Below, in pieces: positions 1 to 64,000 of a stretch of 64,000 nt of DNA; position 1 is the first letter of the stretch; each line of letters starts with the position of its first letter. The stretch comes from Lachnospiraceae bacterium (lineage in GTDB: Bacteria; Bacillota; Clostridia; Lachnospirales; Lachnospiraceae), in NCBI GenBank assembly GCA_017437785.1, contig JAFRXH010000088.1:36003-100002 (forward strand), in the 5' to 3' direction. The notes under the pieces are model-generated. The model was not told the origin of the DNA. It was given only the letters and a program-made list of their open reading frames with translations, and did no database searches. The position numbers and the translations under genes were made by a program.

Positions 1-143
1 AGGCGGCCGAATGCGGTCACCGCTCGTTTGTCATGATGGCCGGAGCGCTTGAAGGAAAAAGCCTTGAGACTGAGTGTCTTTCGCATCAGGATGTTACCGG
101 AGTAGGATACGGGATATGTACCTATAAAGTAGTAGAAGAATGA
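1..143 (+). CDS. LigB-like class III extradiol dioxygenase/MEMO-type protein, C-terminal end (partial)
   Basis: The reading frame is open from base 3 to the TGA at 141-143 and gives 46 residues containing GHRSFVMMAGALEG and a closing TGVGYGICTY. These match, from memory, the end of the LigB/MEMO-like domain of AmmeMemoRadiSam proteins. The 5' part lies outside the window. The next gene encodes the AMMECR1 domain, to which this domain is often fused in Clostridia. Here a stop codon, a 12-base gap and an AGGAGG ribosome binding site separate the two. Substrate and reaction of this family are not settled. Confidence 0.7.
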   Translation, partial: AAECGHRSFVMMAGALEGKSLETECLSHQDVTGVGYGICTYKVVEE

Positions 144-155
144 AGGAGGGATTCT

Positions 156-728
156 ATGGATCCATCGGCTGTGCATAATGATATCTATGTCCGCCTTGCG
201 CGCAGATCGCTTGAGAGCTTTATACTTGAAGGCAGAAAGATCAGCTGGGAAGAAGTAAGGGATGAGCTGCTTGCGCAAGAGACTGATAAGAAAGCGGCAG
301 AAGAAGGGCTGTGCGGCAGGCGCGCAGGAGCGTTTGTTTCCATACATGAGTACGGGATGCTGCGCGGTTGCATAGGCACTATCGGCCCGGTGTGCGACAG
401 CCTTGCCAAAGAGATAATCGAAAATGCGATCAGTGCATCCACGCGGGATCCCCGTTTTGATCCCATAGAGGCTCCGGAGCTTGATAAGCTTAAAATAAGC
501 GTGGATGTTTTAGGAGATACAGAGGATATAGATTCGGAAGAACAGCTGGATGTTAAGCGCTACGGCGTGATCGTCACCAAAGGGTACAGAAGGGGGCTTT
601 TGCTGCCTAATCTGGACGGGGTGGACACGATAGCGCAGCAGGTGTCGATCGCGAAGCAGAAAGCGGGCTTAAGAGCCGATGAAGAGGGCTGCATGCTCCA
701 GCGTTTTGAGGTGGTGCGGCACTATTAA
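156..728 (+). CDS. amrA: AMMECR1 domain protein (AmmeMemoRadiSam system protein A type)
   Basis: A 190-residue protein consisting of one AMMECR1 domain. The family hallmark LRGCIGT is at about residues 68-75, followed by the acidic/aromatic stretch RDPRFDPI and a C-terminal GLLLPNLDGVDT. The ATG is preceded by AAGGAGGG at good spacing. AMMECR1 proteins co-occur with a LigB/MEMO-like partner (the gene just upstream) and a radical SAM protein (not in this window). The role is undefined; a link to modification chemistry is proposed for the three-gene set. What is seen is the domain and the neighbour; function is only inferred from co-occurrence. Confidence 0.85.
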   Translation: MDPSAVHNDIYVRLARRSLESFILEGRKISWEEVRDELLAQETDKKAAEEGLCGRRAGAFVSIHEYGMLRGCIGTIGPVCDSLAKEIIENAISASTRDPRFDPIEAPELDKLKISVDVLGDTEDIDSEEQLDVKRYGVIVTKGYRRGLLLPNLDGVDTIAQQVSIAKQKAGLRADEEGCMLQRFEVVRHY

Positions 729-736
729 AAAAGCAC

Positions 737-765
737 TTGCATAATAAGTGGATAATTTGTAAAAT
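737..765 (+). promoter_or_regulatory. Candidate sigma-A promoter for the purMND operon
   Basis: TTGCAT (737-742), 17-base spacer, TAAAAT (760-765). The predicted start point falls at about 772, so the hairpin at 770-795 would sit at the very 5' end of the purM transcript. Confidence 0.45.
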
Positions 766-769
766 AAGG

Positions 770-803
770 AACTGTGTGGGCAACTCCACACAGTTGTTTA
801 TTT
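770..803 (+). terminator. Hairpin after the AMMECR1 gene, probable terminator
   Basis: Perfect 10-bp stem, left arm 770-779 and right arm 786-795, loop GCAACT, followed by GTTTATTT. The T tract is interrupted, so termination is likely but not strong. It also overlaps the predicted purM transcription start. Confidence 0.55.
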
Positions 804-840
804 AACATCACCAAGTATAAAAGGTCAGGAGGCCCGTAAT

Positions 841-1866
841 ATGGATTATAAGAAAGCAGGAGTAGACATTGAAGCCGGCTATCGTTCGGTGGAACTGATG
901 AAGCAGTATGTGGCAAAGACTATGCGGCCCGAAGTGCTTGGGGGCATCGGAGGATTCTCCGGGGCATTTTCTTTAAATGCCATAAAGAGCATGGATGAGC
1001 CTACACTGGTATCCGGTACGGACGGCGTGGGAACAAAGATCAAGCTTGCTTTTCTTCTGGATAAGCATGACAGCGTGGGTATCGACTGCGTTGCGATGTG
1101 TGTTAACGATATAGCCTGTGCGGGTGCCGAGCCTTTGTTCTTCCTGGATTATATTGCCTGTGGAAAGAACATACCGGAAAAGATCGCCATGATAGTAAAG
1201 GGCGTGGCAGAAGGCTGCGAACAGGCGGGCTGTGCTCTTATCGGCGGCGAGACCGCAGAGCATCCGGATCTTATGCCGGAGGAGGAATATGATCTGGCAG
1301 GATTTGCAGTCGGACTGGTAGATAAGAAGGATCTTATCGACGGCAGCAGTATCAAGCCCGGCGATACTCTTATAGGTATAGCATCCAGCGGTGTTCATTC
1401 AAACGGATTTTCACTTGTTAGAAAGGTATTCCCCATGAACAGTGATGCACTCATCCGTTACAATAATGAGCTGGGCAAGTCACTGGGCGATGCGCTGCTC
1501 ACACCTACACGCATCTATGTAAAGGCACTTAAAGCCGTAAAAGATGCAGGCGTAAAGATCAAAGGCTGCAGCCATATCACAGGCGGCGGTTTTTATGAGA
1601 ACATCCCCAGGATGTTCCCGGATGGTATAGGAGCAAAGATAGAAAAGAACAGCTATGAGCTGCCCGTTATATTTAAGCTCCTTCAGAAGACCGGCGATAT
1701 CGACTGGCATGTAATGTACAATACCTACAATATGGGTGTGGGTATGGTTCTGGCGGTTGATAAGAATGATGTGGACAAATGTATCGCAGCCCTGAAGGCA
1801 GCCGGAGAGGAAGCCTTTGTGATAGGCGAGACTGTAGCAGGAGAAAAGGAAGCAGTATTATGCTAA
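841..1866 (+). CDS. purM: Phosphoribosylformylglycinamidine cyclo-ligase (AIR synthetase)
   Basis: 341 residues, the normal length of PurM. It closes formylglycinamidine ribonucleotide to 5-aminoimidazole ribonucleotide using ATP, step five of purine synthesis. Visible family motifs are GTDGVGTKIKLA (about 59-70), GGETAEHPDLM (about 135-146) and GGGFYENIPRMFP near residue 249. A strong CAGGAGG site precedes the ATG. The gene overlaps purN by seven bases (ATGCTAA), and purD follows, so the three form an operon of consecutive or near-consecutive purine steps. Confidence 0.97.
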   Translation: MDYKKAGVDIEAGYRSVELMKQYVAKTMRPEVLGGIGGFSGAFSLNAIKSMDEPTLVSGTDGVGTKIKLAFLLDKHDSVGIDCVAMCVNDIACAGAEPLFFLDYIACGKNIPEKIAMIVKGVAEGCEQAGCALIGGETAEHPDLMPEEEYDLAGFAVGLVDKKDLIDGSSIKPGDTLIGIASSGVHSNGFSLVRKVFPMNSDALIRYNNELGKSLGDALLTPTRIYVKALKAVKDAGVKIKGCSHITGGGFYENIPRMFPDGIGAKIEKNSYELPVIFKLLQKTGDIDWHVMYNTYNMGVGMVLAVDKNDVDKCIAALKAAGEEAFVIGETVAGEKEAVLC

Positions 1867-2462
1867 GGATAGCGGTATTGGTAAGTGGCGGCGGTACTAA
1901 CCTGCAGGCCATTATAGACAGCATTGCGGATGGCAGGATAAAAGATACACAGATCGTAAAGGTGATATCCAATAAGGCTGATGCATATGCGCTCAAGAGG
2001 GCTGAAGAGAATGGGATAGCTTCGGAGGCTGTGGTCAGAAAGGATTTCCTTGATAAGGAAGCTTTTCATGAGGCACTGATCCGTGCAGTGGATGAAGCAC
2101 AGCCTGATCTTGTTGTGCTGGCAGGCTTTTTGGTGGTATTACCGCTTAAGATGATCGAAAAGTACAGGGGAAGGATCATTAATATACATCCTTCGCTTAT
2201 CCCTTCATTCTGCGGCAATGGTTTCTATGGCCTTAAGGTTCATGAAGCTGCCCTGGCCAGGGGAGTAAAGGTGACGGGAGCCACCGTACATTTTGTGGAT
2301 GAGGGAACGGACACGGGCCCTATCATCGCGCAGAAAGCTGTTGAAGTGCAGGAAGGCGATACTGCCGAAATCCTGCAGAAACGTGTCATGGAGCAGGCAG
2401 AGTGGATAATCCTTCCGGGGGTCATCAATGATATAGCCTGCGGGAAGATCCAGTTAAAGTAG
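1860..2462 (+). CDS. purN: Phosphoribosylglycinamide formyltransferase (GAR transformylase)
   Basis: 200 residues from the ATG at 1860, which overlaps the purM stop; an in-frame ATG further upstream lies inside purM and is rejected. The enzyme transfers a formyl group from 10-formyl-tetrahydrofolate to glycinamide ribonucleotide. GGGTNLQAI near the N-terminus binds the phosphate, NIHPSLIPSF carries the catalytic asparagine and histidine, and HFVDEGTDTGPII carries the catalytic aspartate. Length and motif order are those of bacterial PurN. Overlap with purM suggests translational coupling. Confidence 0.97.
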   Translation: MLRIAVLVSGGGTNLQAIIDSIADGRIKDTQIVKVISNKADAYALKRAEENGIASEAVVRKDFLDKEAFHEALIRAVDEAQPDLVVLAGFLVVLPLKMIEKYRGRIINIHPSLIPSFCGNGFYGLKVHEAALARGVKVTGATVHFVDEGTDTGPIIAQKAVEVQEGDTAEILQKRVMEQAEWIILPGVINDIACGKIQLK

Positions 2463-2481
2463 TATTTTTCGGAGGAGAAAG

Positions 2482-3756
2482 ATGAGAGTACTTATAGTAG
2501 GCGGAGGCGGCAGGGAGCATGCCATAGCGGCATCCGTTGTAAAGAGCAAAAAGTGCGATAAGCTTTTCTGTGCGCCGGGAAATGCGGGCATAGCAGCATT
2601 GGCTGAATGTGTTCCCATCGGTGTGATGGAGTTTGATAAGCTTAAGGAATTTGCTGTAAAAGAAAACATCGATTTTGTTATAGTGGCACCGGACGATCCG
2701 CTGGCAGCGGGACTGGTGGACGTGTTTGAGGAAGCGGGTATAAAGGCTTTCGGACCCCGTAAGAATGCGGCTATCCTTGAAGGCAGCAAAGCTTTTTCCA
2801 AGGATCTGATGAAAAAGTATGATATACCCACTGCTGAATATGAGAATTTTGATGATGCGGCTGCAGCGCTTGAATATCTTAAGAATGTGCAGTATCCCAT
2901 TGTTTTAAAGGCGGACGGACTGGCACTTGGAAAAGGCGTGCTGATCTGCATGAATGCCGATGAAGCGGTGGCCGGCGTTAAGGAGATAATGGAAGACAAG
3001 AAGTTCGGCAACGCCGGAAACCGTATGGTCATAGAGCAGTTTATGACCGGGCGCGAAGTATCCGTGCTGACCTTCACCGACGGCAGGACCATAAGGGTTA
3101 TGGCCAGTGCACAGGATCACAAGAGGGCTAAGGATAATGATGAAGGTCTCAATACCGGCGGTATGGGAACTTTTTCACCCAGTCCTTTTTATACCGATGA
3201 AGTGCATGATTTCTGCATGAAGAATATATACCAGCCCACCGTGGACGCGATGGCGAAGGAAGGGCGTACCTTTAAGGGAGTCATCTTCTTCGGGCTGATG
3301 CTTACACCTCAGGGACCTAAGGTGCTTGAGTACAATGCACGTTTCGGCGATCCCGAGGCACAGGTTGTACTGCCCCGTATGGAAAACGATCTGCTCGAAG
3401 TGATGGAAGCCTGCGTGGACGGTACGCTTGATAAGATAGAGCTTTCTTTTAAGAAAGATGCGGCAGTATGTGTGGTACTGGCTTCTGACGGTTATCCTTT
3501 GAGCTATGAAAAGGGCAAGGTTATCAGCGGACTTGATAAGTTTGACGGTAAGGAGGACTATTTCTGCTTCCATGCCGGGACCAAATTTTCCGATGACAAA
3601 AAGGTACTTACCAACGGCGGAAGGGTACTGGGTATTACCGCACTGGGCAGTGACCTTAAGGAAGCACGCAGGAAGGCTTATGAGGCAACCGAATGGGTCG
3701 TATTTGATAACAAATACTTGCGCCATGACATCGGTAAAGCTATAGATGATGTATAA
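2482..3756 (+). CDS. purD: Phosphoribosylamine-glycine ligase (GAR synthetase)
   Basis: 424 residues, typical of PurD. It joins glycine to 5-phosphoribosylamine with ATP, the second step of purine synthesis. The N-terminal GGGGREHA loop, the ATP-grasp segment KADGLALGKGV (about 142-152) and NARFGDPEAQVVLPR (about 288-302) are all present. The ATG follows GGAGGAGAAAG. It is the last gene of the purM-purN-purD operon; no convincing terminator was seen before the next promoter. Confidence 0.97.
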   Translation: MRVLIVGGGGREHAIAASVVKSKKCDKLFCAPGNAGIAALAECVPIGVMEFDKLKEFAVKENIDFVIVAPDDPLAAGLVDVFEEAGIKAFGPRKNAAILEGSKAFSKDLMKKYDIPTAEYENFDDAAAALEYLKNVQYPIVLKADGLALGKGVLICMNADEAVAGVKEIMEDKKFGNAGNRMVIEQFMTGREVSVLTFTDGRTIRVMASAQDHKRAKDNDEGLNTGGMGTFSPSPFYTDEVHDFCMKNIYQPTVDAMAKEGRTFKGVIFFGLMLTPQGPKVLEYNARFGDPEAQVVLPRMENDLLEVMEACVDGTLDKIELSFKKDAAVCVVLASDGYPLSYEKGKVISGLDKFDGKEDYFCFHAGTKFSDDKKVLTNGGRVLGITALGSDLKEARRKAYEATEWVVFDNKYLRHDIGKAIDDV

Positions 3757-3764
3757 AAAGGGAC

Positions 3765-3793
3765 TTGAAGTTTACATAATGATATTATATAAT
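3765..3793 (+). promoter_or_regulatory. Candidate sigma-A promoter of the SH3-domain membrane protein
   Basis: TTGAAG (3765-3770), 17-base spacer, TATAAT (3788-3793). It lies 48 bases before the ATG of the following gene and suggests that gene is a separate unit from purMND. Confidence 0.6.
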
Positions 3794-3841
3794 TATCTGC
3801 TGAAGGGCGGATGAGCCAATATTTAGGAAAGGGATGGAAAG

Positions 3842-5041
3842 ATGGAGAAGAGGAAGACTAGTTATTTTGGCAGGTATGGCCTTGCATTCATCATGGTTGC
3901 AGTATTGTTTTTCTGCATGCAGCTTATGGTACATGCAACGGACGAGGAAGGACAAGGAACGGCAACCGTAAAGGCCGGAAAGCAGAATGTAAATGTTCGT
4001 GCTACCGCAGTTGACGGCGGAAGCGTAGCTCATGTTACCGGAGGCGACAGCTTTACTGTTCTGGGCTCGGTTGAAGGAAGTGACGGATATAAATGGTACG
4101 AGATCAGCGGTACCGCAGGTGGTACCAATATCCACGGATATATCCGTGAGGATATGGTTGATGTGACTGAAGCGGCACCCGCGGATGACGGAGAAGCTGA
4201 GGCAGATAACGGCGGTGATGCGCCCACACCATCCGATGGCGGCGGAGACCAGACACCGGAGACACCAAGCACCATGGGAAGCATACTGGCTATGGATCCT
4301 CCTGTAGGAGAGGACGGTTCGGTTCAGGCTCCCACATTACCCGCAGGATTTGCAGAGACAAGGATCAAAGTCGGCGATCGCGAAGTACAGGCATGGGAGA
4401 AGGATGATACCTTCTATATCTTTTATGCAAATTCACCTTCCGGAAATGTAGGATGGTTTTTATACGACCAGGCTGAAGGCAGATGGATACGTTACACAGA
4501 CTTCCTGGTAGATAACGGCGGCGCAGCTGCAGAACCCAAGGCTGCAGGCGGAGCAAGCAAAGGCGTAGTGATAGCTCTTATAATTGTTGTTGTGGTACTG
4601 GCACTTGTTTGTGCATTCATGGCTTACAAGCTTTTTGCAGGCAAGGATTACGATGATGACGATGATGAGGATTATCGTCCCCGCAGACAGGTAAATACCC
4701 GTCCTGCAGCACCCCAGGCAGGCTCGCAGTCCGGACGCCCCGTGCAGTCCAGACCTCAGGGACAGAGACAGCCCGGTGCAGGTAATGTACAGAGACCTGC
4801 CGGAACCAGACCCGCCGGAACCAGACCCGCAGGAGCACCTGCCGGAAGCAGACCTGCAGGAGCAAGACCCGCTGGAGCACCCGGTGCAAGACCCGCAGGA
4901 GCAAGACCTGCAGGTGCGCAGCAGCCGGTGAGACGTCAGAGCCAGCCGGGAGCACCGGTACGCCGTGCACCCCAGGGCAGCGGCGCCGTGAGACCTCAGG
5001 CAAGACAGAGCAGACCAGTTGATGACGACGATGATGAATAA
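3842..5041 (+). CDS. Membrane-anchored bacterial SH3-type protein with Arg-Pro-Ala-Gly repeat tail
   Basis: 399 residues. Order of parts: a hydrophobic signal/anchor (about 11-31), a bacterial SH3-like domain (about 41-108, with NVNVRATA and WYEISG), an acidic Gly/Pro linker, a small globular part ending near residue 225, a strong membrane helix (about 239-262), an acidic DDDDDED patch, and a low-complexity tail in which RPAG/RPAGA recurs about nine times before a final DDDDDE. SH3b domains often bind peptidoglycan, so an outside SH3b and an inside basic tail is the likely topology. I do not recognise a named family for the whole protein. The repeat tail is GC-rich and may vary in length between strains. 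Confidence 0.7.
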   Translation: MEKRKTSYFGRYGLAFIMVAVLFFCMQLMVHATDEEGQGTATVKAGKQNVNVRATAVDGGSVAHVTGGDSFTVLGSVEGSDGYKWYEISGTAGGTNIHGYIREDMVDVTEAAPADDGEAEADNGGDAPTPSDGGGDQTPETPSTMGSILAMDPPVGEDGSVQAPTLPAGFAETRIKVGDREVQAWEKDDTFYIFYANSPSGNVGWFLYDQAEGRWIRYTDFLVDNGGAAAEPKAAGGASKGVVIALIIVVVVLALVCAFMAYKLFAGKDYDDDDDEDYRPRRQVNTRPAAPQAGSQSGRPVQSRPQGQRQPGAGNVQRPAGTRPAGTRPAGAPAGSRPAGARPAGAPGARPAGARPAGAQQPVRRQSQPGAPVRRAPQGSGAVRPQARQSRPVDDDDDE

Positions 5042-5050
5042 AAAATCAGC

Positions 5051-5079
5051 TTGACAGATAACTCTCCCGGTGTTATACT
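5051..5079 (+). promoter_or_regulatory. Near-consensus sigma-A promoter of the GntR-clpC operon, overlapping a terminator
   Basis: TTGACA (5051-5056), exactly 17 bases, TATACT (5074-5079). The -10 box lies in the left arm and loop of the terminator hairpin of the preceding gene. The predicted start (about 5086) falls in the right arm, so the new transcript lacks the left arm and cannot form the hairpin. Confidence 0.75.
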
Positions 5080-5104
5080 ATGATTATAACACCGGGCTTT
5101 TTTT
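5066..5104 (+). terminator. Rho-independent terminator of the SH3-domain gene
   Basis: Perfect 12-bp stem: left arm 5066-5077 (CCCGGTGTTATA), seven-base loop 5078-5084, right arm 5085-5096, then C and a T7 run (5098-5104). The same dyad could serve as an operator for the GntR regulator encoded next, because YtrA-type regulators bind GT..AC dyads; that is inference. Confidence 0.9.
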
Positions 5105-5126
5105 AAGCTTGTTTCGGAGGAAGGTA

Positions 5127-5513
5127 ATGACAACGGAAGGTTTTAAGATCGCTATAGATTTTGACAGTGAAGAAGCATTATATATGCAGGTTAAAAACCA
5201 GATAATCACCCAGATCGCCATGGGCAGATTAAAGAAGGGGGATTCGCTCCCTTCGGTAAGGCAGCTGGCAGGCGATATCGGTATAAATATGCATACGGTA
5301 AACAAGGCATATTCCCTGTTACGCCAGGAGGGATATCTTAAGATAGACCGACGCAGCGGCGCCAGGGTGGAGGTGGAATACAGACAGGGCAGTGACGATA
5401 AAGAGATAAGTGAGGATCTTGGACTTCTGGTTGCCAGGGCACGCTGCAAAGGGATCTCTGCAGAGACGCTGCACAGACTGATAGATGAGCAGTACAATAA
5501 AGGTGAAGCATAA
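5127..5513 (+). CDS. GntR-family transcriptional regulator, YtrA-like subfamily
   Basis: 128 residues from the ATG at 5127, which follows CGGAGGAAGG; an in-frame ATG at 5070 lies inside the terminator and is rejected. The N-terminal winged helix-turn-helix is clear: LYMQVKNQIITQI, then GDSLPSVRQLA, then NMHTVNKAYSLLRQEGY. After it comes only a short helical C-terminus (about 50 residues) and no ligand-binding domain, as in the YtrA group. It ends two bases before clpC, in the place where many Firmicutes carry ctsR-mcsA-mcsB. Autoregulation and control of clpC are plausible but unproven. Confidence 0.85.
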   Translation: MTTEGFKIAIDFDSEEALYMQVKNQIITQIAMGRLKKGDSLPSVRQLAGDIGINMHTVNKAYSLLRQEGYLKIDRRSGARVEVEYRQGSDDKEISEDLGLLVARARCKGISAETLHRLIDEQYNKGEA

Positions 5514-5515
5514 AA

Positions 5516-7987
5516 ATGCCTGAAGGATTTACAGCAAAAGCTAACAGTGCGCTGGAACATGCGGATATGGTATCAAAAGAGATGCGCTCCGCATATGTAG
5601 GTACGGAACACATTCTGGTCGGTATAATGCGTGAAGGCACGGGTGTGGGAGCGGCTATACTCAAAGAAAGCAGGATATATGAGAGCCGCATTATGGACCT
5701 GATGCGTGAGATAATATCACCTGCAGGTGGCAGCACCACTCTTCTTAAAGAGCGGCACGAGTATTCGGCCAAGGCGCTGGAAGTACTGCGCAGGGCACCG
5801 CAGATAGCAAAAGAAACGGGAGCGGAAGAAGCTGGGACAGAGCATCTGTTACTGGCGTTTTTTGCTGTTTCGGATTGTGTGGCATTAAGGCTTTTGAGCG
5901 CATGCAGTCTTGACATCAACCGGTTTTACAAAGATGTTATCCGTTATATGGGTAATGACTGCGCGGCATATGTAAAGAAAGCCTTAAAGGCGGGAAGCCG
6001 CAGGGGAGCGAAGGCAGAAAATACCGAAATGCTTTCGCAGTTTGGCAAGGACTTAACGGCTCTTGCGGCTGAAGGAAAGCTTGATCCGGTGATCGGGCGT
6101 GCCGAAGAAATACAGCGTGTTATTCAGATCTTAAGCCGCAGGACAAAGAACAATCCCTGCCTGGTAGGTGAGCCCGGAGTGGGAAAGACTGCCATAGTAG
6201 AGGGTATAGCCAATGCGATAGCTGCAGGTGAAGTACCGGATACTGTTAAGAATAAACGCCTTATAACCATGGATCTTTCGGGCATGGTGGCAGGCAACCG
6301 GTACAGAGGTGAGTTTGAGGAAAGACTCAAACGCCTTATGAATGAGGTTATCGAGAGCGGAGATGTTATTCTCTTTCTCGATGAGATACATACTGTTATA
6401 GGAGCGGGCGGTGCGGAAGGTTCGATCGACGCATCAAATATATTAAAGCCGGCTCTGGCGCGTGGGGAGATACATCTTATCGGTGCTACCACGGTAGCCG
6501 AATACCGTAAGTATTTTTCGAAGGATGCTGCGCTTGAGAGACGTTTCCAGCCGGTAAATGTAGAAGAACCGGGTATAGAGGAAGCCATAGAGATCTTAAA
6601 AGGCGTCGCCCCCAAATATGAGGAACATCACGGGATCACGATATTACCTGAGGCGATCGAAGCTGCGGTACGTTTATCCGAGCGTTATATCAACGACCGC
6701 TTCCTTCCCGATAAGGCGATAGATCTGATCGATGAAGCTGCATCCGCAAAGAAGATACGCGGTATGACGGTACCTGAGAAGGTATTACAGCTTCAGGAAG
6801 AAATAGAAAAAAAAGAAGACCAGATAGAGCGGTCCATAAAGATAGAGGCCTTTCTGCAGGCAGGCGAACTGAGAGCCGTTCAGAAACAGCTTAAGAAAAA
6901 GCTTGAAAAGGCTATGGCAGATGCGCAGCGCAGGAATAAAGGCAGGACCGATACCGTTGATGAAAATGATATAGCGGAGGCTGTAAGCCTCTGGACCAAG
7001 ATACCGCTTAAGAAGCTTGCGGAGAAAGAGAGTGTCAGACTTCTTAAGCTGGAGGAACAGCTGCATAAGCGTGTGGTGGGACAGGATGAAGCGGTTACTG
7101 CCGTATCACGTGCCATACGCCGTGGAAGGGTGGGGCTTCAGGATCCCAAGCGCCCGATAGGTTCCTTCCTTTTCCTTGGCCCTACGGGTGTGGGTAAGAC
7201 AGAGCTGTCAAAGGCACTGGCCGAGCTTGTATTCGGATCGGAGAGCGCTCTTATAAGAGTAGACATGTCCGAATACATGGAACAGCATTCGGTTTCGAAG
7301 ATGATAGGTTCGCCTCCGGGCTATGTGGGCTACGAAGAAGGCGGCCAGCTGTCGGAGAAGGTGAGACGCAATCCATATTCGGTCGTACTGTTTGACGAGA
7401 TAGAAAAGGCACACCCGGATGTGTTCAACATCCTGCTGCAGGTTCTTGACGACGGGCATATAACCGATGCCCAGGGCAGGAAGGTATCGTTTAAAAATAC
7501 GATACTGATAATGACCAGCAATGCCGGAGCCCAGCGCATAATATCTCCGAAGAATCTGGGATTTACGGCGCGCAGCGATGAAAAGAAAGATTATGAACAC
7601 ATGCGCGAGGGCGTAATGGATGAGGTGAGGCGCATATTTAAGCCGGAGTTCATCAACCGTATCGATGAGATACAGGTATTCCATCCTCTGGGAAAGGCAG
7701 ATCTTAAGCGTGTGATCGGCATACTTTCAAAAGATCTGGCCAGACGGTGCAAGGATCAGATGGACATAAAGCTGAATATCAGCCAGAGCCTTAAGGATTA
7801 CCTTGTAGAGGAACATACGGATCTTAAAATGGGAGCGAGACCCCTTAAGAGAGCGATACAGACCCAGCTGGAGGATCCGCTGGCGGAAGAGCTCTTAGCC
7901 GGAAAGGTGCATCCGGGAGACGAGATCAACGCCGTAAGGAAAGACGGCAGCACCGTGTTTATCAGAAAGAACAAAGACACAAAGTAA
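5516..7987 (+). CDS. clpC: ATP-dependent Clp protease ATP-binding subunit ClpC
   Basis: 823 residues, close to ClpC of Bacillus (about 810). Parts in order: a Clp N-domain with two repeats (1-145), AAA+ module 1 with Walker A GEPGVGKT at 218-225, a short coiled-coil M-domain (about 415-480), AAA+ module 2 with Walker A GPTGVGKT at 555-562, and a ClpP-docking loop LGF at 681-683. It unfolds substrates and feeds them to ClpP, in the cytoplasm. The ATG lies two bases after the GntR stop, with AAAGGTGA as ribosome binding site. The usual adaptor/kinase genes mcsA and mcsB are absent from this operon. Confidence 0.96.
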   Translation: MPEGFTAKANSALEHADMVSKEMRSAYVGTEHILVGIMREGTGVGAAILKESRIYESRIMDLMREIISPAGGSTTLLKERHEYSAKALEVLRRAPQIAKETGAEEAGTEHLLLAFFAVSDCVALRLLSACSLDINRFYKDVIRYMGNDCAAYVKKALKAGSRRGAKAENTEMLSQFGKDLTALAAEGKLDPVIGRAEEIQRVIQILSRRTKNNPCLVGEPGVGKTAIVEGIANAIAAGEVPDTVKNKRLITMDLSGMVAGNRYRGEFEERLKRLMNEVIESGDVILFLDEIHTVIGAGGAEGSIDASNILKPALARGEIHLIGATTVAEYRKYFSKDAALERRFQPVNVEEPGIEEAIEILKGVAPKYEEHHGITILPEAIEAAVRLSERYINDRFLPDKAIDLIDEAASAKKIRGMTVPEKVLQLQEEIEKKEDQIERSIKIEAFLQAGELRAVQKQLKKKLEKAMADAQRRNKGRTDTVDENDIAEAVSLWTKIPLKKLAEKESVRLLKLEEQLHKRVVGQDEAVTAVSRAIRRGRVGLQDPKRPIGSFLFLGPTGVGKTELSKALAELVFGSESALIRVDMSEYMEQHSVSKMIGSPPGYVGYEEGGQLSEKVRRNPYSVVLFDEIEKAHPDVFNILLQVLDDGHITDAQGRKVSFKNTILIMTSNAGAQRIISPKNLGFTARSDEKKDYEHMREGVMDEVRRIFKPEFINRIDEIQVFHPLGKADLKRVIGILSKDLARRCKDQMDIKLNISQSLKDYLVEEHTDLKMGARPLKRAIQTQLEDPLAEELLAGKVHPGDEINAVRKDGSTVFIRKNKDTK

Positions 7988-8010
7988 AAATATAAACGGA
8001 GGATAGTGAC

Positions 8011-8424
8011 ATGTCTGTAGTAAAGGAATTACTGCGTTCGGAAAAAGACGGCAGCATAAGCTTCGGCGATTACAGTTTAAGTGAAAAATCAAAGCTTGAA
8101 GACTTTAAGCATGCAGGAGATCTTTTAAAAGTCAAGACTTTTAAGGAGATCACCAGACTTGAGAAGAACGGAAGCTTCTTGTATGAGTCTGTTCCCGGTA
8201 CATCTGTAGAGAATTTTGTAGAGACCGCTGACGGTATCAGCTTTACCGTAGAAGGTCCCGAAGATGCAATGATCACCGTGGGTCTGGCTGAGGATTCCGA
8301 ATATGACGTGAAGGTAGGCGGAGCCGACAGTGGCCGCATGAAGACCAATCTGGGCGGAAAGCTGGCTATGAGCGTTGAGCTTGCCGGGGCAGGTGCCGTT
8401 AAGGTAGAGATAAAGAAGAGCTGA
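8011..8424 (+). CDS. Conserved small protein between clpC and radA, function unknown
   Basis: 137 residues, acidic, no signal peptide and no membrane helix. The N-terminal half has the pattern LLRSEKDGSISFGDYSLSEK and TFKEITRLEKNGSFLYES; the C-terminal half is a beta-rich stretch ending in VKVEIKKS. I recall similar proteins in Lachnospiraceae that are sometimes labelled endosialidase without evidence; I do not accept that name. CGGAGGA precedes the ATG. Its stop shares one base with the radA start (TGATG), so it is cotranscribed and probably coupled with radA. Confidence 0.75.
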   Translation: MSVVKELLRSEKDGSISFGDYSLSEKSKLEDFKHAGDLLKVKTFKEITRLEKNGSFLYESVPGTSVENFVETADGISFTVEGPEDAMITVGLAEDSEYDVKVGGADSGRMKTNLGGKLAMSVELAGAGAVKVEIKKS

Positions 8425-9797
8425 TGGCAGTATCTAAGAAAAAGACAGTCTTTTTCTGCAAAGAATGCGGCAATGAATCCGCCAAGTGGATGGGGCAGTG
8501 CCCCGCCTGCCACGCATGGAACAGCTTTGTCGAGCAGGAGCTTAAGTCAGCGCCGGCGGGATCGCCGCGAATGAAGCAGCCCGGTCAGGTGCCAAAACCC
8601 ACGTCCATTTCCGAGCTATCCCTGAGTGAAGAGGACAGGGTGAGCAGCGGCATAGCGGAATTGGACCGTGTTCTCGGAGGCGGTGTGGTGCCCGGCAGTA
8701 TGATACTGGTGGGTGGTGATCCCGGCATAGGAAAATCCACGCTGCTGCTTCAGGCATGCAGGGAGATGGCGGCAAAAGGGCAGAAGCTCATATATATATC
8801 CGGAGAGGAATCCTTAAAGCAGATACGTATGCGGGCCGACAGGCTGGGGACCTTTACCGGGGATCTTAAGCTTTTGTGCGAGACCGATCTTAACGTCATA
8901 GGCGATATATTACGCAGTGAAAGACCGGATATCGTTATCATAGATTCGATACAGACGATGTATAACGAGGAAGTGAGCGGTACACCCGGAAGCGTATCAC
9001 AGGTCAGGGAATCAACGGCTGTGCTTTTGCAGCTTTCAAAATCTCTGGGCATATCGATCTTCATCGTCGGACATGTTACCAAGGAAGGAACGGTCGCAGG
9101 TCCCAGGATACTTGAACATATGGTTGATACGGTGCTGTATTTTGAAGGTGACAGACATGCATCCTACCGTGTGCTCAGAGGCGTTAAGAACCGCTTTGGT
9201 TCCACCAATGAGATAGGTGTCTTCGAGATGTTTGAAGGCGGGCTTAGGGAAGTTTCCAATCCGTCCGAATATCTCTTATCCGGCCGGCCCGAAAATGCCA
9301 GCGGTACGGTTACAGCCTGTTCCATAGAGGGTACCAGACCCATACTTCTGGAGATACAGGCACTTGTGTGCCAGACGGGCTTCGGTATACCGCGCAGGCA
9401 GTCGTCAGGTGCGGATCTTAACAGGATAAACCTGCTTATCGCTGTACTTGAAAAGCGGCTTGGACTTAAACTGGGAATGTGCGATGCCTATGTGAATATT
9501 GCAGGCGGTATGCGTATCGTTGAACCGGCGCTGGATCTGGCAATAGCTATGGCTGTTGTATCGAGCTTTATGAATATAGCGGTAAATGACCGGCTGCTTG
9601 CTTTCGGAGAGGTGGGACTCTCAGGGGAAGTAAGAGGTGTAAGTCAGAGCGAGCAGCGCATCAGGGAAGCTGCCAAACTGGGATATAAAGAATGTGTGCT
9701 GCCTCGTGTGAGTGCGGCAAGGATAGGCGAAATAAAGGGTATAAGGCTTTATCCCGTGGATAGTGTACGGGATGCCATAGCCCTTATAAAAAAATAA
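8424..9797 (+). CDS. radA: DNA repair protein RadA (Sms)
   Basis: 457 residues, the usual RadA length. An N-terminal four-cysteine zinc finger (C12, C15, C26, C29), a RecA-like core with Walker [11 protein letters not shown] at 97-106, the RadA-specific KNRFG motif at 255-259, and a C-terminal Lon-protease-like fold. RadA promotes branch migration and processing of recombination intermediates. The clpC-radA neighbourhood is classical for Firmicutes. Its start overlaps the stop of the preceding small gene by one base. Confidence 0.97.
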
Positions 9798-9825
9798 ATC
9801 ATTTAAAGAAAGAAGGAGTAAAGAA

Positions 9826-10338
9826 ATGGCACTGTTGGATAAATGGCGAGCTATGGCCTATGACACAAAGAATAACGACAAGGCAAAGATACAGAGGCTT
9901 TGGGACGATTATTTTAAACAGGAGAAGAGGGTATATCAGGAACTGCTTAAGAATCCCGATGAAGAAGTGACGGGAACCGTTGCACAGCTGGCTGAGAAAT
10001 ATGATCTTTCGATCATGTATATGACGGCTTTCCTTGACGGTATAGATGAGAGCCTTAAAGTGAAGAACCCCATCGAAGAGATGGAAGAGGATACGAATGT
10101 AAGCCTTGCTTTTGATAAGGAAAAGCTCTACATGAACATGGTAGATGCAAAGGCGGACTGGCTCTATAACTTAAGCGAGTGGGATGCTATATTCAGCCCC
10201 GAAAAGAGAGATGAGCTTTATAAAGCAGGAAAGAATTTAAATACCGTTAAGCACGAGACTCCCAAGATCTATCCTAACGATCCCTGTCCCTGCGGCAGTG
10301 GAAAGAAGTATAAAAAGTGCTGCGGAAAGAACGCATAA
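9826..10338 (+). CDS. SEC-C motif protein
   Basis: 170 residues. The last 22 residues form a complete SEC-C zinc motif ([18 protein letters not shown]), the metal-binding tail also found on SecA. The rest is helical and acidic and has no recognised domain. GAAGGAG precedes the ATG. A short hairpin with GGATCC arms lies between it and the next gene. SEC-C tails usually mediate metal-dependent protein contacts; the partner here is not evident. Confidence 0.85.
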
Positions 10339-10392
10339 AAAGATTGGCGGATCCGTTTCGTGGATCCATATATGAAAGAAGGTTGAGCGAAA

Positions 10393-11526
10393 ATGACTAA
10401 GATCGAAGTTATATCAGGTTTTTTAGGTGCAGGAAAGACGACTCTTATACAGAAGCTTTTAAAAGAAGCCTGGGCAGGAGAGCAGGTAGTGCTCATTGAA
10501 AACGAGTTCGGCGAGATAGGTATAGACGGCGGATTCTTAAAAGAAGCAGGTGTGGAGATAACCGAGATGAATTCGGGCTGTATCTGCTGTTCGCTTGTGG
10601 GAGATTTCGGTACGGCGCTTAAGGATGTTATGAAGAGATTTACTCCCGACCGTATCGTGATCGAGCCTTCGGGTGTGGGCAAGCTCTCGGATGTGGTACG
10701 TGCCATTCAGACTGCGGGACTGGGCGATGATGTCGTGCTTAATTCCGCGATAGTGGTAGTTGACGCCACTAAGTGCAAACTGTATATCAAGAATTTCGGT
10801 GAGTTCTTCATCAATCAGGTTGAGCATGCCGGAACCATTATATTAAGCCGTACAGGCAATATCAGTGATGACAAGCTCAAGACTGCGCTTGAACTTTTAA
10901 GACAGCATAATGATAAAGCTACCATAATCACCACGCCTTGGGAGCAGATAAGCGGACAGTCCATCAAGGAGACTATGGAGGGCGTTGATCTGCTTGATGA
11001 GCTCCTTAAGGAAGTAATGGAGCATCATCACGATGACGAAGAGTGTGATGATCCCGAGTGTGAATGCCACCACCATCATCACCACGACGATGATGAAGAT
11101 GAGCATGAGCATGAACATCATCACCATCATCATGACGATGATGACGAAGATGAGCATGAACATCATCACCACCATCACGATGACGACGATGATGAGCATG
11201 AGCAACATCATCATGATCACGAGCACGGACATCACCATCATCATCATGCAGATGAAGTATTTGGAAGCTGGGGAATGGAGACAGCATCCAAGTATACAAA
11301 GGATGAGATCGAAGGCTTCTTAAGCAAACTGGGCGATGCGCTCACATACGGAATGGTTCTGCGCGCAAAGGGTATGGTGCCCGCATCTGACGGCAGCTGG
11401 ATATATTTTGATTATGTGCCCGGCGAGTCAAATGTACGTGCAGGTTCACCCCAGCCTACAGGCAAGTTTTGTGTGATAGGTTCCAAGCTTAACGAGGAAG
11501 AATTAGAGGAGCTGTTTAAGAAATGA
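10393..11526 (+). CDS. COG0523/CobW-type metallochaperone GTPase with long histidine-rich loop
   Basis: 377 residues. G1 loop GFLGAGKTT at 9-17, the COG0523 signature GCICC at 62-66, a switch segment EPSG, and a C-terminal CobW_C domain (about 290-377). Between the two domains, residues 211-286 are almost only His, Asp and Glu, a metal-sensing or metal-storing loop. Members of this family deliver Zn or other metals to client enzymes at the cost of GTP. It overlaps the next GTPase gene by four bases (ATGA). No Zur-like operator was identified upstream by eye. Which metal and client are involved cannot be told. Confidence 0.9.
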   Translation: MTKIEVISGFLGAGKTTLIQKLLKEAWAGEQVVLIENEFGEIGIDGGFLKEAGVEITEMNSGCICCSLVGDFGTALKDVMKRFTPDRIVIEPSGVGKLSDVVRAIQTAGLGDDVVLNSAIVVVDATKCKLYIKNFGEFFINQVEHAGTIILSRTGNISDDKLKTALELLRQHNDKATIITTPWEQISGQSIKETMEGVDLLDELLKEVMEHHHDDEECDDPECECHHHHHHDDDEDEHEHEHHHHHHDDDDEDEHEHHHHHHDDDDDEHEQHHHDHEHGHHHHHHADEVFGSWGMETASKYTKDEIEGFLSKLGDALTYGMVLRAKGMVPASDGSWIYFDYVPGESNVRAGSPQPTGKFCVIGSKLNEEELEELFKK

Positions 11527-12455
11527 AACCGGTATATATGATCAATGGCTTTCTTGAGAGCGGAAAGACCAGCTTTATCAACTTCACGATCCAGCAGCCT
11601 TATTTCCAGATCAAGGGGCTTACGCTTCTGATACTGTGCGAGGAAGGCGAAGAGGAATATGATGAAAAGATCCTTAAGGCTGCAAAGACCGAAGTAAGGG
11701 TGATAGAGGATGAAGCAGACTTTAATGCAGCTAATCTTATAGCGATTGAAAAGGAGCTTAATCCCGAGCGTATAATCATCGAGTATAACGGCGTGTGGAA
11801 TGTAAAGAATATGAAACTGCCTTTCCACTGGAATGTGGAACAGCAGATCACACTTATCGATGCATCTACCTTCCCTACATACTACAGCAACATGAAATCC
11901 ATGGTTGCGGAGATGATAAGGAAATCCGAGCTCATTATCTTTAACCGCTGCGACAATGTTATGGATAATCTGGGAAGCTACAGGAGAAATGTTAAAGCTG
12001 TCAATGCTTCGGCGGATGTCATATTCGAGAACAAAGACGGAGAGATAAACGAGATATTCGAGGAGGATCTTCCTTATGATCTTAAGTCGGATAAGATAGT
12101 CCTTGACGATCAGTCCTACGGCATCTGGTACATGGATGTAATGGACCATATCGAGCGATACAGCGGAAAGACTATAGAGTTTGTTGCTATGGTCATGAAG
12201 CCGAAGGGATTTGAAGCAGATGCCTTTGTACCCGGACGTATGGCAATGACATGCTGTGCCGAGGACATGGCTTTCCTTGGATACGTCTGCAAATATGCGG
12301 GAGCCGATAAGCTTAAGGACCGTGACTGGGTAAAGGTCAGCGGTAAGTTAAAAAAGGAATTCCGAAAGGATTACAAGGGAGAAGGGCCGGTTATCTATGC
12401 GGAAAAGGTTGAGAGTACGCAGCGTCCGGCTAATGAAGTGATAGGATTTAATTGA
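11523..12455 (+). CDS. Second CobW-like GTPase, lacking the CxCC metal motif
   Basis: 310 residues. A degenerate but credible G1 loop GFLESGKTS (9-17) opens the protein and FNRCDNV resembles the G4 motif. The metal-binding CxCC of COG0523 proteins is missing: only one Cys (LILCEEGEEE) is found in that region. A C-terminal domain of CobW_C size follows. It starts inside the stop codon of the first GTPase and its stop shares a base with the next gene, so the two GTPases are probably made together and may act as a pair. Function unknown. Confidence 0.8.
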   Translation: MKPVYMINGFLESGKTSFINFTIQQPYFQIKGLTLLILCEEGEEEYDEKILKAAKTEVRVIEDEADFNAANLIAIEKELNPERIIIEYNGVWNVKNMKLPFHWNVEQQITLIDASTFPTYYSNMKSMVAEMIRKSELIIFNRCDNVMDNLGSYRRNVKAVNASADVIFENKDGEINEIFEEDLPYDLKSDKIVLDDQSYGIWYMDVMDHIERYSGKTIEFVAMVMKPKGFEADAFVPGRMAMTCCAEDMAFLGYVCKYAGADKLKDRDWVKVSGKLKKEFRKDYKGEGPVIYAEKVESTQRPANEVIGFN

Positions 12456-14785
12456 TGTCGGAAAGTAAGGGTAATAAATACAGCAGGTCATTGGTATTTG
12501 CGGCCACGGGTTTTTTATTCATTCTTTTTCTGATACTCTGGTACAAACAGTATACCTGTTTTAATTACGGCGAAGGCGGTCTTTATATGGACCGCCTTAA
12601 GCTTGCTGTGATAACGGGCGCTGCTGCGTTAGCATTTTTATCGCTTGCCGGAGCTATAGTATCGCTGGGCGCTTTTGCAAAAGCCGGAAAGACTTTCGGT
12701 GCATGCTTCTTCGGATTGGCATGCGTATGTTCTGTGGATGCGGTGGTAATGGGGATGATAGAGGAAGTCTCCTATATGTGCCCTGTGTTTACTGTAGCAG
12801 GGGTCTTTACGGCATTGGCAGCAACATTCCTCTATATGGACGATAAAGCACAGAGGCAGGGGAATACTGCAGCGGGGGCGATAGCGGCCGCTGCAGTGCT
12901 TGGCATGGCACTTTTTTTCCTTATGCTGTCGATACCGGATGGTACGCTTTTGGCTTATGTTTGCGGAGGCAAGTATTCGCTCACACGTATCGCGGGCTTT
13001 TGCAGCTGCTTTGGTCTTTTTATCCTTCTGTTCCTGCTTTTTGCGCTGAAGCGCTTAATGCCTTCTGTTACGGCGTTTCTTAAAGACTTTGCGGACAGTC
13101 TTTTTTTCCTGCCGTCTATGATACTGATACTTATCTGCCTTATGAGAGGGCAGTTTTCATATTTCTTTGAGAACGCACCGGTTTTTGTTAAGCTGATATC
13201 TGCAGCTGCCGTGGCGGCTCTGCTTTTCTTTGGGAGGAAGCTTTTTAACAAAGATCTCAGGCTGCCCCGCTTTGTTTTTGTATTATACTACGGCCTTATC
13301 TTAAGTCTGGTCTTTGCGCAGCACTGCATAATCAACTTCTGGGGCGGGGAAGTGGGTGACTTAAGGCACACGGGCATATTCTACAGGCCTTTGTATATAG
13401 TTGATAAGTTCCTTCCTTTCGGGGGGAAGAATATGGATATCTACGGTCATTACGCTTTGTTCTATAAGCCGTTTTTAATGATCTTCGGTAATAACATGCG
13501 TACGGTGGGAACAGTGACCGCAGTTGTGGCAGCTCTTTCGATGTTGTTTATCCTGTTGATAATGCATGCTTTGATCCGCAGCGATATCCTGAAAATATTT
13601 GGCGGCTTTATTCTGGTCAACGCCATAACCATCCCATGGCTTTATCTGCAGAATTTTCCCTGCCGTTTTTTATTCCCGGCTATGATACTGTATTTCATAT
13701 TGCGTATGGATACGGCTGCATACGGAAATCACGAAGGCAGCAAAGTCAGTCATCCTGAGGGCAGCGGCAAAGTCAGTCATCCTGAGGGCGTCAGCAAAGT
13801 CAGTCATCCTGAGGGCGTCAGCCCGAAGGATCTTCCCCGGCGTGTCGCAGGCTGCATTCTCTGCATGCTTGCCACACTGTGGAATACCGAAACAGGAGCC
13901 GTATGCGCACTCAGCTTTTCCGTCTATATCGCATTAAAAAAATGTGAAGGCAAAAAGCTCAAGGAACTGATTGCAGCCTTATTAAAAGAAGTCCCGTTTA
14001 TGGGACTCGAAATTCTGGCGGCTTTTGGCATCACAGCTTTATATAACCTGGCGGCAAAGAGCTTTGGAACAGCCGCATGGGGGATATTTTCAAGATCATC
14101 CGAGATTTTCGTTGTTGATCATGTGACTACCGGAAGTAACGGTATCTTAAGGTGGAGCAATGCTCCCTGGCTGTATATAATGATACTCTTTATGATACTG
14201 ACGGGTGTGCTGCTTTACAGGCTGGGCCTGGCGGATACAGGTAAAGAAGGTATCATCACAGCGCATAAGTATGACAGGGTATATATCTGCGCACTCCTGA
14301 TGAGCCTGGGATACTTTGTATACTGGATGACAAGACCGGAGGAATACGCGATAATCGCTGCGCCGCTTGCGATGATACTGCTTGTGCTTTATGAAAAATT
14401 GTCCGGCCGTAAAGACAAACCTTCAATAACGGCACTTATCATATTATCGCTGGCTCTTACGGCGTATGTGGGAAGCAGTGGTGTGACCATAGGCGCGCTT
14501 AGCGATAAGCTGGGTACTGATAAAGTGATGAGTGCATCTGCGATCGAAGATGATATAAAGAACTTTGAACTTAACGTACCTAAAGATTGTTACGGATATA
14601 CCTATGGCCTGCCTATGATATATATGCAGCTGGGCTGGGACATACGCTTTGACCGCTATGTCAGCATAGATGCAGAGGATTCGATGATAAGCGACGATCC
14701 CGGGCTTGAGATAGAGGGGATGAGCGTATCTAAGACTGTAAGTGTAGGAAAGACCGATTATTATTTGTATGAGAGAGTCAGATAA
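12455..14785 (+). CDS. Large polytopic membrane protein, probable GT-C/YfhO-like glycosyltransferase
   Basis: 776 residues from the ATG at 12455; a TTG one codon earlier is also possible. About a dozen or more hydrophobic helices alternate with short loops through residue 680, followed by a soluble C-terminal part of about 90 residues. No catalytic motif is certain. Position is the main clue: it lies next to a flippase and a polyprenol-phosphate-type GT2, the set seen in three-component glycosylation systems (CsbB/YfhO type), where the large membrane protein moves the sugar to the acceptor outside the cell. An in-frame run of three 27-base repeats encodes KVSHPEG units in one loop. Start overlaps the GTPase stop. 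Confidence 0.6.
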   Translation: MSESKGNKYSRSLVFAATGFLFILFLILWYKQYTCFNYGEGGLYMDRLKLAVITGAAALAFLSLAGAIVSLGAFAKAGKTFGACFFGLACVCSVDAVVMGMIEEVSYMCPVFTVAGVFTALAATFLYMDDKAQRQGNTAAGAIAAAAVLGMALFFLMLSIPDGTLLAYVCGGKYSLTRIAGFCSCFGLFILLFLLFALKRLMPSVTAFLKDFADSLFFLPSMILILICLMRGQFSYFFENAPVFVKLISAAAVAALLFFGRKLFNKDLRLPRFVFVLYYGLILSLVFAQHCIINFWGGEVGDLRHTGIFYRPLYIVDKFLPFGGKNMDIYGHYALFYKPFLMIFGNNMRTVGTVTAVVAALSMLFILLIMHALIRSDILKIFGGFILVNAITIPWLYLQNFPCRFLFPAMILYFILRMDTAAYGNHEGSKVSHPEGSGKVSHPEGVSKVSHPEGVSPKDLPRRVAGCILCMLATLWNTETGAVCALSFSVYIALKKCEGKKLKELIAALLKEVPFMGLEILAAFGITALYNLAAKSFGTAAWGIFSRSSEIFVVDHVTTGSNGILRWSNAPWLYIMILFMILTGVLLYRLGLADTGKEGIITAHKYDRVYICALLMSLGYFVYWMTRPEEYAIIAAPLAMILLVLYEKLSGRKDKPSITALIILSLALTAYVGSSGVTIGALSDKLGTDKVMSASAIEDDIKNFELNVPKDCYGYTYGLPMIYMQLGWDIRFDRYVSIDAEDSMISDDPGLEIEGMSVSKTVSVGKTDYYLYERVR
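13742..13822 (+). repeat. Three in-frame 27-base tandem repeats inside the polytopic membrane protein gene
   Basis: Units 13742-13768, 13769-13795 and 13796-13822; units two and three are identical and unit one differs at the last six bases. Each contains GTCATCCTGAGGG and encodes KVSHPEG plus two residues. The run is followed by CCGAAGGATCTT. The combination resembles a dispersed repeat seen in many bacteria (GTCATCCTGAG...CGAAGGATCT), here kept in frame. Confidence 0.9.
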
Positions 14786-16236
14786 TGCCCGATAAAGCAA
14801 GCAAACAGGAACTGAATAAAAAGGCAGCCAGGGCGGGATTCTTTTTCGTCTTTATGCAGATGCTGGTAAGGGGTGTCACCTTTCTTCTGACACCTGTTTA
14901 TACGCGTCTGGTTTCCAAGGCGCAGTACGGTGAGCTGAGAGTCTATGAATCATGGCTTCTGATAATAGTGCCCGTAATGTCTTTATCTTTATACAGGAGC
15001 ATAGAGAGGGCCAAATACGACCATGAAGATGATTTTGATCATTATGTTTCTTCGGTGGTCATGTGCTCGTATATAAGCATCATCATCTGCGTATCCGTGA
15101 TCAGCCTGTTTTTCTTTAAGCTGTTTACCGATAGGACGGATATGGATCTTCTGATGTATATCTATATGATATTCTATACCTTTGCCTATACGGCTACACT
15201 TTCCTTCCAGCGCCGGGAAAAGCAGATGATGAGATATAAAGCAAACACCGCTGCATCGGCGCTTATGATGATCCCTGCAGTGCTGCTTTCGATAGCGCTC
15301 TTATATTGGGGCAATATAAATAACATGAAAGATTCGCTGGTCGATCTGCGTATAATAGGCTATTTCAGCCCGCAGATAATTGGAGGACTGATACTGGCAG
15401 TTATCATGTTTAAGCAGGGCGGTGCGAAGCCTGATATCTCCTATTGGAAATATGCCGTTGCCTACAGTCTGCCGCTCATCCCGGAAACCTTATCCATTCA
15501 GATAATGAACCAGGCAGATAAGATCATGGTAAAGAATATGACCGGAGCGGAAAATGCCGGGGCATTCTCATTGGCGACTACCGTATCTTTCATCATATGG
15601 ATAGTGGAGGATGCAGTGTGGGGAGCCTGGCAGCCATGGCTTTACGAAAAGATAAACAGAGGAGAGGATAAGGATATCAAAAAGCCCTGGTATACCATAG
15701 TCGGTGTATTTGCCTTTTTTTCCTGGGCGCTGGTCGTATTCGGCCCCGAACTTATCATCATCCTGGGAGGAAAGAAATATGCAGATGCGGTCTATCTGGT
15801 CGCACCGATGGTGACGGGTACGCTTTTCAGGTTCTTCAGCAATATCTTTTCCGCCATAGAGAATTACGAAAAGAAGACGGTTTTCTGCGGCATAGGGACT
15901 GTGTGTGCCATGATACTAAATATTGTGTTGAACTATTACTTCATAGGGCACTTCGGATATCAGGCGGCGGCTTTTACCACAGCTGCAAGCTATCTGTGCC
16001 TCCTGATCATTCAGGGCATACTGGAATCGCTGGTTTGCGGCAGGCGCATAGTATCGCTGGGACTTATGAGCCTTATATGTGCGGTGCTGTTTGGCGTTAA
16101 TCTGCTAAGTATATATTTATATGACTTAAATTGGTATATACGGTGGATTTTTTTCGCTTTTGTTAGTATAATACTATATGTTGTGTTCCGTAAGAGATTA
16201 AACGGGCTTATAAGTCTGTTGTTGAAAAGGCGTTGA
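14785..16236 (+). CDS. Wzx/MATE-like polysaccharide flippase
   Basis: 483 residues, about 14 membrane helices, the size and layout of oligosaccharide flippases (polysaccharide biosynthesis protein family). The N-terminal RGVTFLLTPVYTRL segment is typical of that family. It probably moves an undecaprenyl-linked sugar or oligosaccharide to the outer face of the membrane. The ATG overlaps the stop of the preceding gene (TAATG), and a GT2 starts one base after its own stop, which ties the three genes into one pathway. Confidence 0.88.
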   Translation: MPDKASKQELNKKAARAGFFFVFMQMLVRGVTFLLTPVYTRLVSKAQYGELRVYESWLLIIVPVMSLSLYRSIERAKYDHEDDFDHYVSSVVMCSYISIIICVSVISLFFFKLFTDRTDMDLLMYIYMIFYTFAYTATLSFQRREKQMMRYKANTAASALMMIPAVLLSIALLYWGNINNMKDSLVDLRIIGYFSPQIIGGLILAVIMFKQGGAKPDISYWKYAVAYSLPLIPETLSIQIMNQADKIMVKNMTGAENAGAFSLATTVSFIIWIVEDAVWGAWQPWLYEKINRGEDKDIKKPWYTIVGVFAFFSWALVVFGPELIIILGGKKYADAVYLVAPMVTGTLFRFFSNIFSAIENYEKKTVFCGIGTVCAMILNIVLNYYFIGHFGYQAAAFTTAASYLCLLIIQGILESLVCGRRIVSLGLMSLICAVLFGVNLLSIYLYDLNWYIRWIFFAFVSIILYVVFRKRLNGLISLLLKRR

Positions 16237-16237
16237 T

Positions 16238-17185
16238 ATGTTGGTATCTGTTTGTATACCCTGTTACAGATCGGCCAAAACACTTCCTGTAGTGGTACAG
16301 AACATAAAGGAGGTGTTTGAGACCATGGAGGAGGATTACCAGATAGTCCTGGTAAACGACGGCTCCCCGGATAATACCTTTGGTGAGATACTTAAGCTGT
16401 GCAGGGAAGATGATAAAATAACCGGAGTTAACCTGACAAGGAATTACGGGCAGGCTTCGGCAAAGCTGGCTGCATTAAGACAGGCAAAAGGTGACTATGT
16501 CGTATTTATGGATGACGACGGACAGCATCCTGCAGAAGGCATACCTCTGCTCATTGGCAGGCTGAAGGAAGGGTATGATGTAGTCTATGCCGATTTCAAA
16601 AAGAAAAAGCACAGCCTGTTTAAGCGCATGACCAGCAGCATGCATAATGCGATAGCGGAATTTATGGGGAACAAACCCAAAGGGATAAAACGTTCCTCTT
16701 TTACGGCGTGGACCAGACCTGTGGTGGACGCGATGATCACATATAAGAGTCCCTTTGTATCCATAGGTTCATTCCTTATGTCGGTGACCACAAAGTACGC
16801 AAATGTAGAGGTTGAACATAAGGAACGTATAGAAGGCAAATCCGGATACACGCTTAAGAAGCTTTTTAAACTGTGGCTGAACATATTTATCAGTTTTTCG
16901 ATGATGCCTCTGCGTATGGCTACATATCTGGGCTTTTTGTTCTCGGGAGTCGGTTTTATCGGGATCATATATTTATTTGTCAGAAAGCTGGTACACCCCA
17001 CTAAGGTTGCAGGTTATACCAGTACCATGATCACGGTGCTGTTCATGAGCGGCGTCATAATGCTGATACTGGGAGTTATGGGTGAATATCTGGGAAGGAT
17101 ATATATGACGGTGAGCGGCATGCCGCAGTTTTACGTCAGAGAGGTGATCAATGGAAAAGACGATAACGAAAAGCTTCCTGGATGA
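16238..17185 (+). CDS. Family 2 glycosyltransferase, polyprenol-phosphate type with C-terminal membrane anchor
   Basis: 315 residues. GT2 features: VSVCIPCYRSAKTL at the start, LVNDGSPDNT, and the DXD-type MDDDGQHP near residue 92. Two membrane helices at about 224-245 and 263-285 follow, as in DPM1/GtrB/ArnC-type enzymes that load one sugar onto undecaprenyl phosphate. With the flippase and the large membrane protein it fits a three-component glycosylation system. The last 35 bases overlap the next gene. Confidence 0.88.
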   Translation: MLVSVCIPCYRSAKTLPVVVQNIKEVFETMEEDYQIVLVNDGSPDNTFGEILKLCREDDKITGVNLTRNYGQASAKLAALRQAKGDYVVFMDDDGQHPAEGIPLLIGRLKEGYDVVYADFKKKKHSLFKRMTSSMHNAIAEFMGNKPKGIKRSSFTAWTRPVVDAMITYKSPFVSIGSFLMSVTTKYANVEVEHKERIEGKSGYTLKKLFKLWLNIFISFSMMPLRMATYLGFLFSGVGFIGIIYLFVRKLVHPTKVAGYTSTMITVLFMSGVIMLILGVMGEYLGRIYMTVSGMPQFYVREVINGKDDNEKLPG

Positions 17186-18479
17186 AATGCGTAAATTTGC
17201 CGCTCAGCTGCCGGATCAGGAAGTACGCAGACAGGCTAAGCTATGTCTGGCCGATCATCTGGGCTGCGCATTCCTGGGGGCAAAGCTTACGGAAGGGATG
17301 TTTGATACCGAAGACGGGGATGTCCCTTTGATCGGAAGAAATAAAAAGAGCAGCATGCATACGGCGGCTCTTATAAACGGTATTTCAGCACATTATATCG
17401 AACTGGATGACGGACAGCGTTTTGCCATGCTGCATCCGGGTGCGCCGGTGATAAGTGCACTGATATCGGCAGCCTCTCATTACGCTATGGATGGAGAGAG
17501 CTTTTTAAGAGGCATCATCACCGGTTATGAGGCAACTATAAGACTGGGAGCAGCGATACAGCCCGGACATAAACTGAAGGGTTTTCATGCCACAGGAAGC
17601 TGCGGAACGATGGGAGCAGCGCTTGGGATAGCAGCCGCTCTTGGGCTTAAAGAAGAGGAATGGGACGCTGTTTTCTGTGCAGCGGCATCTGATGCGTGCG
17701 GACTGCTTCAGCTTATCGACGACGGTTCGGAGCTTAAGCCGTATAATATAGGGCGTGCCGCTGCAGCGGCTGTAAACGCCGTAATAACAGGCAGATCCGG
17801 TCTTAAGGGACCTTCGGATGTGCTGGGCGGTAAGAGAGGTTTCTTTGCAGCAATGTGTGCCGATGTCGATGAGAACAGACTGCTTAACGGTTTTGACGGC
17901 GGCTATGCCATAAAGACGATCTACCGTAAGCCCTATGCGGCCTGCCGGCATACACACGCGGCTATAGAAGGCGTGCTTAAACTGCGTGAGCAGTATTCAC
18001 TTATACCGGATGATACCGAGAGCATAGAGATAAGGACCTATGGTCTGGCTATAAAGGGGCATGAGCATACAGAGATAAAGGGTGCCGGATCGGCTAAGAT
18101 GAGCATGCCTTATTCGGTCGCAGCAGCCCTTAAATACGGCTGTGTGAATTATACGCAATATGATAAGGAATGCCTTGAAGACGAAGAGATCGCCGCTTTG
18201 ATGAAACGTGTAGTGATCAAAGAAGATCCTGAACTTTCGGCTTTAGTACCTGATAAGAGGGCAGCCATAGTAAGTATCTTAAGCGGCGGGGATACCTTAA
18301 GCTGCAGGGTGGACTATCCCAGGGGTGAACCGGAAAACCCGGTGAGCGCTTTGGAGATCAAAGATAAATATCTTTCATTGATGGATGCTGCGGGAACGGA
18401 GCGTGAGAGAAGTGAAGAGATATACGGATCGGCAATGAATGTAGAGAGCAGCTTAAGCGGGCTGCTGGCATTGTTATAA
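17151..18479 (+). CDS. MmgE/PrpD family protein (2-methylcitrate dehydratase-like)
   Basis: 442 residues, normal for the family. Visible: GCAFLGA near the start, SCGTMGAALGIAAALGL in the middle (about 147-163) and KPYAACRHTHAAIEG (about 261-275), the family active-site region. Relatives dehydrate or isomerise methylcitrate, aconitate or itaconate-type acids without an iron-sulfur cluster. There is no methylcitrate synthase or PrpB here, so propionate breakdown is unlikely. Its place among acid-modifying enzymes suggests synthesis of a special carboxylic acid. AGAGAGGTG precedes the ATG, inside the GT2 gene. Confidence 0.85.
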   Translation: MEKTITKSFLDEMRKFAAQLPDQEVRRQAKLCLADHLGCAFLGAKLTEGMFDTEDGDVPLIGRNKKSSMHTAALINGISAHYIELDDGQRFAMLHPGAPVISALISAASHYAMDGESFLRGIITGYEATIRLGAAIQPGHKLKGFHATGSCGTMGAALGIAAALGLKEEEWDAVFCAAASDACGLLQLIDDGSELKPYNIGRAAAAAVNAVITGRSGLKGPSDVLGGKRGFFAAMCADVDENRLLNGFDGGYAIKTIYRKPYAACRHTHAAIEGVLKLREQYSLIPDDTESIEIRTYGLAIKGHEHTEIKGAGSAKMSMPYSVAAALKYGCVNYTQYDKECLEDEEIAALMKRVVIKEDPELSALVPDKRAAIVSILSGGDTLSCRVDYPRGEPENPVSALEIKDKYLSLMDAAGTERERSEEIYGSAMNVESSLSGLLALL

Positions 18480-18489
18480 AGGAGATATG

Positions 18490-19383
18490 ATGGAAAAGAC
18501 AAGAGCTTTCTTAAAGAGCATAGGACTTCCGGAGGGAGACGATTATTCGCTTAAGACCTCCGATAAGCGTTTTGCGGACGGAGGGCAGTTCCGTTTTGAG
18601 GTGCCGGGCATACAGGGACCAAAGGTCATGCAGGCTCTTCTTGAGGCACTTGAAGGCTATAAGATACCTATTCACCGGGTTACGCAGACAAAGGGCATAT
18701 GGACTCTGCTGGATGAAGAGATCAGTGAGATGGTAAGGCTGGCTTCGGAATATCATCTCCAGCTGATACTGGCTATAGGACCCAGGGCCACTACCGATAC
18801 CAGTGCATCCGTACATACCCCGGAGGGACAGCGTATGGGATACCGCCTGCGCGGACAGGAGCAGATAGTACGTGCCATCGAGGATGTCAAACGTGCTGCA
18901 GGCCTGGGATGCAGGGGCTTTCTGGTATACGATGAAGGCTGCTTATGGATATTAAATGAGATGCGTAAGGCCGGGGAACTTCCGGCTGACTGCCACTTTA
19001 AAGTATCGGCGCATACAGGACACGGAAATCCCTGCTCTGCTAAGCTTTTGGAAAGCATAGGTGCCAATTCGATCAATCCCGTAAGGGATATACAGCTGCA
19101 GATGCTTGCGGCGATGAGACAGGCTATAGATATCCCGATAGACATACATACTGAGAATCCTGAATCATCGGGAGGGTTCATCCGCCATTATGAGGTACCG
19201 GAGATGATAAGAGTGGCTGCACCGCTTTATCTTAAGACAGGCGGTTCCGTGGCCAAGACCCACAGCTGGGATTCCAGCGTAGATGATGCAAAGAAGAGGG
19301 CCAAGCAGATAGTGCTGGTCAAGAGAGTTATAGATGAGTATTATCCGGATGCGGTGGTATCGGCATCGGAATGGAAGAGATGA
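18490..19383 (+). CDS. Probable TIM-barrel enzyme, U32-peptidase-like, function unknown
   Basis: 297 residues from the ATG at 18490, five bases after AAAGGAG; an ATG at 18487 is only two bases from that site and less likely. The alternating beta/alpha pattern (LILAIGPRA, RGFLVYDEG, FKVSAHTGHGNP, DIQLQMLAAMRQ, PIDIHTENPESS) suggests a TIM barrel. I recall U32-peptidase labels on similar proteins, but no U32 signature is certain. Conserved-looking His, Glu and Asp residues (SAHTGHGN, DIHTEN) may bind metal. It sits between the PrpD-like and ATP-grasp genes, so a role in the same acid pathway is inferred. Confidence 0.55.
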   Translation: MEKTRAFLKSIGLPEGDDYSLKTSDKRFADGGQFRFEVPGIQGPKVMQALLEALEGYKIPIHRVTQTKGIWTLLDEEISEMVRLASEYHLQLILAIGPRATTDTSASVHTPEGQRMGYRLRGQEQIVRAIEDVKRAAGLGCRGFLVYDEGCLWILNEMRKAGELPADCHFKVSAHTGHGNPCSAKLLESIGANSINPVRDIQLQMLAAMRQAIDIPIDIHTENPESSGGFIRHYEVPEMIRVAAPLYLKTGGSVAKTHSWDSSVDDAKKRAKQIVLVKRVIDEYYPDAVVSASEWKR

Positions 19384-19387
19384 TAAG

Positions 19388-20629
19388 ATGGTAGCGATCA
19401 TACTTGGCGGGGTTGTTCCCCACATTGAGTTGATAGAGGACCTTAAGAAGCGGGGGTATACCACACTTCTTCTGGATTATCTTGAAAATCCGCCGGCTAA
19501 GGCATATGCGGATGAATTTTTGCGTGTCAGTACTCTTGACAGAGAGGCGGTACTTGAGATAGCCATGCAAAGGAAGGCGGATCTCATAATAACCATTTGT
19601 GTAGATCATGCGAATGTAACGATGTGTTATGTTGCTGAAAAGCTTGGACTGCCGCTTCCTTACAGTTATGATACAGCAATAAAGACTACCGATAAGGGTA
19701 TAATGAAACAGTGCATGTTCGACGGAGGGATACCGACATCGGAATTTAAGCTTTTGTACGAAAACGATCCGCTTCCGGAAGATCTTGAGTTTCCTGTTGT
19801 GGTAAAACCGGTAGATAATAACGGATCAAAGGGTGTCAAGCGTGCGAATGACCGCACCGAACTTGAAAAATATGTGAAAGCGGCTTTTGCTTTTTCGCGT
19901 AAAGGCCAGGTTATCGTAGAGGAGTTCAGCGACGGTATAGAGATCCAGGTTGACTGCTTTGCCAATGAAGGAAAAGCGCATGTGATCATGACTAGAAAAA
20001 AACTCGAGATGCCCCGAAAAGAAGGGCTTGCACTGCAATCGATAGGATCCGTGATACCCGCACCGCTTAAGAAAGAACATATAGATGAGTTCAGATCCAT
20101 AGCCGATAAGATGGTCAGTGTTTACGACTTTGAGCATACACCTTTCTTCTTTCAGGCCAAGCTGAAGGGCGATAAGATAAAGGTTCTGGAGGTAAGTCCG
20201 AGGATAGGCGGAGGGCTTAGTTATAAGATGCTCAAGAGCCAGATGGATTTTGATGTGGTAGACACGATCATAGATTCCTATTTCGGAAATGTGGATTCCA
20301 TAAATATCAGACCTAAAGAGCAGTATATGCTTACGGATATCGTGTATGCGGGGGGCGGGGTTTTTGATCATGTCGAAGGTGCCGCGCAGATGATCGAAGA
20401 AGGCGTGATAGACAGTTTTGATCTGATGATAGATAAGGGCAAGGATATGGGAAGCGATATGGACAGCCGTAACAGGGTTGGTGCTTATCTGATAACAGCG
20501 GCAACAAAGAATGATATCCTTAAGAAAGCCCAAACAGCATTTGAGAATATCGCTGTGATCGATAATGAAGGACATGTGATGAGCAGAGGAGATATCTGCT
20601 ATAAGGGAGAAGAAAATGAGGCATCATAA
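19388..20629 (+). CDS. ATP-grasp ligase
   Basis: 413 residues from the ATG at 19388; an in-frame ATG at 19334 lies inside the preceding gene and is rejected. ATP-grasp features: FPVVVKPVDNNGSKGVK (about 136-152) for the nucleotide-binding lid and KVLEVSPRIGGGLSYKM (about 269-285) with the metal-binding residues. Such enzymes form an acyl-phosphate from a carboxylate and join it to an amine or thiol. It overlaps the HpcH/HpaI-like gene by 14 bases; the same two families also travel together in tellurite-resistance (Ter) associated loci. The substrate is unknown. Confidence 0.85.
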   Translation: MVAIILGGVVPHIELIEDLKKRGYTTLLLDYLENPPAKAYADEFLRVSTLDREAVLEIAMQRKADLIITICVDHANVTMCYVAEKLGLPLPYSYDTAIKTTDKGIMKQCMFDGGIPTSEFKLLYENDPLPEDLEFPVVVKPVDNNGSKGVKRANDRTELEKYVKAAFAFSRKGQVIVEEFSDGIEIQVDCFANEGKAHVIMTRKKLEMPRKEGLALQSIGSVIPAPLKKEHIDEFRSIADKMVSVYDFEHTPFFFQAKLKGDKIKVLEVSPRIGGGLSYKMLKSQMDFDVVDTIIDSYFGNVDSINIRPKEQYMLTDIVYAGGGVFDHVEGAAQMIEEGVIDSFDLMIDKGKDMGSDMDSRNRVGAYLITAATKNDILKKAQTAFENIAVIDNEGHVMSRGDICYKGEENEAS

Positions 20630-21749
20630 TTATCAGCCTGATTCAAAGTTTGTCGGCCTGCCGATCGATTTTGACAAACATACGGATATGAGTATCCTGC
20701 GGTATTGTCTGGGAGCGACTATGTATATGCCCGGGACAAAAGATTTTCTGGATGCTATTCTTACAAAAAAATATCCGGGACTCACTTCATTGGTACTGTG
20801 TTTTGAGGATGCATGCAGGGAAGAGGATGTGCCTGCGGCAGAGAATAATGTGCTGCATATACTTGATGAGTTAAATGCAGCCATAGATAAAGGAACTATC
20901 GATGCAGGAGATATCCCGCTTCTGGTGGTACGGGTACGTAATATCGAACAGTTTAAAGCATTTTCGGCAAGGCTGTCATTATCACAGCTTGGATTGCTCA
21001 GTGCATTTAATTTCCCTAAGTTTAACAAGGAGAATGGTGAAGCTTACTACGCGCATTTAAGGGAACTTAACGATAAAAGCGGAGAGAAAGTCTACGGTAT
21101 GCCTATCCTTGAAAGCAGGGAGATGGCATATATAGAAACGCGTATTGACGAGCTGATGGGAGTGAGACAGATCCTGGACAGATACAGGGATCTGGTTCTT
21201 AATGTGCGCGTGGGAGGAACAGACTGGTCATCGGTTTTTGGCGTACGCCGCGGTATCAATTACACTATATACGATATACTGCCGGTGGCGGATTGCCTTA
21301 AGGATGTACTCAATGTGTTTTCGAGGAATAATGATTACAGTGTATCCGGTCCGGTTTGGGAATACTTCAGAGTCAATAAGACAATGAAGTTTTCGGAAAT
21401 GCCGCAGAGTATCAACGCATCCATATTCAAGCATGAGACCATGATCAACGATGCTGTGGACGGATTGCTGCGCGAGCTGCTTTTAGACCGTGCAAACGGC
21501 TTTATCGGGAAGACGATAATTCATCCCTCACATATACCGTTTGTAAACGGGATGCTGGCAGTAACGAAAGAAGTGTATGATGATGCGATGCAGATACTTA
21601 ATGCCGACGGTGGAGTTGTAAAAAGCTCGTCTGCCAATAAAATGAATGAGATAGGGCCGCACAGGAGCTGGGCGGAAAAGATAAAAGCCAGAGCACAGGT
21701 ATACGGGATCATAAAGGATGAATCCTGCTATACATCTCTGTTCGTATAG
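20616..21749 (+). CDS. HpcH/HpaI aldolase/citrate lyase-like C-C bond lyase
   Basis: 377 residues. LVLCFEDACREED (about 54-66) matches the metal-binding E-D of the citrate lyase beta/HpcH fold, and LLVVRVRN (about 107-114) and KTIIHPSHI (about 299-307) match the phosphate/CoA and loop regions. The N-terminal YCLGATMYMPGT pattern resembles, from memory, the subgroup in Ter-associated operons. The family cleaves or forms C-C bonds between an oxo-acid and an aldehyde or acyl-CoA. Cofactor and direction of reaction cannot be read from the sequence. GGAGAAGAAA precedes the ATG. Confidence 0.82.
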   Translation: MRHHNYQPDSKFVGLPIDFDKHTDMSILRYCLGATMYMPGTKDFLDAILTKKYPGLTSLVLCFEDACREEDVPAAENNVLHILDELNAAIDKGTIDAGDIPLLVVRVRNIEQFKAFSARLSLSQLGLLSAFNFPKFNKENGEAYYAHLRELNDKSGEKVYGMPILESREMAYIETRIDELMGVRQILDRYRDLVLNVRVGGTDWSSVFGVRRGINYTIYDILPVADCLKDVLNVFSRNNDYSVSGPVWEYFRVNKTMKFSEMPQSINASIFKHETMINDAVDGLLRELLLDRANGFIGKTIIHPSHIPFVNGMLAVTKEVYDDAMQILNADGGVVKSSSANKMNEIGPHRSWAEKIKARAQVYGIIKDESCYTSLFV

Positions 21750-21757
21750 GAGATAGT

Positions 21758-22726
21758 ATGAAAACCCTACTCCTTACAAACCATTATGAAGGTGCGGCTC
21801 TGGATATACTTAAGAATGCCGTAAACGGGGACTTTAACCTGTGTGTACTGGATACAGCCGACAGGGAATGTCTGTTAAAGGCCGTGCCCGGAGCGGATTA
21901 TCTTCTGGTGAGCGGAAGGCTTCAGATAGATGATGAAGTACTCACAAAAGCGTCAAAACTTAAGATGATACAGCGCACCGGAGTCGGGCTTGATAATATG
22001 GATCTTGATGCCGTTAAGAGGCATGGTATCCCCTTATATGTAAATGCCGGAGTAAATGCAGGAAGTGTCGCGGAATATGCCGTGATGCTCATGCTTTCGT
22101 GCCTGCGTCGCAGCTATTTTGTTAATACGCAGATGCGCAAGGGTATATGGAAAAAGCAGGCTACGGGACTTACAACATATGAACTCAGCGGGAAGACCGT
22201 AGGCCTTGTGGGAGCCGGAAAGATAGGGCGTTATGTTGCGGGATTATTAAAAGCATTTGGCGTAAAGCTTTTATATACCGATAAGATAAGGCTTGACGAA
22301 GCTGTCGAAAAAGAATCGGGTCTGGAATATGTTATGTTTGAAGAACTGCTCAGGCGTTCTGATATAGTGAGCCTGCACTGCAGTTTTGATAAAAGTGCCG
22401 GGGCTCTCATGGGTGAAAAAGAATTTGCACTTATGAAAGATGGAGCGGTATTCATAAACACCGCAAGGGGAGGGCTTGTAGATGAACAGGCACTGATAAA
22501 GGCGCTGGATGATGGTAAACTTTCCTGTTGCGGACTTGATGTGTTCTGTGAGGAGCCGCTTTCACCTGAACATCCTTTGCTTAAAAGAGAGGATGTGCTG
22601 CTCTCGCCCCATATAGCAGGCGTCAGCTTTGATGCTTTCAGCAGGATGATGCAGGCAGGTGTTGATAATATCCGTAAATTCAATGCCGGACGTATTGAAG
22701 AGATAGAGAAAGACCGTGTGGTATAG
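21758..22726 (+). CDS. D-isomer-specific 2-hydroxyacid dehydrogenase (SerA-like)
   Basis: 322 residues, the length of a dehydrogenase without an ACT domain. NAD-binding GLVGAGKIGRYVAG (about 150-163), NTARGGLVDEQAL with the catalytic Arg, a following Glu in EEPLSPEHPL, and LSPHIAGVSFDA with the catalytic His. It interconverts a 2-oxo acid and a D-2-hydroxy acid with NAD(P). Serine synthesis would be expected next to serC, which is absent, so a role in making the special acid of this cluster is more likely. GGAGATAGT precedes the ATG. Confidence 0.88.
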   Translation: MKTLLLTNHYEGAALDILKNAVNGDFNLCVLDTADRECLLKAVPGADYLLVSGRLQIDDEVLTKASKLKMIQRTGVGLDNMDLDAVKRHGIPLYVNAGVNAGSVAEYAVMLMLSCLRRSYFVNTQMRKGIWKKQATGLTTYELSGKTVGLVGAGKIGRYVAGLLKAFGVKLLYTDKIRLDEAVEKESGLEYVMFEELLRRSDIVSLHCSFDKSAGALMGEKEFALMKDGAVFINTARGGLVDEQALIKALDDGKLSCCGLDVFCEEPLSPEHPLLKREDVLLSPHIAGVSFDAFSRMMQAGVDNIRKFNAGRIEEIEKDRVV

Positions 22727-22728
22727 AG

Positions 22729-23238
22729 ATGGAAAAGAAACTGGTATTTCCCATAGATATAAAAACAGCCGATGAACTGCGCATAAGGGACCGCATTCTT
22801 ATAAGCGGGAGGATCTTTTGTGGCAGGGATGCCGTGCTGCCTAAGATCGCTGCGATGATAAATGACGGCAGCATAAAGGACAGCGGGATCGATCTGGAAG
22901 GCGGACTGATCTTTCATACGGCGGTAAGCCCTGCAGGAGTCGGACCTACTTCAAGCAATAAGGTTGAGATAGAAGGGACGATGGAGATACTTTCCCATGC
23001 GGGCATACGCATGCATCTTGGAAAGGGTGCACTCAGGAAAGAGACTGCGGAGATATTAAAAAGGGAACATGCTGTATATGCGGTGCTTCCGCCGGTTACG
23101 GCGCTTCTTACTTCAAGAGTGATCAGTAAAAGGACTGTAGCATTCGCAGAGCTGGGTATGGAAGCTTTATATGAACTTGAAGTACATGATTATCCCGCAG
23201 TAGTTGCGATCGCGGGCGGAGAATCGATCTATGAATAA
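22729..23238 (+). CDS. Class I fumarase/L-tartrate dehydratase beta subunit
   Basis: 169 residues, one fumarase C-terminal (beta) domain. TAVSPAGVGPTSSNKVEIE (about 63-81) corresponds to the GPTTS substrate loop, and the conserved MHLGKGAL segment follows. It needs the alpha subunit, whose start codon overlaps its stop by eight bases (ATGAATAA). The beta-before-alpha order is the reverse of the common order for fumarase and tartrate dehydratase operons. Substrate may be fumarate/malate, tartrate or a related hydroxy-diacid. Confidence 0.88.
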   Translation: MEKKLVFPIDIKTADELRIRDRILISGRIFCGRDAVLPKIAAMINDGSIKDSGIDLEGGLIFHTAVSPAGVGPTSSNKVEIEGTMEILSHAGIRMHLGKGALRKETAEILKREHAVYAVLPPVTALLTSRVISKRTVAFAELGMEALYELEVHDYPAVVAIAGGESIYE

Positions 23239-24091
23239 AGATGAGTTTGATCTGGTTGCGGATAAAACTGCCGGGGCCCTTATTAGGGCATCGTCGTGTT
23301 TCCGTACAGATAAGTATGATGCTTATAAAGCAGCTATAGAAACAGATGACGGCTTATCCTGTTGGGCGATGGAGCAGATCGTTGAGAATGCACATATCGC
23401 GGAGAAGGATTCTTCGCCTTTATGTGATGATACAGGTATACCCCATGTGATACTCGAGGTGGGAAAAAACAGACAGATAAGCGGCATGACTCTGGAGGCT
23501 GTACAGGAAGGTATAAGACGCGGGCTTCGCAGGCTGCCCGGCAGACCGATGGCTGTTAAGGGCGATGATAAGCAGCGCATCGACCAGTCGCTTGGTTTAT
23601 TTGAAGACTCAGAGGAAGTGCTTCCCGCACCTTTTACTATACGGTATTCGGATGATGAGGAACGGTTAAGGCTGCATATATTGATGCTTGGCGGAGGTCC
23701 CGAGATCAGAGCCAGGACTTACCGTGTATTTCACAGGCACAGTATCGATATAGTGTTATCCGAGATAACAGGCTGGGCTGTGGAGTCTGTATCACAGCTT
23801 GGCTGCAGTCCCTGTACGCTGGCTGTGGGCATAGGCAGATCGCATTATGAGGCTTCCAACCTTATGCTTCAGGCTATGGCTGAGGGCAGATATGACAGGC
23901 AGTCTGAATATGAGAAGTTTATCACCGGCGAGGTGAATAAAAGCAATACCGGAGCATTGGGATTGGGAGGAAAGACGTCTGTACTGGCTACATTTATGAA
24001 GATCGGGCCGCAGCGTGCCAGCGGCGTCCGTATAGTATGCATGCGCCCCTGCTGCTGTTTTGAACCCCGTGTATACAGTGTAGATCTATAG
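23231..24091 (+). CDS. Class I fumarase/L-tartrate dehydratase alpha subunit
   Basis: 286 residues from the ATG at 23231; an ATG at 23204 is inside the beta gene. It carries the [4Fe-4S] region: LCDDTGIP (about 68-75), GCSPCT (about 195-200) and a C-terminal VCMRPCCCFEPRV with several cysteines. The class adds or removes water at a C=C bond of a dicarboxylic acid. The split alpha/beta form is usual in Clostridia, but its position inside a surface-modification cluster is not. Enzyme activity would be oxygen sensitive. Confidence 0.88.
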   Translation: MNKDEFDLVADKTAGALIRASSCFRTDKYDAYKAAIETDDGLSCWAMEQIVENAHIAEKDSSPLCDDTGIPHVILEVGKNRQISGMTLEAVQEGIRRGLRRLPGRPMAVKGDDKQRIDQSLGLFEDSEEVLPAPFTIRYSDDEERLRLHILMLGGGPEIRARTYRVFHRHSIDIVLSEITGWAVESVSQLGCSPCTLAVGIGRSHYEASNLMLQAMAEGRYDRQSEYEKFITGEVNKSNTGALGLGGKTSVLATFMKIGPQRASGVRIVCMRPCCCFEPRVYSVDL

Positions 24092-24095
24092 TAAT

Positions 24096-25472
24096 ATGGA
24101 TACTTTGAAAAAGATATTAAAATACATAGCCGTACCGGTTCTGGTGCTTGTACTGTTTATGACAGGAGAGATATATCTTGGCAGGCTGGTGACACCCGTT
24201 ACCGATGCGGACTATTTCAATATGGATGTGGCTGCGATAGAGGCGGCGGGGCAGGATGTGGATCTTATGTTTCTTGGTTCATCCAGGATCTACAGGAGTT
24301 TTGTACCCGAAGAATTTGAAAAGAATCCGGCTTTTGATCTGTGCCTGGTATGCGGTTCGTCTTCCCAGAAGATGGATGCTTCATATTATATGCTTAAGGA
24401 TATGTACTCACGGGTCCATCCCCAAACCGTGGTACTGGGGGTACAGTGGAATTCCTTTGATACGGAGGGGGCAAACTCCGTTAAGATGGAAAATATACTT
24501 AAGGTATACGACAGGATAAGTGCCGCCGGTAAGGCCGGATATATATTCAGAAGTGTGGGGACGGATGTATTTCCCGAACTGTTTTATCTGTACCGTTACA
24601 GGTCGCGTTTTTCAAATGAACGTATAGAAGAAAACAACAGGGACAAAGAAGAATTAAGAACACATGGGTATACTCCGGATACGAGTCAGGATTATTACTA
24701 TCTTTCAAAAGGGTTTAATTATTCCAATGTAAATGTTGAGAACGGTAATATGGTCATTGAGACCAAAGGAGTAAACAGGTACGAACCTGAGCGCTTTGAC
24801 AGTGATCTGGTAAAGTATCTTGACAGGATAACTGCGTTCTGTAAAGAGAAGGGGATCAGACTGATACTGGTATCTCCGCCAAACGCTATGATGACGCTGT
24901 ATTATGTTGAGAATATACAGGGCGCCATGGACTATTTTGCTGATTACGCTTTACGTAACGGATTGACTTATCATAATCTCAATCTGTTAAAGGGAAGAGA
25001 ATCCCTGCTTAAAGATGAAATATACTATGACGGCTGGCATTTTTCGGGAGAAGGAGCATATATTATCAGTGATCTGTATGCTCAGATACTTGAAAAGGAA
25101 CTGGCAGGAGAAGATATAAGTGATATGTTTTATCAGGATCTGGAAGCTTTAAAGCAGGAAGTCGATCGTGTAGTAGCTGTTTCTGCCGTGGCGGAAGTGT
25201 CGGATGATGAGATCCATATCAGTATTCACAGCCTTCATAATGATGGTGATGTTCCGTTGTATAAGCTTGAGATATCGGAAGATGGCGGAAAGAGTTATGA
25301 GTGTGTGTATGACTGGAGCGAAGATGAGCTGCTTAAGATCAAGATCCCCGCGAAAGAGGCTGTAATGTATAAGATAAGTGCCGCACTTTCCGAAGATGAT
25401 GAGTATCCGGCGTGGCAGGTATATGATATCGGCAGCTGGTTAGATCCGGAAAAAGGAGAGGAAATATATTGA
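24096..25472 (+). CDS. DltD-like membrane-anchored SGNH protein, copy 1
   Basis: 458 residues. One N-terminal membrane helix (about 8-26), then a large extracellular domain of SGNH type: catalytic Ser block LMFLGSSRIYRS (61-64 is GSSR) and a C-terminal D-x-x-H pair, D312 and H315 in DGWHFSGEGAY. After about residue 360 comes a beta-rich extra domain. The layout resembles DltD and AlgX/WssF-like partners of MBOAT acyltransferases, which finish acyl transfer outside the cell. About a third to a half identical by eye to copy 2 at 29389. Its stop overlaps the TTG start of the following ligase. Confidence 0.75.
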   Translation: MDTLKKILKYIAVPVLVLVLFMTGEIYLGRLVTPVTDADYFNMDVAAIEAAGQDVDLMFLGSSRIYRSFVPEEFEKNPAFDLCLVCGSSSQKMDASYYMLKDMYSRVHPQTVVLGVQWNSFDTEGANSVKMENILKVYDRISAAGKAGYIFRSVGTDVFPELFYLYRYRSRFSNERIEENNRDKEELRTHGYTPDTSQDYYYLSKGFNYSNVNVENGNMVIETKGVNRYEPERFDSDLVKYLDRITAFCKEKGIRLILVSPPNAMMTLYYVENIQGAMDYFADYALRNGLTYHNLNLLKGRESLLKDEIYYDGWHFSGEGAYIISDLYAQILEKELAGEDISDMFYQDLEALKQEVDRVVAVSAVAEVSDDEIHISIHSLHNDGDVPLYKLEISEDGGKSYECVYDWSEDELLKIKIPAKEAVMYKISAALSEDDEYPAWQVYDIGSWLDPEKGEEIY

Positions 25473-26875
25473 TCTGGGATCTTCAGAAATTTGCTGAAAA
25501 AACAGCGCTTATTGAAGGCGATGATAATATTTCTTACGCTGAGCTGTATGAGCGCACTCAGGTTCTGATAAAGGGGCTTCGCAAGCGCTCACTGGCTTTC
25601 ATCCTTTGCAGCAATACCGCTGAATGTGTCATTGGATATACGGCTTTCTTGAATTACGGGATAGTTCCTCTGATGCTTGATGCTGCGCTTAATACGCAGA
25701 CAGTAGGATCTATGGTCGCATGTTATGCTCCGGCTTATATCTGGGTGCCTCAGGAACTCAAAGAAGGATTTGAAGCTTATTTACCTATAAGGTCAATGGG
25801 CGGCTACGTTCTTCTGGAAGCCGATGCTTGTGATGATGTTGAGCTTAATGATGAACTGGCGCTTTTAATATCAACATCAGGTTCCACCGGAAGTCCCAAG
25901 CTGATACGTTTAAGCTATGACAACATCATATCAAATACAAAGGCAATCATCGAATATCTTAAGATAGACGGCAATGAACGCGCGATCGCGTCGCTGCCGC
26001 TCAATTATGTATACGGACTTTCTGTCCTTAACACACATCTCTATGCTGGCGGCAGCCTGGTGCTGACAAAGGATAACTGCTATTCAAAGAAGTTCTGGGA
26101 CTGTTTTGAACAAAACAGCTGCACATCCTTTGCAGGCATTCCTTTTATGTATGAGATGATGGATAAGCTGGGGTTTACAAAAAAGACAGTTGCCACGTTA
26201 AGGACCATGACCCAGGCGGGAGGCAAGCTTTCTCCTTTGCTGCATGAAAGATTTGCGGAGTATGCGGCTGCAAAGGGGATCAGCTTTGTGGTGATGTACG
26301 GCGCATCCGAGGCTACGGCCCGTATGGGATATCTTCCCGCAGATATGGCTGTTGCCAAGAAGGGCAGCATGGGTATCGCAATACCCGGAGGACGTTTTGA
26401 GATACTGGGTGAAAATGATGAAGTACTGACAGGGGCTGATGAAAAAGGCGAGCTGATATACTATGGCGACAATGTAAGCCTTGGATATGCACAGTGCAGA
26501 GAAGACTTAAAGCTTGGCAACGTGAATCACGGCAGGCTTCAGACCGGAGATATGGCATACAGGGATCAGGACGGATTCTATTATATTTACGGACGTAAAA
26601 AGCGTTTTATAAAGATCACCGGTAAACGTACCAATCTGGCCGAAGTGGAGATGATGATAAAGGAACACTTTGATATAGTTGATGCTGCCTGTGCCGGTGA
26701 GGATGATTCACTGGATATATATATCACGGATGAAAAGCTTAAAGAGGATATCTGTTCGTTTGTATATGAAAAGTTTAAGATAAACCGTCATCTTTTCCAT
26801 GTGTATGTAATAGATGATATACCCAAGAATGCGGCGGGAAAGGTGCAGTATGCGGCGCTAAAGCCAAAGGAGTGA
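25469..26875 (+). CDS. AMP-forming acyl/aminoacyl ligase (DltA-like), copy 1
   Basis: 468 residues. Starts with TTG at 25469, overlapping the previous stop (TTGA); AAAAGGAGAGG eight bases upstream fixes this start, and no suitable ATG exists. Adenylation motifs: LISTSGSTGSPKLIRL (A3), YGASEATARMGYL (A5), LQTGDMAY (A7) and the C-terminal Lys of NAAGKVQ (A10). It should activate a carboxylic acid as the adenylate and load it on the carrier protein at 27591. The sequence is short for the family and differs from copy 2, so the two may use different acids. Confidence 0.87.
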   Translation: MIWDLQKFAEKTALIEGDDNISYAELYERTQVLIKGLRKRSLAFILCSNTAECVIGYTAFLNYGIVPLMLDAALNTQTVGSMVACYAPAYIWVPQELKEGFEAYLPIRSMGGYVLLEADACDDVELNDELALLISTSGSTGSPKLIRLSYDNIISNTKAIIEYLKIDGNERAIASLPLNYVYGLSVLNTHLYAGGSLVLTKDNCYSKKFWDCFEQNSCTSFAGIPFMYEMMDKLGFTKKTVATLRTMTQAGGKLSPLLHERFAEYAAAKGISFVVMYGASEATARMGYLPADMAVAKKGSMGIAIPGGRFEILGENDEVLTGADEKGELIYYGDNVSLGYAQCREDLKLGNVNHGRLQTGDMAYRDQDGFYYIYGRKKRFIKITGKRTNLAEVEMMIKEHFDIVDAACAGEDDSLDIYITDEKLKEDICSFVYEKFKINRHLFHVYVIDDIPKNAAGKVQYAALKPKE

Positions 26876-26878
26876 GTA

Positions 26879-27535
26879 ATGGAAGAGAAGAATTACAAAC
26901 AGCATCCTGATGCAACTGTAAAGCAGAGCCGTATAGGTGAAAAGTCCAGTATCGATAAAGACAGTGTTATCTTATGCAGCGAGCTGGGAGCTTTTGTCGA
27001 TATAGAAAAAAGAAACCTTATAAGGGATTCGGTGATAGGTGATATGAGTTATACCGGTGCCGATACCAGTATACTATGGGCAGAGATAGGCAAGTACTGC
27101 TGTATATCAAGATTGGTGGATATAGGCGGGAATGAGCATGCCTACAAGCACGTGACGATGATGCCCGAATACCGCATGAAGAACAAGCTGGAGGGTAAAC
27201 TGTTAAAACATCCGGATGAGAATAAGATTAAGATTGGAAATGACGTATGGATAGGGGCGGGAGCCATGATACTCAGAAAGCCCGGCCTTTCCATAGGAGA
27301 CGGTGCGGTGATAGGTGCAGGCTCAGTGGTTACCAGATCGGTGCCACCCTATGCGATAGTAGCAGGAACACCGGCAAGGATCATTTCCTACAGGTTTTTA
27401 AACGAAGTGATAAACTTTATGCTCAAACTTAAATGGTGGGACTGGAGTTTTGAGAAGGTTAAAGAGAACATGGACCTGCTCATGAACGAGCCGGATATCG
27501 AAGAGCTTAAGAAATTAATGCTGGATAAAATGTGA
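26879..27535 (+). CDS. Left-handed beta-helix (hexapeptide repeat) acetyltransferase
   Basis: 218 residues. Hexapeptide repeats run through most of the protein; the C-terminal half has DVWIGAGAMILRKPGLSIG and GAVIGAGSVVTRSVPPYAIV, then GTPARIISYRF, the end of xenobiotic-acetyltransferase-type enzymes. These trimers move an acetyl or other acyl group from CoA to a hydroxyl or amine of a sugar or small molecule. NEHAYKHVTMMP contains the likely catalytic His. The gene lies between the first ligase and the carrier protein, so an acylation step on the sugar or on the acid is the natural guess. Confidence 0.88.
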   Translation: MEEKNYKQHPDATVKQSRIGEKSSIDKDSVILCSELGAFVDIEKRNLIRDSVIGDMSYTGADTSILWAEIGKYCCISRLVDIGGNEHAYKHVTMMPEYRMKNKLEGKLLKHPDENKIKIGNDVWIGAGAMILRKPGLSIGDGAVIGAGSVVTRSVPPYAIVAGTPARIISYRFLNEVINFMLKLKWWDWSFEKVKENMDLLMNEPDIEELKKLMLDKM

Positions 27536-27564
27536 TTGAAGTTTAAAATCTATTATGTTAACAT
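27536..27564 (+). promoter_or_regulatory. Weak candidate promoter in front of the acyl carrier protein gene
   Basis: TTGAAG (27536-27541), 17-base spacer, TAACAT (27559-27564), with the small palindrome TGTTAACA at 27556-27563. It lies in the only gap above 50 bases within the 22-kb block. The AAAAGGAGG site that follows is the strongest in the block, fitting the need for a lot of carrier protein. Confidence 0.3.
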
Positions 27565-27590
27565 AACAAGGTTAAAAGGAGGAAAAAATA

Positions 27591-27815
27591 ATGGAAGAAC
27601 TTTTACGTATCATGTCAGGAATAAGAGATGACATCGATTTTACAAAGGAAAAAAAGCTCATTGATGATGAACTGTTGGATTCATTCGACATTATTTCCAT
27701 CGTGAGCGAAGTAAACGAGCATTTTGGCATAGAGATCAATGTTGATGATCTGCTTCCGGAGAATTTCAACAGTGCCGAAGCGCTTTATGAGCTAATAAAG
27801 AAGATGCAGGGATAA
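27591..27815 (+). CDS. Acyl carrier protein (DltC-like)
   Basis: 74 residues, very acidic, helical. The phosphopantetheine serine is Ser31 in LLDSFDIIS, matching the DSL/DSM site of carrier proteins. It should carry an acid activated by one of the two ligases and present it to the MBOAT protein encoded next, as DltC does for D-alanine. Only one carrier gene serves two ligases in this block. Confidence 0.93.
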   Translation: MEELLRIMSGIRDDIDFTKEKKLIDDELLDSFDIISIVSEVNEHFGIEINVDDLLPENFNSAEALYELIKKMQG

Positions 27816-27821
27816 TATGAA

Positions 27822-29402
27822 ATGAATCTTGTATCTCTTAGTTGCCTTTGCTTTGCAACTATTACGGTATTATTATACTTTGTTATGCCACAGAAGATCA
27901 GATGGCTGGTACTGTTGGCGGCAAACGTTTTCTTCTACATTACATACGGGCCGGCATATATCGTATTTCTTATACTGTGTGCGGCAATAAGCTGGATCTT
28001 TGCCATAATACTCGAAAAAAACATTTCCGCATCAGCACAGAAGCTTAAAGGCGTTGAAACAAAAGAAGAAAAAGATTTATTACGCAAGCAGGGGATAAAG
28101 CAGAAAAAGCTTTTATGTGCTGTTGCGGTTATTTTGTTGCTTGCTCCGTGGATCGTGATCAAATATGGCAGATTCATAATGGAAAACGTATCTGCGTTTC
28201 TTTCGACCTTCAGCATAAGCATGGAAAGACCGGAAAGAACACTTATCCTCCCTTTGGGTATGTCCTTTTATGTATTTCATGCCATAGGCTATGTTGTGGA
28301 TGTATACCGCGGTAAATACCCTGCTGAAAAAAACTTCTTTAAGTATTTCACGTTTGTATCTTTTTTCCCTCATATCACAGAGGGACCGTTCAGCCGATAT
28401 AATGAGCTGGGAAAAGAGATATTTGAAGAACATCACTTTTCTTATGACAGACTGTCCGAAGGCTGTGCGCGTATACTTTGGGGAGCATATAAAAAAGTAG
28501 CCATTGCAGATATTCTGGCAGGTTATATCAATACTACACTTGGCAATTATGAGGATTATGGTTTTATACTTATCTGCTTTGCCGTAGTACTATACAGTTT
28601 TCGTATATATGCAGACTTCTCGGGATACATGGATATGATGTGCGGCTTTTGTCATATACTGGGGATCGAGCTTTCAGAGAACTTTAAGCAACCGTTTATG
28701 GCTAAGACAGTAGATGAGTATTGGCGCAGATGGCATATTACTTTGGGAAAGTGGTTCAGGGATTATGTATTCTATCCCGTTTCAATGAGTAAAACAGGAA
28801 CTAAGCTGTCTAAATGGGCAAGAGGGAAATGGGGAGCCAAAACAGGAAAGCTCATAGCAGGACATCTGGCATTATTCTTTGTATGGACAGCAACAGGTTT
28901 ATGGCATGGTGCTAACTGGACATTCCTGGTTTGGGGATATCTTAACTTTATCGTGATACTTTCAACTACCCAGCTTGAGGAAACCTACAAGGGTATCAAA
29001 GCAAAGCTTCATATCAATTCCGATAGTTTTATCTGGAAGGCTTTCTGCGTTTTCAGGACATTTATTCTGATAAGTATTTTCAGATTCTTTTCTCTGTCAT
29101 CAAATATGGGTACGGCGCTGGCAACTATAGGACATGCATTTTCCAATTTCAGGATAAAGGAAGTTAATCATGTGCTCTTCTTTTTCAAAAATATAAGCGG
29201 AGAGTATGTCCTGCTTCGCGATGTGGGAATAATAGTACTTATAATTGTCGATGTGCTTTGCGAGTCGGGGAAATGGGAGACTGTAAAAAAGAAATGTCCG
29301 GCGCCGATACGTGCCATGCTATATGCTGCTATGCTGCTGATCCTTATTATAGCAGCTCCGGGAAGTGACGTTTCAGAGGGATTTATGTATGCGGATTTCT
29401 GA
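27822..29402 (+). CDS. MBOAT family O-acyltransferase (DltB/AlgI-like)
   Basis: 526 residues with about 11 membrane helices. The MBOAT signature is intact: WRRWHITLGKWFRDYV with His305 and GLWHGANW with the catalytic His362. It passes an acyl group from the carrier protein through the membrane to an acceptor outside, probably with the DltD-like protein whose start overlaps its stop. It is nearer in size to AlgI-type proteins than to DltB (about 400 residues). Located seven bases after the carrier protein gene. Confidence 0.93.
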   Translation: MNLVSLSCLCFATITVLLYFVMPQKIRWLVLLAANVFFYITYGPAYIVFLILCAAISWIFAIILEKNISASAQKLKGVETKEEKDLLRKQGIKQKKLLCAVAVILLLAPWIVIKYGRFIMENVSAFLSTFSISMERPERTLILPLGMSFYVFHAIGYVVDVYRGKYPAEKNFFKYFTFVSFFPHITEGPFSRYNELGKEIFEEHHFSYDRLSEGCARILWGAYKKVAIADILAGYINTTLGNYEDYGFILICFAVVLYSFRIYADFSGYMDMMCGFCHILGIELSENFKQPFMAKTVDEYWRRWHITLGKWFRDYVFYPVSMSKTGTKLSKWARGKWGAKTGKLIAGHLALFFVWTATGLWHGANWTFLVWGYLNFIVILSTTQLEETYKGIKAKLHINSDSFIWKAFCVFRTFILISIFRFFSLSSNMGTALATIGHAFSNFRIKEVNHVLFFFKNISGEYVLLRDVGIIVLIIVDVLCESGKWETVKKKCPAPIRAMLYAAMLLILIIAAPGSDVSEGFMYADF

Positions 29403-30764
29403 TAAGAAGACAGTCAGCTCGCTGCTTGTATTGCTTTTGACGGTATTATTTTTTCTGCAGGATTGAGTATTCTTGGAACGATATCCACACCGGTGAGCGA
29501 TTCGGATAAGTTTAATTATGATGTAAACCGGATCATTAAAAGCGGAAAGAATGTTGATATTCTGTTTCTCGGCACTTCCAGAGTACACAGAAGTACCGTG
29601 CCGTCGGTTATCGAAGAGATGACCGGCGCCGGAACGTGTCTGGTAGCTGCATCGGCATCTCAGAAACTGGACGGAACATATATGCTGGTCAAGGATCTGT
29701 ATGAGAGAGTGCATCCTAAAGTGATCGTTGTAGGCGTTCAGTGGAATTCGGTCAACAGGGATTTCTCACAGTTTATGAGAGAGGAAAGTGTTCTTAAATC
29801 ATTTGACAGGATGGGAACACTCAGCCGATCGGCTTATATGCTCGAGCATATGGGGGAGAAAGAGTGGCCCCAGTTGTTTTATCTTTACAGATACAGACAT
29901 AGTTTTAGTATTGAGAATCTGATAAAAAACATAAAGGACAGAACGGAGCTTTCACTGAATGGCTATGAAGGGGATGATGACGGAGATATATACTATCATG
30001 GTATGGGGTTTAAATATGGAAAGACTTCGCTTAAAAAGGGGAATATTCCAGTCGGTGTTAAGGGTATCCCCCAAGTTGATAAAGACGATCCCGACCCTTA
30101 TATGATGGAGTGTCTGAATGGGATAGTGAGTTTTTGCAAGGAAAAGAATATAAGGCTGATACTGTATTCTCCGCCGGAGACGCTGATGAATCTTTATTAC
30201 ATAGAGAATTACCAGGATGCTGTTGATCTTTATAAAGAGTATGCAAAGGCAAACGGGATCGAGTATCTGGATATGGAACTTCTGCGTAACAGGGAAGAGA
30301 TCCTTAGCGATGATAAGTTCAGCGATGCTTGGCATCTAAGCGGAGAAGCAGCGTATAAATATAGTGAAGTGTTTGGTGAAATACTGGATAAAACACTCAA
30401 GGGAGAAGATGTAGGATCATATTTCTATCCTGATTTTGAATCATTAAAAAAAGATGTTAAGAGGATCGTAGCCATGCAGGCTGCGGTAACGACAGATGGC
30501 TACAGTATAAAGATAAGTTTGTCAAGTCTGCAGAATGAAGATGTTACACCTTTATATAGAGGAGAAGTCTCTGATGACGGGGGAGCTACCTTTTATAGTT
30601 TATTTGACTGGACTGCACAGACAGAGCTTGAATTTGATATAAAAGATAATTCTGATCTGATTTTCAGGTTTCATGCATGGAGCGGAGTCGAAGGTGAAGA
30701 TGAGGCATGGCAGCTTTGTGGGATGGGAGAGAAAGAGGATAATAATAATGAAGACTGTGATTGA
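29389..30764 (+). CDS. DltD-like SGNH protein, copy 2, with a -1 frameshift in the membrane anchor
   Basis: The main frame (29463-30764) starts only with TTG and lacks an anchor. Upstream, ATG 29389 overlaps the MBOAT stop, follows AGAGGG, and encodes a short basic stretch and a hydrophobic helix that stops at TGA 29464. Slipping back one base at the T6 run 29449-29454 joins the two into one protein of about 458 residues, aligned end to end with copy 1: anchor, TPVSDSDKFNYD, then the Ser block LFLGTSRVHRS, then D-x-x-H in SDAWHLSGEAAY. The gene is either frameshifted by a lost T, phase variable, programmed, or a sequencing error. The last 17 bases overlap the next ligase. Confidence 0.72.
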
Positions 30765-32214
30765 ATATATAGCAAAATATGCGGCAGATGATAAATATCG
30801 TGGCAGGATGGCATTGGTTGACGCGAATGAGGAACTGACATATGCCATGCTCTGGAGACGTATGAGAGGGTATGCGCAGAACCTTGTTGATAAAGGTGTG
30901 AAGAAGGGCGACTATATACTTATACGATGTACACAGGACGCAGCTTTCCTGACTGCTATGCTGGCTGTTCAATGTGCGGGGGCAATCCCGGTACCGCTTG
31001 AAAAAGATGCAGGTCCTATGCGTATAAAAGAGATAAGTGAAGATACCAAGGCTGTACTTTATATTGATAACAAAGAAACGCAGGTATCCATGGATCAGTT
31101 CAGAATGCCGGGAACGGAAGACGATAATATATCTGTATACGATAATATGTTTTTTCCCAAAGCCGATGATATATCGGAGGTTCTTTTTTCCACAGGAACA
31201 ACCGGCAAGTCGAAGGGCATAGTTATAACCTTTAAAAATAATATAGCTCTTGCAGAGAATATAACCGAAGGTGTAAAGATGAGCAGGGATAATGTGGAAC
31301 TCATACCCATGCCGCTTTCCCACAGCCATGGGTACAGACGAAGCCTGGCTAATCTTTATTTCGGAAATACCGTGATAATAATAGGCGGAGTTATGGCTGT
31401 TAAACAGATGTTTAATATGATGGAAAAATACAGGGTAACTGCGATAGACCTTGCTCCGACGCTTTTAGCTATCATCTTTAAGCTGTCTAAAGATAAGATA
31501 GGAGATTATAAGGATCAGCTGGATTATATACAGCTGGGCAGCGCACCGCTTGTTGAAGAGGATAAGCAGCATTTGAAAAAGCTTTTGCCGGATACCAGAC
31601 TGTATAATTTCTACGGCAGTACCGAGGCAGGATGCAGCTGCATACTTGATTTTCAGGATGAGACCATCAGACCGCACTGTATAGGCCGGGCTACTAAGAA
31701 TGCAGAATTTATTTTTGCGGATGAGAATAAGAACAGGGTTGAAGCGGATAAGGATCATCCTGCTTTTATAGCTACCGGCGGTGCACAGAATATGAAGGAA
31801 TACTTTAATGCGCCTGACCTGACAGCGCAGGCCGTTAAGGATGGGTATATCTATACCAGTGATCTGGGATATATCGATTCCGAAGGTTATATATATTGTC
31901 TTGGCAGGCAGGATGATGTTATCAATTTTGCAGGAGTCAAGATCAGCCCGGATGAGATAGAAACAGAAGCGGTCAAATGTGAAGGCGTTAAGGATGCTGC
32001 ATGCGTACCGGTTGCCGATAAGACATACGGGCAGGTGCCGAAACTCTTTGTAAGTATTGAGGAAGGGTATGAGGGCTTTTCGGGAAAAAACTGCCTGGAT
32101 ATGTTAAAAAAAGTCCTGGATGCAAATAAAGTCCCCAAATATATCGAGATTATAGATGAGATACCCAGAACGTCGAACGGAAAGATACAGAGAAAGAAAC
32201 TAATCGGTATCTGA
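30748..32214 (+). CDS. AMP-forming acyl/aminoacyl ligase, copy 2
   Basis: 488 residues from the ATG at 30748 (after GAAAGAGGA); an earlier in-frame ATG at 30673 lies deep in the previous gene. Adenylation motifs: LFSTGTTGKSKGIVI (A3), NFYGSTEAGCSC (A5), YTSDLGY (A7) and the C-terminal TSNGKIQRKKL with the catalytic Lys. It has the layout of acyl-CoA synthetases and DltA-like enzymes and differs clearly from the first ligase. Substrate unknown; it may load the same carrier or form a CoA ester. Its end overlaps the end of the convergent ABC ATPase gene by 15 bases. Confidence 0.87.
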   Translation: MKTVIEYIAKYAADDKYRGRMALVDANEELTYAMLWRRMRGYAQNLVDKGVKKGDYILIRCTQDAAFLTAMLAVQCAGAIPVPLEKDAGPMRIKEISEDTKAVLYIDNKETQVSMDQFRMPGTEDDNISVYDNMFFPKADDISEVLFSTGTTGKSKGIVITFKNNIALAENITEGVKMSRDNVELIPMPLSHSHGYRRSLANLYFGNTVIIIGGVMAVKQMFNMMEKYRVTAIDLAPTLLAIIFKLSKDKIGDYKDQLDYIQLGSAPLVEEDKQHLKKLLPDTRLYNFYGSTEAGCSCILDFQDETIRPHCIGRATKNAEFIFADENKNRVEADKDHPAFIATGGAQNMKEYFNAPDLTAQAVKDGYIYTSDLGYIDSEGYIYCLGRQDDVINFAGVKISPDEIETEAVKCEGVKDAACVPVADKTYGQVPKLFVSIEEGYEGFSGKNCLDMLKKVLDANKVPKYIEIIDEIPRTSNGKIQRKKLIGI

Positions 32215-32979
32215 TCGTTTAAGACTGCCTTCATAGAGAGCGTGATGGAGCTCTTCCCAAAGGGCTCCGTAACCTTCGGAGGCAGGTGTGACGGGGCGCT
32301 GCATGGGATTCTTGCCGTCAAAGAGTATATGTCCCTGCTGGCCGAAAACGAGTATGCGGGTGCCGAGTATAAGCGCTTCCTGGATATTATGAGTGATAAA
32401 GATTATCGTATTCTTTTCGCTTTCGGAGATGCTTATCATCTCTTTCTGAAGACCGCTCCTGGTCATGGCATCCAGGGCAGCAAAAGGTTCGTCCATCAGT
32501 ATTATTGGCGATCTGAGAGCCAGCGCTTTGGCAATGGCTACACGCTGTTTCATGCCGCCTGAAAGCTGGTGGGGATACTGATCGCCGCAATTATCAAGGC
32601 CTACTTTTTTTAGAGCCTCCATGGCTCTTTCTTTTATTTCAGCTTTAGAGGCCTTAAGATTAAGCCCCAAAGGGTACGCTACATTGTTGATGACGGTCTT
32701 CCACGGGAAAAGCTGGTTAAAATCCTGAAACACCATAAAGCGGTCTATGCCGGGCTCACGGCGTATACTGCCGTCAACACTTACCGTTCCGCTGTAATCC
32801 TCAAAGCCCGCTATACAACGAAGGAGAGTGGATTTGCCGCAGCCGGAGGGCCCCAGGATGCATAAGAATTCGCTTTTTTCAACATCCAGATCCAGCGACT
32901 TTAAGACTGTTTTATCACTGTTATCGTCTTTATATATTTTTGTCAGATCACGGATCTGTAACAAAGCATCTTTGCTCAT
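32200..32979 (-). CDS. ABC transporter ATPase, SsuB/TauB-type
   Basis: 259 residues from the ATG at 32979, which overlaps the permease stop (ATGA); a start five codons earlier is possible. Walker A LGPSGCGKSTLLRC, signature LSGGMKQRVAIAKAL, Walker B PIILMDEPFAALD and the H-loop FITHNIQEAL are all intact. It powers the import system encoded with the two following genes. Family members take up nitrate, sulfonates, taurine or related small anions. Last gene of a LysR-SBP-permease-ATPase operon. Confidence 0.92.
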   Translation of the reverse strand: MSKDALLQIRDLTKIYKDDNSDKTVLKSLDLDVEKSEFLCILGPSGCGKSTLLRCIAGFEDYSGTVSVDGSIRREPGIDRFMVFQDFNQLFPWKTVINNVAYPLGLNLKASKAEIKERAMEALKKVGLDNCGDQYPHQLSGGMKQRVAIAKALALRSPIILMDEPFAALDAMTRSGLQKEMISISESEKNTIIFITHNIQEALILGTRILVFGQQGHILFDGKNPMQRPVTPASEGYGALWEELHHALYEGSLKRSDTD

Positions 32980-33782
32980 TTGGTCATACCCCATTTCCTG
33001 ACTGTATTGATCTCTATAGGGCGCAGTATACCGTACTGGACTATCACACCTATTATGATGATGACTAGCAGAGTGGCATACATTTCGGCATTGTTCATAT
33101 TTGTACGCATCTGATTGATAAAAAGTCCTATACCGGGACTTGAAGCTATGCCAAAGATCATCTCGGCGCTTATCAGGCCTCTCCAGGCCCTGGCCCAGCC
33201 GCTCTTTAAGCCTGAAACAATGTAGGATGCTGCAGCCGGCAGGTATACGCCAAATATCAGTCCCGCGCCTTTGAGTCCCATATTTTTCCCTGCTTCCACA
33301 TAGATGCGGGGAGTGGCGTTAAAGCCGTCGAGCATGTTGCGGGACATGGGCCAGAGCACAGCATGAACTACAAGAAAGACGATGACTTCTTCACGTACGC
33401 CGAAAATGATGATCACCACGGGCAGGAGAGCGATACCGGGCAGCAGGTCAAATACGGATACAGTAAGATCGTATATCTTGAAAAAAACATAGCTGACCAT
33501 CGAAAGACCGGAAAGGATAAAAGCAAGAACCACGCCGATAAACAGTCCGGTCAGAAGCAGTTTCATCGAATTGGCTATATATATCCAAAGGGAGGTACCG
33601 GCATAGCCTTTAACGAAATTCTTTATAAATGCTTCGCCTATCTGTTCGAGAGAAGGAAATATAAGAGAAGAGCGAGGCCCGAGTATACCGGACCTCGCTA
33701 CACATTCCCAGATCACCAGTAAGGCGATAACATAGATCGAACGTGCTATTACTGATACAGCTTTTTTCTTTTTGTCTTTCAT
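32976..33782 (-). CDS. ABC transporter permease, SsuC/TauC-type
   Basis: 268 residues, about six membrane helices. The BPD_transp_1 EAA-type loop is present near YVEAGKNMGLKGAGLIFGVYLP (about 160-181, quoted in part). One basic N-terminal stretch (MKDKKKKA) precedes the first helix. It directly abuts the solute-binding protein gene and overlaps the ATPase gene, giving a complete importer. Confidence 0.92.
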   Translation of the reverse strand: MKDKKKKAVSVIARSIYVIALLVIWECVARSGILGPRSSLIFPSLEQIGEAFIKNFVKGYAGTSLWIYIANSMKLLLTGLFIGVVLAFILSGLSMVSYVFFKIYDLTVSVFDLLPGIALLPVVIIIFGVREEVIVFLVVHAVLWPMSRNMLDGFNATPRIYVEAGKNMGLKGAGLIFGVYLPAAASYIVSGLKSGWARAWRGLISAEMIFGIASSPGIGLFINQMRTNMNNAEMYATLLVIIIIGVIVQYGILRPIEINTVRKWGMTK

Positions 33783-34796
33783 TTAGTTTCCTTTAACATT
33801 GTCAAATACTAAGTCTGAATAGGATGAAAAACTCGTTTCGATAAATCCGTTTTCGGACATGAAAGTCGCGAGTGTGAATATTTCCTTTGTATCTACAGTA
33901 TATACGCCTTTTTTAAGATATTCAAGCTCTGCTTCGGGAGTATTGCCGTCGTATTCGCTGGTCATTGCAGCAACCTCATCAAAATTTGAGTTGAGGAAAT
34001 CGATGGAGCTGCTTATGCCGCTGCAGAGTGCTTTATAGAGCTCGGGCTGTGAATCGTGCAGATCGGTTGAGGCTACGCCGACTATGAAAGAGTTCTCTAC
34101 CGGCCATGCGGCATTTACTTCCTTGATCTCGTGAAGAGCGGTATTCTCATGCTCTTTAAAGATATAAGGACTGGAGGTTAAGTGGCATGACACATTACCC
34201 GATTCAAGTGCAGCCATACCGTCGGGATGTTTCATGGCTACGATGTTGGCATCAAGAAGATGTGCATCATATCCGTTATCGGCAAGAGCCTTTCCGAGGA
34301 TTATATGCTGGATGGAACCGATATTTACAAGAGCGATCTGCTCGTTGCTGCCTGCCAGATCCGCGATGCTGTTGATATCCGCGCTGCTGGTCATCATGCC
34401 ATGCTCCTGACCGGAAAGATTGGTGAATATCCTGTATCCGACATTCTTTGCTACACCGGATATGGCGGGAGCAACACCCATGAATCCCACATCAAGGCTG
34501 CCTGCGGCAATACCGGTATTGATATCCGCGCCGGAGCTCATCTGAGTCCAGGTAACGGTTACTTCACTGCCGGTAGCAGCCTTGTAAGCTTCCTCGATAA
34601 GACCTTTCTCCTTGCATACGATGAGAGGGGCATAAGCAAGACCGTACTGATATGCGATGTTGATCTCTGCGGGAGAGGATGATCCGCTCTGTGCTGCAGG
34701 GACGTCTGTTGTTCCGGCACCGGTGTTTCCGGTACATGCGCAGAGGCTTAATGCAGTTCCGAAAGTGATAATGGTCTTTAACAGATTCTTTTTCAT
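33783..34796 (-). CDS. Solute-binding lipoprotein, SsuA/NMT1-like
   Basis: 337 residues. A lipoprotein signal with lipobox LCAC (Cys21), then an NMT1/SsuA-like fold: EINIAYQYGLAYAPLIVCKEKGL, quoted only to show the family start, and MGVAPAISG. It would bind the imported ligand outside the membrane. The ligand is unknown; the family covers sulfonates, nitrate, pyrimidine precursors and aromatic acids. Its start overlaps the stop of the LysR gene by the sequence ATGA. Confidence 0.88.
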   Translation of the reverse strand: MKKNLLKTIITFGTALSLCACTGNTGAGTTDVPAAQSGSSSPAEINIAYQYGLAYAPLIVCKEKGLIEEAYKAATGSEVTVTWTQMSSGADINTGIAAGSLDVGFMGVAPAISGVAKNVGYRIFTNLSGQEHGMMTSSADINSIADLAGSNEQIALVNIGSIQHIILGKALADNGYDAHLLDANIVAMKHPDGMAALESGNVSCHLTSSPYIFKEHENTALHEIKEVNAAWPVENSFIVGVASTDLHDSQPELYKALCSGISSSIDFLNSNFDEVAAMTSEYDGNTPEAELEYLKKGVYTVDTKEIFTLATFMSENGFIETSFSSYSDLVFDNVKGN

Positions 34797-35677
34797 TTTT
34801 TTAGATTCTCCTTTATCAATAATCCTGATATTATTTTTAACGGTTCGCTCATAAAGCGTTCGCCGTTATATGCAAAATAGATCTTGCGGCTTGAGAGTGC
34901 GGCGGGCAGAGGAGTGATCACGATGTTTTTTTTGCTTTTCAGTATACCCAGTGCGTCCTCAGAAATTATCGCTGTTCCCTGTCCGGCTTCCATCAGTCGC
35001 AGAGCGGAAGATACTTGATTGACGCTTATATGGTTTTTATATGGGATGCCATTCTCTTTAAGATATTTATTTATTATCTTTTGCAGCGGCTGATCGTCTT
35101 CCATAAATATCATCTCGCTATCTTTGTCGGGCAGAGCACTTTTATTATTTTTTCCCGGAACTGATCTTCTACAGAAGAAGAGGTGTTCGTCTTTGATATA
35201 TATGCTCTTAATCTGAGGGGGAAGTTCGTTGCTGGTACTGATGAAGGCATCAAGCGTGCCATTTATGACCGACTCCGCCAGACGTGTAAGGTGCGCGGTT
35301 TTAATATGTATATGATCCTGACTGCGAAGCTTACGGTAAGAAATAACGGATCTCAAAAGCATGGTTTCTGCATAGATAGCCGGAGCACCCAGGGAAAAAT
35401 CAAAGACATTGTCGCTGTTTAATTCCGCCAGTTCCCTGTTACAGTCATCTATCAGCTGCTTCTGAAGATTGAGGTAATGCAGATAAATACGACCTTCAGC
35501 AGTCAGCTGTAAAGGCACTGACTGCCTGTCAAAGATCTGAACGCCGAGCTTTTTTTCAAGCTGGGAGAGTGCAAGGCTCATAGCCGGCTGGGATACTCCC
35601 AGTTTTCTGGCGGCTGCGCTTATAGTTCCTTCTGAGGCGATCACCGGTATGTATCTGTCTGAAGCATCAATATCCAT
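34793..35677 (-). CDS. LysR-family transcriptional regulator of the adjacent ABC importer
   Basis: 294 residues. An N-terminal winged helix-turn-helix with GTISAAARKLGVSQPAMSLA, then LGVQIFDRQSVPLQLTAEG, then a two-lobed effector domain. Unusual for the family, the regulator is the first gene of the operon it probably controls, not divergent from it. A near-perfect promoter and a small palindrome lie just upstream. The effector may be the imported ligand or a product of the neighbouring acid cluster. Confidence 0.9.
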   Translation of the reverse strand: MDIDASDRYIPVIASEGTISAAARKLGVSQPAMSLALSQLEKKLGVQIFDRQSVPLQLTAEGRIYLHYLNLQKQLIDDCNRELAELNSDNVFDFSLGAPAIYAETMLLRSVISYRKLRSQDHIHIKTAHLTRLAESVINGTLDAFISTSNELPPQIKSIYIKDEHLFFCRRSVPGKNNKSALPDKDSEMIFMEDDQPLQKIINKYLKENGIPYKNHISVNQVSSALRLMEAGQGTAIISEDALGILKSKKNIVITPLPAALSSRKIYFAYNGERFMSEPLKIISGLLIKENLKK

Positions 35678-35686
35678 ATATAAAAC

Positions 35687-35701
35687 CTTATATCATATAA
35701 G
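35687..35701 (-). promoter_or_regulatory. Palindrome in the leader of the LysR operon, candidate operator
   Basis: CTTATAT-C-ATATAAG, seven-base arms with a one-base centre, between the -10 box and the LysR start codon. Suitable for autorepression; AT-rich palindromes also arise by chance. Confidence 0.35.
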
Positions 35702-35711
35702 TAATGACAAA

Positions 35712-35740
35712 TATATACCACATGGGTTACATAATGTCAA
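35712..35740 (-). promoter_or_regulatory. Sigma-A promoter of the LysR-ABC operon
   Basis: On the minus strand TTGACA (35740-35735), exactly 17 bases, TATATA (35717-35712). It points toward the LysR gene, which starts 35 bases beyond the -10 box. Confidence 0.75.
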
Positions 35741-35751
35741 TATTCAGACAT

Positions 35752-35776
35752 AAAAAAAACCGGTCCGTAGACCGGT
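35752..35776 (-). terminator. Rho-independent terminator of pyrBI
   Basis: On the minus strand a 7-bp stem (ACCGGTC/GACCGGT, 35776-35770 and 35765-35759) with a four-base loop is followed by a T8 run (35759-35752). It lies 13 bases after the pyrI stop. Confidence 0.88.
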
Positions 35777-35788
35777 AAAAATATAGTA

Positions 35789-36220
35789 TTAAAACCTTTC
35801 TGTATTCTTTTCGTCGCAGTACTTGCAGCGGTACAGTTCGCGGACAGGATCCGCAAGATAGAAGATATGCGGCAGTTCCTGTTCGATGGATGTGATGCAG
35901 CGGGGGTTCTTGCACTTCATGATGTTCTTAAGCTCCTTGGGAAGCTCAAGTACACGTTTTTCAACTATTTCCCCGTCTTTGATCACATTGATGGTAATGG
36001 TGTGGTCGATAACGGCCAGCACATCCAGATCAAGGGTGTTGATATCGCATTCGACCTTTATTATATCTTTCTTGCCCATTACGTTTGAACGTGCGTTTTT
36101 TATGATGGCCACGGTGCAGTCCAGTTTATCAAGTCCTAAGTGATAGTATATGGACATGCTCTTTCCGGCCGGAATATGATCCAGTACAAATCCTTCTTCG
36201 ATCTTACCTACGTTTAACAT
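35789..36220 (-). CDS. pyrI: Aspartate carbamoyltransferase regulatory subunit
   Basis: 143 residues. MLNVGKIEEGFVLDHIPAGK opens the nucleotide-binding domain; the C-terminal zinc domain has the four cysteines in CKNPRC and CKYC. It binds CTP/ATP and adjusts the activity of PyrB. pyrB lies 20 bases upstream, so the two make the heteromeric enzyme. Confidence 0.95.
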   Translation of the reverse strand: MLNVGKIEEGFVLDHIPAGKSMSIYYHLGLDKLDCTVAIIKNARSNVMGKKDIIKVECDINTLDLDVLAVIDHTITINVIKDGEIVEKRVLELPKELKNIMKCKNPRCITSIEQELPHIFYLADPVRELYRCKYCDEKNTERF

Positions 36221-36239
36221 AAATTCTTCCTCCCGGCTA

Positions 36240-37151
36240 TCAAGCCAATTCCAGCAATGTCAGTATCAGTGCCATCCTTACATATACGCCGTATTGTACC
36301 TGTTTAAAGTATACGGCTCTGGGGTCATCATCCACTTCTACGGAGATCTCGTTGACCCTGGGCAGGGGGTGGAGTACCAGCATGTCTTCCTTGGCCAGAT
36401 CCATCTTTGCCTTATTGAGGATATAGAAATCTTTTAATCGTACGTAATCTTCTTCGTTAAAGAAGCGTTCACGCTGTACTCTGGTCATGTATAAAAGATC
36501 CAGCTTGCCCATTACATCTTCAAGACGTATCACCTCTTCAAAGGTGATCGCTTTATCCCAGAGCATATCGCGCAGATACCCGGGGATACGCAGTTCCTCG
36601 GGAGAGATGAATACAAAGCGTACATTGGAATATCTCGCCAGCGCGTTTACCAGGGAGTGAACGGTACGGCCGAATTTAAGGTCGCCGCACAAGCCTATGG
36701 TGAAGTTGTCGAGCCTGCCTTTAAGCGCACGGATCGTGAGCAGATCGGTCAGTGTCTGTGTCGGATGCTGGTGCCCGCCGTCTCCGGCATTGATAACCGG
36801 GATGCCAGAACGTGATGCAGCAACCATAGGCGCACCTTCTTTGGGATGGCGCATGGCACAGATATCGGCAAAGCAGGATATAACCCTTATGGTATCGGAT
36901 ACGCTTTCGCCTTTTGCGGCAGAAGAGCTGCCGGCATCGGAAAAGCCTATTACGGATCCACCAAGATTGAGCATGGCTGTCTCAAAACTCAAACGTGTCC
37001 TGGTGCTGGGCTCGTAAAAGCATGTTGCCAGTTTTTTGCCGGCACACATGTGCGCGTATTTCTGAGGATCCTTTTCAATATCCACAGCCAGATCAAAGAG
37101 TTTATCAAGTTCTTCCACGGAAAAGTCCATGGGGTTCATAAGATGTCGCAT
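36240..37151 (-). CDS. pyrB: Aspartate carbamoyltransferase catalytic subunit
   Basis: 303 residues. Carbamoyl-phosphate motif [12 protein letters not shown] (about 50-61), HPTQTLTDL (about 128-136) and HPLPRVNEI near residue 261 are present. It makes carbamoyl-aspartate, the committed step of pyrimidine synthesis. AAGGAGGGA precedes the ATG. A 12-bp hairpin with a T run ends just before that ribosome binding site and may attenuate expression. Confidence 0.97.
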
Positions 37152-37163
37152 AGATCCCTCCTT

Positions 37164-37194
37164 TAAAAAAGAGAAACAAATATGTTTCTCTTTT
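37164..37194 (-). terminator. Hairpin plus T run between nitroreductase and pyrB: terminator or pyrB attenuator
   Basis: On the minus strand AAAAGAGAAACA (37194-37183), four-base loop, TGTTTCTCTTTT (37178-37167) and a continuing T run to 37165. The T run is followed directly by AAAGGAGGG of pyrB. There is no room for a promoter after it, so transcripts that make PyrB must read through it. Confidence 0.75.
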
Positions 37195-37200
37195 CGATAA

Positions 37201-37743
37201 CTATTTAATACTTAACAGATCACTTACAGCTTTACGCTTGGGAGCCTGAGGTTCTTCAGCGGGATAGCCCACCGGGATGAGAGCTACGAGTTCCTGACCC
37301 TCGGGGACTTCTATAAGAGAGGAGATGGTGTCTATGTCAAAGAGTCCCAGGATAACAGTACCGAGACCATGTTCGTAAGCTGCCAGACAGAAAGTCTGTG
37401 AAGCTATACCGGCGTCGAAGAACTCCCAGCGGTCTTCCCTTACCGTAGAGAATGAACCGTCGCGTTCAAAACCGGAGCGGTTCTTGACAACACATACGGC
37501 AACGAGTACGGGAGCCTGCTTTATGATATCACCGTTTCCGCGCCAGATAGTGGTACCTTCTTCAGCGATGCGTTTTTTAAGCGCGGGATCTTTAATGGCG
37601 ATGTAGCGTGTGATCTGGGTATGCTTCCAGCTTGGAGCGTAGGAAGCTTCCTCAACTATCTCGCTAAGCAGAGCATCATCAACACTTTTATCGCTGTACT
37701 TACGTATACTGCGCCTTCCGAGTATCATTTCTTTTCCTGTCAT
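37201..37743 (-). CDS. Nitroreductase family flavoprotein
   Basis: 180 residues from the ATG at 37743, placed right after AAGGAGGTGGCT; an earlier in-frame ATG lacks a site. [13 protein letters not shown] binds FMN at the N-terminus, followed by [10 protein letters not shown] and the C-terminal [10 protein letters not shown] and PVGYPAEEP. Such enzymes reduce nitro groups, quinones or enoates with NAD(P)H. The physiological substrate is unknown. A palindrome overlaps its promoter. Confidence 0.9.
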
Positions 37744-37776
37744 AGCCACCTCCTTAAATGTTAAATTCACTGCGGA

Positions 37777-37807
37777 TTATGATATCATAAAGGCAGCATA
37801 TTTTCAA
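37777..37807 (-). promoter_or_regulatory. Nitroreductase promoter with overlapping 14-bp palindrome
   Basis: Minus strand TTGAAA (37807-37802), 17 bases, TATCAT (37784-37779). The -10 box lies in the perfect palindrome TTATGATATCATAA (37777-37790), a candidate operator. Confidence 0.5.
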
Positions 37808-37816
37808 GCGCACTCG

Positions 37817-37846
37817 TTGACACATTATGGGTTTTTGCGGTAAACT
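37817..37846 (+). promoter_or_regulatory. Sigma-A promoter of pheA
   Basis: TTGACA (37817-37822), 18 bases, TAAACT (37841-37846), 38 bases before the pheA ATG. It is back to back with the nitroreductase promoter. Confidence 0.6.
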
Positions 37847-37883
37847 TGATAGCGATAATCAAGTGGAAAAGAAAGGAAAAAAG

Positions 37884-39005
37884 ATGCGGGATCTGACAGA
37901 GCTGCGCCGTGAACTGGACAAAGTGGACAAGCAGCTTGCTGCGCTGTTTGAGGAAAGAATGAAGCTGTGCGGTGAGGTGGCGGAATATAAGATAGAGAAT
38001 AACCGAAAAGTGTTTGACCGTGAAAGGGAAGAAGCCAAGCTTAACGCGGTCAGGGACCTGGTTGAAGGAGATATAAACAAAAAGGGAGTTGCGGAGCTTT
38101 TTACACAGCTGATGAGTATCAGCCGTAAACTGCAGTACCGCATGCTTTCGGAACACAGTGAGCTTAAACTGCCGTTTATCCCGGTAGATGAACTTGACAG
38201 CAGTGCGCACGTTGTGTATCAGGGGGCAGAGGGATCTTATTCCCAGGCTGCTACGGAGAAGTTTTTTAACCGCAGGGATAATATCAGCCATGTGGATACC
38301 TTCAGGGATGCCATGCAGACCCTGGACGAAGGTACGGCGGCATTTGCAGTACTGCCTATTGAGAATTCTACGGCGGGTATAGTCAACGAGATCTATGATC
38401 TGCTGGCTGAATACGAGCATTTTATCGTCGGAGAACAGATGCTTGAGATAAAGCACTGTCTGCTGGGGGCACCCGGAAGCGACATAAGCGAGATAAAGAG
38501 TGTATTTGCCCATCCGCAGGCCCTTATGCAGTGCGAGCATTTCCTGCGTGATAAGAGCTGGGAGCAGATATCCATGAAAAATAATGCTTTTGCAGCTAAG
38601 AAGGTTGCGGATGACGGCGATAAGACCCAGGCGGCCATAGCCGGTGAACATGCAGCGGCCTATTATGGCCTGGATATCCTGAAAAAAGGGATAAACCAGT
38701 CAGGAGTAAACACCACGCGTTTTATCGTTGTCAGCAATCAGAAGATATTTTTAAAGAAAGCAGGCAAGATAAGCCTGTGCTTTGAACTGCCTCATGAGAG
38801 CGGATCTCTATTCCATATTCTTTCTCATTTTATCTATAATGATCTGAACATGACGAAGATCGAAAGCCGGCCCATAGAAGACCGTAAGTGGGAATACCGG
38901 TTTTTCCTTGATTTTGACGGTAATCTTTGTGAACCGTCGGTCAGGAATGCATTGTGCGGTTTAAGGGAAGAAACTAAAAATCTTAGAGTTTTGGGGAATT
39001 ATTGA
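37884..39005 (+). CDS. pheA: Bifunctional chorismate mutase/prephenate dehydratase (P-protein)
   Basis: 373 residues from the ATG at 37884 (after GAAAGG). Chorismate mutase domain 1-85 (LTELRRELDKVDKQL, RKVFDREREEAK), prephenate dehydratase about 105-280 (YQGAEGSYSQAA, LPIENSTAGIVNE, NTTRFIVVS) and a C-terminal ACT domain with the ESRP phenylalanine-binding motif. It converts chorismate to phenylpyruvate and is probably inhibited by phenylalanine. The next gene starts one base after its stop. Confidence 0.96.
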   Translation: MRDLTELRRELDKVDKQLAALFEERMKLCGEVAEYKIENNRKVFDREREEAKLNAVRDLVEGDINKKGVAELFTQLMSISRKLQYRMLSEHSELKLPFIPVDELDSSAHVVYQGAEGSYSQAATEKFFNRRDNISHVDTFRDAMQTLDEGTAAFAVLPIENSTAGIVNEIYDLLAEYEHFIVGEQMLEIKHCLLGAPGSDISEIKSVFAHPQALMQCEHFLRDKSWEQISMKNNAFAAKKVADDGDKTQAAIAGEHAAAYYGLDILKKGINQSGVNTTRFIVVSNQKIFLKKAGKISLCFELPHESGSLFHILSHFIYNDLNMTKIESRPIEDRKWEYRFFLDFDGNLCEPSVRNALCGLREETKNLRVLGNY

Positions 39006-39006
39006 T

Positions 39007-40293
39007 ATGAGAGATACAGTACATGTTCATGACAGGGAACAGCAGAGATTAGACCTGGTAAGGGATTTCAGGGTATATTTTAAGACTTATACGAAGTGGC
39101 TGGAGCCGTATATGGACGCCATGGATGAAAAGCGGGCCACATATGAATCGCTGGTAAGACGCGTGATGTACGCTGCCGAAGAGGCCGGCTTTAAGGGCAA
39201 TGTATGGCAGTGTGTGATCACCGAGAGCCTGCTTATGGATGAGAATCCCTTCAGCTGCGCGGCAGAATTAAGAGACGGCTGCACGGGGACTATCAGAGAA
39301 GGGGCGCTCAAGGCAATGAAAGCGCTGCCTACATTCAAGGAACTGCACGGCTCAAATAACTTCAATTATTACAAAGCAGCTTCGGAAGGAAGAAAATACA
39401 GTCCGCTCATAAGGGATGCGATAATGGATCATTCCGAAAAGCTGTGGGCTGCAGAGGATCCTGAAGAGAGGCTTAAGGTACTTGAGCATTTTTATAAGTT
39501 TTACGGCGTGGGCAAGCTGGGACTGCATAAGGCTTTCCGTGTGCTTGACGGCGGAGAGATCGAACCCATACTTAATGTAGCGGAAAGTTCACTTGACGAT
39601 CTAGTGGGATATGAAAGGCAGAAGAAGCTTCTTTGCGATAATACCGAAGCCTTTCTGGCCGGACGCAGTGCCAATAACGTCCTGCTTTACGGTGAGGCAG
39701 GTACGGGAAAGAGTTCAAGTATACGCGGCATACTCCATAAATACTACGAAAAAGGCCTGCGAATGATCGAGGTCTACAAACATCAGTACAGAGAGATCAA
39801 TGATCTGATACGTAAGATAAAGGACCGTAATTACCGGTTCATAATCTACCTGGATGATCTGTCTTTTGAAGAGTTTGAGGTAGAGTATAAATATCTTAAG
39901 GCGGTGATAGAAGGCGGACTGGAAGCCAGACCGGAGAATGTACTTATATATGCTACATCCAACAGGAGACACCTGGTAAGGGAGAGCTTCAGCGACAGAC
40001 CTGAAAGCCCGCTGGATAAGCATAAAAACGAGACTGTCCAGGAGAAGCTTTCGCTCTTTGCACGTTTTGGCGTGTCTATTTATTACGGGGCACCCGAACC
40101 CAAGGAGTATTACAATATAGTCGAAAAGCTTGCAGAACGCTATAAGCTGCCTTATTCGAATGAAGAACTGAGACTGATGGCTAATCAGTGGGAACTTAAC
40201 CATAACGGGCTTTCGGGCAGGACAGCGGCCCAGCTTATCGATGATCTTCGCGGCAAAACGGAAGGAAATAAGGATGGCAGAAAAGAAAAATAA
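39007..40293 (+). CDS. DUF815 family AAA+ ATPase
   Basis: 428 residues. An N-terminal helical region (1-190) is followed by the DUF815 ATPase core: VGYERQKKLL, Walker A LLYGEAGTGKSSS (about 223-235), IIYLDDLSFE (Walker B) and ATSNRRHL (sensor). Function of the family is unknown. Located between pheA and the Ppx-like gene, with which it overlaps by 20 bases, so it belongs to that operon. Confidence 0.9.
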   Translation: MRDTVHVHDREQQRLDLVRDFRVYFKTYTKWLEPYMDAMDEKRATYESLVRRVMYAAEEAGFKGNVWQCVITESLLMDENPFSCAAELRDGCTGTIREGALKAMKALPTFKELHGSNNFNYYKAASEGRKYSPLIRDAIMDHSEKLWAAEDPEERLKVLEHFYKFYGVGKLGLHKAFRVLDGGEIEPILNVAESSLDDLVGYERQKKLLCDNTEAFLAGRSANNVLLYGEAGTGKSSSIRGILHKYYEKGLRMIEVYKHQYREINDLIRKIKDRNYRFIIYLDDLSFEEFEVEYKYLKAVIEGGLEARPENVLIYATSNRRHLVRESFSDRPESPLDKHKNETVQEKLSLFARFGVSIYYGAPEPKEYYNIVEKLAERYKLPYSNEELRLMANQWELNHNGLSGRTAAQLIDDLRGKTEGNKDGRKEK

Positions 40294-41821
40294 CACCCGT
40301 CTCTTTGCTGCTCTGGATGTGGGCAGCTTTGAGTTGTCCCTTAAGATTTTTGAGATAAGTTCCAAGGGCATAAAGCAGATCGATTATCTAAGACACAGGC
40401 TGGCTCTTGGAACAGACAGTTATGCCACCAGGAAGATCAGCCTGGCTAAGATGGAAGAGCTGTTTAAGATCCTTCAGGAATTTAAGGATGTCATGAAGCA
40501 GTATCATGTCAGGGACTATCGTGCCTATGGTACATCTGCCTTAAGGGAGACCGACAATACGGAGATCCTTTTGGACCAGATAAAGAACCGCAGCGGGATA
40601 GATCTGGAGATCTTAAGCAATTCCGAGCAGCGGTTCCTTGATTACAAGGCCATTGCGGCCATAGGCGATCAGTTTGACGCCATAATAGCAAAACCCACTG
40701 CGATAGTGGATATAGGCGGAGGCAGTATACAGCTTTCGCTTTTTGATAAGGGGGCGTTGGTGATAACCCAGAGTCTTAAGCTGGGGGTACTGCGCCTGCA
40801 CGAACGTATCCTGACGATCAAACCCCGCACTTCCCAGATAGAGGAACTGATGGATGAGATGATAGACGGACAGCTTTCTGTTTTTAAGAAGATGTATTTA
40901 AAAGACAGGGAGATAAAGAATCTGATCATCATGGATGATTATCTTTCGGGACGCTTTAAAGCGGCTGTGGAAGGAGTGGGCGATGACTGTATCGCCGGTG
41001 CTGATGCTTTCCTTGAGTTTGCCGACGGTATAATGGATAAGGGTAATGAAGAAATGGCCGATATGCTTGAGATATCGGAAGAGAGCGTACCGTTATTAAA
41101 GATATCGGCAGGCATAATGAAGCGTGTGGCCAGGAGTTTCGGCGCGGATGCGCTGTGGGTACCGGGGGCAACGCTCTGTGACGGCATAGCTTATGAATAC
41201 GCGGAACAGAATAAACTTATGTCTGCAAGCCGCGATTTTGAAGCAGATATACTGGCCTGTGCAGCTACGATAAGCCGCAGGTATATGGGAAGCAGGAAGA
41301 GGTCGGAGGCGCTTGAGAACATCGCTCTGACCATATTTGACGGCATGAAGCGCGTGCACGGTATGGGAGACAGGCAGCGCCTGATACTGAGGCTTTCCGC
41401 TGCTCTGCACGACTGCGGCAAATTTATCAATATGACCAATGTGGGAGAGTGCTCGTATGCCATCATCATGAACACCGAGATGATAGGACTTTCCCATCTG
41501 GAGAGGGAGATGCTCTCCTGTGTGGTCAAGTTCAATCATGAAGCATTTGAATACTATGAGGATCTGTCGGCCCACAGTGATATAAATGAGGAGGCGTATC
41601 TTATCGTTGCCAAGCTCACCGCGATACTCCGTATCGCCAATGCGCTGGACAAGAGCCACAGGCAGAAGATAAAGAACCTGAAGGTATCGCTTAAGGATGA
41701 CAGTCTGATAATAAATGTTGATGCCGGGGACGATCTTTTGTTTGAAGAAGAAAGATTTGTGCGCAGGGCTTCATTTTTTGAAGAAGTATACGGTCTGCGT
41801 CCTGTTATAAGAAGGATATAA
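40274..41821 (+). CDS. Ppx/GppA-type exopolyphosphatase with C-terminal HD domain
   Basis: 515 residues from the ATG at 40274. Actin-like fold: AALDVGSFELSLKIFE, YGTSALRE, and VDIGGGSIQLSLF (about 147-159) bind phosphate. The C-terminal half has a metal HD site, H379 and D380 in LHDCGKF. The enzyme removes terminal phosphates from polyphosphate or pppGpp. ppk1 follows after 42 bases, so synthesis and breakdown of polyphosphate are encoded side by side. Confidence 0.88.
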   Translation: MAEKKNNTRLFAALDVGSFELSLKIFEISSKGIKQIDYLRHRLALGTDSYATRKISLAKMEELFKILQEFKDVMKQYHVRDYRAYGTSALRETDNTEILLDQIKNRSGIDLEILSNSEQRFLDYKAIAAIGDQFDAIIAKPTAIVDIGGGSIQLSLFDKGALVITQSLKLGVLRLHERILTIKPRTSQIEELMDEMIDGQLSVFKKMYLKDREIKNLIIMDDYLSGRFKAAVEGVGDDCIAGADAFLEFADGIMDKGNEEMADMLEISEESVPLLKISAGIMKRVARSFGADALWVPGATLCDGIAYEYAEQNKLMSASRDFEADILACAATISRRYMGSRKRSEALENIALTIFDGMKRVHGMGDRQRLILRLSAALHDCGKFINMTNVGECSYAIIMNTEMIGLSHLEREMLSCVVKFNHEAFEYYEDLSAHSDINEEAYLIVAKLTAILRIANALDKSHRQKIKNLKVSLKDDSLIINVDAGDDLLFEEERFVRRASFFEEVYGLRPVIRRI

Positions 41822-41863
41822 ATCACGGACGGCCTGTATCTTGAAAGGATTAGGAGGACCACG

Positions 41864-43984
41864 ATGAACTATAACAATCCCAAATACTACACCAACCGCG
41901 AGCTCTCCTGGGTACGCTTTAACCAGCGTGTTCTTTCGGAAGCAAAGGATAAGGAGATAGAGCTGTTTGAACGGCTCAAATTCTTAAGTATCACGGCGTC
42001 CAATCTGGATGAATTCTTTATGGTGCGTGTTGCTTCACTTAAGGATATGGTACACGCCGGATATACCAAAAAGGACATAGCCGGCCTTAAACCCGAAGAA
42101 CAGCTAAAACTCTTATATCCGGTGCTGCATGATTTTGTGGAGGATCAGTATGATACTTACCACAAGCTGGCACTGGAATGCCGTCATCACGGACTTAAGA
42201 TTGTGGAGCGCCATGAAGACATGAGTGCGGACGAGGCCAAATTTGCGGATAAGTACTTTACCGACAATGTATATCCGGTTCTTACTCCCATGGCTGTGGA
42301 TTCTTCCAGACCGTTTCCGCTTATTAAAAATAAATCACTTAATATCTGTGCCCTTTTAGCCAAGAAAGGCAAGGATCCCAAGAAGGATAAGAATCAGGAA
42401 TTTGCTACCGTGCAGGTGCCAAGCGTTCTGCCTCGTCTTATCCAGCTTCCGTCGAAAGACGGGGAGAGGCGTGTCATACGCCTTGAGGAAGTGATAGAGC
42501 GTAACATCAACAAGCTGTTTTTAAATTATGACCTTATAAGTGCATCCCCTTTCCAGATCATGCGTAATGCGGATCTGCCGATAGAAGAGGAAGAAGCTGA
42601 GGATCTTTTAAAGGAGATCGAAAAGCAGATAAAGCGCAGGCAGTGGGGAGAAGTGATACGTCTCGAAACCGAAAAAGGGATCGATAAGAGGCTTTTAAAG
42701 ATATTAAAGCATGAGCTTGCGATAAACGAAGAGGATATCTATGAGATAAACGGACCGCTGGATCTTACCTTCCTAATGAAGATCTATGGCCTTGACGGAT
42801 TTGAGAAGTTTAAACACAGATCGCCTGAGCCTTGTGCCGTACCGGGATTGCCGTCGGGCTGTGATGTCTTTGCGGCCATAAGAAAGGGCGATATACTGCT
42901 GCATCATCCGTACCAGTCCTTTACTCCGGTTGTGGAATTTATCAAGCAGGCAGCGTGGGATCCTGATGTGCTGGCCATTAAGCAGACACTGTACCGTGTG
43001 AGCGGCAATTCGCCGATCGTCAAAGCGCTGGCAGAAGCTGCCGAAAACGGTAAGCAGGTCACGGTTTTGGTGGAATTAAAGGCGCGTTTCGATGAGGAAA
43101 ACAATATCGGCTGGGCAAGGATGCTTGAAAAATCCGGCTGTCATGTCATATACGGTCTTGTAGGGCTTAAGACACATTGTAAGATCGCTCTGGTTGTCAG
43201 GCGTGAAGAGGACGGGATAAGACGCTATGTACATCTGGGAACGGGTAATTATAATGATGCCACGGCCAGATTATATACCGATATGGGGCTTCTGACCTGT
43301 GCCGAACCTGTGGGAGAAGATGCAACGGCTGTGTTTAACATGCTTTCAGGTTATTCCGAGCCTCTGCAGTGGAACAGCTTAAGCGTAGCTCCCTTATGGC
43401 TTAAGAAGCGTCTCCTGCGCCTGATAGCGCGTGAGACACAGGCTGCTAAGGCAGGAAGACAATGCGGTATTAAGGCCAAGATGAACTCTCTGTGCGATCC
43501 CGATGTTATCGCGGCCTTATATGAGGCATCGGCTGCGGGCGTGCATATAGATCTGCTGGTAAGGGGGATCTGTTCGCTGAAGACGGGTATAGCCGGTGTC
43601 AGCGATAATATCAAGGTTTACTCCATTGTAGGTAATTATCTTGAGCACAGCCGTATCTTTATATTTGATAATGACTGCAATCCGGAGGTATATCTGGCCA
43701 GTGCGGACTGGATGCCGCGTAATCTTGAACGCAGGGTGGAGATAATGTTCCCCATCGAGAATGCTGAGCTTAAGGAGAATGTGATACATATACTTACGCA
43801 GCAGTTTAAGGATACGGCTAAGAAGCACGAGCTCATGCCTGACGGAAGCTATAAAAAGAAGCGTGTGGCTAAGGAAAGACGTTTCTCCTGCCAGATAAGC
43901 TTTGAAGAGGAAGCAGCCAAACTGATAACGAAAGGTGTTTCACTTAAGGACAGCAGACGCTTCATACCGATGGAGAAGATATAA
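41864..43984 (+). CDS. ppk1: Polyphosphate kinase 1
   Basis: 706 residues, normal for Ppk1. NRELSWVRFNQRVL at the N-terminus, the phospho-accepting His438 in GLKTHCK, RYVHLGTGNYN, and the second HKD-like region ASADWMPRNLERRVE. It makes long polyphosphate chains from ATP, usually at the membrane. AGGAGGACC precedes the ATG. The maf gene begins five bases after its stop. Confidence 0.97.
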   Translation: MNYNNPKYYTNRELSWVRFNQRVLSEAKDKEIELFERLKFLSITASNLDEFFMVRVASLKDMVHAGYTKKDIAGLKPEEQLKLLYPVLHDFVEDQYDTYHKLALECRHHGLKIVERHEDMSADEAKFADKYFTDNVYPVLTPMAVDSSRPFPLIKNKSLNICALLAKKGKDPKKDKNQEFATVQVPSVLPRLIQLPSKDGERRVIRLEEVIERNINKLFLNYDLISASPFQIMRNADLPIEEEEAEDLLKEIEKQIKRRQWGEVIRLETEKGIDKRLLKILKHELAINEEDIYEINGPLDLTFLMKIYGLDGFEKFKHRSPEPCAVPGLPSGCDVFAAIRKGDILLHHPYQSFTPVVEFIKQAAWDPDVLAIKQTLYRVSGNSPIVKALAEAAENGKQVTVLVELKARFDEENNIGWARMLEKSGCHVIYGLVGLKTHCKIALVVRREEDGIRRYVHLGTGNYNDATARLYTDMGLLTCAEPVGEDATAVFNMLSGYSEPLQWNSLSVAPLWLKKRLLRLIARETQAAKAGRQCGIKAKMNSLCDPDVIAALYEASAAGVHIDLLVRGICSLKTGIAGVSDNIKVYSIVGNYLEHSRIFIFDNDCNPEVYLASADWMPRNLERRVEIMFPIENAELKENVIHILTQQFKDTAKKHELMPDGSYKKKRVAKERRFSCQISFEEEAAKLITKGVSLKDSRRFIPMEKI

Positions 43985-43989
43985 TAAGA

Positions 43990-44595
43990 ATGAGATCATT
44001 ATACAGATACATCCTGGCTTCCGGCTCGCCGCGCAGAAAAGAGATATTGAGCCGTCTGGGGTTTGAATATGAAATAAAGGTATCCGATGTATCAGAGGAG
44101 CATGATGATATGCCGCCCTCTGCCATAGTGAAAGAATTATCACGCAGAAAGGCTGTGGCTGTGGCGGAACTTATGCAGGAGGAAGATCAGGCAGGAGACG
44201 AATGCTGTATCATAATAGCTGCGGATACATTGGTTTCCGTTGATGAGAGAGTGCTGGGAAAGCCTGCGGACAGAAAAGAATCAAAAAAGATGATAGAGCT
44301 GATATCCGGAAGGGCGCACCAGGTTTATACCGGAGTCGCGCTTATGGCTCTGCCGGCTAAAAAGATCCGTGTGTTTTGTGACAGGACGGATGTGCATGTA
44401 AGGGCATTGAGCGAAGCGGAGATGGATGAATATGTTAACAGCGGAGAAGGTGATGATAAGGCCGGAGCATATGCAATACAGGGAGAATTCGGCCGCTTTA
44501 TCACGGCTTTTGAAGGCAGTAAGGATAATGTGATCGGGTTTCCGTCGGAAATGTTTATGACGGAACTTAATAAATTCAAGGAGGAACTGCAATGA
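43990..44595 (+). CDS. maf: Maf-like nucleoside triphosphate pyrophosphatase
   Basis: 201 residues. YILASGSPRRKEIL at the start, AADTLVS (catalytic Asp), GKPADRKE and GEFGRF/EGSKDNVIGFP near the end are all family motifs. It hydrolyses non-canonical NTPs such as dTTP/UTP or modified forms, cleaning the pool; Maf proteins are linked to septum formation in Bacillus. Overlaps the next gene by four bases (ATGA). Confidence 0.93.
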   Translation: MRSLYRYILASGSPRRKEILSRLGFEYEIKVSDVSEEHDDMPPSAIVKELSRRKAVAVAELMQEEDQAGDECCIIIAADTLVSVDERVLGKPADRKESKKMIELISGRAHQVYTGVALMALPAKKIRVFCDRTDVHVRALSEAEMDEYVNSGEGDDKAGAYAIQGEFGRFITAFEGSKDNVIGFPSEMFMTELNKFKEELQ

Positions 44596-44858
44596 GTTAT
44601 GAATATGATGAAGCGGTGCTGGATGCTTTTCTTGAGCAGCAGGAAAAACTCTTTCCGGAGGCTGTGGCCGAAAGCAGGGAGGAGGCAGAGGAATTCTTAA
44701 AAGACTCCATGGCTGTTGTTGTGGATTCCCTGACAGAGGTATGTGATTATCTTGATGAAGCAGGCATGGACATAAGTGAAATGGAGCAGGAAGATATCGC
44801 GGAAGCAGAAGAAGTATTTGCTGTCGGTGACGGAAGATACCTTATCGTAGATGCATGA
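44592..44858 (+). CDS. Small acidic protein, function unknown
   Basis: 88 residues, strongly acidic and helical, no Cys pairs, no membrane helix, no recognised domain. The start overlaps the maf stop and GAGGAAC lies upstream, so it is translated with maf. A bidirectional terminator follows. No function is proposed. Confidence 0.7.
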   Translation: MSYEYDEAVLDAFLEQQEKLFPEAVAESREEAEEFLKDSMAVVVDSLTEVCDYLDEAGMDISEMEQEDIAEAEEVFAVGDGRYLIVDA

Positions 44859-44879
44859 TCCTGATAAGACGGTAAATAA

Positions 44880-44912
44880 ATAAGACAGGCGATAAACGCC
44901 TGTCTTATTTTT
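44880..44912. terminator. Bidirectional terminator between maf operon and zinc-ribbon gene
   Basis: Perfect 12-bp stem 44880-44891 and 44897-44908, loop ATAAA, followed on the plus strand by T5 and on the minus strand by a TTATTTATT tract. It separates convergent genes. Confidence 0.88.
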
Positions 44913-44932
44913 GTCTGCTATATCAGATCTGT

Positions 44933-45964
44933 TTAGAAATCAAAATCATCAACCTGGTTTAAGAGGCTGGCAGCTGATATGCCGCCCTCGCTGAAGGAGA
45001 GGGGATCGATGAACCACTGGCCGCCTGCTTTTATAACGTTAGCGCTCATGGTAGTCGAATCTTTGTTGCTCTTGCCTTCGATGCTGACCTTGACTTTGAC
45101 TTCGTATCCTTCGGTGATCTTGAAATTATCAAGCTTCTTAAGAAGGTTCTCGCCAAGCTTTACGGCCTTTTCGGGCTTGAGTTCGGTATCGTACTCATCA
45201 TCAAGGTAATCCGCGATATCTTCCCAGGTATCCTCGTCGTCAAGATTCATCTTGTCAAGGGTCTTTGAGAGATCGTCATAACTCTTCTGGAGCTTATCGA
45301 TATCCTTATCGCTTAACTTCTTGTTCTTCTTAAACTCAATGGATACTTTCCAGTCTTTGCCGTATTCTTCTTTAATACCATCCCATGCTTCTTCAAAAAC
45401 TTCATTGATAGCATCGTTGAGCTCGTCTTTTGCATCGCCGTTCTTGATAAGTCCCAGTGCTTCCTTATATGTCTCCGGTACGAAAGGAGGAGTAACACAG
45501 CTCATATATGCATTTACATCGGTGCTCTGGGCGTTGACAAGGCTTACCAGCTTGTTGATCGGCTTCTTGTATCCGCCGCCAAGTAAAAGTACGAGTATCG
45601 CTGCGATGACTACGACAAAGCATACGGCCACACCTATCAGGATAAAAGGCATAGGACTCTTCTTTTTCTTGGGCTCTTCTACGGGAGGAGCAGAAAAGAG
45701 AGGGTTCATAGCGGGCTGGGGAGCAGCGCCGCCCATATTGTTTGTATTAAAGCCGGGCTGCGGCATTCCCTGGGGCTGCGTATTATTCGGTGTACCACTG
45801 AAGATAGGGCCGGGAAATGGAGTTGAGGACTGATCCGGTGCTGCACTATTATTGCCGGCAGCTGAGTTGTTTTCCACAACAGCATCACCTAAAAGAGTGC
45901 CGCAATTGTTGCAGAACTTGGTATCGTCCGAGTGCTGTGAATTACATTTAGGACAGATCTTCAT
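44933..45964 (-). CDS. Zinc-ribbon membrane protein, function unknown
   Basis: 343 residues from the ATG at 45964 (after GAAAGGAAAC). N-terminal zinc ribbon (CPKCNSQHS and CNNCG, Cys 4, 7, 18, 21), a Pro/Asn/Gly-rich linker, one membrane helix at about 108-130 preceded by KKKKS, and an extracellular helical domain of about 200 residues rich in Lys and Asp. Similar architectures are common in Lachnospiraceae. Cytoplasmic ribbon and outside sensor domain is the likely topology. No function known. Confidence 0.75.
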   Translation of the reverse strand: MKICPKCNSQHSDDTKFCNNCGTLLGDAVVENNSAAGNNSAAPDQSSTPFPGPIFSGTPNNTQPQGMPQPGFNTNNMGGAAPQPAMNPLFSAPPVEEPKKKKSPMPFILIGVAVCFVVVIAAILVLLLGGGYKKPINKLVSLVNAQSTDVNAYMSCVTPPFVPETYKEALGLIKNGDAKDELNDAINEVFEEAWDGIKEEYGKDWKVSIEFKKNKKLSDKDIDKLQKSYDDLSKTLDKMNLDDEDTWEDIADYLDDEYDTELKPEKAVKLGENLLKKLDNFKITEGYEVKVKVSIEGKSNKDSTTMSANVIKAGGQWFIDPLSFSEGGISAASLLNQVDDFDF

Positions 45965-46042
45965 AGTTTTGTTTCCTTTCTTTGGTTGGTAAAACTGATT
46001 TACATAACTTGGCATAAAGTATAGACTTTTTTATATGATATG

Positions 46043-46885
46043 TCAAATCTTATGGATGTGCTGTCTTATTATGGGAGCGAGACCGTCGTGATCGTTATTT
46101 TTGACAGTAATGATATCGGCAGAGGCAAATATGTCCTTATTGCCGTTACACATTGCTACACCGCATCCCGCAGCCTCTATCATTGAAAGGTCGTTTTCTT
46201 CATCACCGGCAGCCAGAGTGCCGCCTTCATCTATCCCCAGATAAGCAGCCAGCTCACGTACGGCAGTACCCTTACCGGCATCGGAAGGGATTATCTCAAG
46301 ATATCTGGAGTTGGAACGCATGGCATACAGACGGGCGGGACCGGCAGCCCTGCCGGTGGAAAACTCCCCGCTGTTTATAAGATCTGTCATCTTATCGAGT
46401 TTATCACTTTCCGTAAGGTCTATGCAGAGCATTTTGCACGGGGGATCATTGATCCCTTCGGGAAAACGCTCAAGTACATCCACCGGCAGCTTTACAACTC
46501 TGGTATAGTATCTGATCTCATCATTGACAGCGGGAGTCAGGATCGCATTGTCATTGTAGCTGTGGCAGTGGAGTGAAAGAGACCTTGCTGCGGAATAGAT
46601 ATCCGCTACATCGTTAAGGGAGATACCTTTTTTGATGATAGTCTTTTTATCCTTAACTGAATAGATGAGAGCTCCGTTAAAAGCGACGGCATATGGCATA
46701 AAAGCCGAGAGTTTAAGCTCATCGATAACTTTAAGGATACTTATAAGCGGACGTCCCGAATTGATCGCAATAAGATTCCCGGCATCATGCCACTCGCAAA
46801 GAGCGGCATAGGTGTCGGGAGTGATCTGTTTATTGCTGTTTAAAAGGGTACCGTCCAGGTCAAAAAAGAAGATCTTAGTTTTCAT
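46043..46885 (-). CDS. Cof-type HAD-family phosphatase
   Basis: 280 residues from the ATG at 46885, which overlaps the end of the ABC-F gene; a longer in-frame start is inside that gene. HAD motif I FFFDLDGTLL, motif II INSGRP, and motif IV AAGDEENDLSMIEAAG with the Cof-type cap are present. It dephosphorylates sugar phosphates or cofactors such as FMN. Substrate not predictable. Confidence 0.9.
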   Translation of the reverse strand: MKTKIFFFDLDGTLLNSNKQITPDTYAALCEWHDAGNLIAINSGRPLISILKVIDELKLSAFMPYAVAFNGALIYSVKDKKTIIKKGISLNDVADIYSAARSLSLHCHSYNDNAILTPAVNDEIRYYTRVVKLPVDVLERFPEGINDPPCKMLCIDLTESDKLDKMTDLINSGEFSTGRAAGPARLYAMRSNSRYLEIIPSDAGKGTAVRELAAYLGIDEGGTLAAGDEENDLSMIEAAGCGVAMCNGNKDIFASADIITVKNNDHDGLAPIIRQHIHKI

Positions 46886-48515
46886 CGTCCTCAACCTGTG
46901 CCTGGTAAACCGTACGTTTTCTTGCCATCTCGTCTGCTTCGAGATATTCATCGTAGGTGGTCACCTTATCGATGATGGTACCGTCCGGCATGAATTCGAT
47001 TATCCGGTTTGCGGTGGTCTGTACCAGCTGATGGTCACGGCAGGCAAAGAGTATAACACCGGGGAACTTTAACATACCGGTATTGAGTGCGGTAATGCTT
47101 TCCATGTCCAGGTGGTTGGTAGGCTCATCGAAGATAAGGCAGTTGGCGCCGCTTATCATCATTTTAGAAAGCATACAGCGGACCTTTTCACCACCGGAGA
47201 GTACTTTGACTTTCTTTACGCCGTCTTCGCCGGGGAAGAGCATACGTCCGAGGTATCCGCGCACATAGGTCACATCCTTAACGGGAGAGTAACCCATGAG
47301 CCAGTCGGTGATAGTATAGTCGTTATCAAATTCTTTTGAATTATCCTTGGGGAAATATGCCTGTGAAGTGGTAACGCCCCATTTATAGCTTCCGGAATCA
47401 GGCTCACGCTCGCCCATCAGTATCTGGAAGAGAGCGGTCTTGGCCTGCTCGTTTCCGCCGACGAACGCGATCTTGTCATCATGTCCCATGGTAAAACTAA
47501 CATGGTTGAGTATCATATTACCGTCATCACCCTTAAGGCAGATATCCTCTACGAATAGCACCTCGTTTCCTATCTCGCGGTCGGGGCGGAAGTCGATATA
47601 AGGATATTTTCTGCTGGAAGGCTTGATCTCGTCTAACTGTATCTTTTCAAGGGCACGCTTACGTGAAGTAGCCTGCTTTGATTTTGAAGCGTTAGCGGAG
47701 AAGCGGGAGATGAATTCCTGCAGTTCCTTGATCTTTTCTTCTTTCTTCTTATTTGCTTCTTTCATCTGCTTGATAAGCAGCTGGCTGGATTCGTACCAGA
47801 AATCATAGTTACCGGCGTAGAGCTGTATCTTGCCGTAATCGATATCGGCGGTAGAAGTACATACCTTATTGAGGAAGTAACGGTCGTGGCTTACAACGAT
47901 GACTGTATTGTCAAAGTTGATCAGGAATTCTTCAAGCCATGCGATGGCATCCAGATCAAGGTGGTTGGTAGGCTCGTCCAGAAGCAGTATATCGGGGTTG
48001 CCGAAGAGCGCTTTAGCAAGCAGTACCTTTACTTTTTCACTGCCGTTTAAGTCTTTCATCATGGAATAGTGCAGTGAGGTGTCTATGCCCAGACCGTTTA
48101 AAAGTGTTGCGGCATCCGACTCTGCTTCATAGCCGTTCATCTCTGCAAATTCAGCTTCGAGTTCGCCGGCCCTGATACCGTCTTCATCGGAGAAATCCTC
48201 CTTCATGTAGATGGCTTCTTTTTCCTTCATGATATCGTACAGCCGCTTGTTACCCATGATAACGGTATCCAGAACGGGGTATTCGTCATATTTGAAATGG
48301 TCCTGCTCGAGGACGGAAAGCCGCTGGCCGGGGGTAATGCTTATCTCACCGTTGGTAGTGTCGAGGTCCCCGGAAAGGATCTTTAAGAAAGTGGATTTTC
48401 CGGCACCGTTAGCGCCTATAAGTCCGTAACAGTTTCCTTCGGTGAATTTGATGTTGACATCCTCAAAGAGGGCTTTTTTTCCTACACGGTAGGTCACATT
48501 GTTTGCTGCGATCAT
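46875..48515 (-). CDS. ABC-F family ATPase, YkpA/YbiT-like
   Basis: 546 residues, two ABC domains and a P-site-type linker, no membrane part. First Walker A GANGAGKSTFLKILSG, first signature LNGSEKVKVLL, linker SRFSANASKSKQATSRK, second Walker-like GGNEQAKTALFQ and second signature LSGGEKVRCMLSKM. The degenerate second loop is normal for this subgroup. In the second H-switch region, CRDHQ replaces the usual SHDHQ. ABC-F proteins act on the ribosome E site in translation. Overlaps the HAD gene downstream. Confidence 0.92.
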   Translation of the reverse strand: MIAANNVTYRVGKKALFEDVNIKFTEGNCYGLIGANGAGKSTFLKILSGDLDTTNGEISITPGQRLSVLEQDHFKYDEYPVLDTVIMGNKRLYDIMKEKEAIYMKEDFSDEDGIRAGELEAEFAEMNGYEAESDAATLLNGLGIDTSLHYSMMKDLNGSEKVKVLLAKALFGNPDILLLDEPTNHLDLDAIAWLEEFLINFDNTVIVVSHDRYFLNKVCTSTADIDYGKIQLYAGNYDFWYESSQLLIKQMKEANKKKEEKIKELQEFISRFSANASKSKQATSRKRALEKIQLDEIKPSSRKYPYIDFRPDREIGNEVLFVEDICLKGDDGNMILNHVSFTMGHDDKIAFVGGNEQAKTALFQILMGEREPDSGSYKWGVTTSQAYFPKDNSKEFDNDYTITDWLMGYSPVKDVTYVRGYLGRMLFPGEDGVKKVKVLSGGEKVRCMLSKMMISGANCLIFDEPTNHLDMESITALNTGMLKFPGVILFACRDHQLVQTTANRIIEFMPDGTIIDKVTTYDEYLEADEMARKRTVYQAQVEDDEN

Positions 48516-48546
48516 AGTTATTGACTCCTTAAAACTTTAAAATAAT

Positions 48547-49668
48547 TTAATCCAAAGGACGAAGATCGATCACTACCCGGTTCTTTCCGTGCTTTTTGCC
48601 ATAGTAGAGTTTATCATCCGCCTGCTGTATAAGATGTTCTATCTTATATCCGGGGATGGATTCTGCTATACCGAAAGTCATGGTGATCTGAATATCCCTT
48701 CCTTCAAAATTAACAACATTTTCTTCTATAGCCTTGCGGATCTTCTCGGCTTTTACGGCGGCCATCTCAATGGGATCCGTGATAAGAATGAGGATCTCTT
48801 CTCCGCCCCAGCGGCAAACGGCGTCTTCAAGGCTTGTAAACCTGCTTATGGTATCGGCTACGGCGATAAGGACCTGATCGCCCGCATCATGACCGTAGGT
48901 ATCATTTACTTTTTTAAAGTCATCTATATCGCCCAGTATCATTGTGAAGCGTTTGCCGGACTTTTTGAGCTGCTCCATGCGTTCATTTATAAGTTCGTTC
49001 ATACTGCGGCGGTTTAAAAGCTTTGTGAGCGGATCTTTGTGGGCCAGCTCATCGAGCAGGGTATTTTGATCGGTAAGGATATTGTTCTTGTGCTGTATCT
49101 CCCATATGAAAAGATAGGAGAAGACTATCATTATCGCGAATGCAGTTACAGTATTAAAAAAGAAAAGTGCCTGGTGCCAGAACATGCTGCTTATGGGCAG
49201 GATCGGCTGTATGTGCTCTGTCAGAAAATAATTGAACAGGTAGCAGAGTATTATCAGCAGCGACAGAGCCAGCGGCAGTGCATGGCGCGAACCGTCTTTA
49301 CTTTTGTTTAAGTACGAAAAGTAAAATGTTGATGCCACCGCGGTGTAGTAATATGATGAATATCCGCTGTCCCAGCCCAGTAAAAGGTTCTCTACAAAGA
49401 TTATGACCACCAGGTCGAGCAGGAGCAGTATGTAAATGTTGATCAGCTCATGCTTTTCGATAAGCGGAAGCATGGTAGAAAAGAGCATGGCTGATATGGC
49501 AAGGTTTACGATCATCAGCAGGATAGAAGACGCAAAAAAGAAAAACACACCATTGAGCAGATGCATGGTCGCCAGCGTAATGATGCTGTATCTGTATATG
49601 ACCTTGGGAGAAAAGAAGTTGTTTCCTTTTATCAGTTCCCTGATATAATGGCCAAGATTATCGAACAA
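48547..49668 (-). CDS. Membrane-bound diguanylate cyclase
   Basis: 373 residues. About six hydrophobic helices fill residues 20-200, then a GGDEF domain (about 210-370) with DPLTKLLNRRS, ILGDIDDFKKVND and the active-site variant GGEEI. It should make cyclic di-GMP from GTP. No RxxD inhibitory site is obvious in front of the motif. Divergent from groESL, separated by about 300 bases. Confidence 0.92.
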   Translation of the reverse strand: MFDNLGHYIRELIKGNNFFSPKVIYRYSIITLATMHLLNGVFFFFASSILLMIVNLAISAMLFSTMLPLIEKHELINIYILLLLDLVVIIFVENLLLGWDSGYSSYYYTAVASTFYFSYLNKSKDGSRHALPLALSLLIILCYLFNYFLTEHIQPILPISSMFWHQALFFFNTVTAFAIMIVFSYLFIWEIQHKNNILTDQNTLLDELAHKDPLTKLLNRRSMNELINERMEQLKKSGKRFTMILGDIDDFKKVNDTYGHDAGDQVLIAVADTISRFTSLEDAVCRWGGEEILILITDPIEMAAVKAEKIRKAIEENVVNFEGRDIQITMTFGIAESIPGYKIEHLIQQADDKLYYGKKHGKNRVVIDLRPLD

Positions 49669-49780
49669 TAGTCTGGTATCCTTTCAAAATGTTGTCTTGT
49701 TCCCGCACATAATCCATTTTACTATACCACTTTTTGTGTTCTATGTGAAGTGGATAAAAATAATAAAAGATACATGGTGC

Positions 49781-49810
49781 GAAAATAAGAGAAAATAAGA
49801 GAAAATGAGA
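49781..49810. repeat. Phased A-tract repeat upstream of groESL
   Basis: Three 10-base units, GAAAATAAGA twice and GAAAATGAGA once. A-tracts spaced by one helical turn usually bend DNA. The run ends 41 bases before the -35 box of groESL. The rest of the 49669-49851 stretch holds only purine-rich DNA and probably the diguanylate cyclase promoter. Confidence 0.8.
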
Positions 49811-49851
49811 GTAAAACAGAGAAATGACGTGAAATACAGACGCGCATCTCC

Positions 49852-49880
49852 TTGCAAACTGCCGGAAAAGAAACTATATT
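49852..49880 (+). promoter_or_regulatory. groESL sigma-A promoter
   Basis: TTGCAA (49852-49857), 17 bases, TATATT (49875-49880). The CIRCE operator starts 12 bases downstream, covering the transcription start region. Confidence 0.75.
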
Positions 49881-49892
49881 ATCCAACAGTAG

Positions 49893-49919
49893 TTAGCACT
49901 CAAACCAATTGAGTGCTAA
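49893..49919 (+). promoter_or_regulatory. CIRCE operator (HrcA binding site)
   Basis: TTAGCACTC, nine bases, GAGTGCTAA: an exact match to the consensus. HrcA represses groESL here until heat or misfolded protein titrates GroEL. hrcA itself is not in the window. Confidence 0.98.
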
Positions 49920-49965
49920 CAAATCCAAGAGCGCATAGCGCAAATAATAAAAGGAGGCGTAAGTC

Positions 49966-50238
49966 ATGAAGTTAGTACCTTTGGGTGACAGAGTCGTACT
50001 GCAGCAGCTGCAGGCAGAAGAGACAACAAAGTCGGGCATCGTCCTGCCCGGACAGAACAAGGAAAAGCCCCAGCAGGCTAAGGTTATTGCTGTAGGCCCC
50101 GGGACGGAAGAAGTAAAGATGGAAGTTAAGAAGGGTGACGAGGTCATCTATTCCAAGTATTCAGGAACCGAAGTCAAGCTTGAAGATGAAGAGTATATCG
50201 TTGTAAAGCAGAGCGATATCCTGGCTATCATCAAGTAA
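49966..50238 (+). CDS. groES: Co-chaperonin GroES
   Basis: 90 residues. [21 protein letters not shown] at the start (quoted in part), the mobile loop about 17-33, and [15 protein letters not shown]. It caps GroEL during folding. AAAAGGAGG precedes the ATG. Controlled by the upstream CIRCE element together with groEL 23 bases downstream. Confidence 0.98.
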
Positions 50239-50246
50239 TCATATAA

Positions 50247-51884
<1,638 letters not shown>

Positions 51885-51887
51885 AAA

Positions 51888-52256
51888 GTCAGCACAGTAG
51901 GGAAAAGTAAATCGACGAACGGCCGGAGGAGCTTGCTCATCCGGCCGTTTTTTGATTTGCTTTTCCCCTGTGGGCAAGGCGCGAAGCGACGTCATACTCA
52001 TACTGAGTATGACGTGTCTGCCGCCTATGCAGAATCGGCATCGCCGATAGGCGGCAGACTGGCATGCGTAACGAATTGGGCCGTAGCCGCGCAGCGGGTG
52101 CGCGGCTCGGCATGAAGACATCTAAAGTTCTCATTTCACAGGTAATGAGGATCGCTTTGCGATCCGAATCTACTGTGCTGACACTGAAACACCCGATAGC
52201 GATCCGAATCTACTGTGCTGGTTAACGCAATAGCCATTGCTTTGCGATCCGAATCT
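51888..52256. repeat. Structured, repeat-rich intergenic block behind groEL
   Basis: This 514-base gap (51885-52398) has no credible gene. It is bounded by a 13-base inverted repeat, GTCAGCACAGTAG (51888-51900) and its complement (52170-52182). Inside are the groEL terminator, an inverted repeat of ACGTCATACTCA, one of TCTGCCGCCTA, and one of GCCGCGC/GCGCGGC. GCGATCCGAATCTACTGTGCTG occurs at 52159-52180 and 52199-52220 and, cut short, at 52244-52256; the first copy forms GGATCGC-TTT-GCGATCC. It may be a small non-autonomous element or an RNA. Confidence 0.7.
51918..51953 (+). terminator. Rho-independent terminator of groESL
   Basis: Ten-base outer stem AACGGCCGGA (51918-51927)/TCCGGCCGTT (51940-51949), with an inner GAGC/GCTC stem, followed by T6 (51948-51953). 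Confidence 0.9.
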
Positions 52257-52316
52257 GCAATCCTTCCTTTCATCATACCAAATATACACGTATATAACCC
52301 GAATAAGCATATGTTC

Positions 52317-52346
52317 TTGCCTGATATACCTGTTGTATAATATAAT
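52317..52346 (+). promoter_or_regulatory. Candidate promoter of the DUF2225 gene
   Basis: TTGCCT (52317-52322), 18 bases, TATAAT (52341-52346); a second TATAAT overlaps at 52336. It lies about 50 bases before the ATG. Confidence 0.5.
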
Positions 52347-52398
52347 AACCTAAATTTAAAGAAGTTAACATAATCCTTATCTTGTAAAGGGGACGTTC

Positions 52399-53175
52399 AT
52401 GTCTGCATTAAAACCTGCTGCACCTAAAAAGCTTTATGAAGGCGACTATCTTTTTATGAAAAGCTATGTCTGCCCTGTCTGTGAAAACAGGCTTCGTATT
52501 CCTACCGTTAAAGCCGGGAAAGCCAGGATAATAAGCCAGGACTGGGATCTGCGTCCGGTTCACAAAGATATCGATGTTCAGAAGTATGATGTGGTTCATT
52601 GCAACAAATGCGGCTTTGCCATACTCAAAAGATACTTCGGTGTACTTCCCAAACCGCATAAAGAACTGATACTTGAGAAAATATCAAAAAAATACGATCC
52701 GCATCCTGAACCGGTTGGAATGGTGCGGTCATATGAGGAAGCTTTAACGGAATATAAGCTGGCATTATTGTGTGCGGCGATACGTCAGGTACATGATAGT
52801 GAAGTGGGGCTTCTAACATTAAAGATCGCATGGCTTTACAGAGCTCAAAAGCTGGCGCTTGGAGATGATACGGAATCTTTTACAAAGGCTGTGCGGCTGA
52901 AATACGATGGCTTTCTCGATGCGGAAGAAAAGTATCTGAAGAAGGCCATGGATTACCTGCTGAAGGCCCGGCAGACCGAGGAACCGCCTATTGCGGGGAT
53001 GAATGAGACTGCTATCGACTTCCTGCTGGCATCGCTTTGCGGACATTTCGGAAAGTTTGATGATGCTGCAAGGCTGGTATCGGGTATATTACAGTCAAAA
53101 CAATCTTCACCCTCTCAGAAAGACAGGGCGCGTGATATGCTGGATGCCTTCCGGGACAAGCGTGACAATGTATAG
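52399..53175 (+). CDS. DUF2225 family zinc-binding protein
   Basis: 258 residues. Zinc ligands CPVC (about 25-28) and CNKC (about 64-67) in a divided ribbon, then helices of a TPR-like type. This matches DUF2225, a Clostridia/Bacilli family of unknown function. AAAGGGGAC precedes the ATG. It stands alone between the groESL unit and apt. Confidence 0.85.
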   Translation: MSALKPAAPKKLYEGDYLFMKSYVCPVCENRLRIPTVKAGKARIISQDWDLRPVHKDIDVQKYDVVHCNKCGFAILKRYFGVLPKPHKELILEKISKKYDPHPEPVGMVRSYEEALTEYKLALLCAAIRQVHDSEVGLLTLKIAWLYRAQKLALGDDTESFTKAVRLKYDGFLDAEEKYLKKAMDYLLKARQTEEPPIAGMNETAIDFLLASLCGHFGKFDDAARLVSGILQSKQSSPSQKDRARDMLDAFRDKRDNV

Positions 53176-53194
53176 CCGGTTTTATGCTTTTTGA

Positions 53195-53222
53195 TTGAAT
53201 TCTGCGTCAGATGTGGTATAAT
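53195..53222 (+). promoter_or_regulatory. Promoter of apt
   Basis: TTGAAT (53195-53200), 16 bases, TATAAT (53217-53222) with the extended -10 TGG just before it. It lies 33 bases upstream of the apt ATG and probably also serves relA. Confidence 0.65.
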
Positions 53223-53254
53223 ACTTTAATCATTTTATTACCACGGAGGACGCC

Positions 53255-53779
53255 ATGAAAAATATCAAGGATTACATACGTACGATCCCCGATTTTCCTC
53301 AGCCCGGGGTACAATTTCGCGATATAACCACTATAATTCAGGATGCTGACGGCCTTAAACTGGCTGTTGATACCATGTGCGATCTGGTAAAGGATCTGGA
53401 CTTTGACGTTATCTGCGGAGCGGAGTCCAGAGGTTTTATTTTTGGCGCCCCGATGGCTTATAATATGCATAAGCCTTTCGTATTGATCAGAAAGAAAGGC
53501 AAGCTTCCCGGAAAAACCATATCCCAGAGCTATGATCTGGAATACGGCAGTACTGAGATAGAGATGCATGTGGACAGTTTTGAAAAAGGTTCCAAGGTAT
53601 TGATAGTTGATGATCTTATCGCTACCGGAGGAACTACCGAGGCCATGATAAAACTGGTCGAGAAGCTTGGCGGCGAGGTCAGCGGAGTGTGCGTTCTCAT
53701 AGAGCTTCCCGATCTGAAGGGCAGGGAGAAGATTTCAGAATATAAGCTCGTCAGCGCCGTTTCATACGAAGGCGAGTGA
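53255..53779 (+). CDS. apt: Adenine phosphoribosyltransferase
   Basis: 174 residues, the usual length. IPDFPQPGVQFRDITT at the start and the PRPP motif VLIVDDLIATGGTTEAM (about 111-127). It salvages adenine to AMP. CGGAGGACG precedes the ATG. Next to relA/SpoT, an order known in many Firmicutes. Confidence 0.97.
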   Translation: MKNIKDYIRTIPDFPQPGVQFRDITTIIQDADGLKLAVDTMCDLVKDLDFDVICGAESRGFIFGAPMAYNMHKPFVLIRKKGKLPGKTISQSYDLEYGSTEIEMHVDSFEKGSKVLIVDDLIATGGTTEAMIKLVEKLGGEVSGVCVLIELPDLKGREKISEYKLVSAVSYEGE

Positions 53780-53819
53780 TTTATTAACACTTTGATCAAG
53801 GCGGAAAGGAGGTCACGTC

Positions 53820-56324
53820 ATGTCAGATGATCGTAAAGATATTGACAGCATAATAGAAGAAAACATGAATTCGGGCGTGACTGCTTCCGATATTTCAGAT
53901 CTGTCTGCGCCCGGTGTTGAAGGTACCGGGAAGGGGCTTCTGGAACGGATCACCGTTACGGCACCTCTTGGAAGTACCACGCCCGGAGCACCTGTGGGAC
54001 CGTCGGCGGATGAGTCCACTCCAGATGTTACGGATGAACATGTGGCAGTGGTCATAGATGATGGCCGTATTGAGGATATAGCTGAATTCCAGGCTCCGGA
54101 AGCTCTTTATGAAGAGCTTATCAAACGTGTTGTAAGATATCATCCGTCCGATGATATCTCTCTTATAGAGAAGGCTTACGAAACAGCCAGACAGTTCCAT
54201 AAGGACCAGCTGCGCAAGTCCGGTGAGCCATATATCATCCATCCTCTATGTGTGGCTATCATACTGGCGGATATGGAGATGGATAAGGAGACCATTGCAG
54301 CAGGGCTTTTGCATGATGTGGTAGAAGATACCGTTATGACTATAGATGAGCTGCAGGATGAGTTCGGCGCGGATGTGGCACTTCTGGTGGATGGAGTTAC
54401 TAAACTGTCACAGATACAGTATTCGACCGATAAGCTTGATCTGCAGGCCGAGAATTTAAGGAAGATGTTCCTTGCGATGGCAAAGGACATAAGAGTCATA
54501 ATGATAAAGCTGGCTGACCGACTCCATAATATGCGTACTCTCGGACATACACGTCCGGAAAAGCAGCAGGAGAAAGCCAGAGAGACTATTGATATTTATG
54601 CACCCATAGCGCAGAGGCTGGGTATCTCGAAGATAAAGGTCGAACTTGAGGATCTGTGTCTTAAGTATCTGGAGCCGGCTGCGTACGAGGATCTTTCGCG
54701 GCAGATAGCTGAACGTAAGACTGTCCGTGAACAGTATGTTCAGGATATAGTGGATGAGGTGCGCAAGCACATTAAGGATGCGGGGATAGAGGCTAAGATC
54801 GACGGCCGTGTAAAGCATTTCTTCAGCATCTATAAAAAGATGAAGAACCAGAACAAGGATCTGGATCAGATATATGACCTTTTTGCGGTACGTATCATAG
54901 TGGCATCCGTTAAGGACTGTTATGCCGCATTGGGTGTTATTCATGAGATATATAAGCCAATTCCCGGGCGTTTTAAGGATTATATAGCAGTACCAAAAGA
55001 AAACATGTATCAGTCTCTGCACACCACACTGATAGGACAGAACGGTGTGCCGTTTGAGATACAGATACGTACTTTTGAGATGCATCGTACCGCTGAATAC
55101 GGTATTGCTGCACATTGGAAGTATAAGGAAGCTTCGGATGGAAAGAAGCCGGAACTTCAGGAGGAAGAGAAGCTGGCATGGCTTCGGCAGATACTCGAGT
55201 GGCAGAGGGATATGTCCGATAACAAGGAATTCATGAACCTCTTAAAAGAGGATCTGGATCTGTTCTCGGACAGCGTATATTGCTTTACGCCTACCGGTGA
55301 TGTAAAGAATCTTCCTGCGGGATCCACACCTATTGATTTTGCGTACAGTATTCATTCAGCTGTCGGTAATAAGATGATAGGTGCCAGAGTCAATGGCAAG
55401 CTGGTACCCATAAATTACGAGATACAGAACGGAGACTGCATAGAGATAATCACCAGCCAGAATTCAAAAGGGCCCAGTCGTGACTGGCTGCCGCTGGTCA
55501 AATCATCGACTGCGCGCAGCAAGATCAACCAGTGGTTTAAGAGCGAGCTTAAGGATGACAATATAGTAAGGGGACGTGAGCTTCTTATCACTTATTGTAA
55601 AGCCAAGGGTATTGACCAGCAGCAGCTTAACAAACAGAGTTATATAGATACGCTGCTTAAGAAATATGGTTTTAAGGATTGGGATAATCTGCTGGCGGCT
55701 ATAGGGCACGGAGCTCTTAAAGAAGGCCAGATCATAAATAAGCTTCAGGAGCTTTATGATGCCGAGCATAAAAAGATCCAGACCAATGAAGAGGTCATGG
55801 AGGAGATCAACCGAAGTGTGACTGCTGCAAGGCAGGTTCATACATATGAGCACAAAGGCAAAGGCTCCGGAGTGGTCATAAAGGGACTTACGGGAGTTGC
55901 CGTGCGTTTCCCTAAATGCTGCAATCCGCTGCCGGGTGATGAGATCGTCGGCTTTATCACAAGAGGTAAGGGTGTTACCATTCACAGGACTGATTGTAAT
56001 AACGTGGTGGTCCTTCCGGATATTGAGCGTGAGAGGCTGGTTGAGGCTGAGTGGGAACCCGACGCTACCGTTGATAACGGAAGGTATACTGTAGAGATAA
56101 ATATCTTTGCAGAAAACCGTTCCGGTCTTCTTGCAGATATCTCAAGGACAATGACGGAAAAGAATATCGACATCCTTTCGGTAAACGTTAAGGTTAGCAA
56201 ACAGGGGCAGGCGGTATTGTCCATGAGTTTTGAGACTGCGGGACGTGAAGAATTTGACAGGATAGTGGAAAAGATACGCCAGATCCCCAGTGTGATCGAC
56301 GTTGACAGAAATTCCACGGGATAA
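53820..56324 (+). CDS. relA: Bifunctional (p)ppGpp synthetase/hydrolase (Rel/SpoT)
   Basis: 834 residues, about 100 longer than usual at the N-terminus, where an acidic Gly/Thr/Pro-rich extension precedes the HD domain. Hydrolase: H165-D166 in HDVVEDT. Synthetase: RFKDYIAVPKENMYQSLHTT. Then TGS (YCFTPTGDVKNLPAG), a conserved-Cys domain with RFPKCCNPLPGDEI, and ACT. It balances (p)ppGpp in response to starvation. AAAGGAGGTCACGTC precedes the ATG. Confidence 0.96.
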   Translation: MSDDRKDIDSIIEENMNSGVTASDISDLSAPGVEGTGKGLLERITVTAPLGSTTPGAPVGPSADESTPDVTDEHVAVVIDDGRIEDIAEFQAPEALYEELIKRVVRYHPSDDISLIEKAYETARQFHKDQLRKSGEPYIIHPLCVAIILADMEMDKETIAAGLLHDVVEDTVMTIDELQDEFGADVALLVDGVTKLSQIQYSTDKLDLQAENLRKMFLAMAKDIRVIMIKLADRLHNMRTLGHTRPEKQQEKARETIDIYAPIAQRLGISKIKVELEDLCLKYLEPAAYEDLSRQIAERKTVREQYVQDIVDEVRKHIKDAGIEAKIDGRVKHFFSIYKKMKNQNKDLDQIYDLFAVRIIVASVKDCYAALGVIHEIYKPIPGRFKDYIAVPKENMYQSLHTTLIGQNGVPFEIQIRTFEMHRTAEYGIAAHWKYKEASDGKKPELQEEEKLAWLRQILEWQRDMSDNKEFMNLLKEDLDLFSDSVYCFTPTGDVKNLPAGSTPIDFAYSIHSAVGNKMIGARVNGKLVPINYEIQNGDCIEIITSQNSKGPSRDWLPLVKSSTARSKINQWFKSELKDDNIVRGRELLITYCKAKGIDQQQLNKQSYIDTLLKKYGFKDWDNLLAAIGHGALKEGQIINKLQELYDAEHKKIQTNEEVMEEINRSVTAARQVHTYEHKGKGSGVVIKGLTGVAVRFPKCCNPLPGDEIVGFITRGKGVTIHRTDCNNVVVLPDIERERLVEAEWEPDATVDNGRYTVEINIFAENRSGLLADISRTMTEKNIDILSVNVKVSKQGQAVLSMSFETAGREEFDRIVEKIRQIPSVIDVDRNSTG

Positions 56325-56328
56325 GGTG

Positions 56329-57789
56329 ATGATACTTAGTTACAATTTGGAATCTTTTGAATATGATGTCTATGCGCTGCTCACATCATTTTATCCGGGG
56401 GTTGAAAGTAAGCAGTGCATAGCCGAAAAAGCAATGGAAAGCATGGATGAACTGCATGTGCATCAGAATGATGACAGCAGTGTGTCGATGTTTTTTTTTG
56501 CGGGTGATGTATTTGACTCTGATAAGGAATATGTTTTCAGACCGTCTTCTACGGATGAGAGAGAAGTTAAATGGGAGCTTAAGCGTTTCTTTTACGACAG
56601 TCTGGCAGACATGAGCGGACGTACTCTTCCCTGGGGCGGCCTTACCGGTGTGAGGCCTACCAAGCTCATCATGGGCACGGCAAAGGAACAGGGCCTTTCG
56701 GACGAAGGCGTGATCCGTTATATGTATGATAACTACAGGGTTTCTGAAGAAAAGGCGGCCCTTGGGTTAAAGATTGCGCGGCTGGAAGATTCTCTTTTGG
56801 AACCGCACAGGGGCAGAGGTTACGGTCTGTATATAGGTATTCCGTTCTGCCCATCAAGATGTCTGTATTGCTCGTTTTTAGCATATGCGATAGGCGCATA
56901 TCAGAAATACGTATCTGAGTATCTTGAGTGTATACGCATGGAATTAGAAGCCATGAGGGGCATCATGAAGGGCGAAGGACCGGACACCATATACATAGGC
57001 GGAGGTACGCCCACAGCGCTGTCAGAAGATGAGCTGGGTGTTTTATTGGATTTGATCGAAGAGAATGTGCCTATGGATAAGGTTAAGGAATTCACGGTGG
57101 AAGCTGGCCGGCCGGACAGTCTTAATGCCGGCAAGTTTGCCGTTATGAAAGAACATAAGGTGAGCCGTATCTCGGTAAATCCGCAGACCTTTAAAGATGA
57201 GACCTTAGAGCTGATAGGCCGCAGACACAGCGTGGCGCAGCTTTACGATGCTTTTGAACAGGCCAGGGCAGAAGGCTTTGACAATATAAATATGGATCTG
57301 ATATTGGGGCTTCCGGGGGAGGATCTTAATGATGTTGAGCATACACTTAAGTGCGTACGTGAACTGGCACCGGATTCGCTGACGGTTCATTCGCTGGCCA
57401 TTAAGCGCGCATCAAGGATGAAAGAGTGGATAGCGCAGCACGGAGCTATAAGCGGCATGGATTATGAGCGCGCGATGAAGATCGCTTCAGATACTGCAGC
57501 AGCTCTTGATATGCGGCCCTATTATCTATACCGTCAGAAGAATATGGCCGGAGCGCTTGAAAACACCGGTTTTGCAAGGGAAGGCAAGTACGGCCTCTAC
57601 AATATCATCATCATGGAGGAAGTGCAGTCCATCTACGCGATAGGGGCGGGAACCGTGAGCAAAAAAGTGTTCACAGACGGCTCAGGAAGAATTGAGAGAT
57701 GTGACACGCACAAGGATCTGAGCCTTTATTTAAGCGACATTCAGGCGATGATCGAGAGGAAGAGAAGGCTGTTTGGCAATGAGGAGTGA
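56329..57789 (+). CDS. hemZ: Coproporphyrinogen dehydrogenase HemZ, radical SAM
   Basis: 486 residues from the ATG at 56329, five bases after the relA stop. An N-terminal HemZ-type region (1-160) is followed by the radical SAM core with the 4Fe-4S cluster ligands C174, C178 and C181 in CPSRCLYC, then YIGGGTPTAL and the HemN_C-like part. It is annotated for oxygen-independent haem synthesis, but many Clostridia that carry it lack a full haem pathway, so its true role is open. A terminator follows. Confidence 0.92.
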   Translation: MILSYNLESFEYDVYALLTSFYPGVESKQCIAEKAMESMDELHVHQNDDSSVSMFFFAGDVFDSDKEYVFRPSSTDEREVKWELKRFFYDSLADMSGRTLPWGGLTGVRPTKLIMGTAKEQGLSDEGVIRYMYDNYRVSEEKAALGLKIARLEDSLLEPHRGRGYGLYIGIPFCPSRCLYCSFLAYAIGAYQKYVSEYLECIRMELEAMRGIMKGEGPDTIYIGGGTPTALSEDELGVLLDLIEENVPMDKVKEFTVEAGRPDSLNAGKFAVMKEHKVSRISVNPQTFKDETLELIGRRHSVAQLYDAFEQARAEGFDNINMDLILGLPGEDLNDVEHTLKCVRELAPDSLTVHSLAIKRASRMKEWIAQHGAISGMDYERAMKIASDTAAALDMRPYYLYRQKNMAGALENTGFAREGKYGLYNIIIMEEVQSIYAIGAGTVSKKVFTDGSGRIERCDTHKDLSLYLSDIQAMIERKRRLFGNEE

Positions 57790-57944
57790 TCGGTATATGC
57801 AGGTCATCTGAGACATATTTGTTGTAAAAAATCGGCGCAGGTGCAACACTACTGCAATAGATTTTTACCCAACAATACCCGATAATACTGAACAATGCTT
57901 ATTTGGGGCTTATGAATACTTAGAAAATGGACTCATTTTCACTG

Positions 57945-57983
57945 GGGATATTTCAGTAAAATGCTGGAATATCCCTATTTTTT
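57945..57983 (+). terminator. Terminator of the apt-relA-hemZ operon
   Basis: GGGATATTTCAG (57945-57956), seven-base loop, CTGGAATATCCC (57964-57975), one G-T pair, then TATTTTTT. The only in-frame ATG for the following fragment lies in the loop. Confidence 0.8.
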
Positions 57984-58281
57984 GTGGGATCAGAAGGCTG
58001 CACAAATGCAATCCTTTTTGAGCAAAAATCAGTGTTTTGTTGCAGTAAGGAAACGGAAATCGAAAAAAACAGAGGTCTACTTCATCAAAAACGGGAAGGA
58101 GGCCAGTATTCATGGGCATTACAGCGATAAGGCAGGTGCAAGAGAAGGGAAGGCAGGCCGCGATGAAGGCCGCGTATCCTTTAAGCAGAAACTCCCGGAG
58201 ATGAAGGAGAAGGCAGCCGAGCAGACAAAGGCCAATCCTGTCGCCGAGAATGCCAAAAAGAAGGCTCAGGAGATCGCATAA
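57984..58281 (+). pseudogene. Gene remnant with a conserved VSFKQKLPEMKEKAAEQ tail, probably from an integrative element
   Basis: The frame is open over 106 codons from an ATG at 57961, but that ATG is in a terminator loop and has no ribosome binding site. The C-terminal third (58128-58281) recurs in diverged form at 60371-60523, on the other side of the ATPase gene. The tail (Lys/Glu/Ala-rich, ending in KKKAQEIA) reminds me of ends of small proteins from Clostridia integrative elements. N-terminal part unrecognised. Confidence 0.5.
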
Positions 58282-58293
58282 ATCCTTTCCAAA

Positions 58294-58340
58294 GCAGGTT
58301 TTACGGGTGGCGAAATCCGCCCGTAACGCCTGCATTTTTA
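58294..58340 (+). terminator. Hairpin with T run after the gene remnant
   Basis: Seventeen-position stem 58294-58310 and 58317-58333 with two G-T pairs and one mismatch, loop CGAAAT, followed by ATTTTTA. A good intrinsic terminator. Confidence 0.75.
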
Positions 58341-58395
58341 CACATAAAACCGATCACAAGTACAAATTACTTGTCTATATATACATAAAAACATA

Positions 58396-58441
58396 GGGAT
58401 AAAGACGAGTAATATTGACAAATTCTGATGCAGATTATAGA
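58396..58441 (+). promoter_or_regulatory. Upstream region of the AAA ATPase gene: promoter-like boxes and a repeated 13-mer
   Basis: TTGACA (58415-58420) and TATAGA (58436-58441) are separated by only 15 bases. If used, transcription would start within a few bases of the ATG at 58450, which has no Shine-Dalgarno sequence. GGGATAAAGACGA at 58396-58408 recurs at 59922-59934 behind the gene, and inverted in the hairpin there. Confidence 0.35.
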
Positions 58442-58449
58442 ATGTAACT

Positions 58450-59886
58450 ATGAGCAAAGAATTGATTGGAAGAAAAGAAGAATATAAGAGACTGGACAAA
58501 TGCATGAAGGAGCCAACGTCACAGTTGGTTATTGTCTATGGCCGTAGAAGAGTGGGCAAGACATTCCTTATAAACCAGTATTTTGACAATACGTTTGCAT
58601 TTAAGCTCACAGGATCATATGATGCCCCCAAGGCAGTTCAGCTGGAGATGTTTGCCGATGAGCTCAGTCGCAGAACCGGCGTAGAAAAGAAGCCGCCTAT
58701 GAACTGGAGACAGGCGTTTAAAGAACTCCGGGAATATCTGGAAGGTCTTGGGACTTCTCAAAAGTGCGTGGTGTTCTTTGATGAGATGCCCTGGCTTGAT
58801 ACACATAAGTCCGGTTTTCTTAAAGCTTTTGAATATTTCTGGAACGACTTTGGGAGTGCCAGAAATAACCTGATATTTATTGTTTGCGGATCTGCAACAT
58901 CATGGCTTGTTGATAACATAGAGCATAACAAAGGCGGTCTTTTCAACAGACAATCCTGCAAGCTTTTCCTCAACCCTTTTACCTTACGGGAAACAGAAGA
59001 ATATCTTTTAAGTAAGAATTTCTCGTGGTCAAGGTATGATATTACCGAATGCTACATGATAATGGGGGGAATTCCGTATTACCTGAGTTTATTGGACAGC
59101 AGCTTGTCATACTTGCAGAACATAGACAAGCTCTTTTTCAGGAAAAAATCAGAGTTGTGGGATGAATTTGATCATCTTTACAGTACTTTGTTTAAAAAAA
59201 GCGAAAACTACATAAGCGTTGTAAGTGCATTGAGTAAGAAAAAGGAAGGACTTTCAAGAAAAGAAATCTGTGCCAGAACGGGGCTGCCCTCAAATGGATA
59301 TATGTCCAAAATTATTAAAAATCTGGTAGATACAGGCTTTGTTAGAGAAAACCTGTTTTTTGGAAACAAGAAGAGGGACACAATATATCAGCTGGCAGAT
59401 TACTATACCTGTTTTTATTTTAATTTTCTTACCGGGAAAAAGCGAACTGACGAGCATTATTGGAGCAATTCACTGGATCTTCCGGCAAGGAGGACCTGGG
59501 CAGGGCTTACCTTTGAACAGGTATGTAAGGATCATGTATCTCAGATAAGGAAGAGTCTGGGGATTTTCGGGGTTCTGTCTGAAATATCGTCGTGGTCAAC
59601 CGTGGGAGACAAGACGCTGGGGATTCCAGGGACACAGATTGACATGCTTATAGACAGAAGAGATCGGGTGATTACTCTCTGCGAAATGAAGTTTTCTGTA
59701 AATGACTATATTATAGACAAAGATTACAATGAGATAATAAGAAATAAGATTGAAGCCTTTAAACGGCTTACAAAAACGCGGAAAGCAGTACAGATTGTGT
59801 TTGTTACAACTTATGGGGTAAGACAGAATGCCTATAGCAGCATTATTCAGGGACAAGTAACGCTGGATGAGTTGTTTGGGACATAA
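58450..59886 (+). CDS. AAA ATPase with C-terminal DUF234/PD-(D/E)XK-like domain
   Basis: 478 residues. Walker A GRRRVGKT (31-38) and Walker B VVFFDEMPW (D111-E112), then a winged-helix part with LSRKEICARTGLPSNGYMSK, and a C-terminal domain with the nuclease-like pattern D398 ... E412-M-K414. This is the archaeal-type ATPase/DUF234 architecture that is scattered in bacteria and archaea and often found on mobile DNA. Function unknown; DNA binding or cleavage is possible. No Shine-Dalgarno site precedes the ATG. The gene is flanked by two diverged copies of a 150-bp sequence. Confidence 0.85.
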   Translation: MSKELIGRKEEYKRLDKCMKEPTSQLVIVYGRRRVGKTFLINQYFDNTFAFKLTGSYDAPKAVQLEMFADELSRRTGVEKKPPMNWRQAFKELREYLEGLGTSQKCVVFFDEMPWLDTHKSGFLKAFEYFWNDFGSARNNLIFIVCGSATSWLVDNIEHNKGGLFNRQSCKLFLNPFTLRETEEYLLSKNFSWSRYDITECYMIMGGIPYYLSLLDSSLSYLQNIDKLFFRKKSELWDEFDHLYSTLFKKSENYISVVSALSKKKEGLSRKEICARTGLPSNGYMSKIIKNLVDTGFVRENLFFGNKKRDTIYQLADYYTCFYFNFLTGKKRTDEHYWSNSLDLPARRTWAGLTFEQVCKDHVSQIRKSLGIFGVLSEISSWSTVGDKTLGIPGTQIDMLIDRRDRVITLCEMKFSVNDYIIDKDYNEIIRNKIEAFKRLTKTRKAVQIVFVTTYGVRQNAYSSIIQGQVTLDELFGT

Positions 59887-59889
59887 TAA

Positions 59890-59941
59890 AAAATAGCCGT
59901 CTTTATCCGATGAGAACAGGTGGGATAAAGACGACTATTTT
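59890..59941. terminator. Long hairpin behind the AAA ATPase gene
   Basis: A 19-bp stem (59890-59908 with 59923-59941) with one non-Watson-Crick pair and a 14-base loop. The ends are A4 and T4, so it can work in both directions. It contains the GGGATAAAGACGA element that is also present upstream of the gene. Confidence 0.65.
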
Positions 59942-59972
59942 CACGCAAAAAAGATAATAAAACAGCGAAATT

Positions 59973-60007
59973 GCGGTTATGAGAGAAATCTTGTAACCGC
60001 TTTTTTT
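59973..60007 (+). terminator. Second terminator hairpin
   Basis: GCGGTTA (59973-59979) and TAACCGC (59994-60000), 14-base loop, then T7 (60001-60007). Confidence 0.75.
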
Positions 60008-60010
60008 ATA

Positions 60011-60035
60011 ACTTAGGGACACAATGTCCCTAAGT
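60011..60035. repeat. Perfect 11-bp inverted repeat
   Basis: ACTTAGGGACA-CAA-TGTCCCTAAGT. No T run follows. It could be a terminal repeat or recombination remnant of a mobile element; it stands right before the fragment of an element-type gene. Confidence 0.7.
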
Positions 60036-60072
60036 TGCAGGCTACACGAAAGGAACGAAGGAGGAAGAATTT

Positions 60073-60523
60073 ATGGCAGACGGTGTTTATTCCCGCAGGT
60101 TCCAGACCATAGCGCAGATGGCAAGGGATGCGGCGGAAGAAGTGACGAGCAGCGAGGAGGAGTGGAAACGGTGCACTGGAGGAAATTGGTATATGAGTAT
60201 GATAATACCGGGAACAAAATATGATTACATTCTTCTTGTTAATCGGCAGGAAGTAGAAACGATCGATCTGTTCAATACTTTCGATACCAGAGGGCAGTCG
60301 CCGTCATACGGGATGAATTATCAGGAACTGGGGCAGAAAGACTGCCGAAGATCGAAGCGGAAACCCTGAGAAGGCAGCTGCAAGAGAGGGAAAGGCGGAC
60401 CGTGATGAAGGCCACGTTTCCTTTAAGCAGAAGCTCCCGGAGATGCAGGAAAAGGCTGCCGAGCAGGCCAAGGCAATTCCGGCTGCTGAGACTGTTAAAA
60501 AGAAAGCTCAGGAGATTGGATAA
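60073..60523 (+). pseudogene. Chimeric, frameshifted remnant of integrative-element genes
   Basis: From ATG 60073 (after AAGGAGGAAG) the first about 35 residues, with RRFQTIAQMARDAAEEVTSS, look like the start of the very large helicase/methylase-type ORF found on Clostridia conjugative elements. The following YMSMIIPGTKYDYILLVNRQ does not continue that protein, so a deletion junction is likely near residue 36-40. The frame stops at 60369. In the next frame 60371-60523 encodes a second copy of the KQKLPEM..KAAEQ tail seen at 58128-58281. Not a working gene. Confidence 0.55.
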
Positions 60524-60561
60524 ATGAGTGGAAAATCCATCTATTAGGCAGAGTATATGCT

Positions 60562-60590
60562 TTGTCAGAGGGGGAATCTCATGGTATAAT
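60562..60590 (+). promoter_or_regulatory. Strong promoter of the GNAT gene
   Basis: TTGTCA (60562-60567), 17 bases, TATAAT (60585-60590), with TGG directly in front of the -10 box. It implies a leader of about 185 nt before the GNAT start. Confidence 0.65.
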
Positions 60591-60597
60591 ACGCCAT

Positions 60598-60781
60598 GAT
60601 AAGGAAGAGCTGCCCTGCAGTTTGTGCGCGGACTTGTATCAGCAGGGATGAAAGACGGCGTAACCTGTATCCGTGCAGGGCGATTGTAAAGCAGGGACCA
60701 TTCTCTGCCGCCGTAGTAAGATAATATTTCAGTTTTATAGACGATGACAAATCGCAATTTGTCTTACGAGGAGAGCAGAAA
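60598..60781 (+). promoter_or_regulatory. Structured 5' leader of the GNAT gene
   Basis: GCCCTGCA (60612-60619) pairs with TGCAGGGC (about 60674-60681), and GACAAAT-CGCA-ATTTGTC forms a hairpin just before the GAGGAGAG ribosome binding site. A 42-codon Cys-rich ORF could be read from ATG 60596 to 60724, and another frame reads RAALQFVRGLVSAGMKDGV, which looks like a gene fragment. No known riboswitch signature was recognised. It is either a regulatory leader or a decayed gene. Confidence 0.4.
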
Positions 60782-61420
60782 ATGGAATATGTAATAAAGA
60801 GTTTGACTCCTGATTTGGCGGAGGATTATTTTGATTTCTTTGACAATAGGGCATTTTCAGATGGATCTCCATTCTATCCGTGTTATTGCAATGCATTCAA
60901 TCTAAGCAAAGAAAGAATGGAAAAGGAATTGTATCAGAGGGCAGAGGATTATGGTAACGGACTGGAAGGCTGGATAAGAGCACTTAGGGAATCAGCTGAA
61001 AGAATGGTGCAGGCAGGAGAAATCAAGGGCTATTTGGCATATGATAATGGAATAGCAATAGGCTGGTGCAATTCGAATGACAGGATGAGCTACTATAGAA
61101 CCGGTGAATTTGATCTGCATACTTTGCCTGATGATGAGGAATACACACATAACATTGCTCCAGGTGAAGTTAAGGCAATAGTATGTTTTGAAATTTCTCC
61201 GGAATACCGAGGTAAGGGAATTGCAACGCAGTTTTTACGTAGAATCTGTGATGATGCAAAGCTCGAAGGATACAAATATGTTGAAGCATATCCGGTAAAG
61301 GATGGAGAGAATATAGAAATGGCTTTTACCGGACCGTTACGATTATATGAAAAGGCCGGCTTTGAAATCTTTGAACTGTCCGGCAATACATATACGGTGA
61401 GAAAAAAACTGATTCTATAA
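60782..61420 (+). CDS. GNAT family N-acetyltransferase
   Basis: 212 residues. The acetyl-CoA motif is in VCFEISPEYRGKGIATQFLRR (about 137-157, with RGKGIA binding the pyrophosphate), and the C-terminal RLYEKAGFEIF is typical. An N-terminal extension of about 90 residues with PCYCNAF may shape the substrate pocket. GAGGAGAG precedes the ATG. Substrate unknown; the next gene is an antibiotic-kinase homologue, so a resistance-type role is possible. Confidence 0.88.
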   Translation: MEYVIKSLTPDLAEDYFDFFDNRAFSDGSPFYPCYCNAFNLSKERMEKELYQRAEDYGNGLEGWIRALRESAERMVQAGEIKGYLAYDNGIAIGWCNSNDRMSYYRTGEFDLHTLPDDEEYTHNIAPGEVKAIVCFEISPEYRGKGIATQFLRRICDDAKLEGYKYVEAYPVKDGENIEMAFTGPLRLYEKAGFEIFELSGNTYTVRKKLIL

Positions 61421-61461
61421 ATGGGAATATATTTAAGCTTTATTTACGATGGGGTATTAAT

Positions 61462-62265
61462 ATGATGGACAGTCTGATACAGAGTCTGCCTGAAGCAATT
61501 AGAAAGCATATGGAAGGCAGAGAATACACGATAGACGATATGGGTAAATCAGGATCGAAGATACTTATCTTCGAGGATATGGTGCTGAAGATCACTGATA
61601 AGCCTTGTGATGATAAAGATGCAGTCGAAATGATGTGCTGGCTTGAAGGCAAGATCCCTGCACCTCATGTAATAGTATTCGAAGAAGATGATTCTTACAG
61701 TTATCTTCTTATGACCAGGGTAAGAGGAAAGGTTGCCTGTGACAAGTACTATCTGGAACGTCCGAAGGAACTTGTTCCGCTTCTTTCAAAGTCGGTAAAG
61801 ATGCTTCAGAGTATAGATATAACGGATTGCCCTGTTATAAAGGATCTGGACAGAGAACTTAAGAAAGCCGCATACAGGGTTGAGAACGGTCTTGTGGATA
61901 TAAGCGACGCAGAACCTGATACATTCGGAGAAAACGGCAGGTTCAAAGATCCCAAAGAGTTGCTTTCCTGGTTAAAGGAGAACAAACCTTCCTATGAACC
62001 TGTATTATCCCATGGAGATCTTTGTCTTCCAAATATCCTTTTTGAGAATGGTGATATAAGCGGATTTATCGATATGGGTAACTGCGGTATCGCAGATAAG
62101 TGGGAAGATATAGCAATGTTGTACAGAAGCCTTCGCCATAATTTTGATGGAACATACGGCAAGGTATATCCGGGCCTTGATCCTGACAGCCTTTTTGAGG
62201 AACTGGGGATAGCTCCTGATAGGAAGAAAATCGATTACTACATCCTTCTTGATGAGCTCTTCTAG
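61462..62265 (+). CDS. Aminoglycoside 3'-phosphotransferase-like kinase
   Basis: 267 residues, close to APH(3') enzymes (about 264). The catalytic loop is H184-G185-D186 in LSHGDLCLPNIL, the metal site is in GFIDMGNCGIADKWEDIA, and the C-terminal KKIDYYILLDELF closely matches, from memory, the end of APH(3')-IIIa. The ATP side (MVLKITDKP, then CWLEGKIPAPHV) is also present. Known relatives phosphorylate kanamycin-type drugs. Many chromosomal relatives do not confer resistance, so activity is open. Confidence 0.85.
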   Translation: MMDSLIQSLPEAIRKHMEGREYTIDDMGKSGSKILIFEDMVLKITDKPCDDKDAVEMMCWLEGKIPAPHVIVFEEDDSYSYLLMTRVRGKVACDKYYLERPKELVPLLSKSVKMLQSIDITDCPVIKDLDRELKKAAYRVENGLVDISDAEPDTFGENGRFKDPKELLSWLKENKPSYEPVLSHGDLCLPNILFENGDISGFIDMGNCGIADKWEDIAMLYRSLRHNFDGTYGKVYPGLDPDSLFEELGIAPDRKKIDYYILLDELF

Positions 62266-62305
62266 GCGGAAGTGGTAAGTTATACCGGAATAAGGAAAAG
62301 TGACT

Positions 62306-62695
62306 ATGAATATTTTGAAGTTTGATACACAAGAAAACCGAAGAAAATATGGTGGATCATACTTTATTGAATTGCAGTTTTGCAGGCTGCCATCAGGAAC
62401 AAAGATAAAACAGATCCTGGAAGGTTATGATCATTGGAAGGATGATTCTTTATATGTCTATGATGATCAGCAGGGCGATTTTTATCTAAAATATAAGGAT
62501 GTTATCGGTTTTGGGATCCATCCGAATATGTCGGAAGGGTATTTTGATACCTGGGGAGTCACATATTATGAGCCAAATCAGATCGGAGACATAAAGGAAC
62601 GCTTAAAGGAGCATAAACCTGAGGAGTACGAAATCCTGCTGGAGTGGCTTGAAGAAGCAGAGAATTATAACGGATTTTATGTCTTTGGAGTATAG
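62306..62695 (+). CDS. Hypothetical protein
   Basis: 129 residues from the ATG at 62306, six bases after AAGGAAAAG; a GTG two codons earlier is less likely. Acidic and aromatic-rich, with YDHWKDDSLYVYDDQQGDF and a C-terminal EYEILLEWLEEA helix. No membrane helix or Cys cluster. The small size, acidity and location among fragments would fit an orphan immunity-type protein, but no family is recognised. Confidence 0.65.
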   Translation: MNILKFDTQENRRKYGGSYFIELQFCRLPSGTKIKQILEGYDHWKDDSLYVYDDQQGDFYLKYKDVIGFGIHPNMSEGYFDTWGVTYYEPNQIGDIKERLKEHKPEEYEILLEWLEEAENYNGFYVFGV

Positions 62696-62696
62696 G

Positions 62697-62813
62697 ATAA
62701 ATTATGATAAACAATGCAATATGGAGTTTGATGCCGGCCTGATGGAACGCATGGGAAAACTTGGCGTGAAACTCTGTGTTTCCTGTCAGGAAATATTGGG
62801 CGTAATGAGGTGA
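62697..62813 (+). pseudogene. C-terminal gene fragment with CNMEFDAGLMERMGKLG
   Basis: An open frame without a start codon encodes about 38 residues including CNMEFDAGLMERMGKLGV and LCVSCQE and ends at TGA 62811. The composition is protein-like. It probably is the tail of a lost gene. Family not recognised. Confidence 0.4.
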
Positions 62814-62839
62814 AGAAATATAATGCTATCATGGGATAA

Positions 62840-62995
62840 AAAGACTGGTTGAAAAGAGGAGAATCATCATGGGCGAAATCGAAAGGATTCAAAGGCAAAT
62901 ATCCGGTTCGTAAGTCGATCCAGACCGAGTTTGCTCATGTGGGTGGTAAAGAGGGACTGCAGTTTCAGGTGGACGCATTAGCATATTGCGGGTGA
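62840..62995 (+). pseudogene. Gene fragment, start missing
   Basis: Open frame of 51 codons without a start codon, encoding SSWAKSKGFKGKYPVRK and FAHVGGKEGLQFQVDALAY, stop TGA 62993. It directly precedes the small tetracysteine gene. Looks like the remaining end of a larger gene; family not recognised. Confidence 0.4.
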
Positions 62996-63000
62996 CTAAT

Positions 63001-63229
63001 ATGGAGTATAGATCTATACTCATAAAGGATACGACAAAAGAAGAGCGTGAGGAAATTGTCAGGAATTCCATGGACTGTGGAGGTGGATGCGAAAATTGCT
63101 CCTCCTGCTGGCTGGGGGGGCGGTTCGCCCTGGGATATCTATCAGGACTATATAGATGGCAAGCGTGAGATCCGCGAGATCAATGCCGAATATATGGACA
63201 AATACCGTCAGGGAAGAAATATCTTGTGA
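63001..63229 (+). pseudogene. Small tetracysteine protein, frameshifted at a G7 run
   Basis: ATG 63001 opens a frame with C-x3-C-x2-C-x2-C (CGGGCENCSSC). It runs into the wrong frame after the G7 tract 63114-63120 and ends near 63168. In the +1 frame the sequence goes on as SPWDIYQDYIDGKREIREI to TGA at 63227-63229. With six G the two join into about 75 residues, and the joined protein aligns with the intact paralogue at 63239: four cysteines, then Y-x-DYI-x-G. Function unknown; a metal-binding role is suggested by the cysteines. Confidence 0.6.
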
Positions 63230-63238
63230 GGTGTTGTC

Positions 63239-63439
63239 ATGAATGATGCGCCTATGATCGAAGCGTCTTCTGAAGAGGAACGCAGAGCTTTCATAAAGGA
63301 TAAGTATCCGTGTCTTGCAGACTGTCACATATGTGGACTTTGTAAGGTCTTTCATGGCAAGGATCCGGAGAATGCCTACGATGATTATATAAAGGGAATC
63401 CGCTCGTTTGCAGATGTATCTGATGACTATAAACATTGA
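63239..63439 (+). CDS. Small tetracysteine protein, intact paralogue
   Basis: 66 residues. CLADCHICGLC gives C-x3-C-x2-C-x2-C, followed by a Y-DDYIKGIRSFADV segment. It resembles the frameshifted gene just upstream in the Cys spacing and the DYI-x-G part. GAGGTGTTGTC precedes the ATG. The Cys pattern could bind zinc or an iron-sulfur cluster. I do not recognise a named family. Confidence 0.65.
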   Translation: MNDAPMIEASSEEERRAFIKDKYPCLADCHICGLCKVFHGKDPENAYDDYIKGIRSFADVSDDYKH

Positions 63440-63488
63440 TATTCAGTATATAAATCGGAAGTATTAGGCTCGTTGTGAGGAAGACAGC

Positions 63489-63971
63489 ATGAAGTATCAT
63501 ATAGATGATTCGGAAGAGTGTGCTACTGAGCATATAAAGAAAATTGTATTGGGAACCGGAAAAACATACTATGTCTATAATGACGAGGATCCTATTGCGC
63601 TTGTAGAAATAAATTCATATGGTTACTTTACAGATGCCATTGTATTCGGAGATTATGTGATCATAGGTAATTACTATGAGGGAATATATGTGATCAGCCT
63701 TAGTGATTATAGTGTCAGGAATATCAAGATAAAAGGGTATTTTGGATATTTTGAGATCGATAAAGATGTATTGTATGTGCTTGGTTGCGAAAATATAGTG
63801 GCTTTTGACCGGGATTTAGAATGGTTATGGGAAAGTGAATATTTGGCAGTAGATGGCGTGGTTTGTAATGGTATAGAAGATAACACTATGATGATTTCGT
63901 GCGAGATGGATCCGCCTGGAGGGTGGATCAAGAGAAAAATATCATTAACTGACGGTAAAATTATGGGATGA
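63489..63971 (+). CDS. Hypothetical beta-rich protein
   Basis: 160 residues. Repeating hydrophobic beta strands (AIVFGDYVIIGNYYEGIYVIS, quoted as one blade; DVLYVLGCENIVAFD; another) suggest part of a beta-propeller. No signal peptide and no membrane helix. GAGGAAGACAGC precedes the ATG. It stands behind the two tetracysteine genes in an orphan-rich stretch. Function unknown; bases 63972-64000 show nothing. Confidence 0.65.
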   Translation: MKYHIDDSEECATEHIKKIVLGTGKTYYVYNDEDPIALVEINSYGYFTDAIVFGDYVIIGNYYEGIYVISLSDYSVRNIKIKGYFGYFEIDKDVLYVLGCENIVAFDRDLEWLWESEYLAVDGVVCNGIEDNTMMISCEMDPPGGWIKRKISLTDGKIMG

Positions 63972-64000
63972 TCAGGCTGTTGATCAGATTGTACTACAGA

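Follow-up and report, generated by a model that had tools for sequence, protein, structure and literature searches.

Dlt D-alanylation systems (DltA-B-C-D-X) bring together an AMP-forming ligase, a carrier, an MBOAT protein and an SGNH-type protein in one operon, and DltA-type ligases use an aspartate to bind the amino group of their substrate. According to PMC12148441, the canonical system includes a separate microprotein, DltX, and the tyrosine of its FXYXXF motif carries D-alanine from DltB to DltD; the same paper describes other MBOAT-SGNH pathways, among them PatAB-type acyltransferases, in which this motif stands at the C-terminus of the MBOAT itself, an SGNH partner is present and no carrier takes part, the acyl group evidently coming from acyl-CoA.

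The locus described here resembles Dlt systems in that a single operon encodes an AMP-forming ligase, a carrier, an MBOAT and an SGNH-type partner, but it differs from them by acid-type ligase motifs, by a shuttle motif placed on the MBOAT instead of on a DltX protein and by a putative acid-making enzyme core alongside. With the PatAB type, it shares the C-terminal motif and the SGNH partner, but not the absence of a carrier. It lies in a window of 64,000 nucleotides (the whole stretch of Lachnospiraceae DNA that we analyzed, from genome G000), where gene calling and family scans delimited a block of 17 plus-strand genes at 12452-32214:

12452..14785, plus strand: large polytopic protein of 777 aa, candidate GT-C-type glycosyltransferase (58% identical in L023)
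14785..16236, plus strand: flippase-like polysaccharide exporter (Polysacc_synt, 73.6 bits)
16238..17185, plus strand: polyprenyl-phosphate-type GT2 glycosyltransferase (Glycos_transf_2)
17151..18479, plus strand: MmgE/PrpD-family enzyme (PrpD, core; Pfam match)
18487..19383, plus strand: TIM-barrel protein (TIM, core), the most conserved core enzyme
19334..20629, plus strand: ATP-grasp ligase (Pfam and NCBIfam scans)
20616..21749, plus strand: CitE-like C-C bond lyase/aldolase (CitE, core; PF15617, 375.7 bits)
21758..22726, plus strand: D-2-hydroxyacid dehydrogenase (HDH; 2-Hacid_dh_C, 199.6 bits)
22729..23238, plus strand: class I fumarase-like hydro-lyase, beta half (FumC, core; family scans)
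23204..24091, plus strand: class I fumarase-like hydro-lyase, alpha half (FumN, core; family scans)
24096..25472, plus strand: DltD1, anchored DltD-like SGNH-type protein (Ser and D-x-x-H motifs)
25469..26875, plus strand: Lig1, AMP-forming ligase (AMP-binding) with an acid-type motif (family scan, motif alignment)
26879..27535, plus strand: hexapeptide-repeat acyl/acetyltransferase (family scans)
27591..27815, plus strand: carrier protein with an LDSF phosphopantetheine-type site (PP-binding match, alignment)
27822..29402, plus strand: MBOAT O-acyltransferase ending in FMYADF, an FXYXXF acyl-shuttle motif (family scans, motifs)
29463..30764, plus strand: DltD2, second DltD-like copy, anchor out of frame (frame inspection)
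30673..32214, plus strand: Lig2, AMP-forming ligase (AMP-binding) with an acid-type motif (family scan, motif alignment)

The first-pass annotation of this DNA gave the same genes, order and strand, including two AMP-forming ligases, one carrier and one MBOAT, and these were borne out; what needed correction were the extent of gene overlap, the second DltD-like protein, the fumarase label and the acetyltransferase label. Most genes had been described as overlapping, which is too strong: counted on the longest reading frames, overlaps occur at 7 of the 16 junctions, the other 9 being gaps of 1-60 bases. The hexapeptide-repeat transferase family was recovered, but the acetyl label goes beyond what the family tells. 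At the 5' end, the polytopic protein gave no family match in Pfam or NCBIfam, and the top NCBIfam models for the GT2 enzyme were ArnC-type PRK10714 and PgfS, both under cut-off.

Comparing the window with a congener (G004), we observed that the block is missing there at the corresponding place: a CobW2 match is followed some 50 bases on by a carbamoyltransferase gene. In the window, a CobW-type gene precedes the block, which is followed by an ABC transporter and, farther on, by the carbamoyltransferase gene, in turned orientation relative to G004. The difference reflects either a gain in G000 or a loss in G004. In G667, the core is carried by a 138 kb contig, and the 10 kb flanks fetched around it contain no such CobW gene; in that genome the gene is on another contig and is followed, near the contig end, by a gene for a relative of the polytopic protein (35%). 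The block is a real island made of parts of known kinds, and it may well be, at evenly balanced odds in our judgment, an island for surface-glycan decoration.

Within the Dlt-like set, both ligases lack the aspartate of amino-acid-type enzymes: the corresponding motifs are PLNYVYG in Lig1 and PLSHSHG in Lig2 (PLNHVGG in the ligase of locus L100) versus PFYFDNS and PFFFDAS in two amino-acid-type control sets, where the aspartate is present (FD). Among 30 carrier loci kept from a search of the family, 21 have an MBOAT above 50 bits within the flank and 16 have a readable ligase motif (the window's own locus being among the unreadable ones); the aspartate was found in all 16, of which 12 have an MBOAT within a 1.5 kb flank. 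Scores against the DltA model (129.8 and 73.9 bits versus a cut-off of 559.85) are not decisive alone, since the amino-acid-type ligases of G184 and G025 also fall under it (323.9 and 242.1) and 0 of 9 genomes pass. The best solved relatives of Lig1 are oxalate-, 2-succinylbenzoate- (OSB) and malonyl-CoA ligases, which lends a little weight to the earlier guess of a dicarboxylic acyl group. For Lig2, a peptide synthetase (141.5 bits) and a 2-succinylbenzoate-CoA ligase (141.0 bits) came out level.

The carrier, directly upstream of the MBOAT gene, has the LDSF site and scores 26.2 bits against a DltC cut-off of 68, while the MBOAT has RRWH and GLWHG motifs and scores 143.4 bits against a DltB cut-off of 375. 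No separate DltX-like microprotein was found in the window, the only frames other than the MBOAT that end in the motif being two antisense ones (30 and 40 codons). Elsewhere, carrier-MBOAT sets end in FMYAQF (L188), FMYEQF (L191) or FLYMQF (L021), or with a final tyrosine in FMYEIY (L189) or FIYRAY (L100), so that a carrier combined with a fused motif is not confined to the window. As for the two DltD-like proteins initially reported, DltD1 is anchored, with no Pfam family match, but the membrane anchor and the catalytic part of DltD2 are in different frames: an anchor-like stretch starts with an ATG at 29389, overlaps the end of the MBOAT gene and stops at 29464, and the catalytic part runs in a different frame. 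This break is possibly a sequencing error; the nearest syntenic relative (L209) has one DltD and lacks DltD2.

Since both ligases lack the amino-acid aspartate and since the MBOAT carries the FXYXXF motif found on DltX in Dlt systems, we conclude that this Dlt-like set is not Dlt. The resemblance of the carrier, MBOAT and DltD to Dlt parts would fit an ordinary D-alanylation system that happens to sit beside unrelated metabolic genes, but this is very improbable given the ligase residues, on which we ruled out a plain Dlt reading, and given that the neighboring core is conserved as a unit elsewhere. By analogy with described systems, the set would transfer an acid.

To describe that core, we used TIM, whose relatives search matched 383 stretches and yielded 341 relatives. 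Loci were taken from the best 80 of these 341, and core genes were counted in the 57 loci where TIM is flanked by 4.5 kb or more in each direction, the other 23 having less on one side; relatedness among loci inflates all such counts. Among these 57 (best 80 of 341), PrpD was found in 55, CitE in 55, FumC in 56 and FumN in 54, and all 220 core-gene matches counted lie on the same strand as TIM, which indicates grouping beyond chance. PrpD, TIM, CitE and the fumarase-like pair thus make up a module that recurs across several bacterial phyla. FumN had no match in the L054 locus, which belongs to the window's lineage.

Some core enzymes have recognizable kin. PrpD has a B. subtilis IRG1-like protein and an iminodisuccinate epimerase as best solved relatives, and both presumed metal-site motifs of CitE are present in 70 of 76 core copies. 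These two families recall methylcitrate/itaconate chemistry (PrpD, cis-aconitate decarboxylase, CitE-like lyase), but the window's proteins score under the curated cut-offs and no CoA transferase is found among the 17 genes. The CitE-like protein also falls in the same Pfam family, PF15617, as a CitE-like lyase linked to Ter operons, but no phosphoribosyltransferase is found among the 17 genes, whereas a Brevibacillus plasmid relative has one adjoining. The "fumarase-type" enzyme of the first-pass annotation does consist of class I fumarase halves, but these fall below fumarase cut-offs (alpha half, 88.4 versus 276 and 86.9 versus 100.65; beta half, 82.1 versus 145), while in L134 the fumarase that adjoins a distant homologue of TIM scores over them; the pair is thus better described as a divergent hydro-lyase. 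In all 70 core copies, its alpha half carries CDDTG or CDDSG; the same site reads CQDTG in 3 of 4 catabolic relatives read, with no match in the fourth.

Every one of the 57 core loci (best 80 of 341) also encodes an enzyme of a family acting on 2-oxoacids: a phosphonopyruvate-decarboxylase-type TPP enzyme in 38, an HDH in 17 and an Ldh_2 dehydrogenase (LDH2) in 4, with exactly one of these finishing classes in 55 loci, two in 2 and none in 0. An aldo/keto reductase is present in 37 decarboxylase-type loci of this sample. None of the three classes was found in eight surface loci lacking the core (6.8-20 kb, chosen by a DltD1 relative). The simplest reading of this constant association, based on the families of the finishing enzymes only, is that the core would make a non-central 2-oxoacid whose fate is set by the finishing enzyme.

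The ATP-grasp ligase follows the same division: in the 57 loci (best 80 of 341), all 19 of the hydroxyacid type have an ATP-grasp, as against 16 of the 37 of the decarboxylase type (Fisher p=1.7e-5, with queries from the window and L061, the two-class locus L079 left out and loci that are related), and the window's type of ATP-grasp is found in 17 of 19 versus 2 of 37. As it tracks the loci keeping a carboxylate that a decarboxylase would remove, it may couple that remaining carboxylate. Finishing enzymes can be swapped between very close relatives: L023/L209 is syntenic with the window and its TIM is 97% identical, yet LDH2 replaces HDH, and the ATP-grasp ligase (35%), DltD1 (50%) and the polytopic protein (58%) are more divergent than the other neighbors (70-97%). 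On a TIM tree, which is weak (5 of 60 inner branches well supported), the finishing type changes at least 11 times.

The core might be degradative, consuming an acid instead of making it. Homologues of TIM that are some 52-57% identical do adjoin Ldh_2 and fumarase halves (L134, L136, L139 and L140), accompanied in L134 by a malic enzyme and in L136, as judged by eye, by a TRAP-type transporter. These four loci, however, gave no PrpD or CitE match, and many core loci sit instead with surface-sugar genes (a DegT aminotransferase in 22 and a sugar transferase in 17 of the 57, best 80 of 341), so that we regard a degradative core as very improbable.

With a threshold of E<=0.001, TIM itself had no match in Pfam or NCBIfam, and its sequence profiles gave chance-level matches only against the PDB, with no solved relative. 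Of 250 genomes sampled from the family, 7 encode TIM, the copies in the six others (six other Lachnospiraceae genera) being 77-81% identical to that of the window. Among the best 80 of 341, relatives near 80% are labelled Clostridia, Erysipelotrichaceae, Victivallales, Bacteroidales and Fibrobacter, many of these records being metagenome bins whose taxon labels may err; such high identity across phyla suggests horizontal transfer. Distant homologues are annotated "U32 family peptidase" in two plasmid records, and one weakly matches UbiU (18.5 bits) and TrhP (15.5 bits), two U32-type models. Another distant relative adjoins an HDH (L142), and one in an Enterobacter plasmid cluster stands with an HDH, a kinase and an enolase; some others of the 20 distant-TIM loci fetched have none of these partner enzymes. 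Neither the Enterobacter cluster nor the catabolic clusters gave an identification of the TIM reaction. The recurrent pairing with hydroxyacid dehydrogenases supports a role for TIM on, or next to, a 2-oxoacid.

As the decarboxylases of relatives pass the phosphonopyruvate decarboxylase cut-off (TIGR03297) in 7 of 7 core copies tested, as does the decarboxylase near a PEP mutase in L033, the core can be compared with a phosphonate branch made of phosphonopyruvate decarboxylase and reductase, or dehydrogenase. Unlike in such a branch, 39 of 52 core-bearing genomes (47 of the 80 loci plus five G genomes) have no PEP mutase over cut-off, including the window's genome, which gave no match to the PEP mutase model TIGR02320. 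The 13 genomes that do have one comprise 11 of 31 decarboxylase-type versus 2 of 16 hydroxyacid-type genomes (p 0.17, many being metagenome bins that may be incomplete). Near the core, L033 and L051 alone have a PEP mutase match at about 50% identity (57 loci, best 80 of 341), matches at 25-27% in L066 and L081 being likely due to chance. PEP mutase feeding the decarboxylase was rejected as a general rule, since 20 of 31 decarboxylase-type genomes have none over cut-off, and Acetatifactor muris is an example of a decarboxylase-type isolate in this situation; it is possible in the 11 of 31, a third of these genomes. That the 2-oxoacid of the core could be phosphonopyruvate made without PEP mutase is extremely improbable.

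Do the core and the acylation set belong together? The first-pass annotation proposed one joint system that makes an acid and attaches it to the surface, and this does not hold generally: the acid enzymes and the acylation genes are apart in most relatives examined, an outcome that this annotation had itself named as counting against its proposal. Of the 57 core loci (best 80 of 341), three have both carrier and MBOAT no farther than 10 kb from the core, although this flank limit may hide further cases. Two of the three (L023 and L054) belong to the window's lineage; in the third, L100, carrier and MBOAT lie between FumN and PrpD, in another arrangement than in the window, with an acid-type ligase. 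Conversely, carriers of this family are present in 118 of 250 genomes of the family, 112 of which are not among the 7 with TIM, and the core was found in 0 of the eight loci chosen by a DltD1 relative; carrier, MBOAT and DltD occur together in three of them (L188, L189 and L191). These counts limit a joint system to the window's lineage, with L100 in addition. Acid-type ligases accompany the core in the window, L023/L209, L054 and L100. In G184 (L021), carrier and MBOAT also adjoin the core, but the ligase is of the amino-acid type, so that the Dlt-like set there probably carries an amino acid. Lig2 adjoins the set in L209 (81%); its relative in G667 (69%, L208) is on the contig of the core but outside the core locus and apart from the set, and in the genome of L054 Lig2 is on the same contig, outside the core locus.

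The block could also encode two independent decorations: the ATP-grasp ligase would join the core acid to the GT2-made polyprenyl-linked sugar in the cytoplasm, the product would be flipped and then transferred by the polytopic protein, and carrier, MBOAT and DltD would add another acid to the same glycan. The presence of an ATP-grasp ligase in all hydroxyacid-type loci fits such cytoplasmic joining. Relatives of the GT2 enzyme (at least 50% identity) adjoin the core in 6 of these 19 loci (best 80 of 341), and relatives of the flippase do so in 4; 4 of the 6 GT2 loci (L024, L025, L026 and L080) lack the carrier-MBOAT pair, and L021 combines core, GT2 and flippase with an amino-acid-type set. 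Flippase relatives at that identity were found beside the core in L021, L023, L025, L026 and L054. Against two independent decorations, the acid-type Lig1 stands directly behind the core in the window's lineage, and the core of L100 adjoins a carrier, an MBOAT and a ligase of the acid type, with no match to that GT2. Because of this placement of the acid-type ligase, we favor the joint reading for the window's lineage, holding it to be about as probable as its negation, and regard the two-decoration reading as a serious but lesser possibility.

Under the joint reading, the core enzymes (PrpD, TIM, CitE and both fumarase-like halves) would build a non-central 2-oxoacid, as the genomic context suggests, and HDH would reduce it to a 2-hydroxyacid. 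Relatives with Ldh_2 would probably make the other stereoisomer, and those with a decarboxylase and an aldo/keto reductase an alcohol without that carboxylate, while the ATP-grasp ligase would couple the carboxylate where it remains. In the window's lineage, the acid-type Lig1 and/or Lig2 would load the acid onto the carrier; by analogy with Dlt and PatAB, the acid would then go, by way of the MBOAT, to the tyrosine in FMYADF, the shuttle at the MBOAT's own C-terminus, and from there DltD1 would pass it to the glycan, to which the polytopic protein, flippase and GT2 enzyme may add sugar. Taken as a whole, this mechanism, in which an acid made by the core is fixed on a surface glycan by the Dlt-like set, seems to us equally likely to be right or wrong. 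Several observations speak against it: there are two ligases for one carrier, Lig2 lies apart from the set in G667 and its top solved match is a peptide synthetase, the L054 locus has no FumN, the set beside the core in G184 is of the amino-acid type, and the core-to-carrier link is seen in one lineage and L100. Altogether, the initial interpretation keeps part of its support: a conserved enzyme core does sit with surface-glycan genes and the ligase motifs are of the acid type, not the amino-acid type, and what acid is made and how it is attached are what we infer from gene content.

A search of the open-licence PMC literature listed no paper that, judged by title and abstract opening, deals with the core pathway, its exchangeable finishing step or an MBOAT that is fed by a carrier and has a fused shuttle. 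We tentatively propose, as a possibility that we would not yet bet on, that the core is an undescribed route to a non-central 3-substituted pyruvate for surface glycans in several phyla, that its finishing step sets whether an alcohol, a D-hydroxyacid (HDH) or an L-hydroxyacid (Ldh_2) results, and that the window's lineage exports the acid by a third MBOAT-SGNH architecture, carrier-fed and with the shuttle built into the MBOAT. If right, such an MBOAT would be a natural test of the acyl-relay model for Dlt and Pat systems. The core includes an enzyme family without an assigned reaction that is some 80% identical across distant genera, and in the block this gut bacterium probably combines a widespread, uncharacterized pathway to an unusual small acid with a modified form of a known machine for decorating the cell wall. 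If this is right, the core pathway would be one conserved unit from which the exchange of one or two genes leads to different surface chemistries, and the acyl diversity of gut bacterial glycans would be predictable from sequence.

On both sides, the block of 17 genes is flanked by further genes:

window:10393-12455, two CobW-type genes that immediately precede and overlap the block, the second of which carries a DUF1980 (TIGR03943-like) domain according to the family scan
window:32200-35677, adjoining the block, a LysR regulator together with an NMT1-like/ABC transporter set

This transporter set with its regulator is missing at the corresponding place in the congener G004.

Relatives of the TIM-barrel protein (TIM) were also found in other gene settings. 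In loci L134, L136, L139 and L140, they are adjoined by an alternative dehydrogenase (Ldh_2) and fumarase halves, with a malic enzyme also present in L134, and these loci probably correspond to a catabolic operon. Another homologue lies in a cluster that is possibly a small-molecule pathway, with an enolase nearby on the opposite strand:

L153, Enterobacter chuandaensis plasmid, TIM homologue with an APH-type kinase, a 2-hydroxyacid dehydrogenase, an aminotransferase and a haem-oxygenase-like enzyme

Immediately upstream of TIM in L019 (genome G165), we observed a gene for a polytopic membrane protein (L019:8928-11495). A carrier search showed that its C-terminal stretch is similar to the carrier protein (E 2.1e-12), with perhaps two such domains when inspected by eye, and its sequence suggests a possible carrier-membrane protein fusion.

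Three loci with the core enzymes contain, between the D-2-hydroxyacid dehydrogenase and fumarase-like genes, a membrane protein gene that looks acyltransferase-3-like by eye, perhaps encoding a further transferase for the core's product:

L025:14325-15374
L026:14293-15288
L054:14271-15311

Within the window, the anchor and the catalytic part of the second DltD-like gene lie in separate frames (window:29389-29470), reflecting either decay or a sequencing error. Carrier-MBOAT-DltD sets are present while the core is absent in L188, L189 and L191, where the MBOAT likewise ends in an FMY motif, and such a carrier-fed, fused-shuttle layout may be common in the family.
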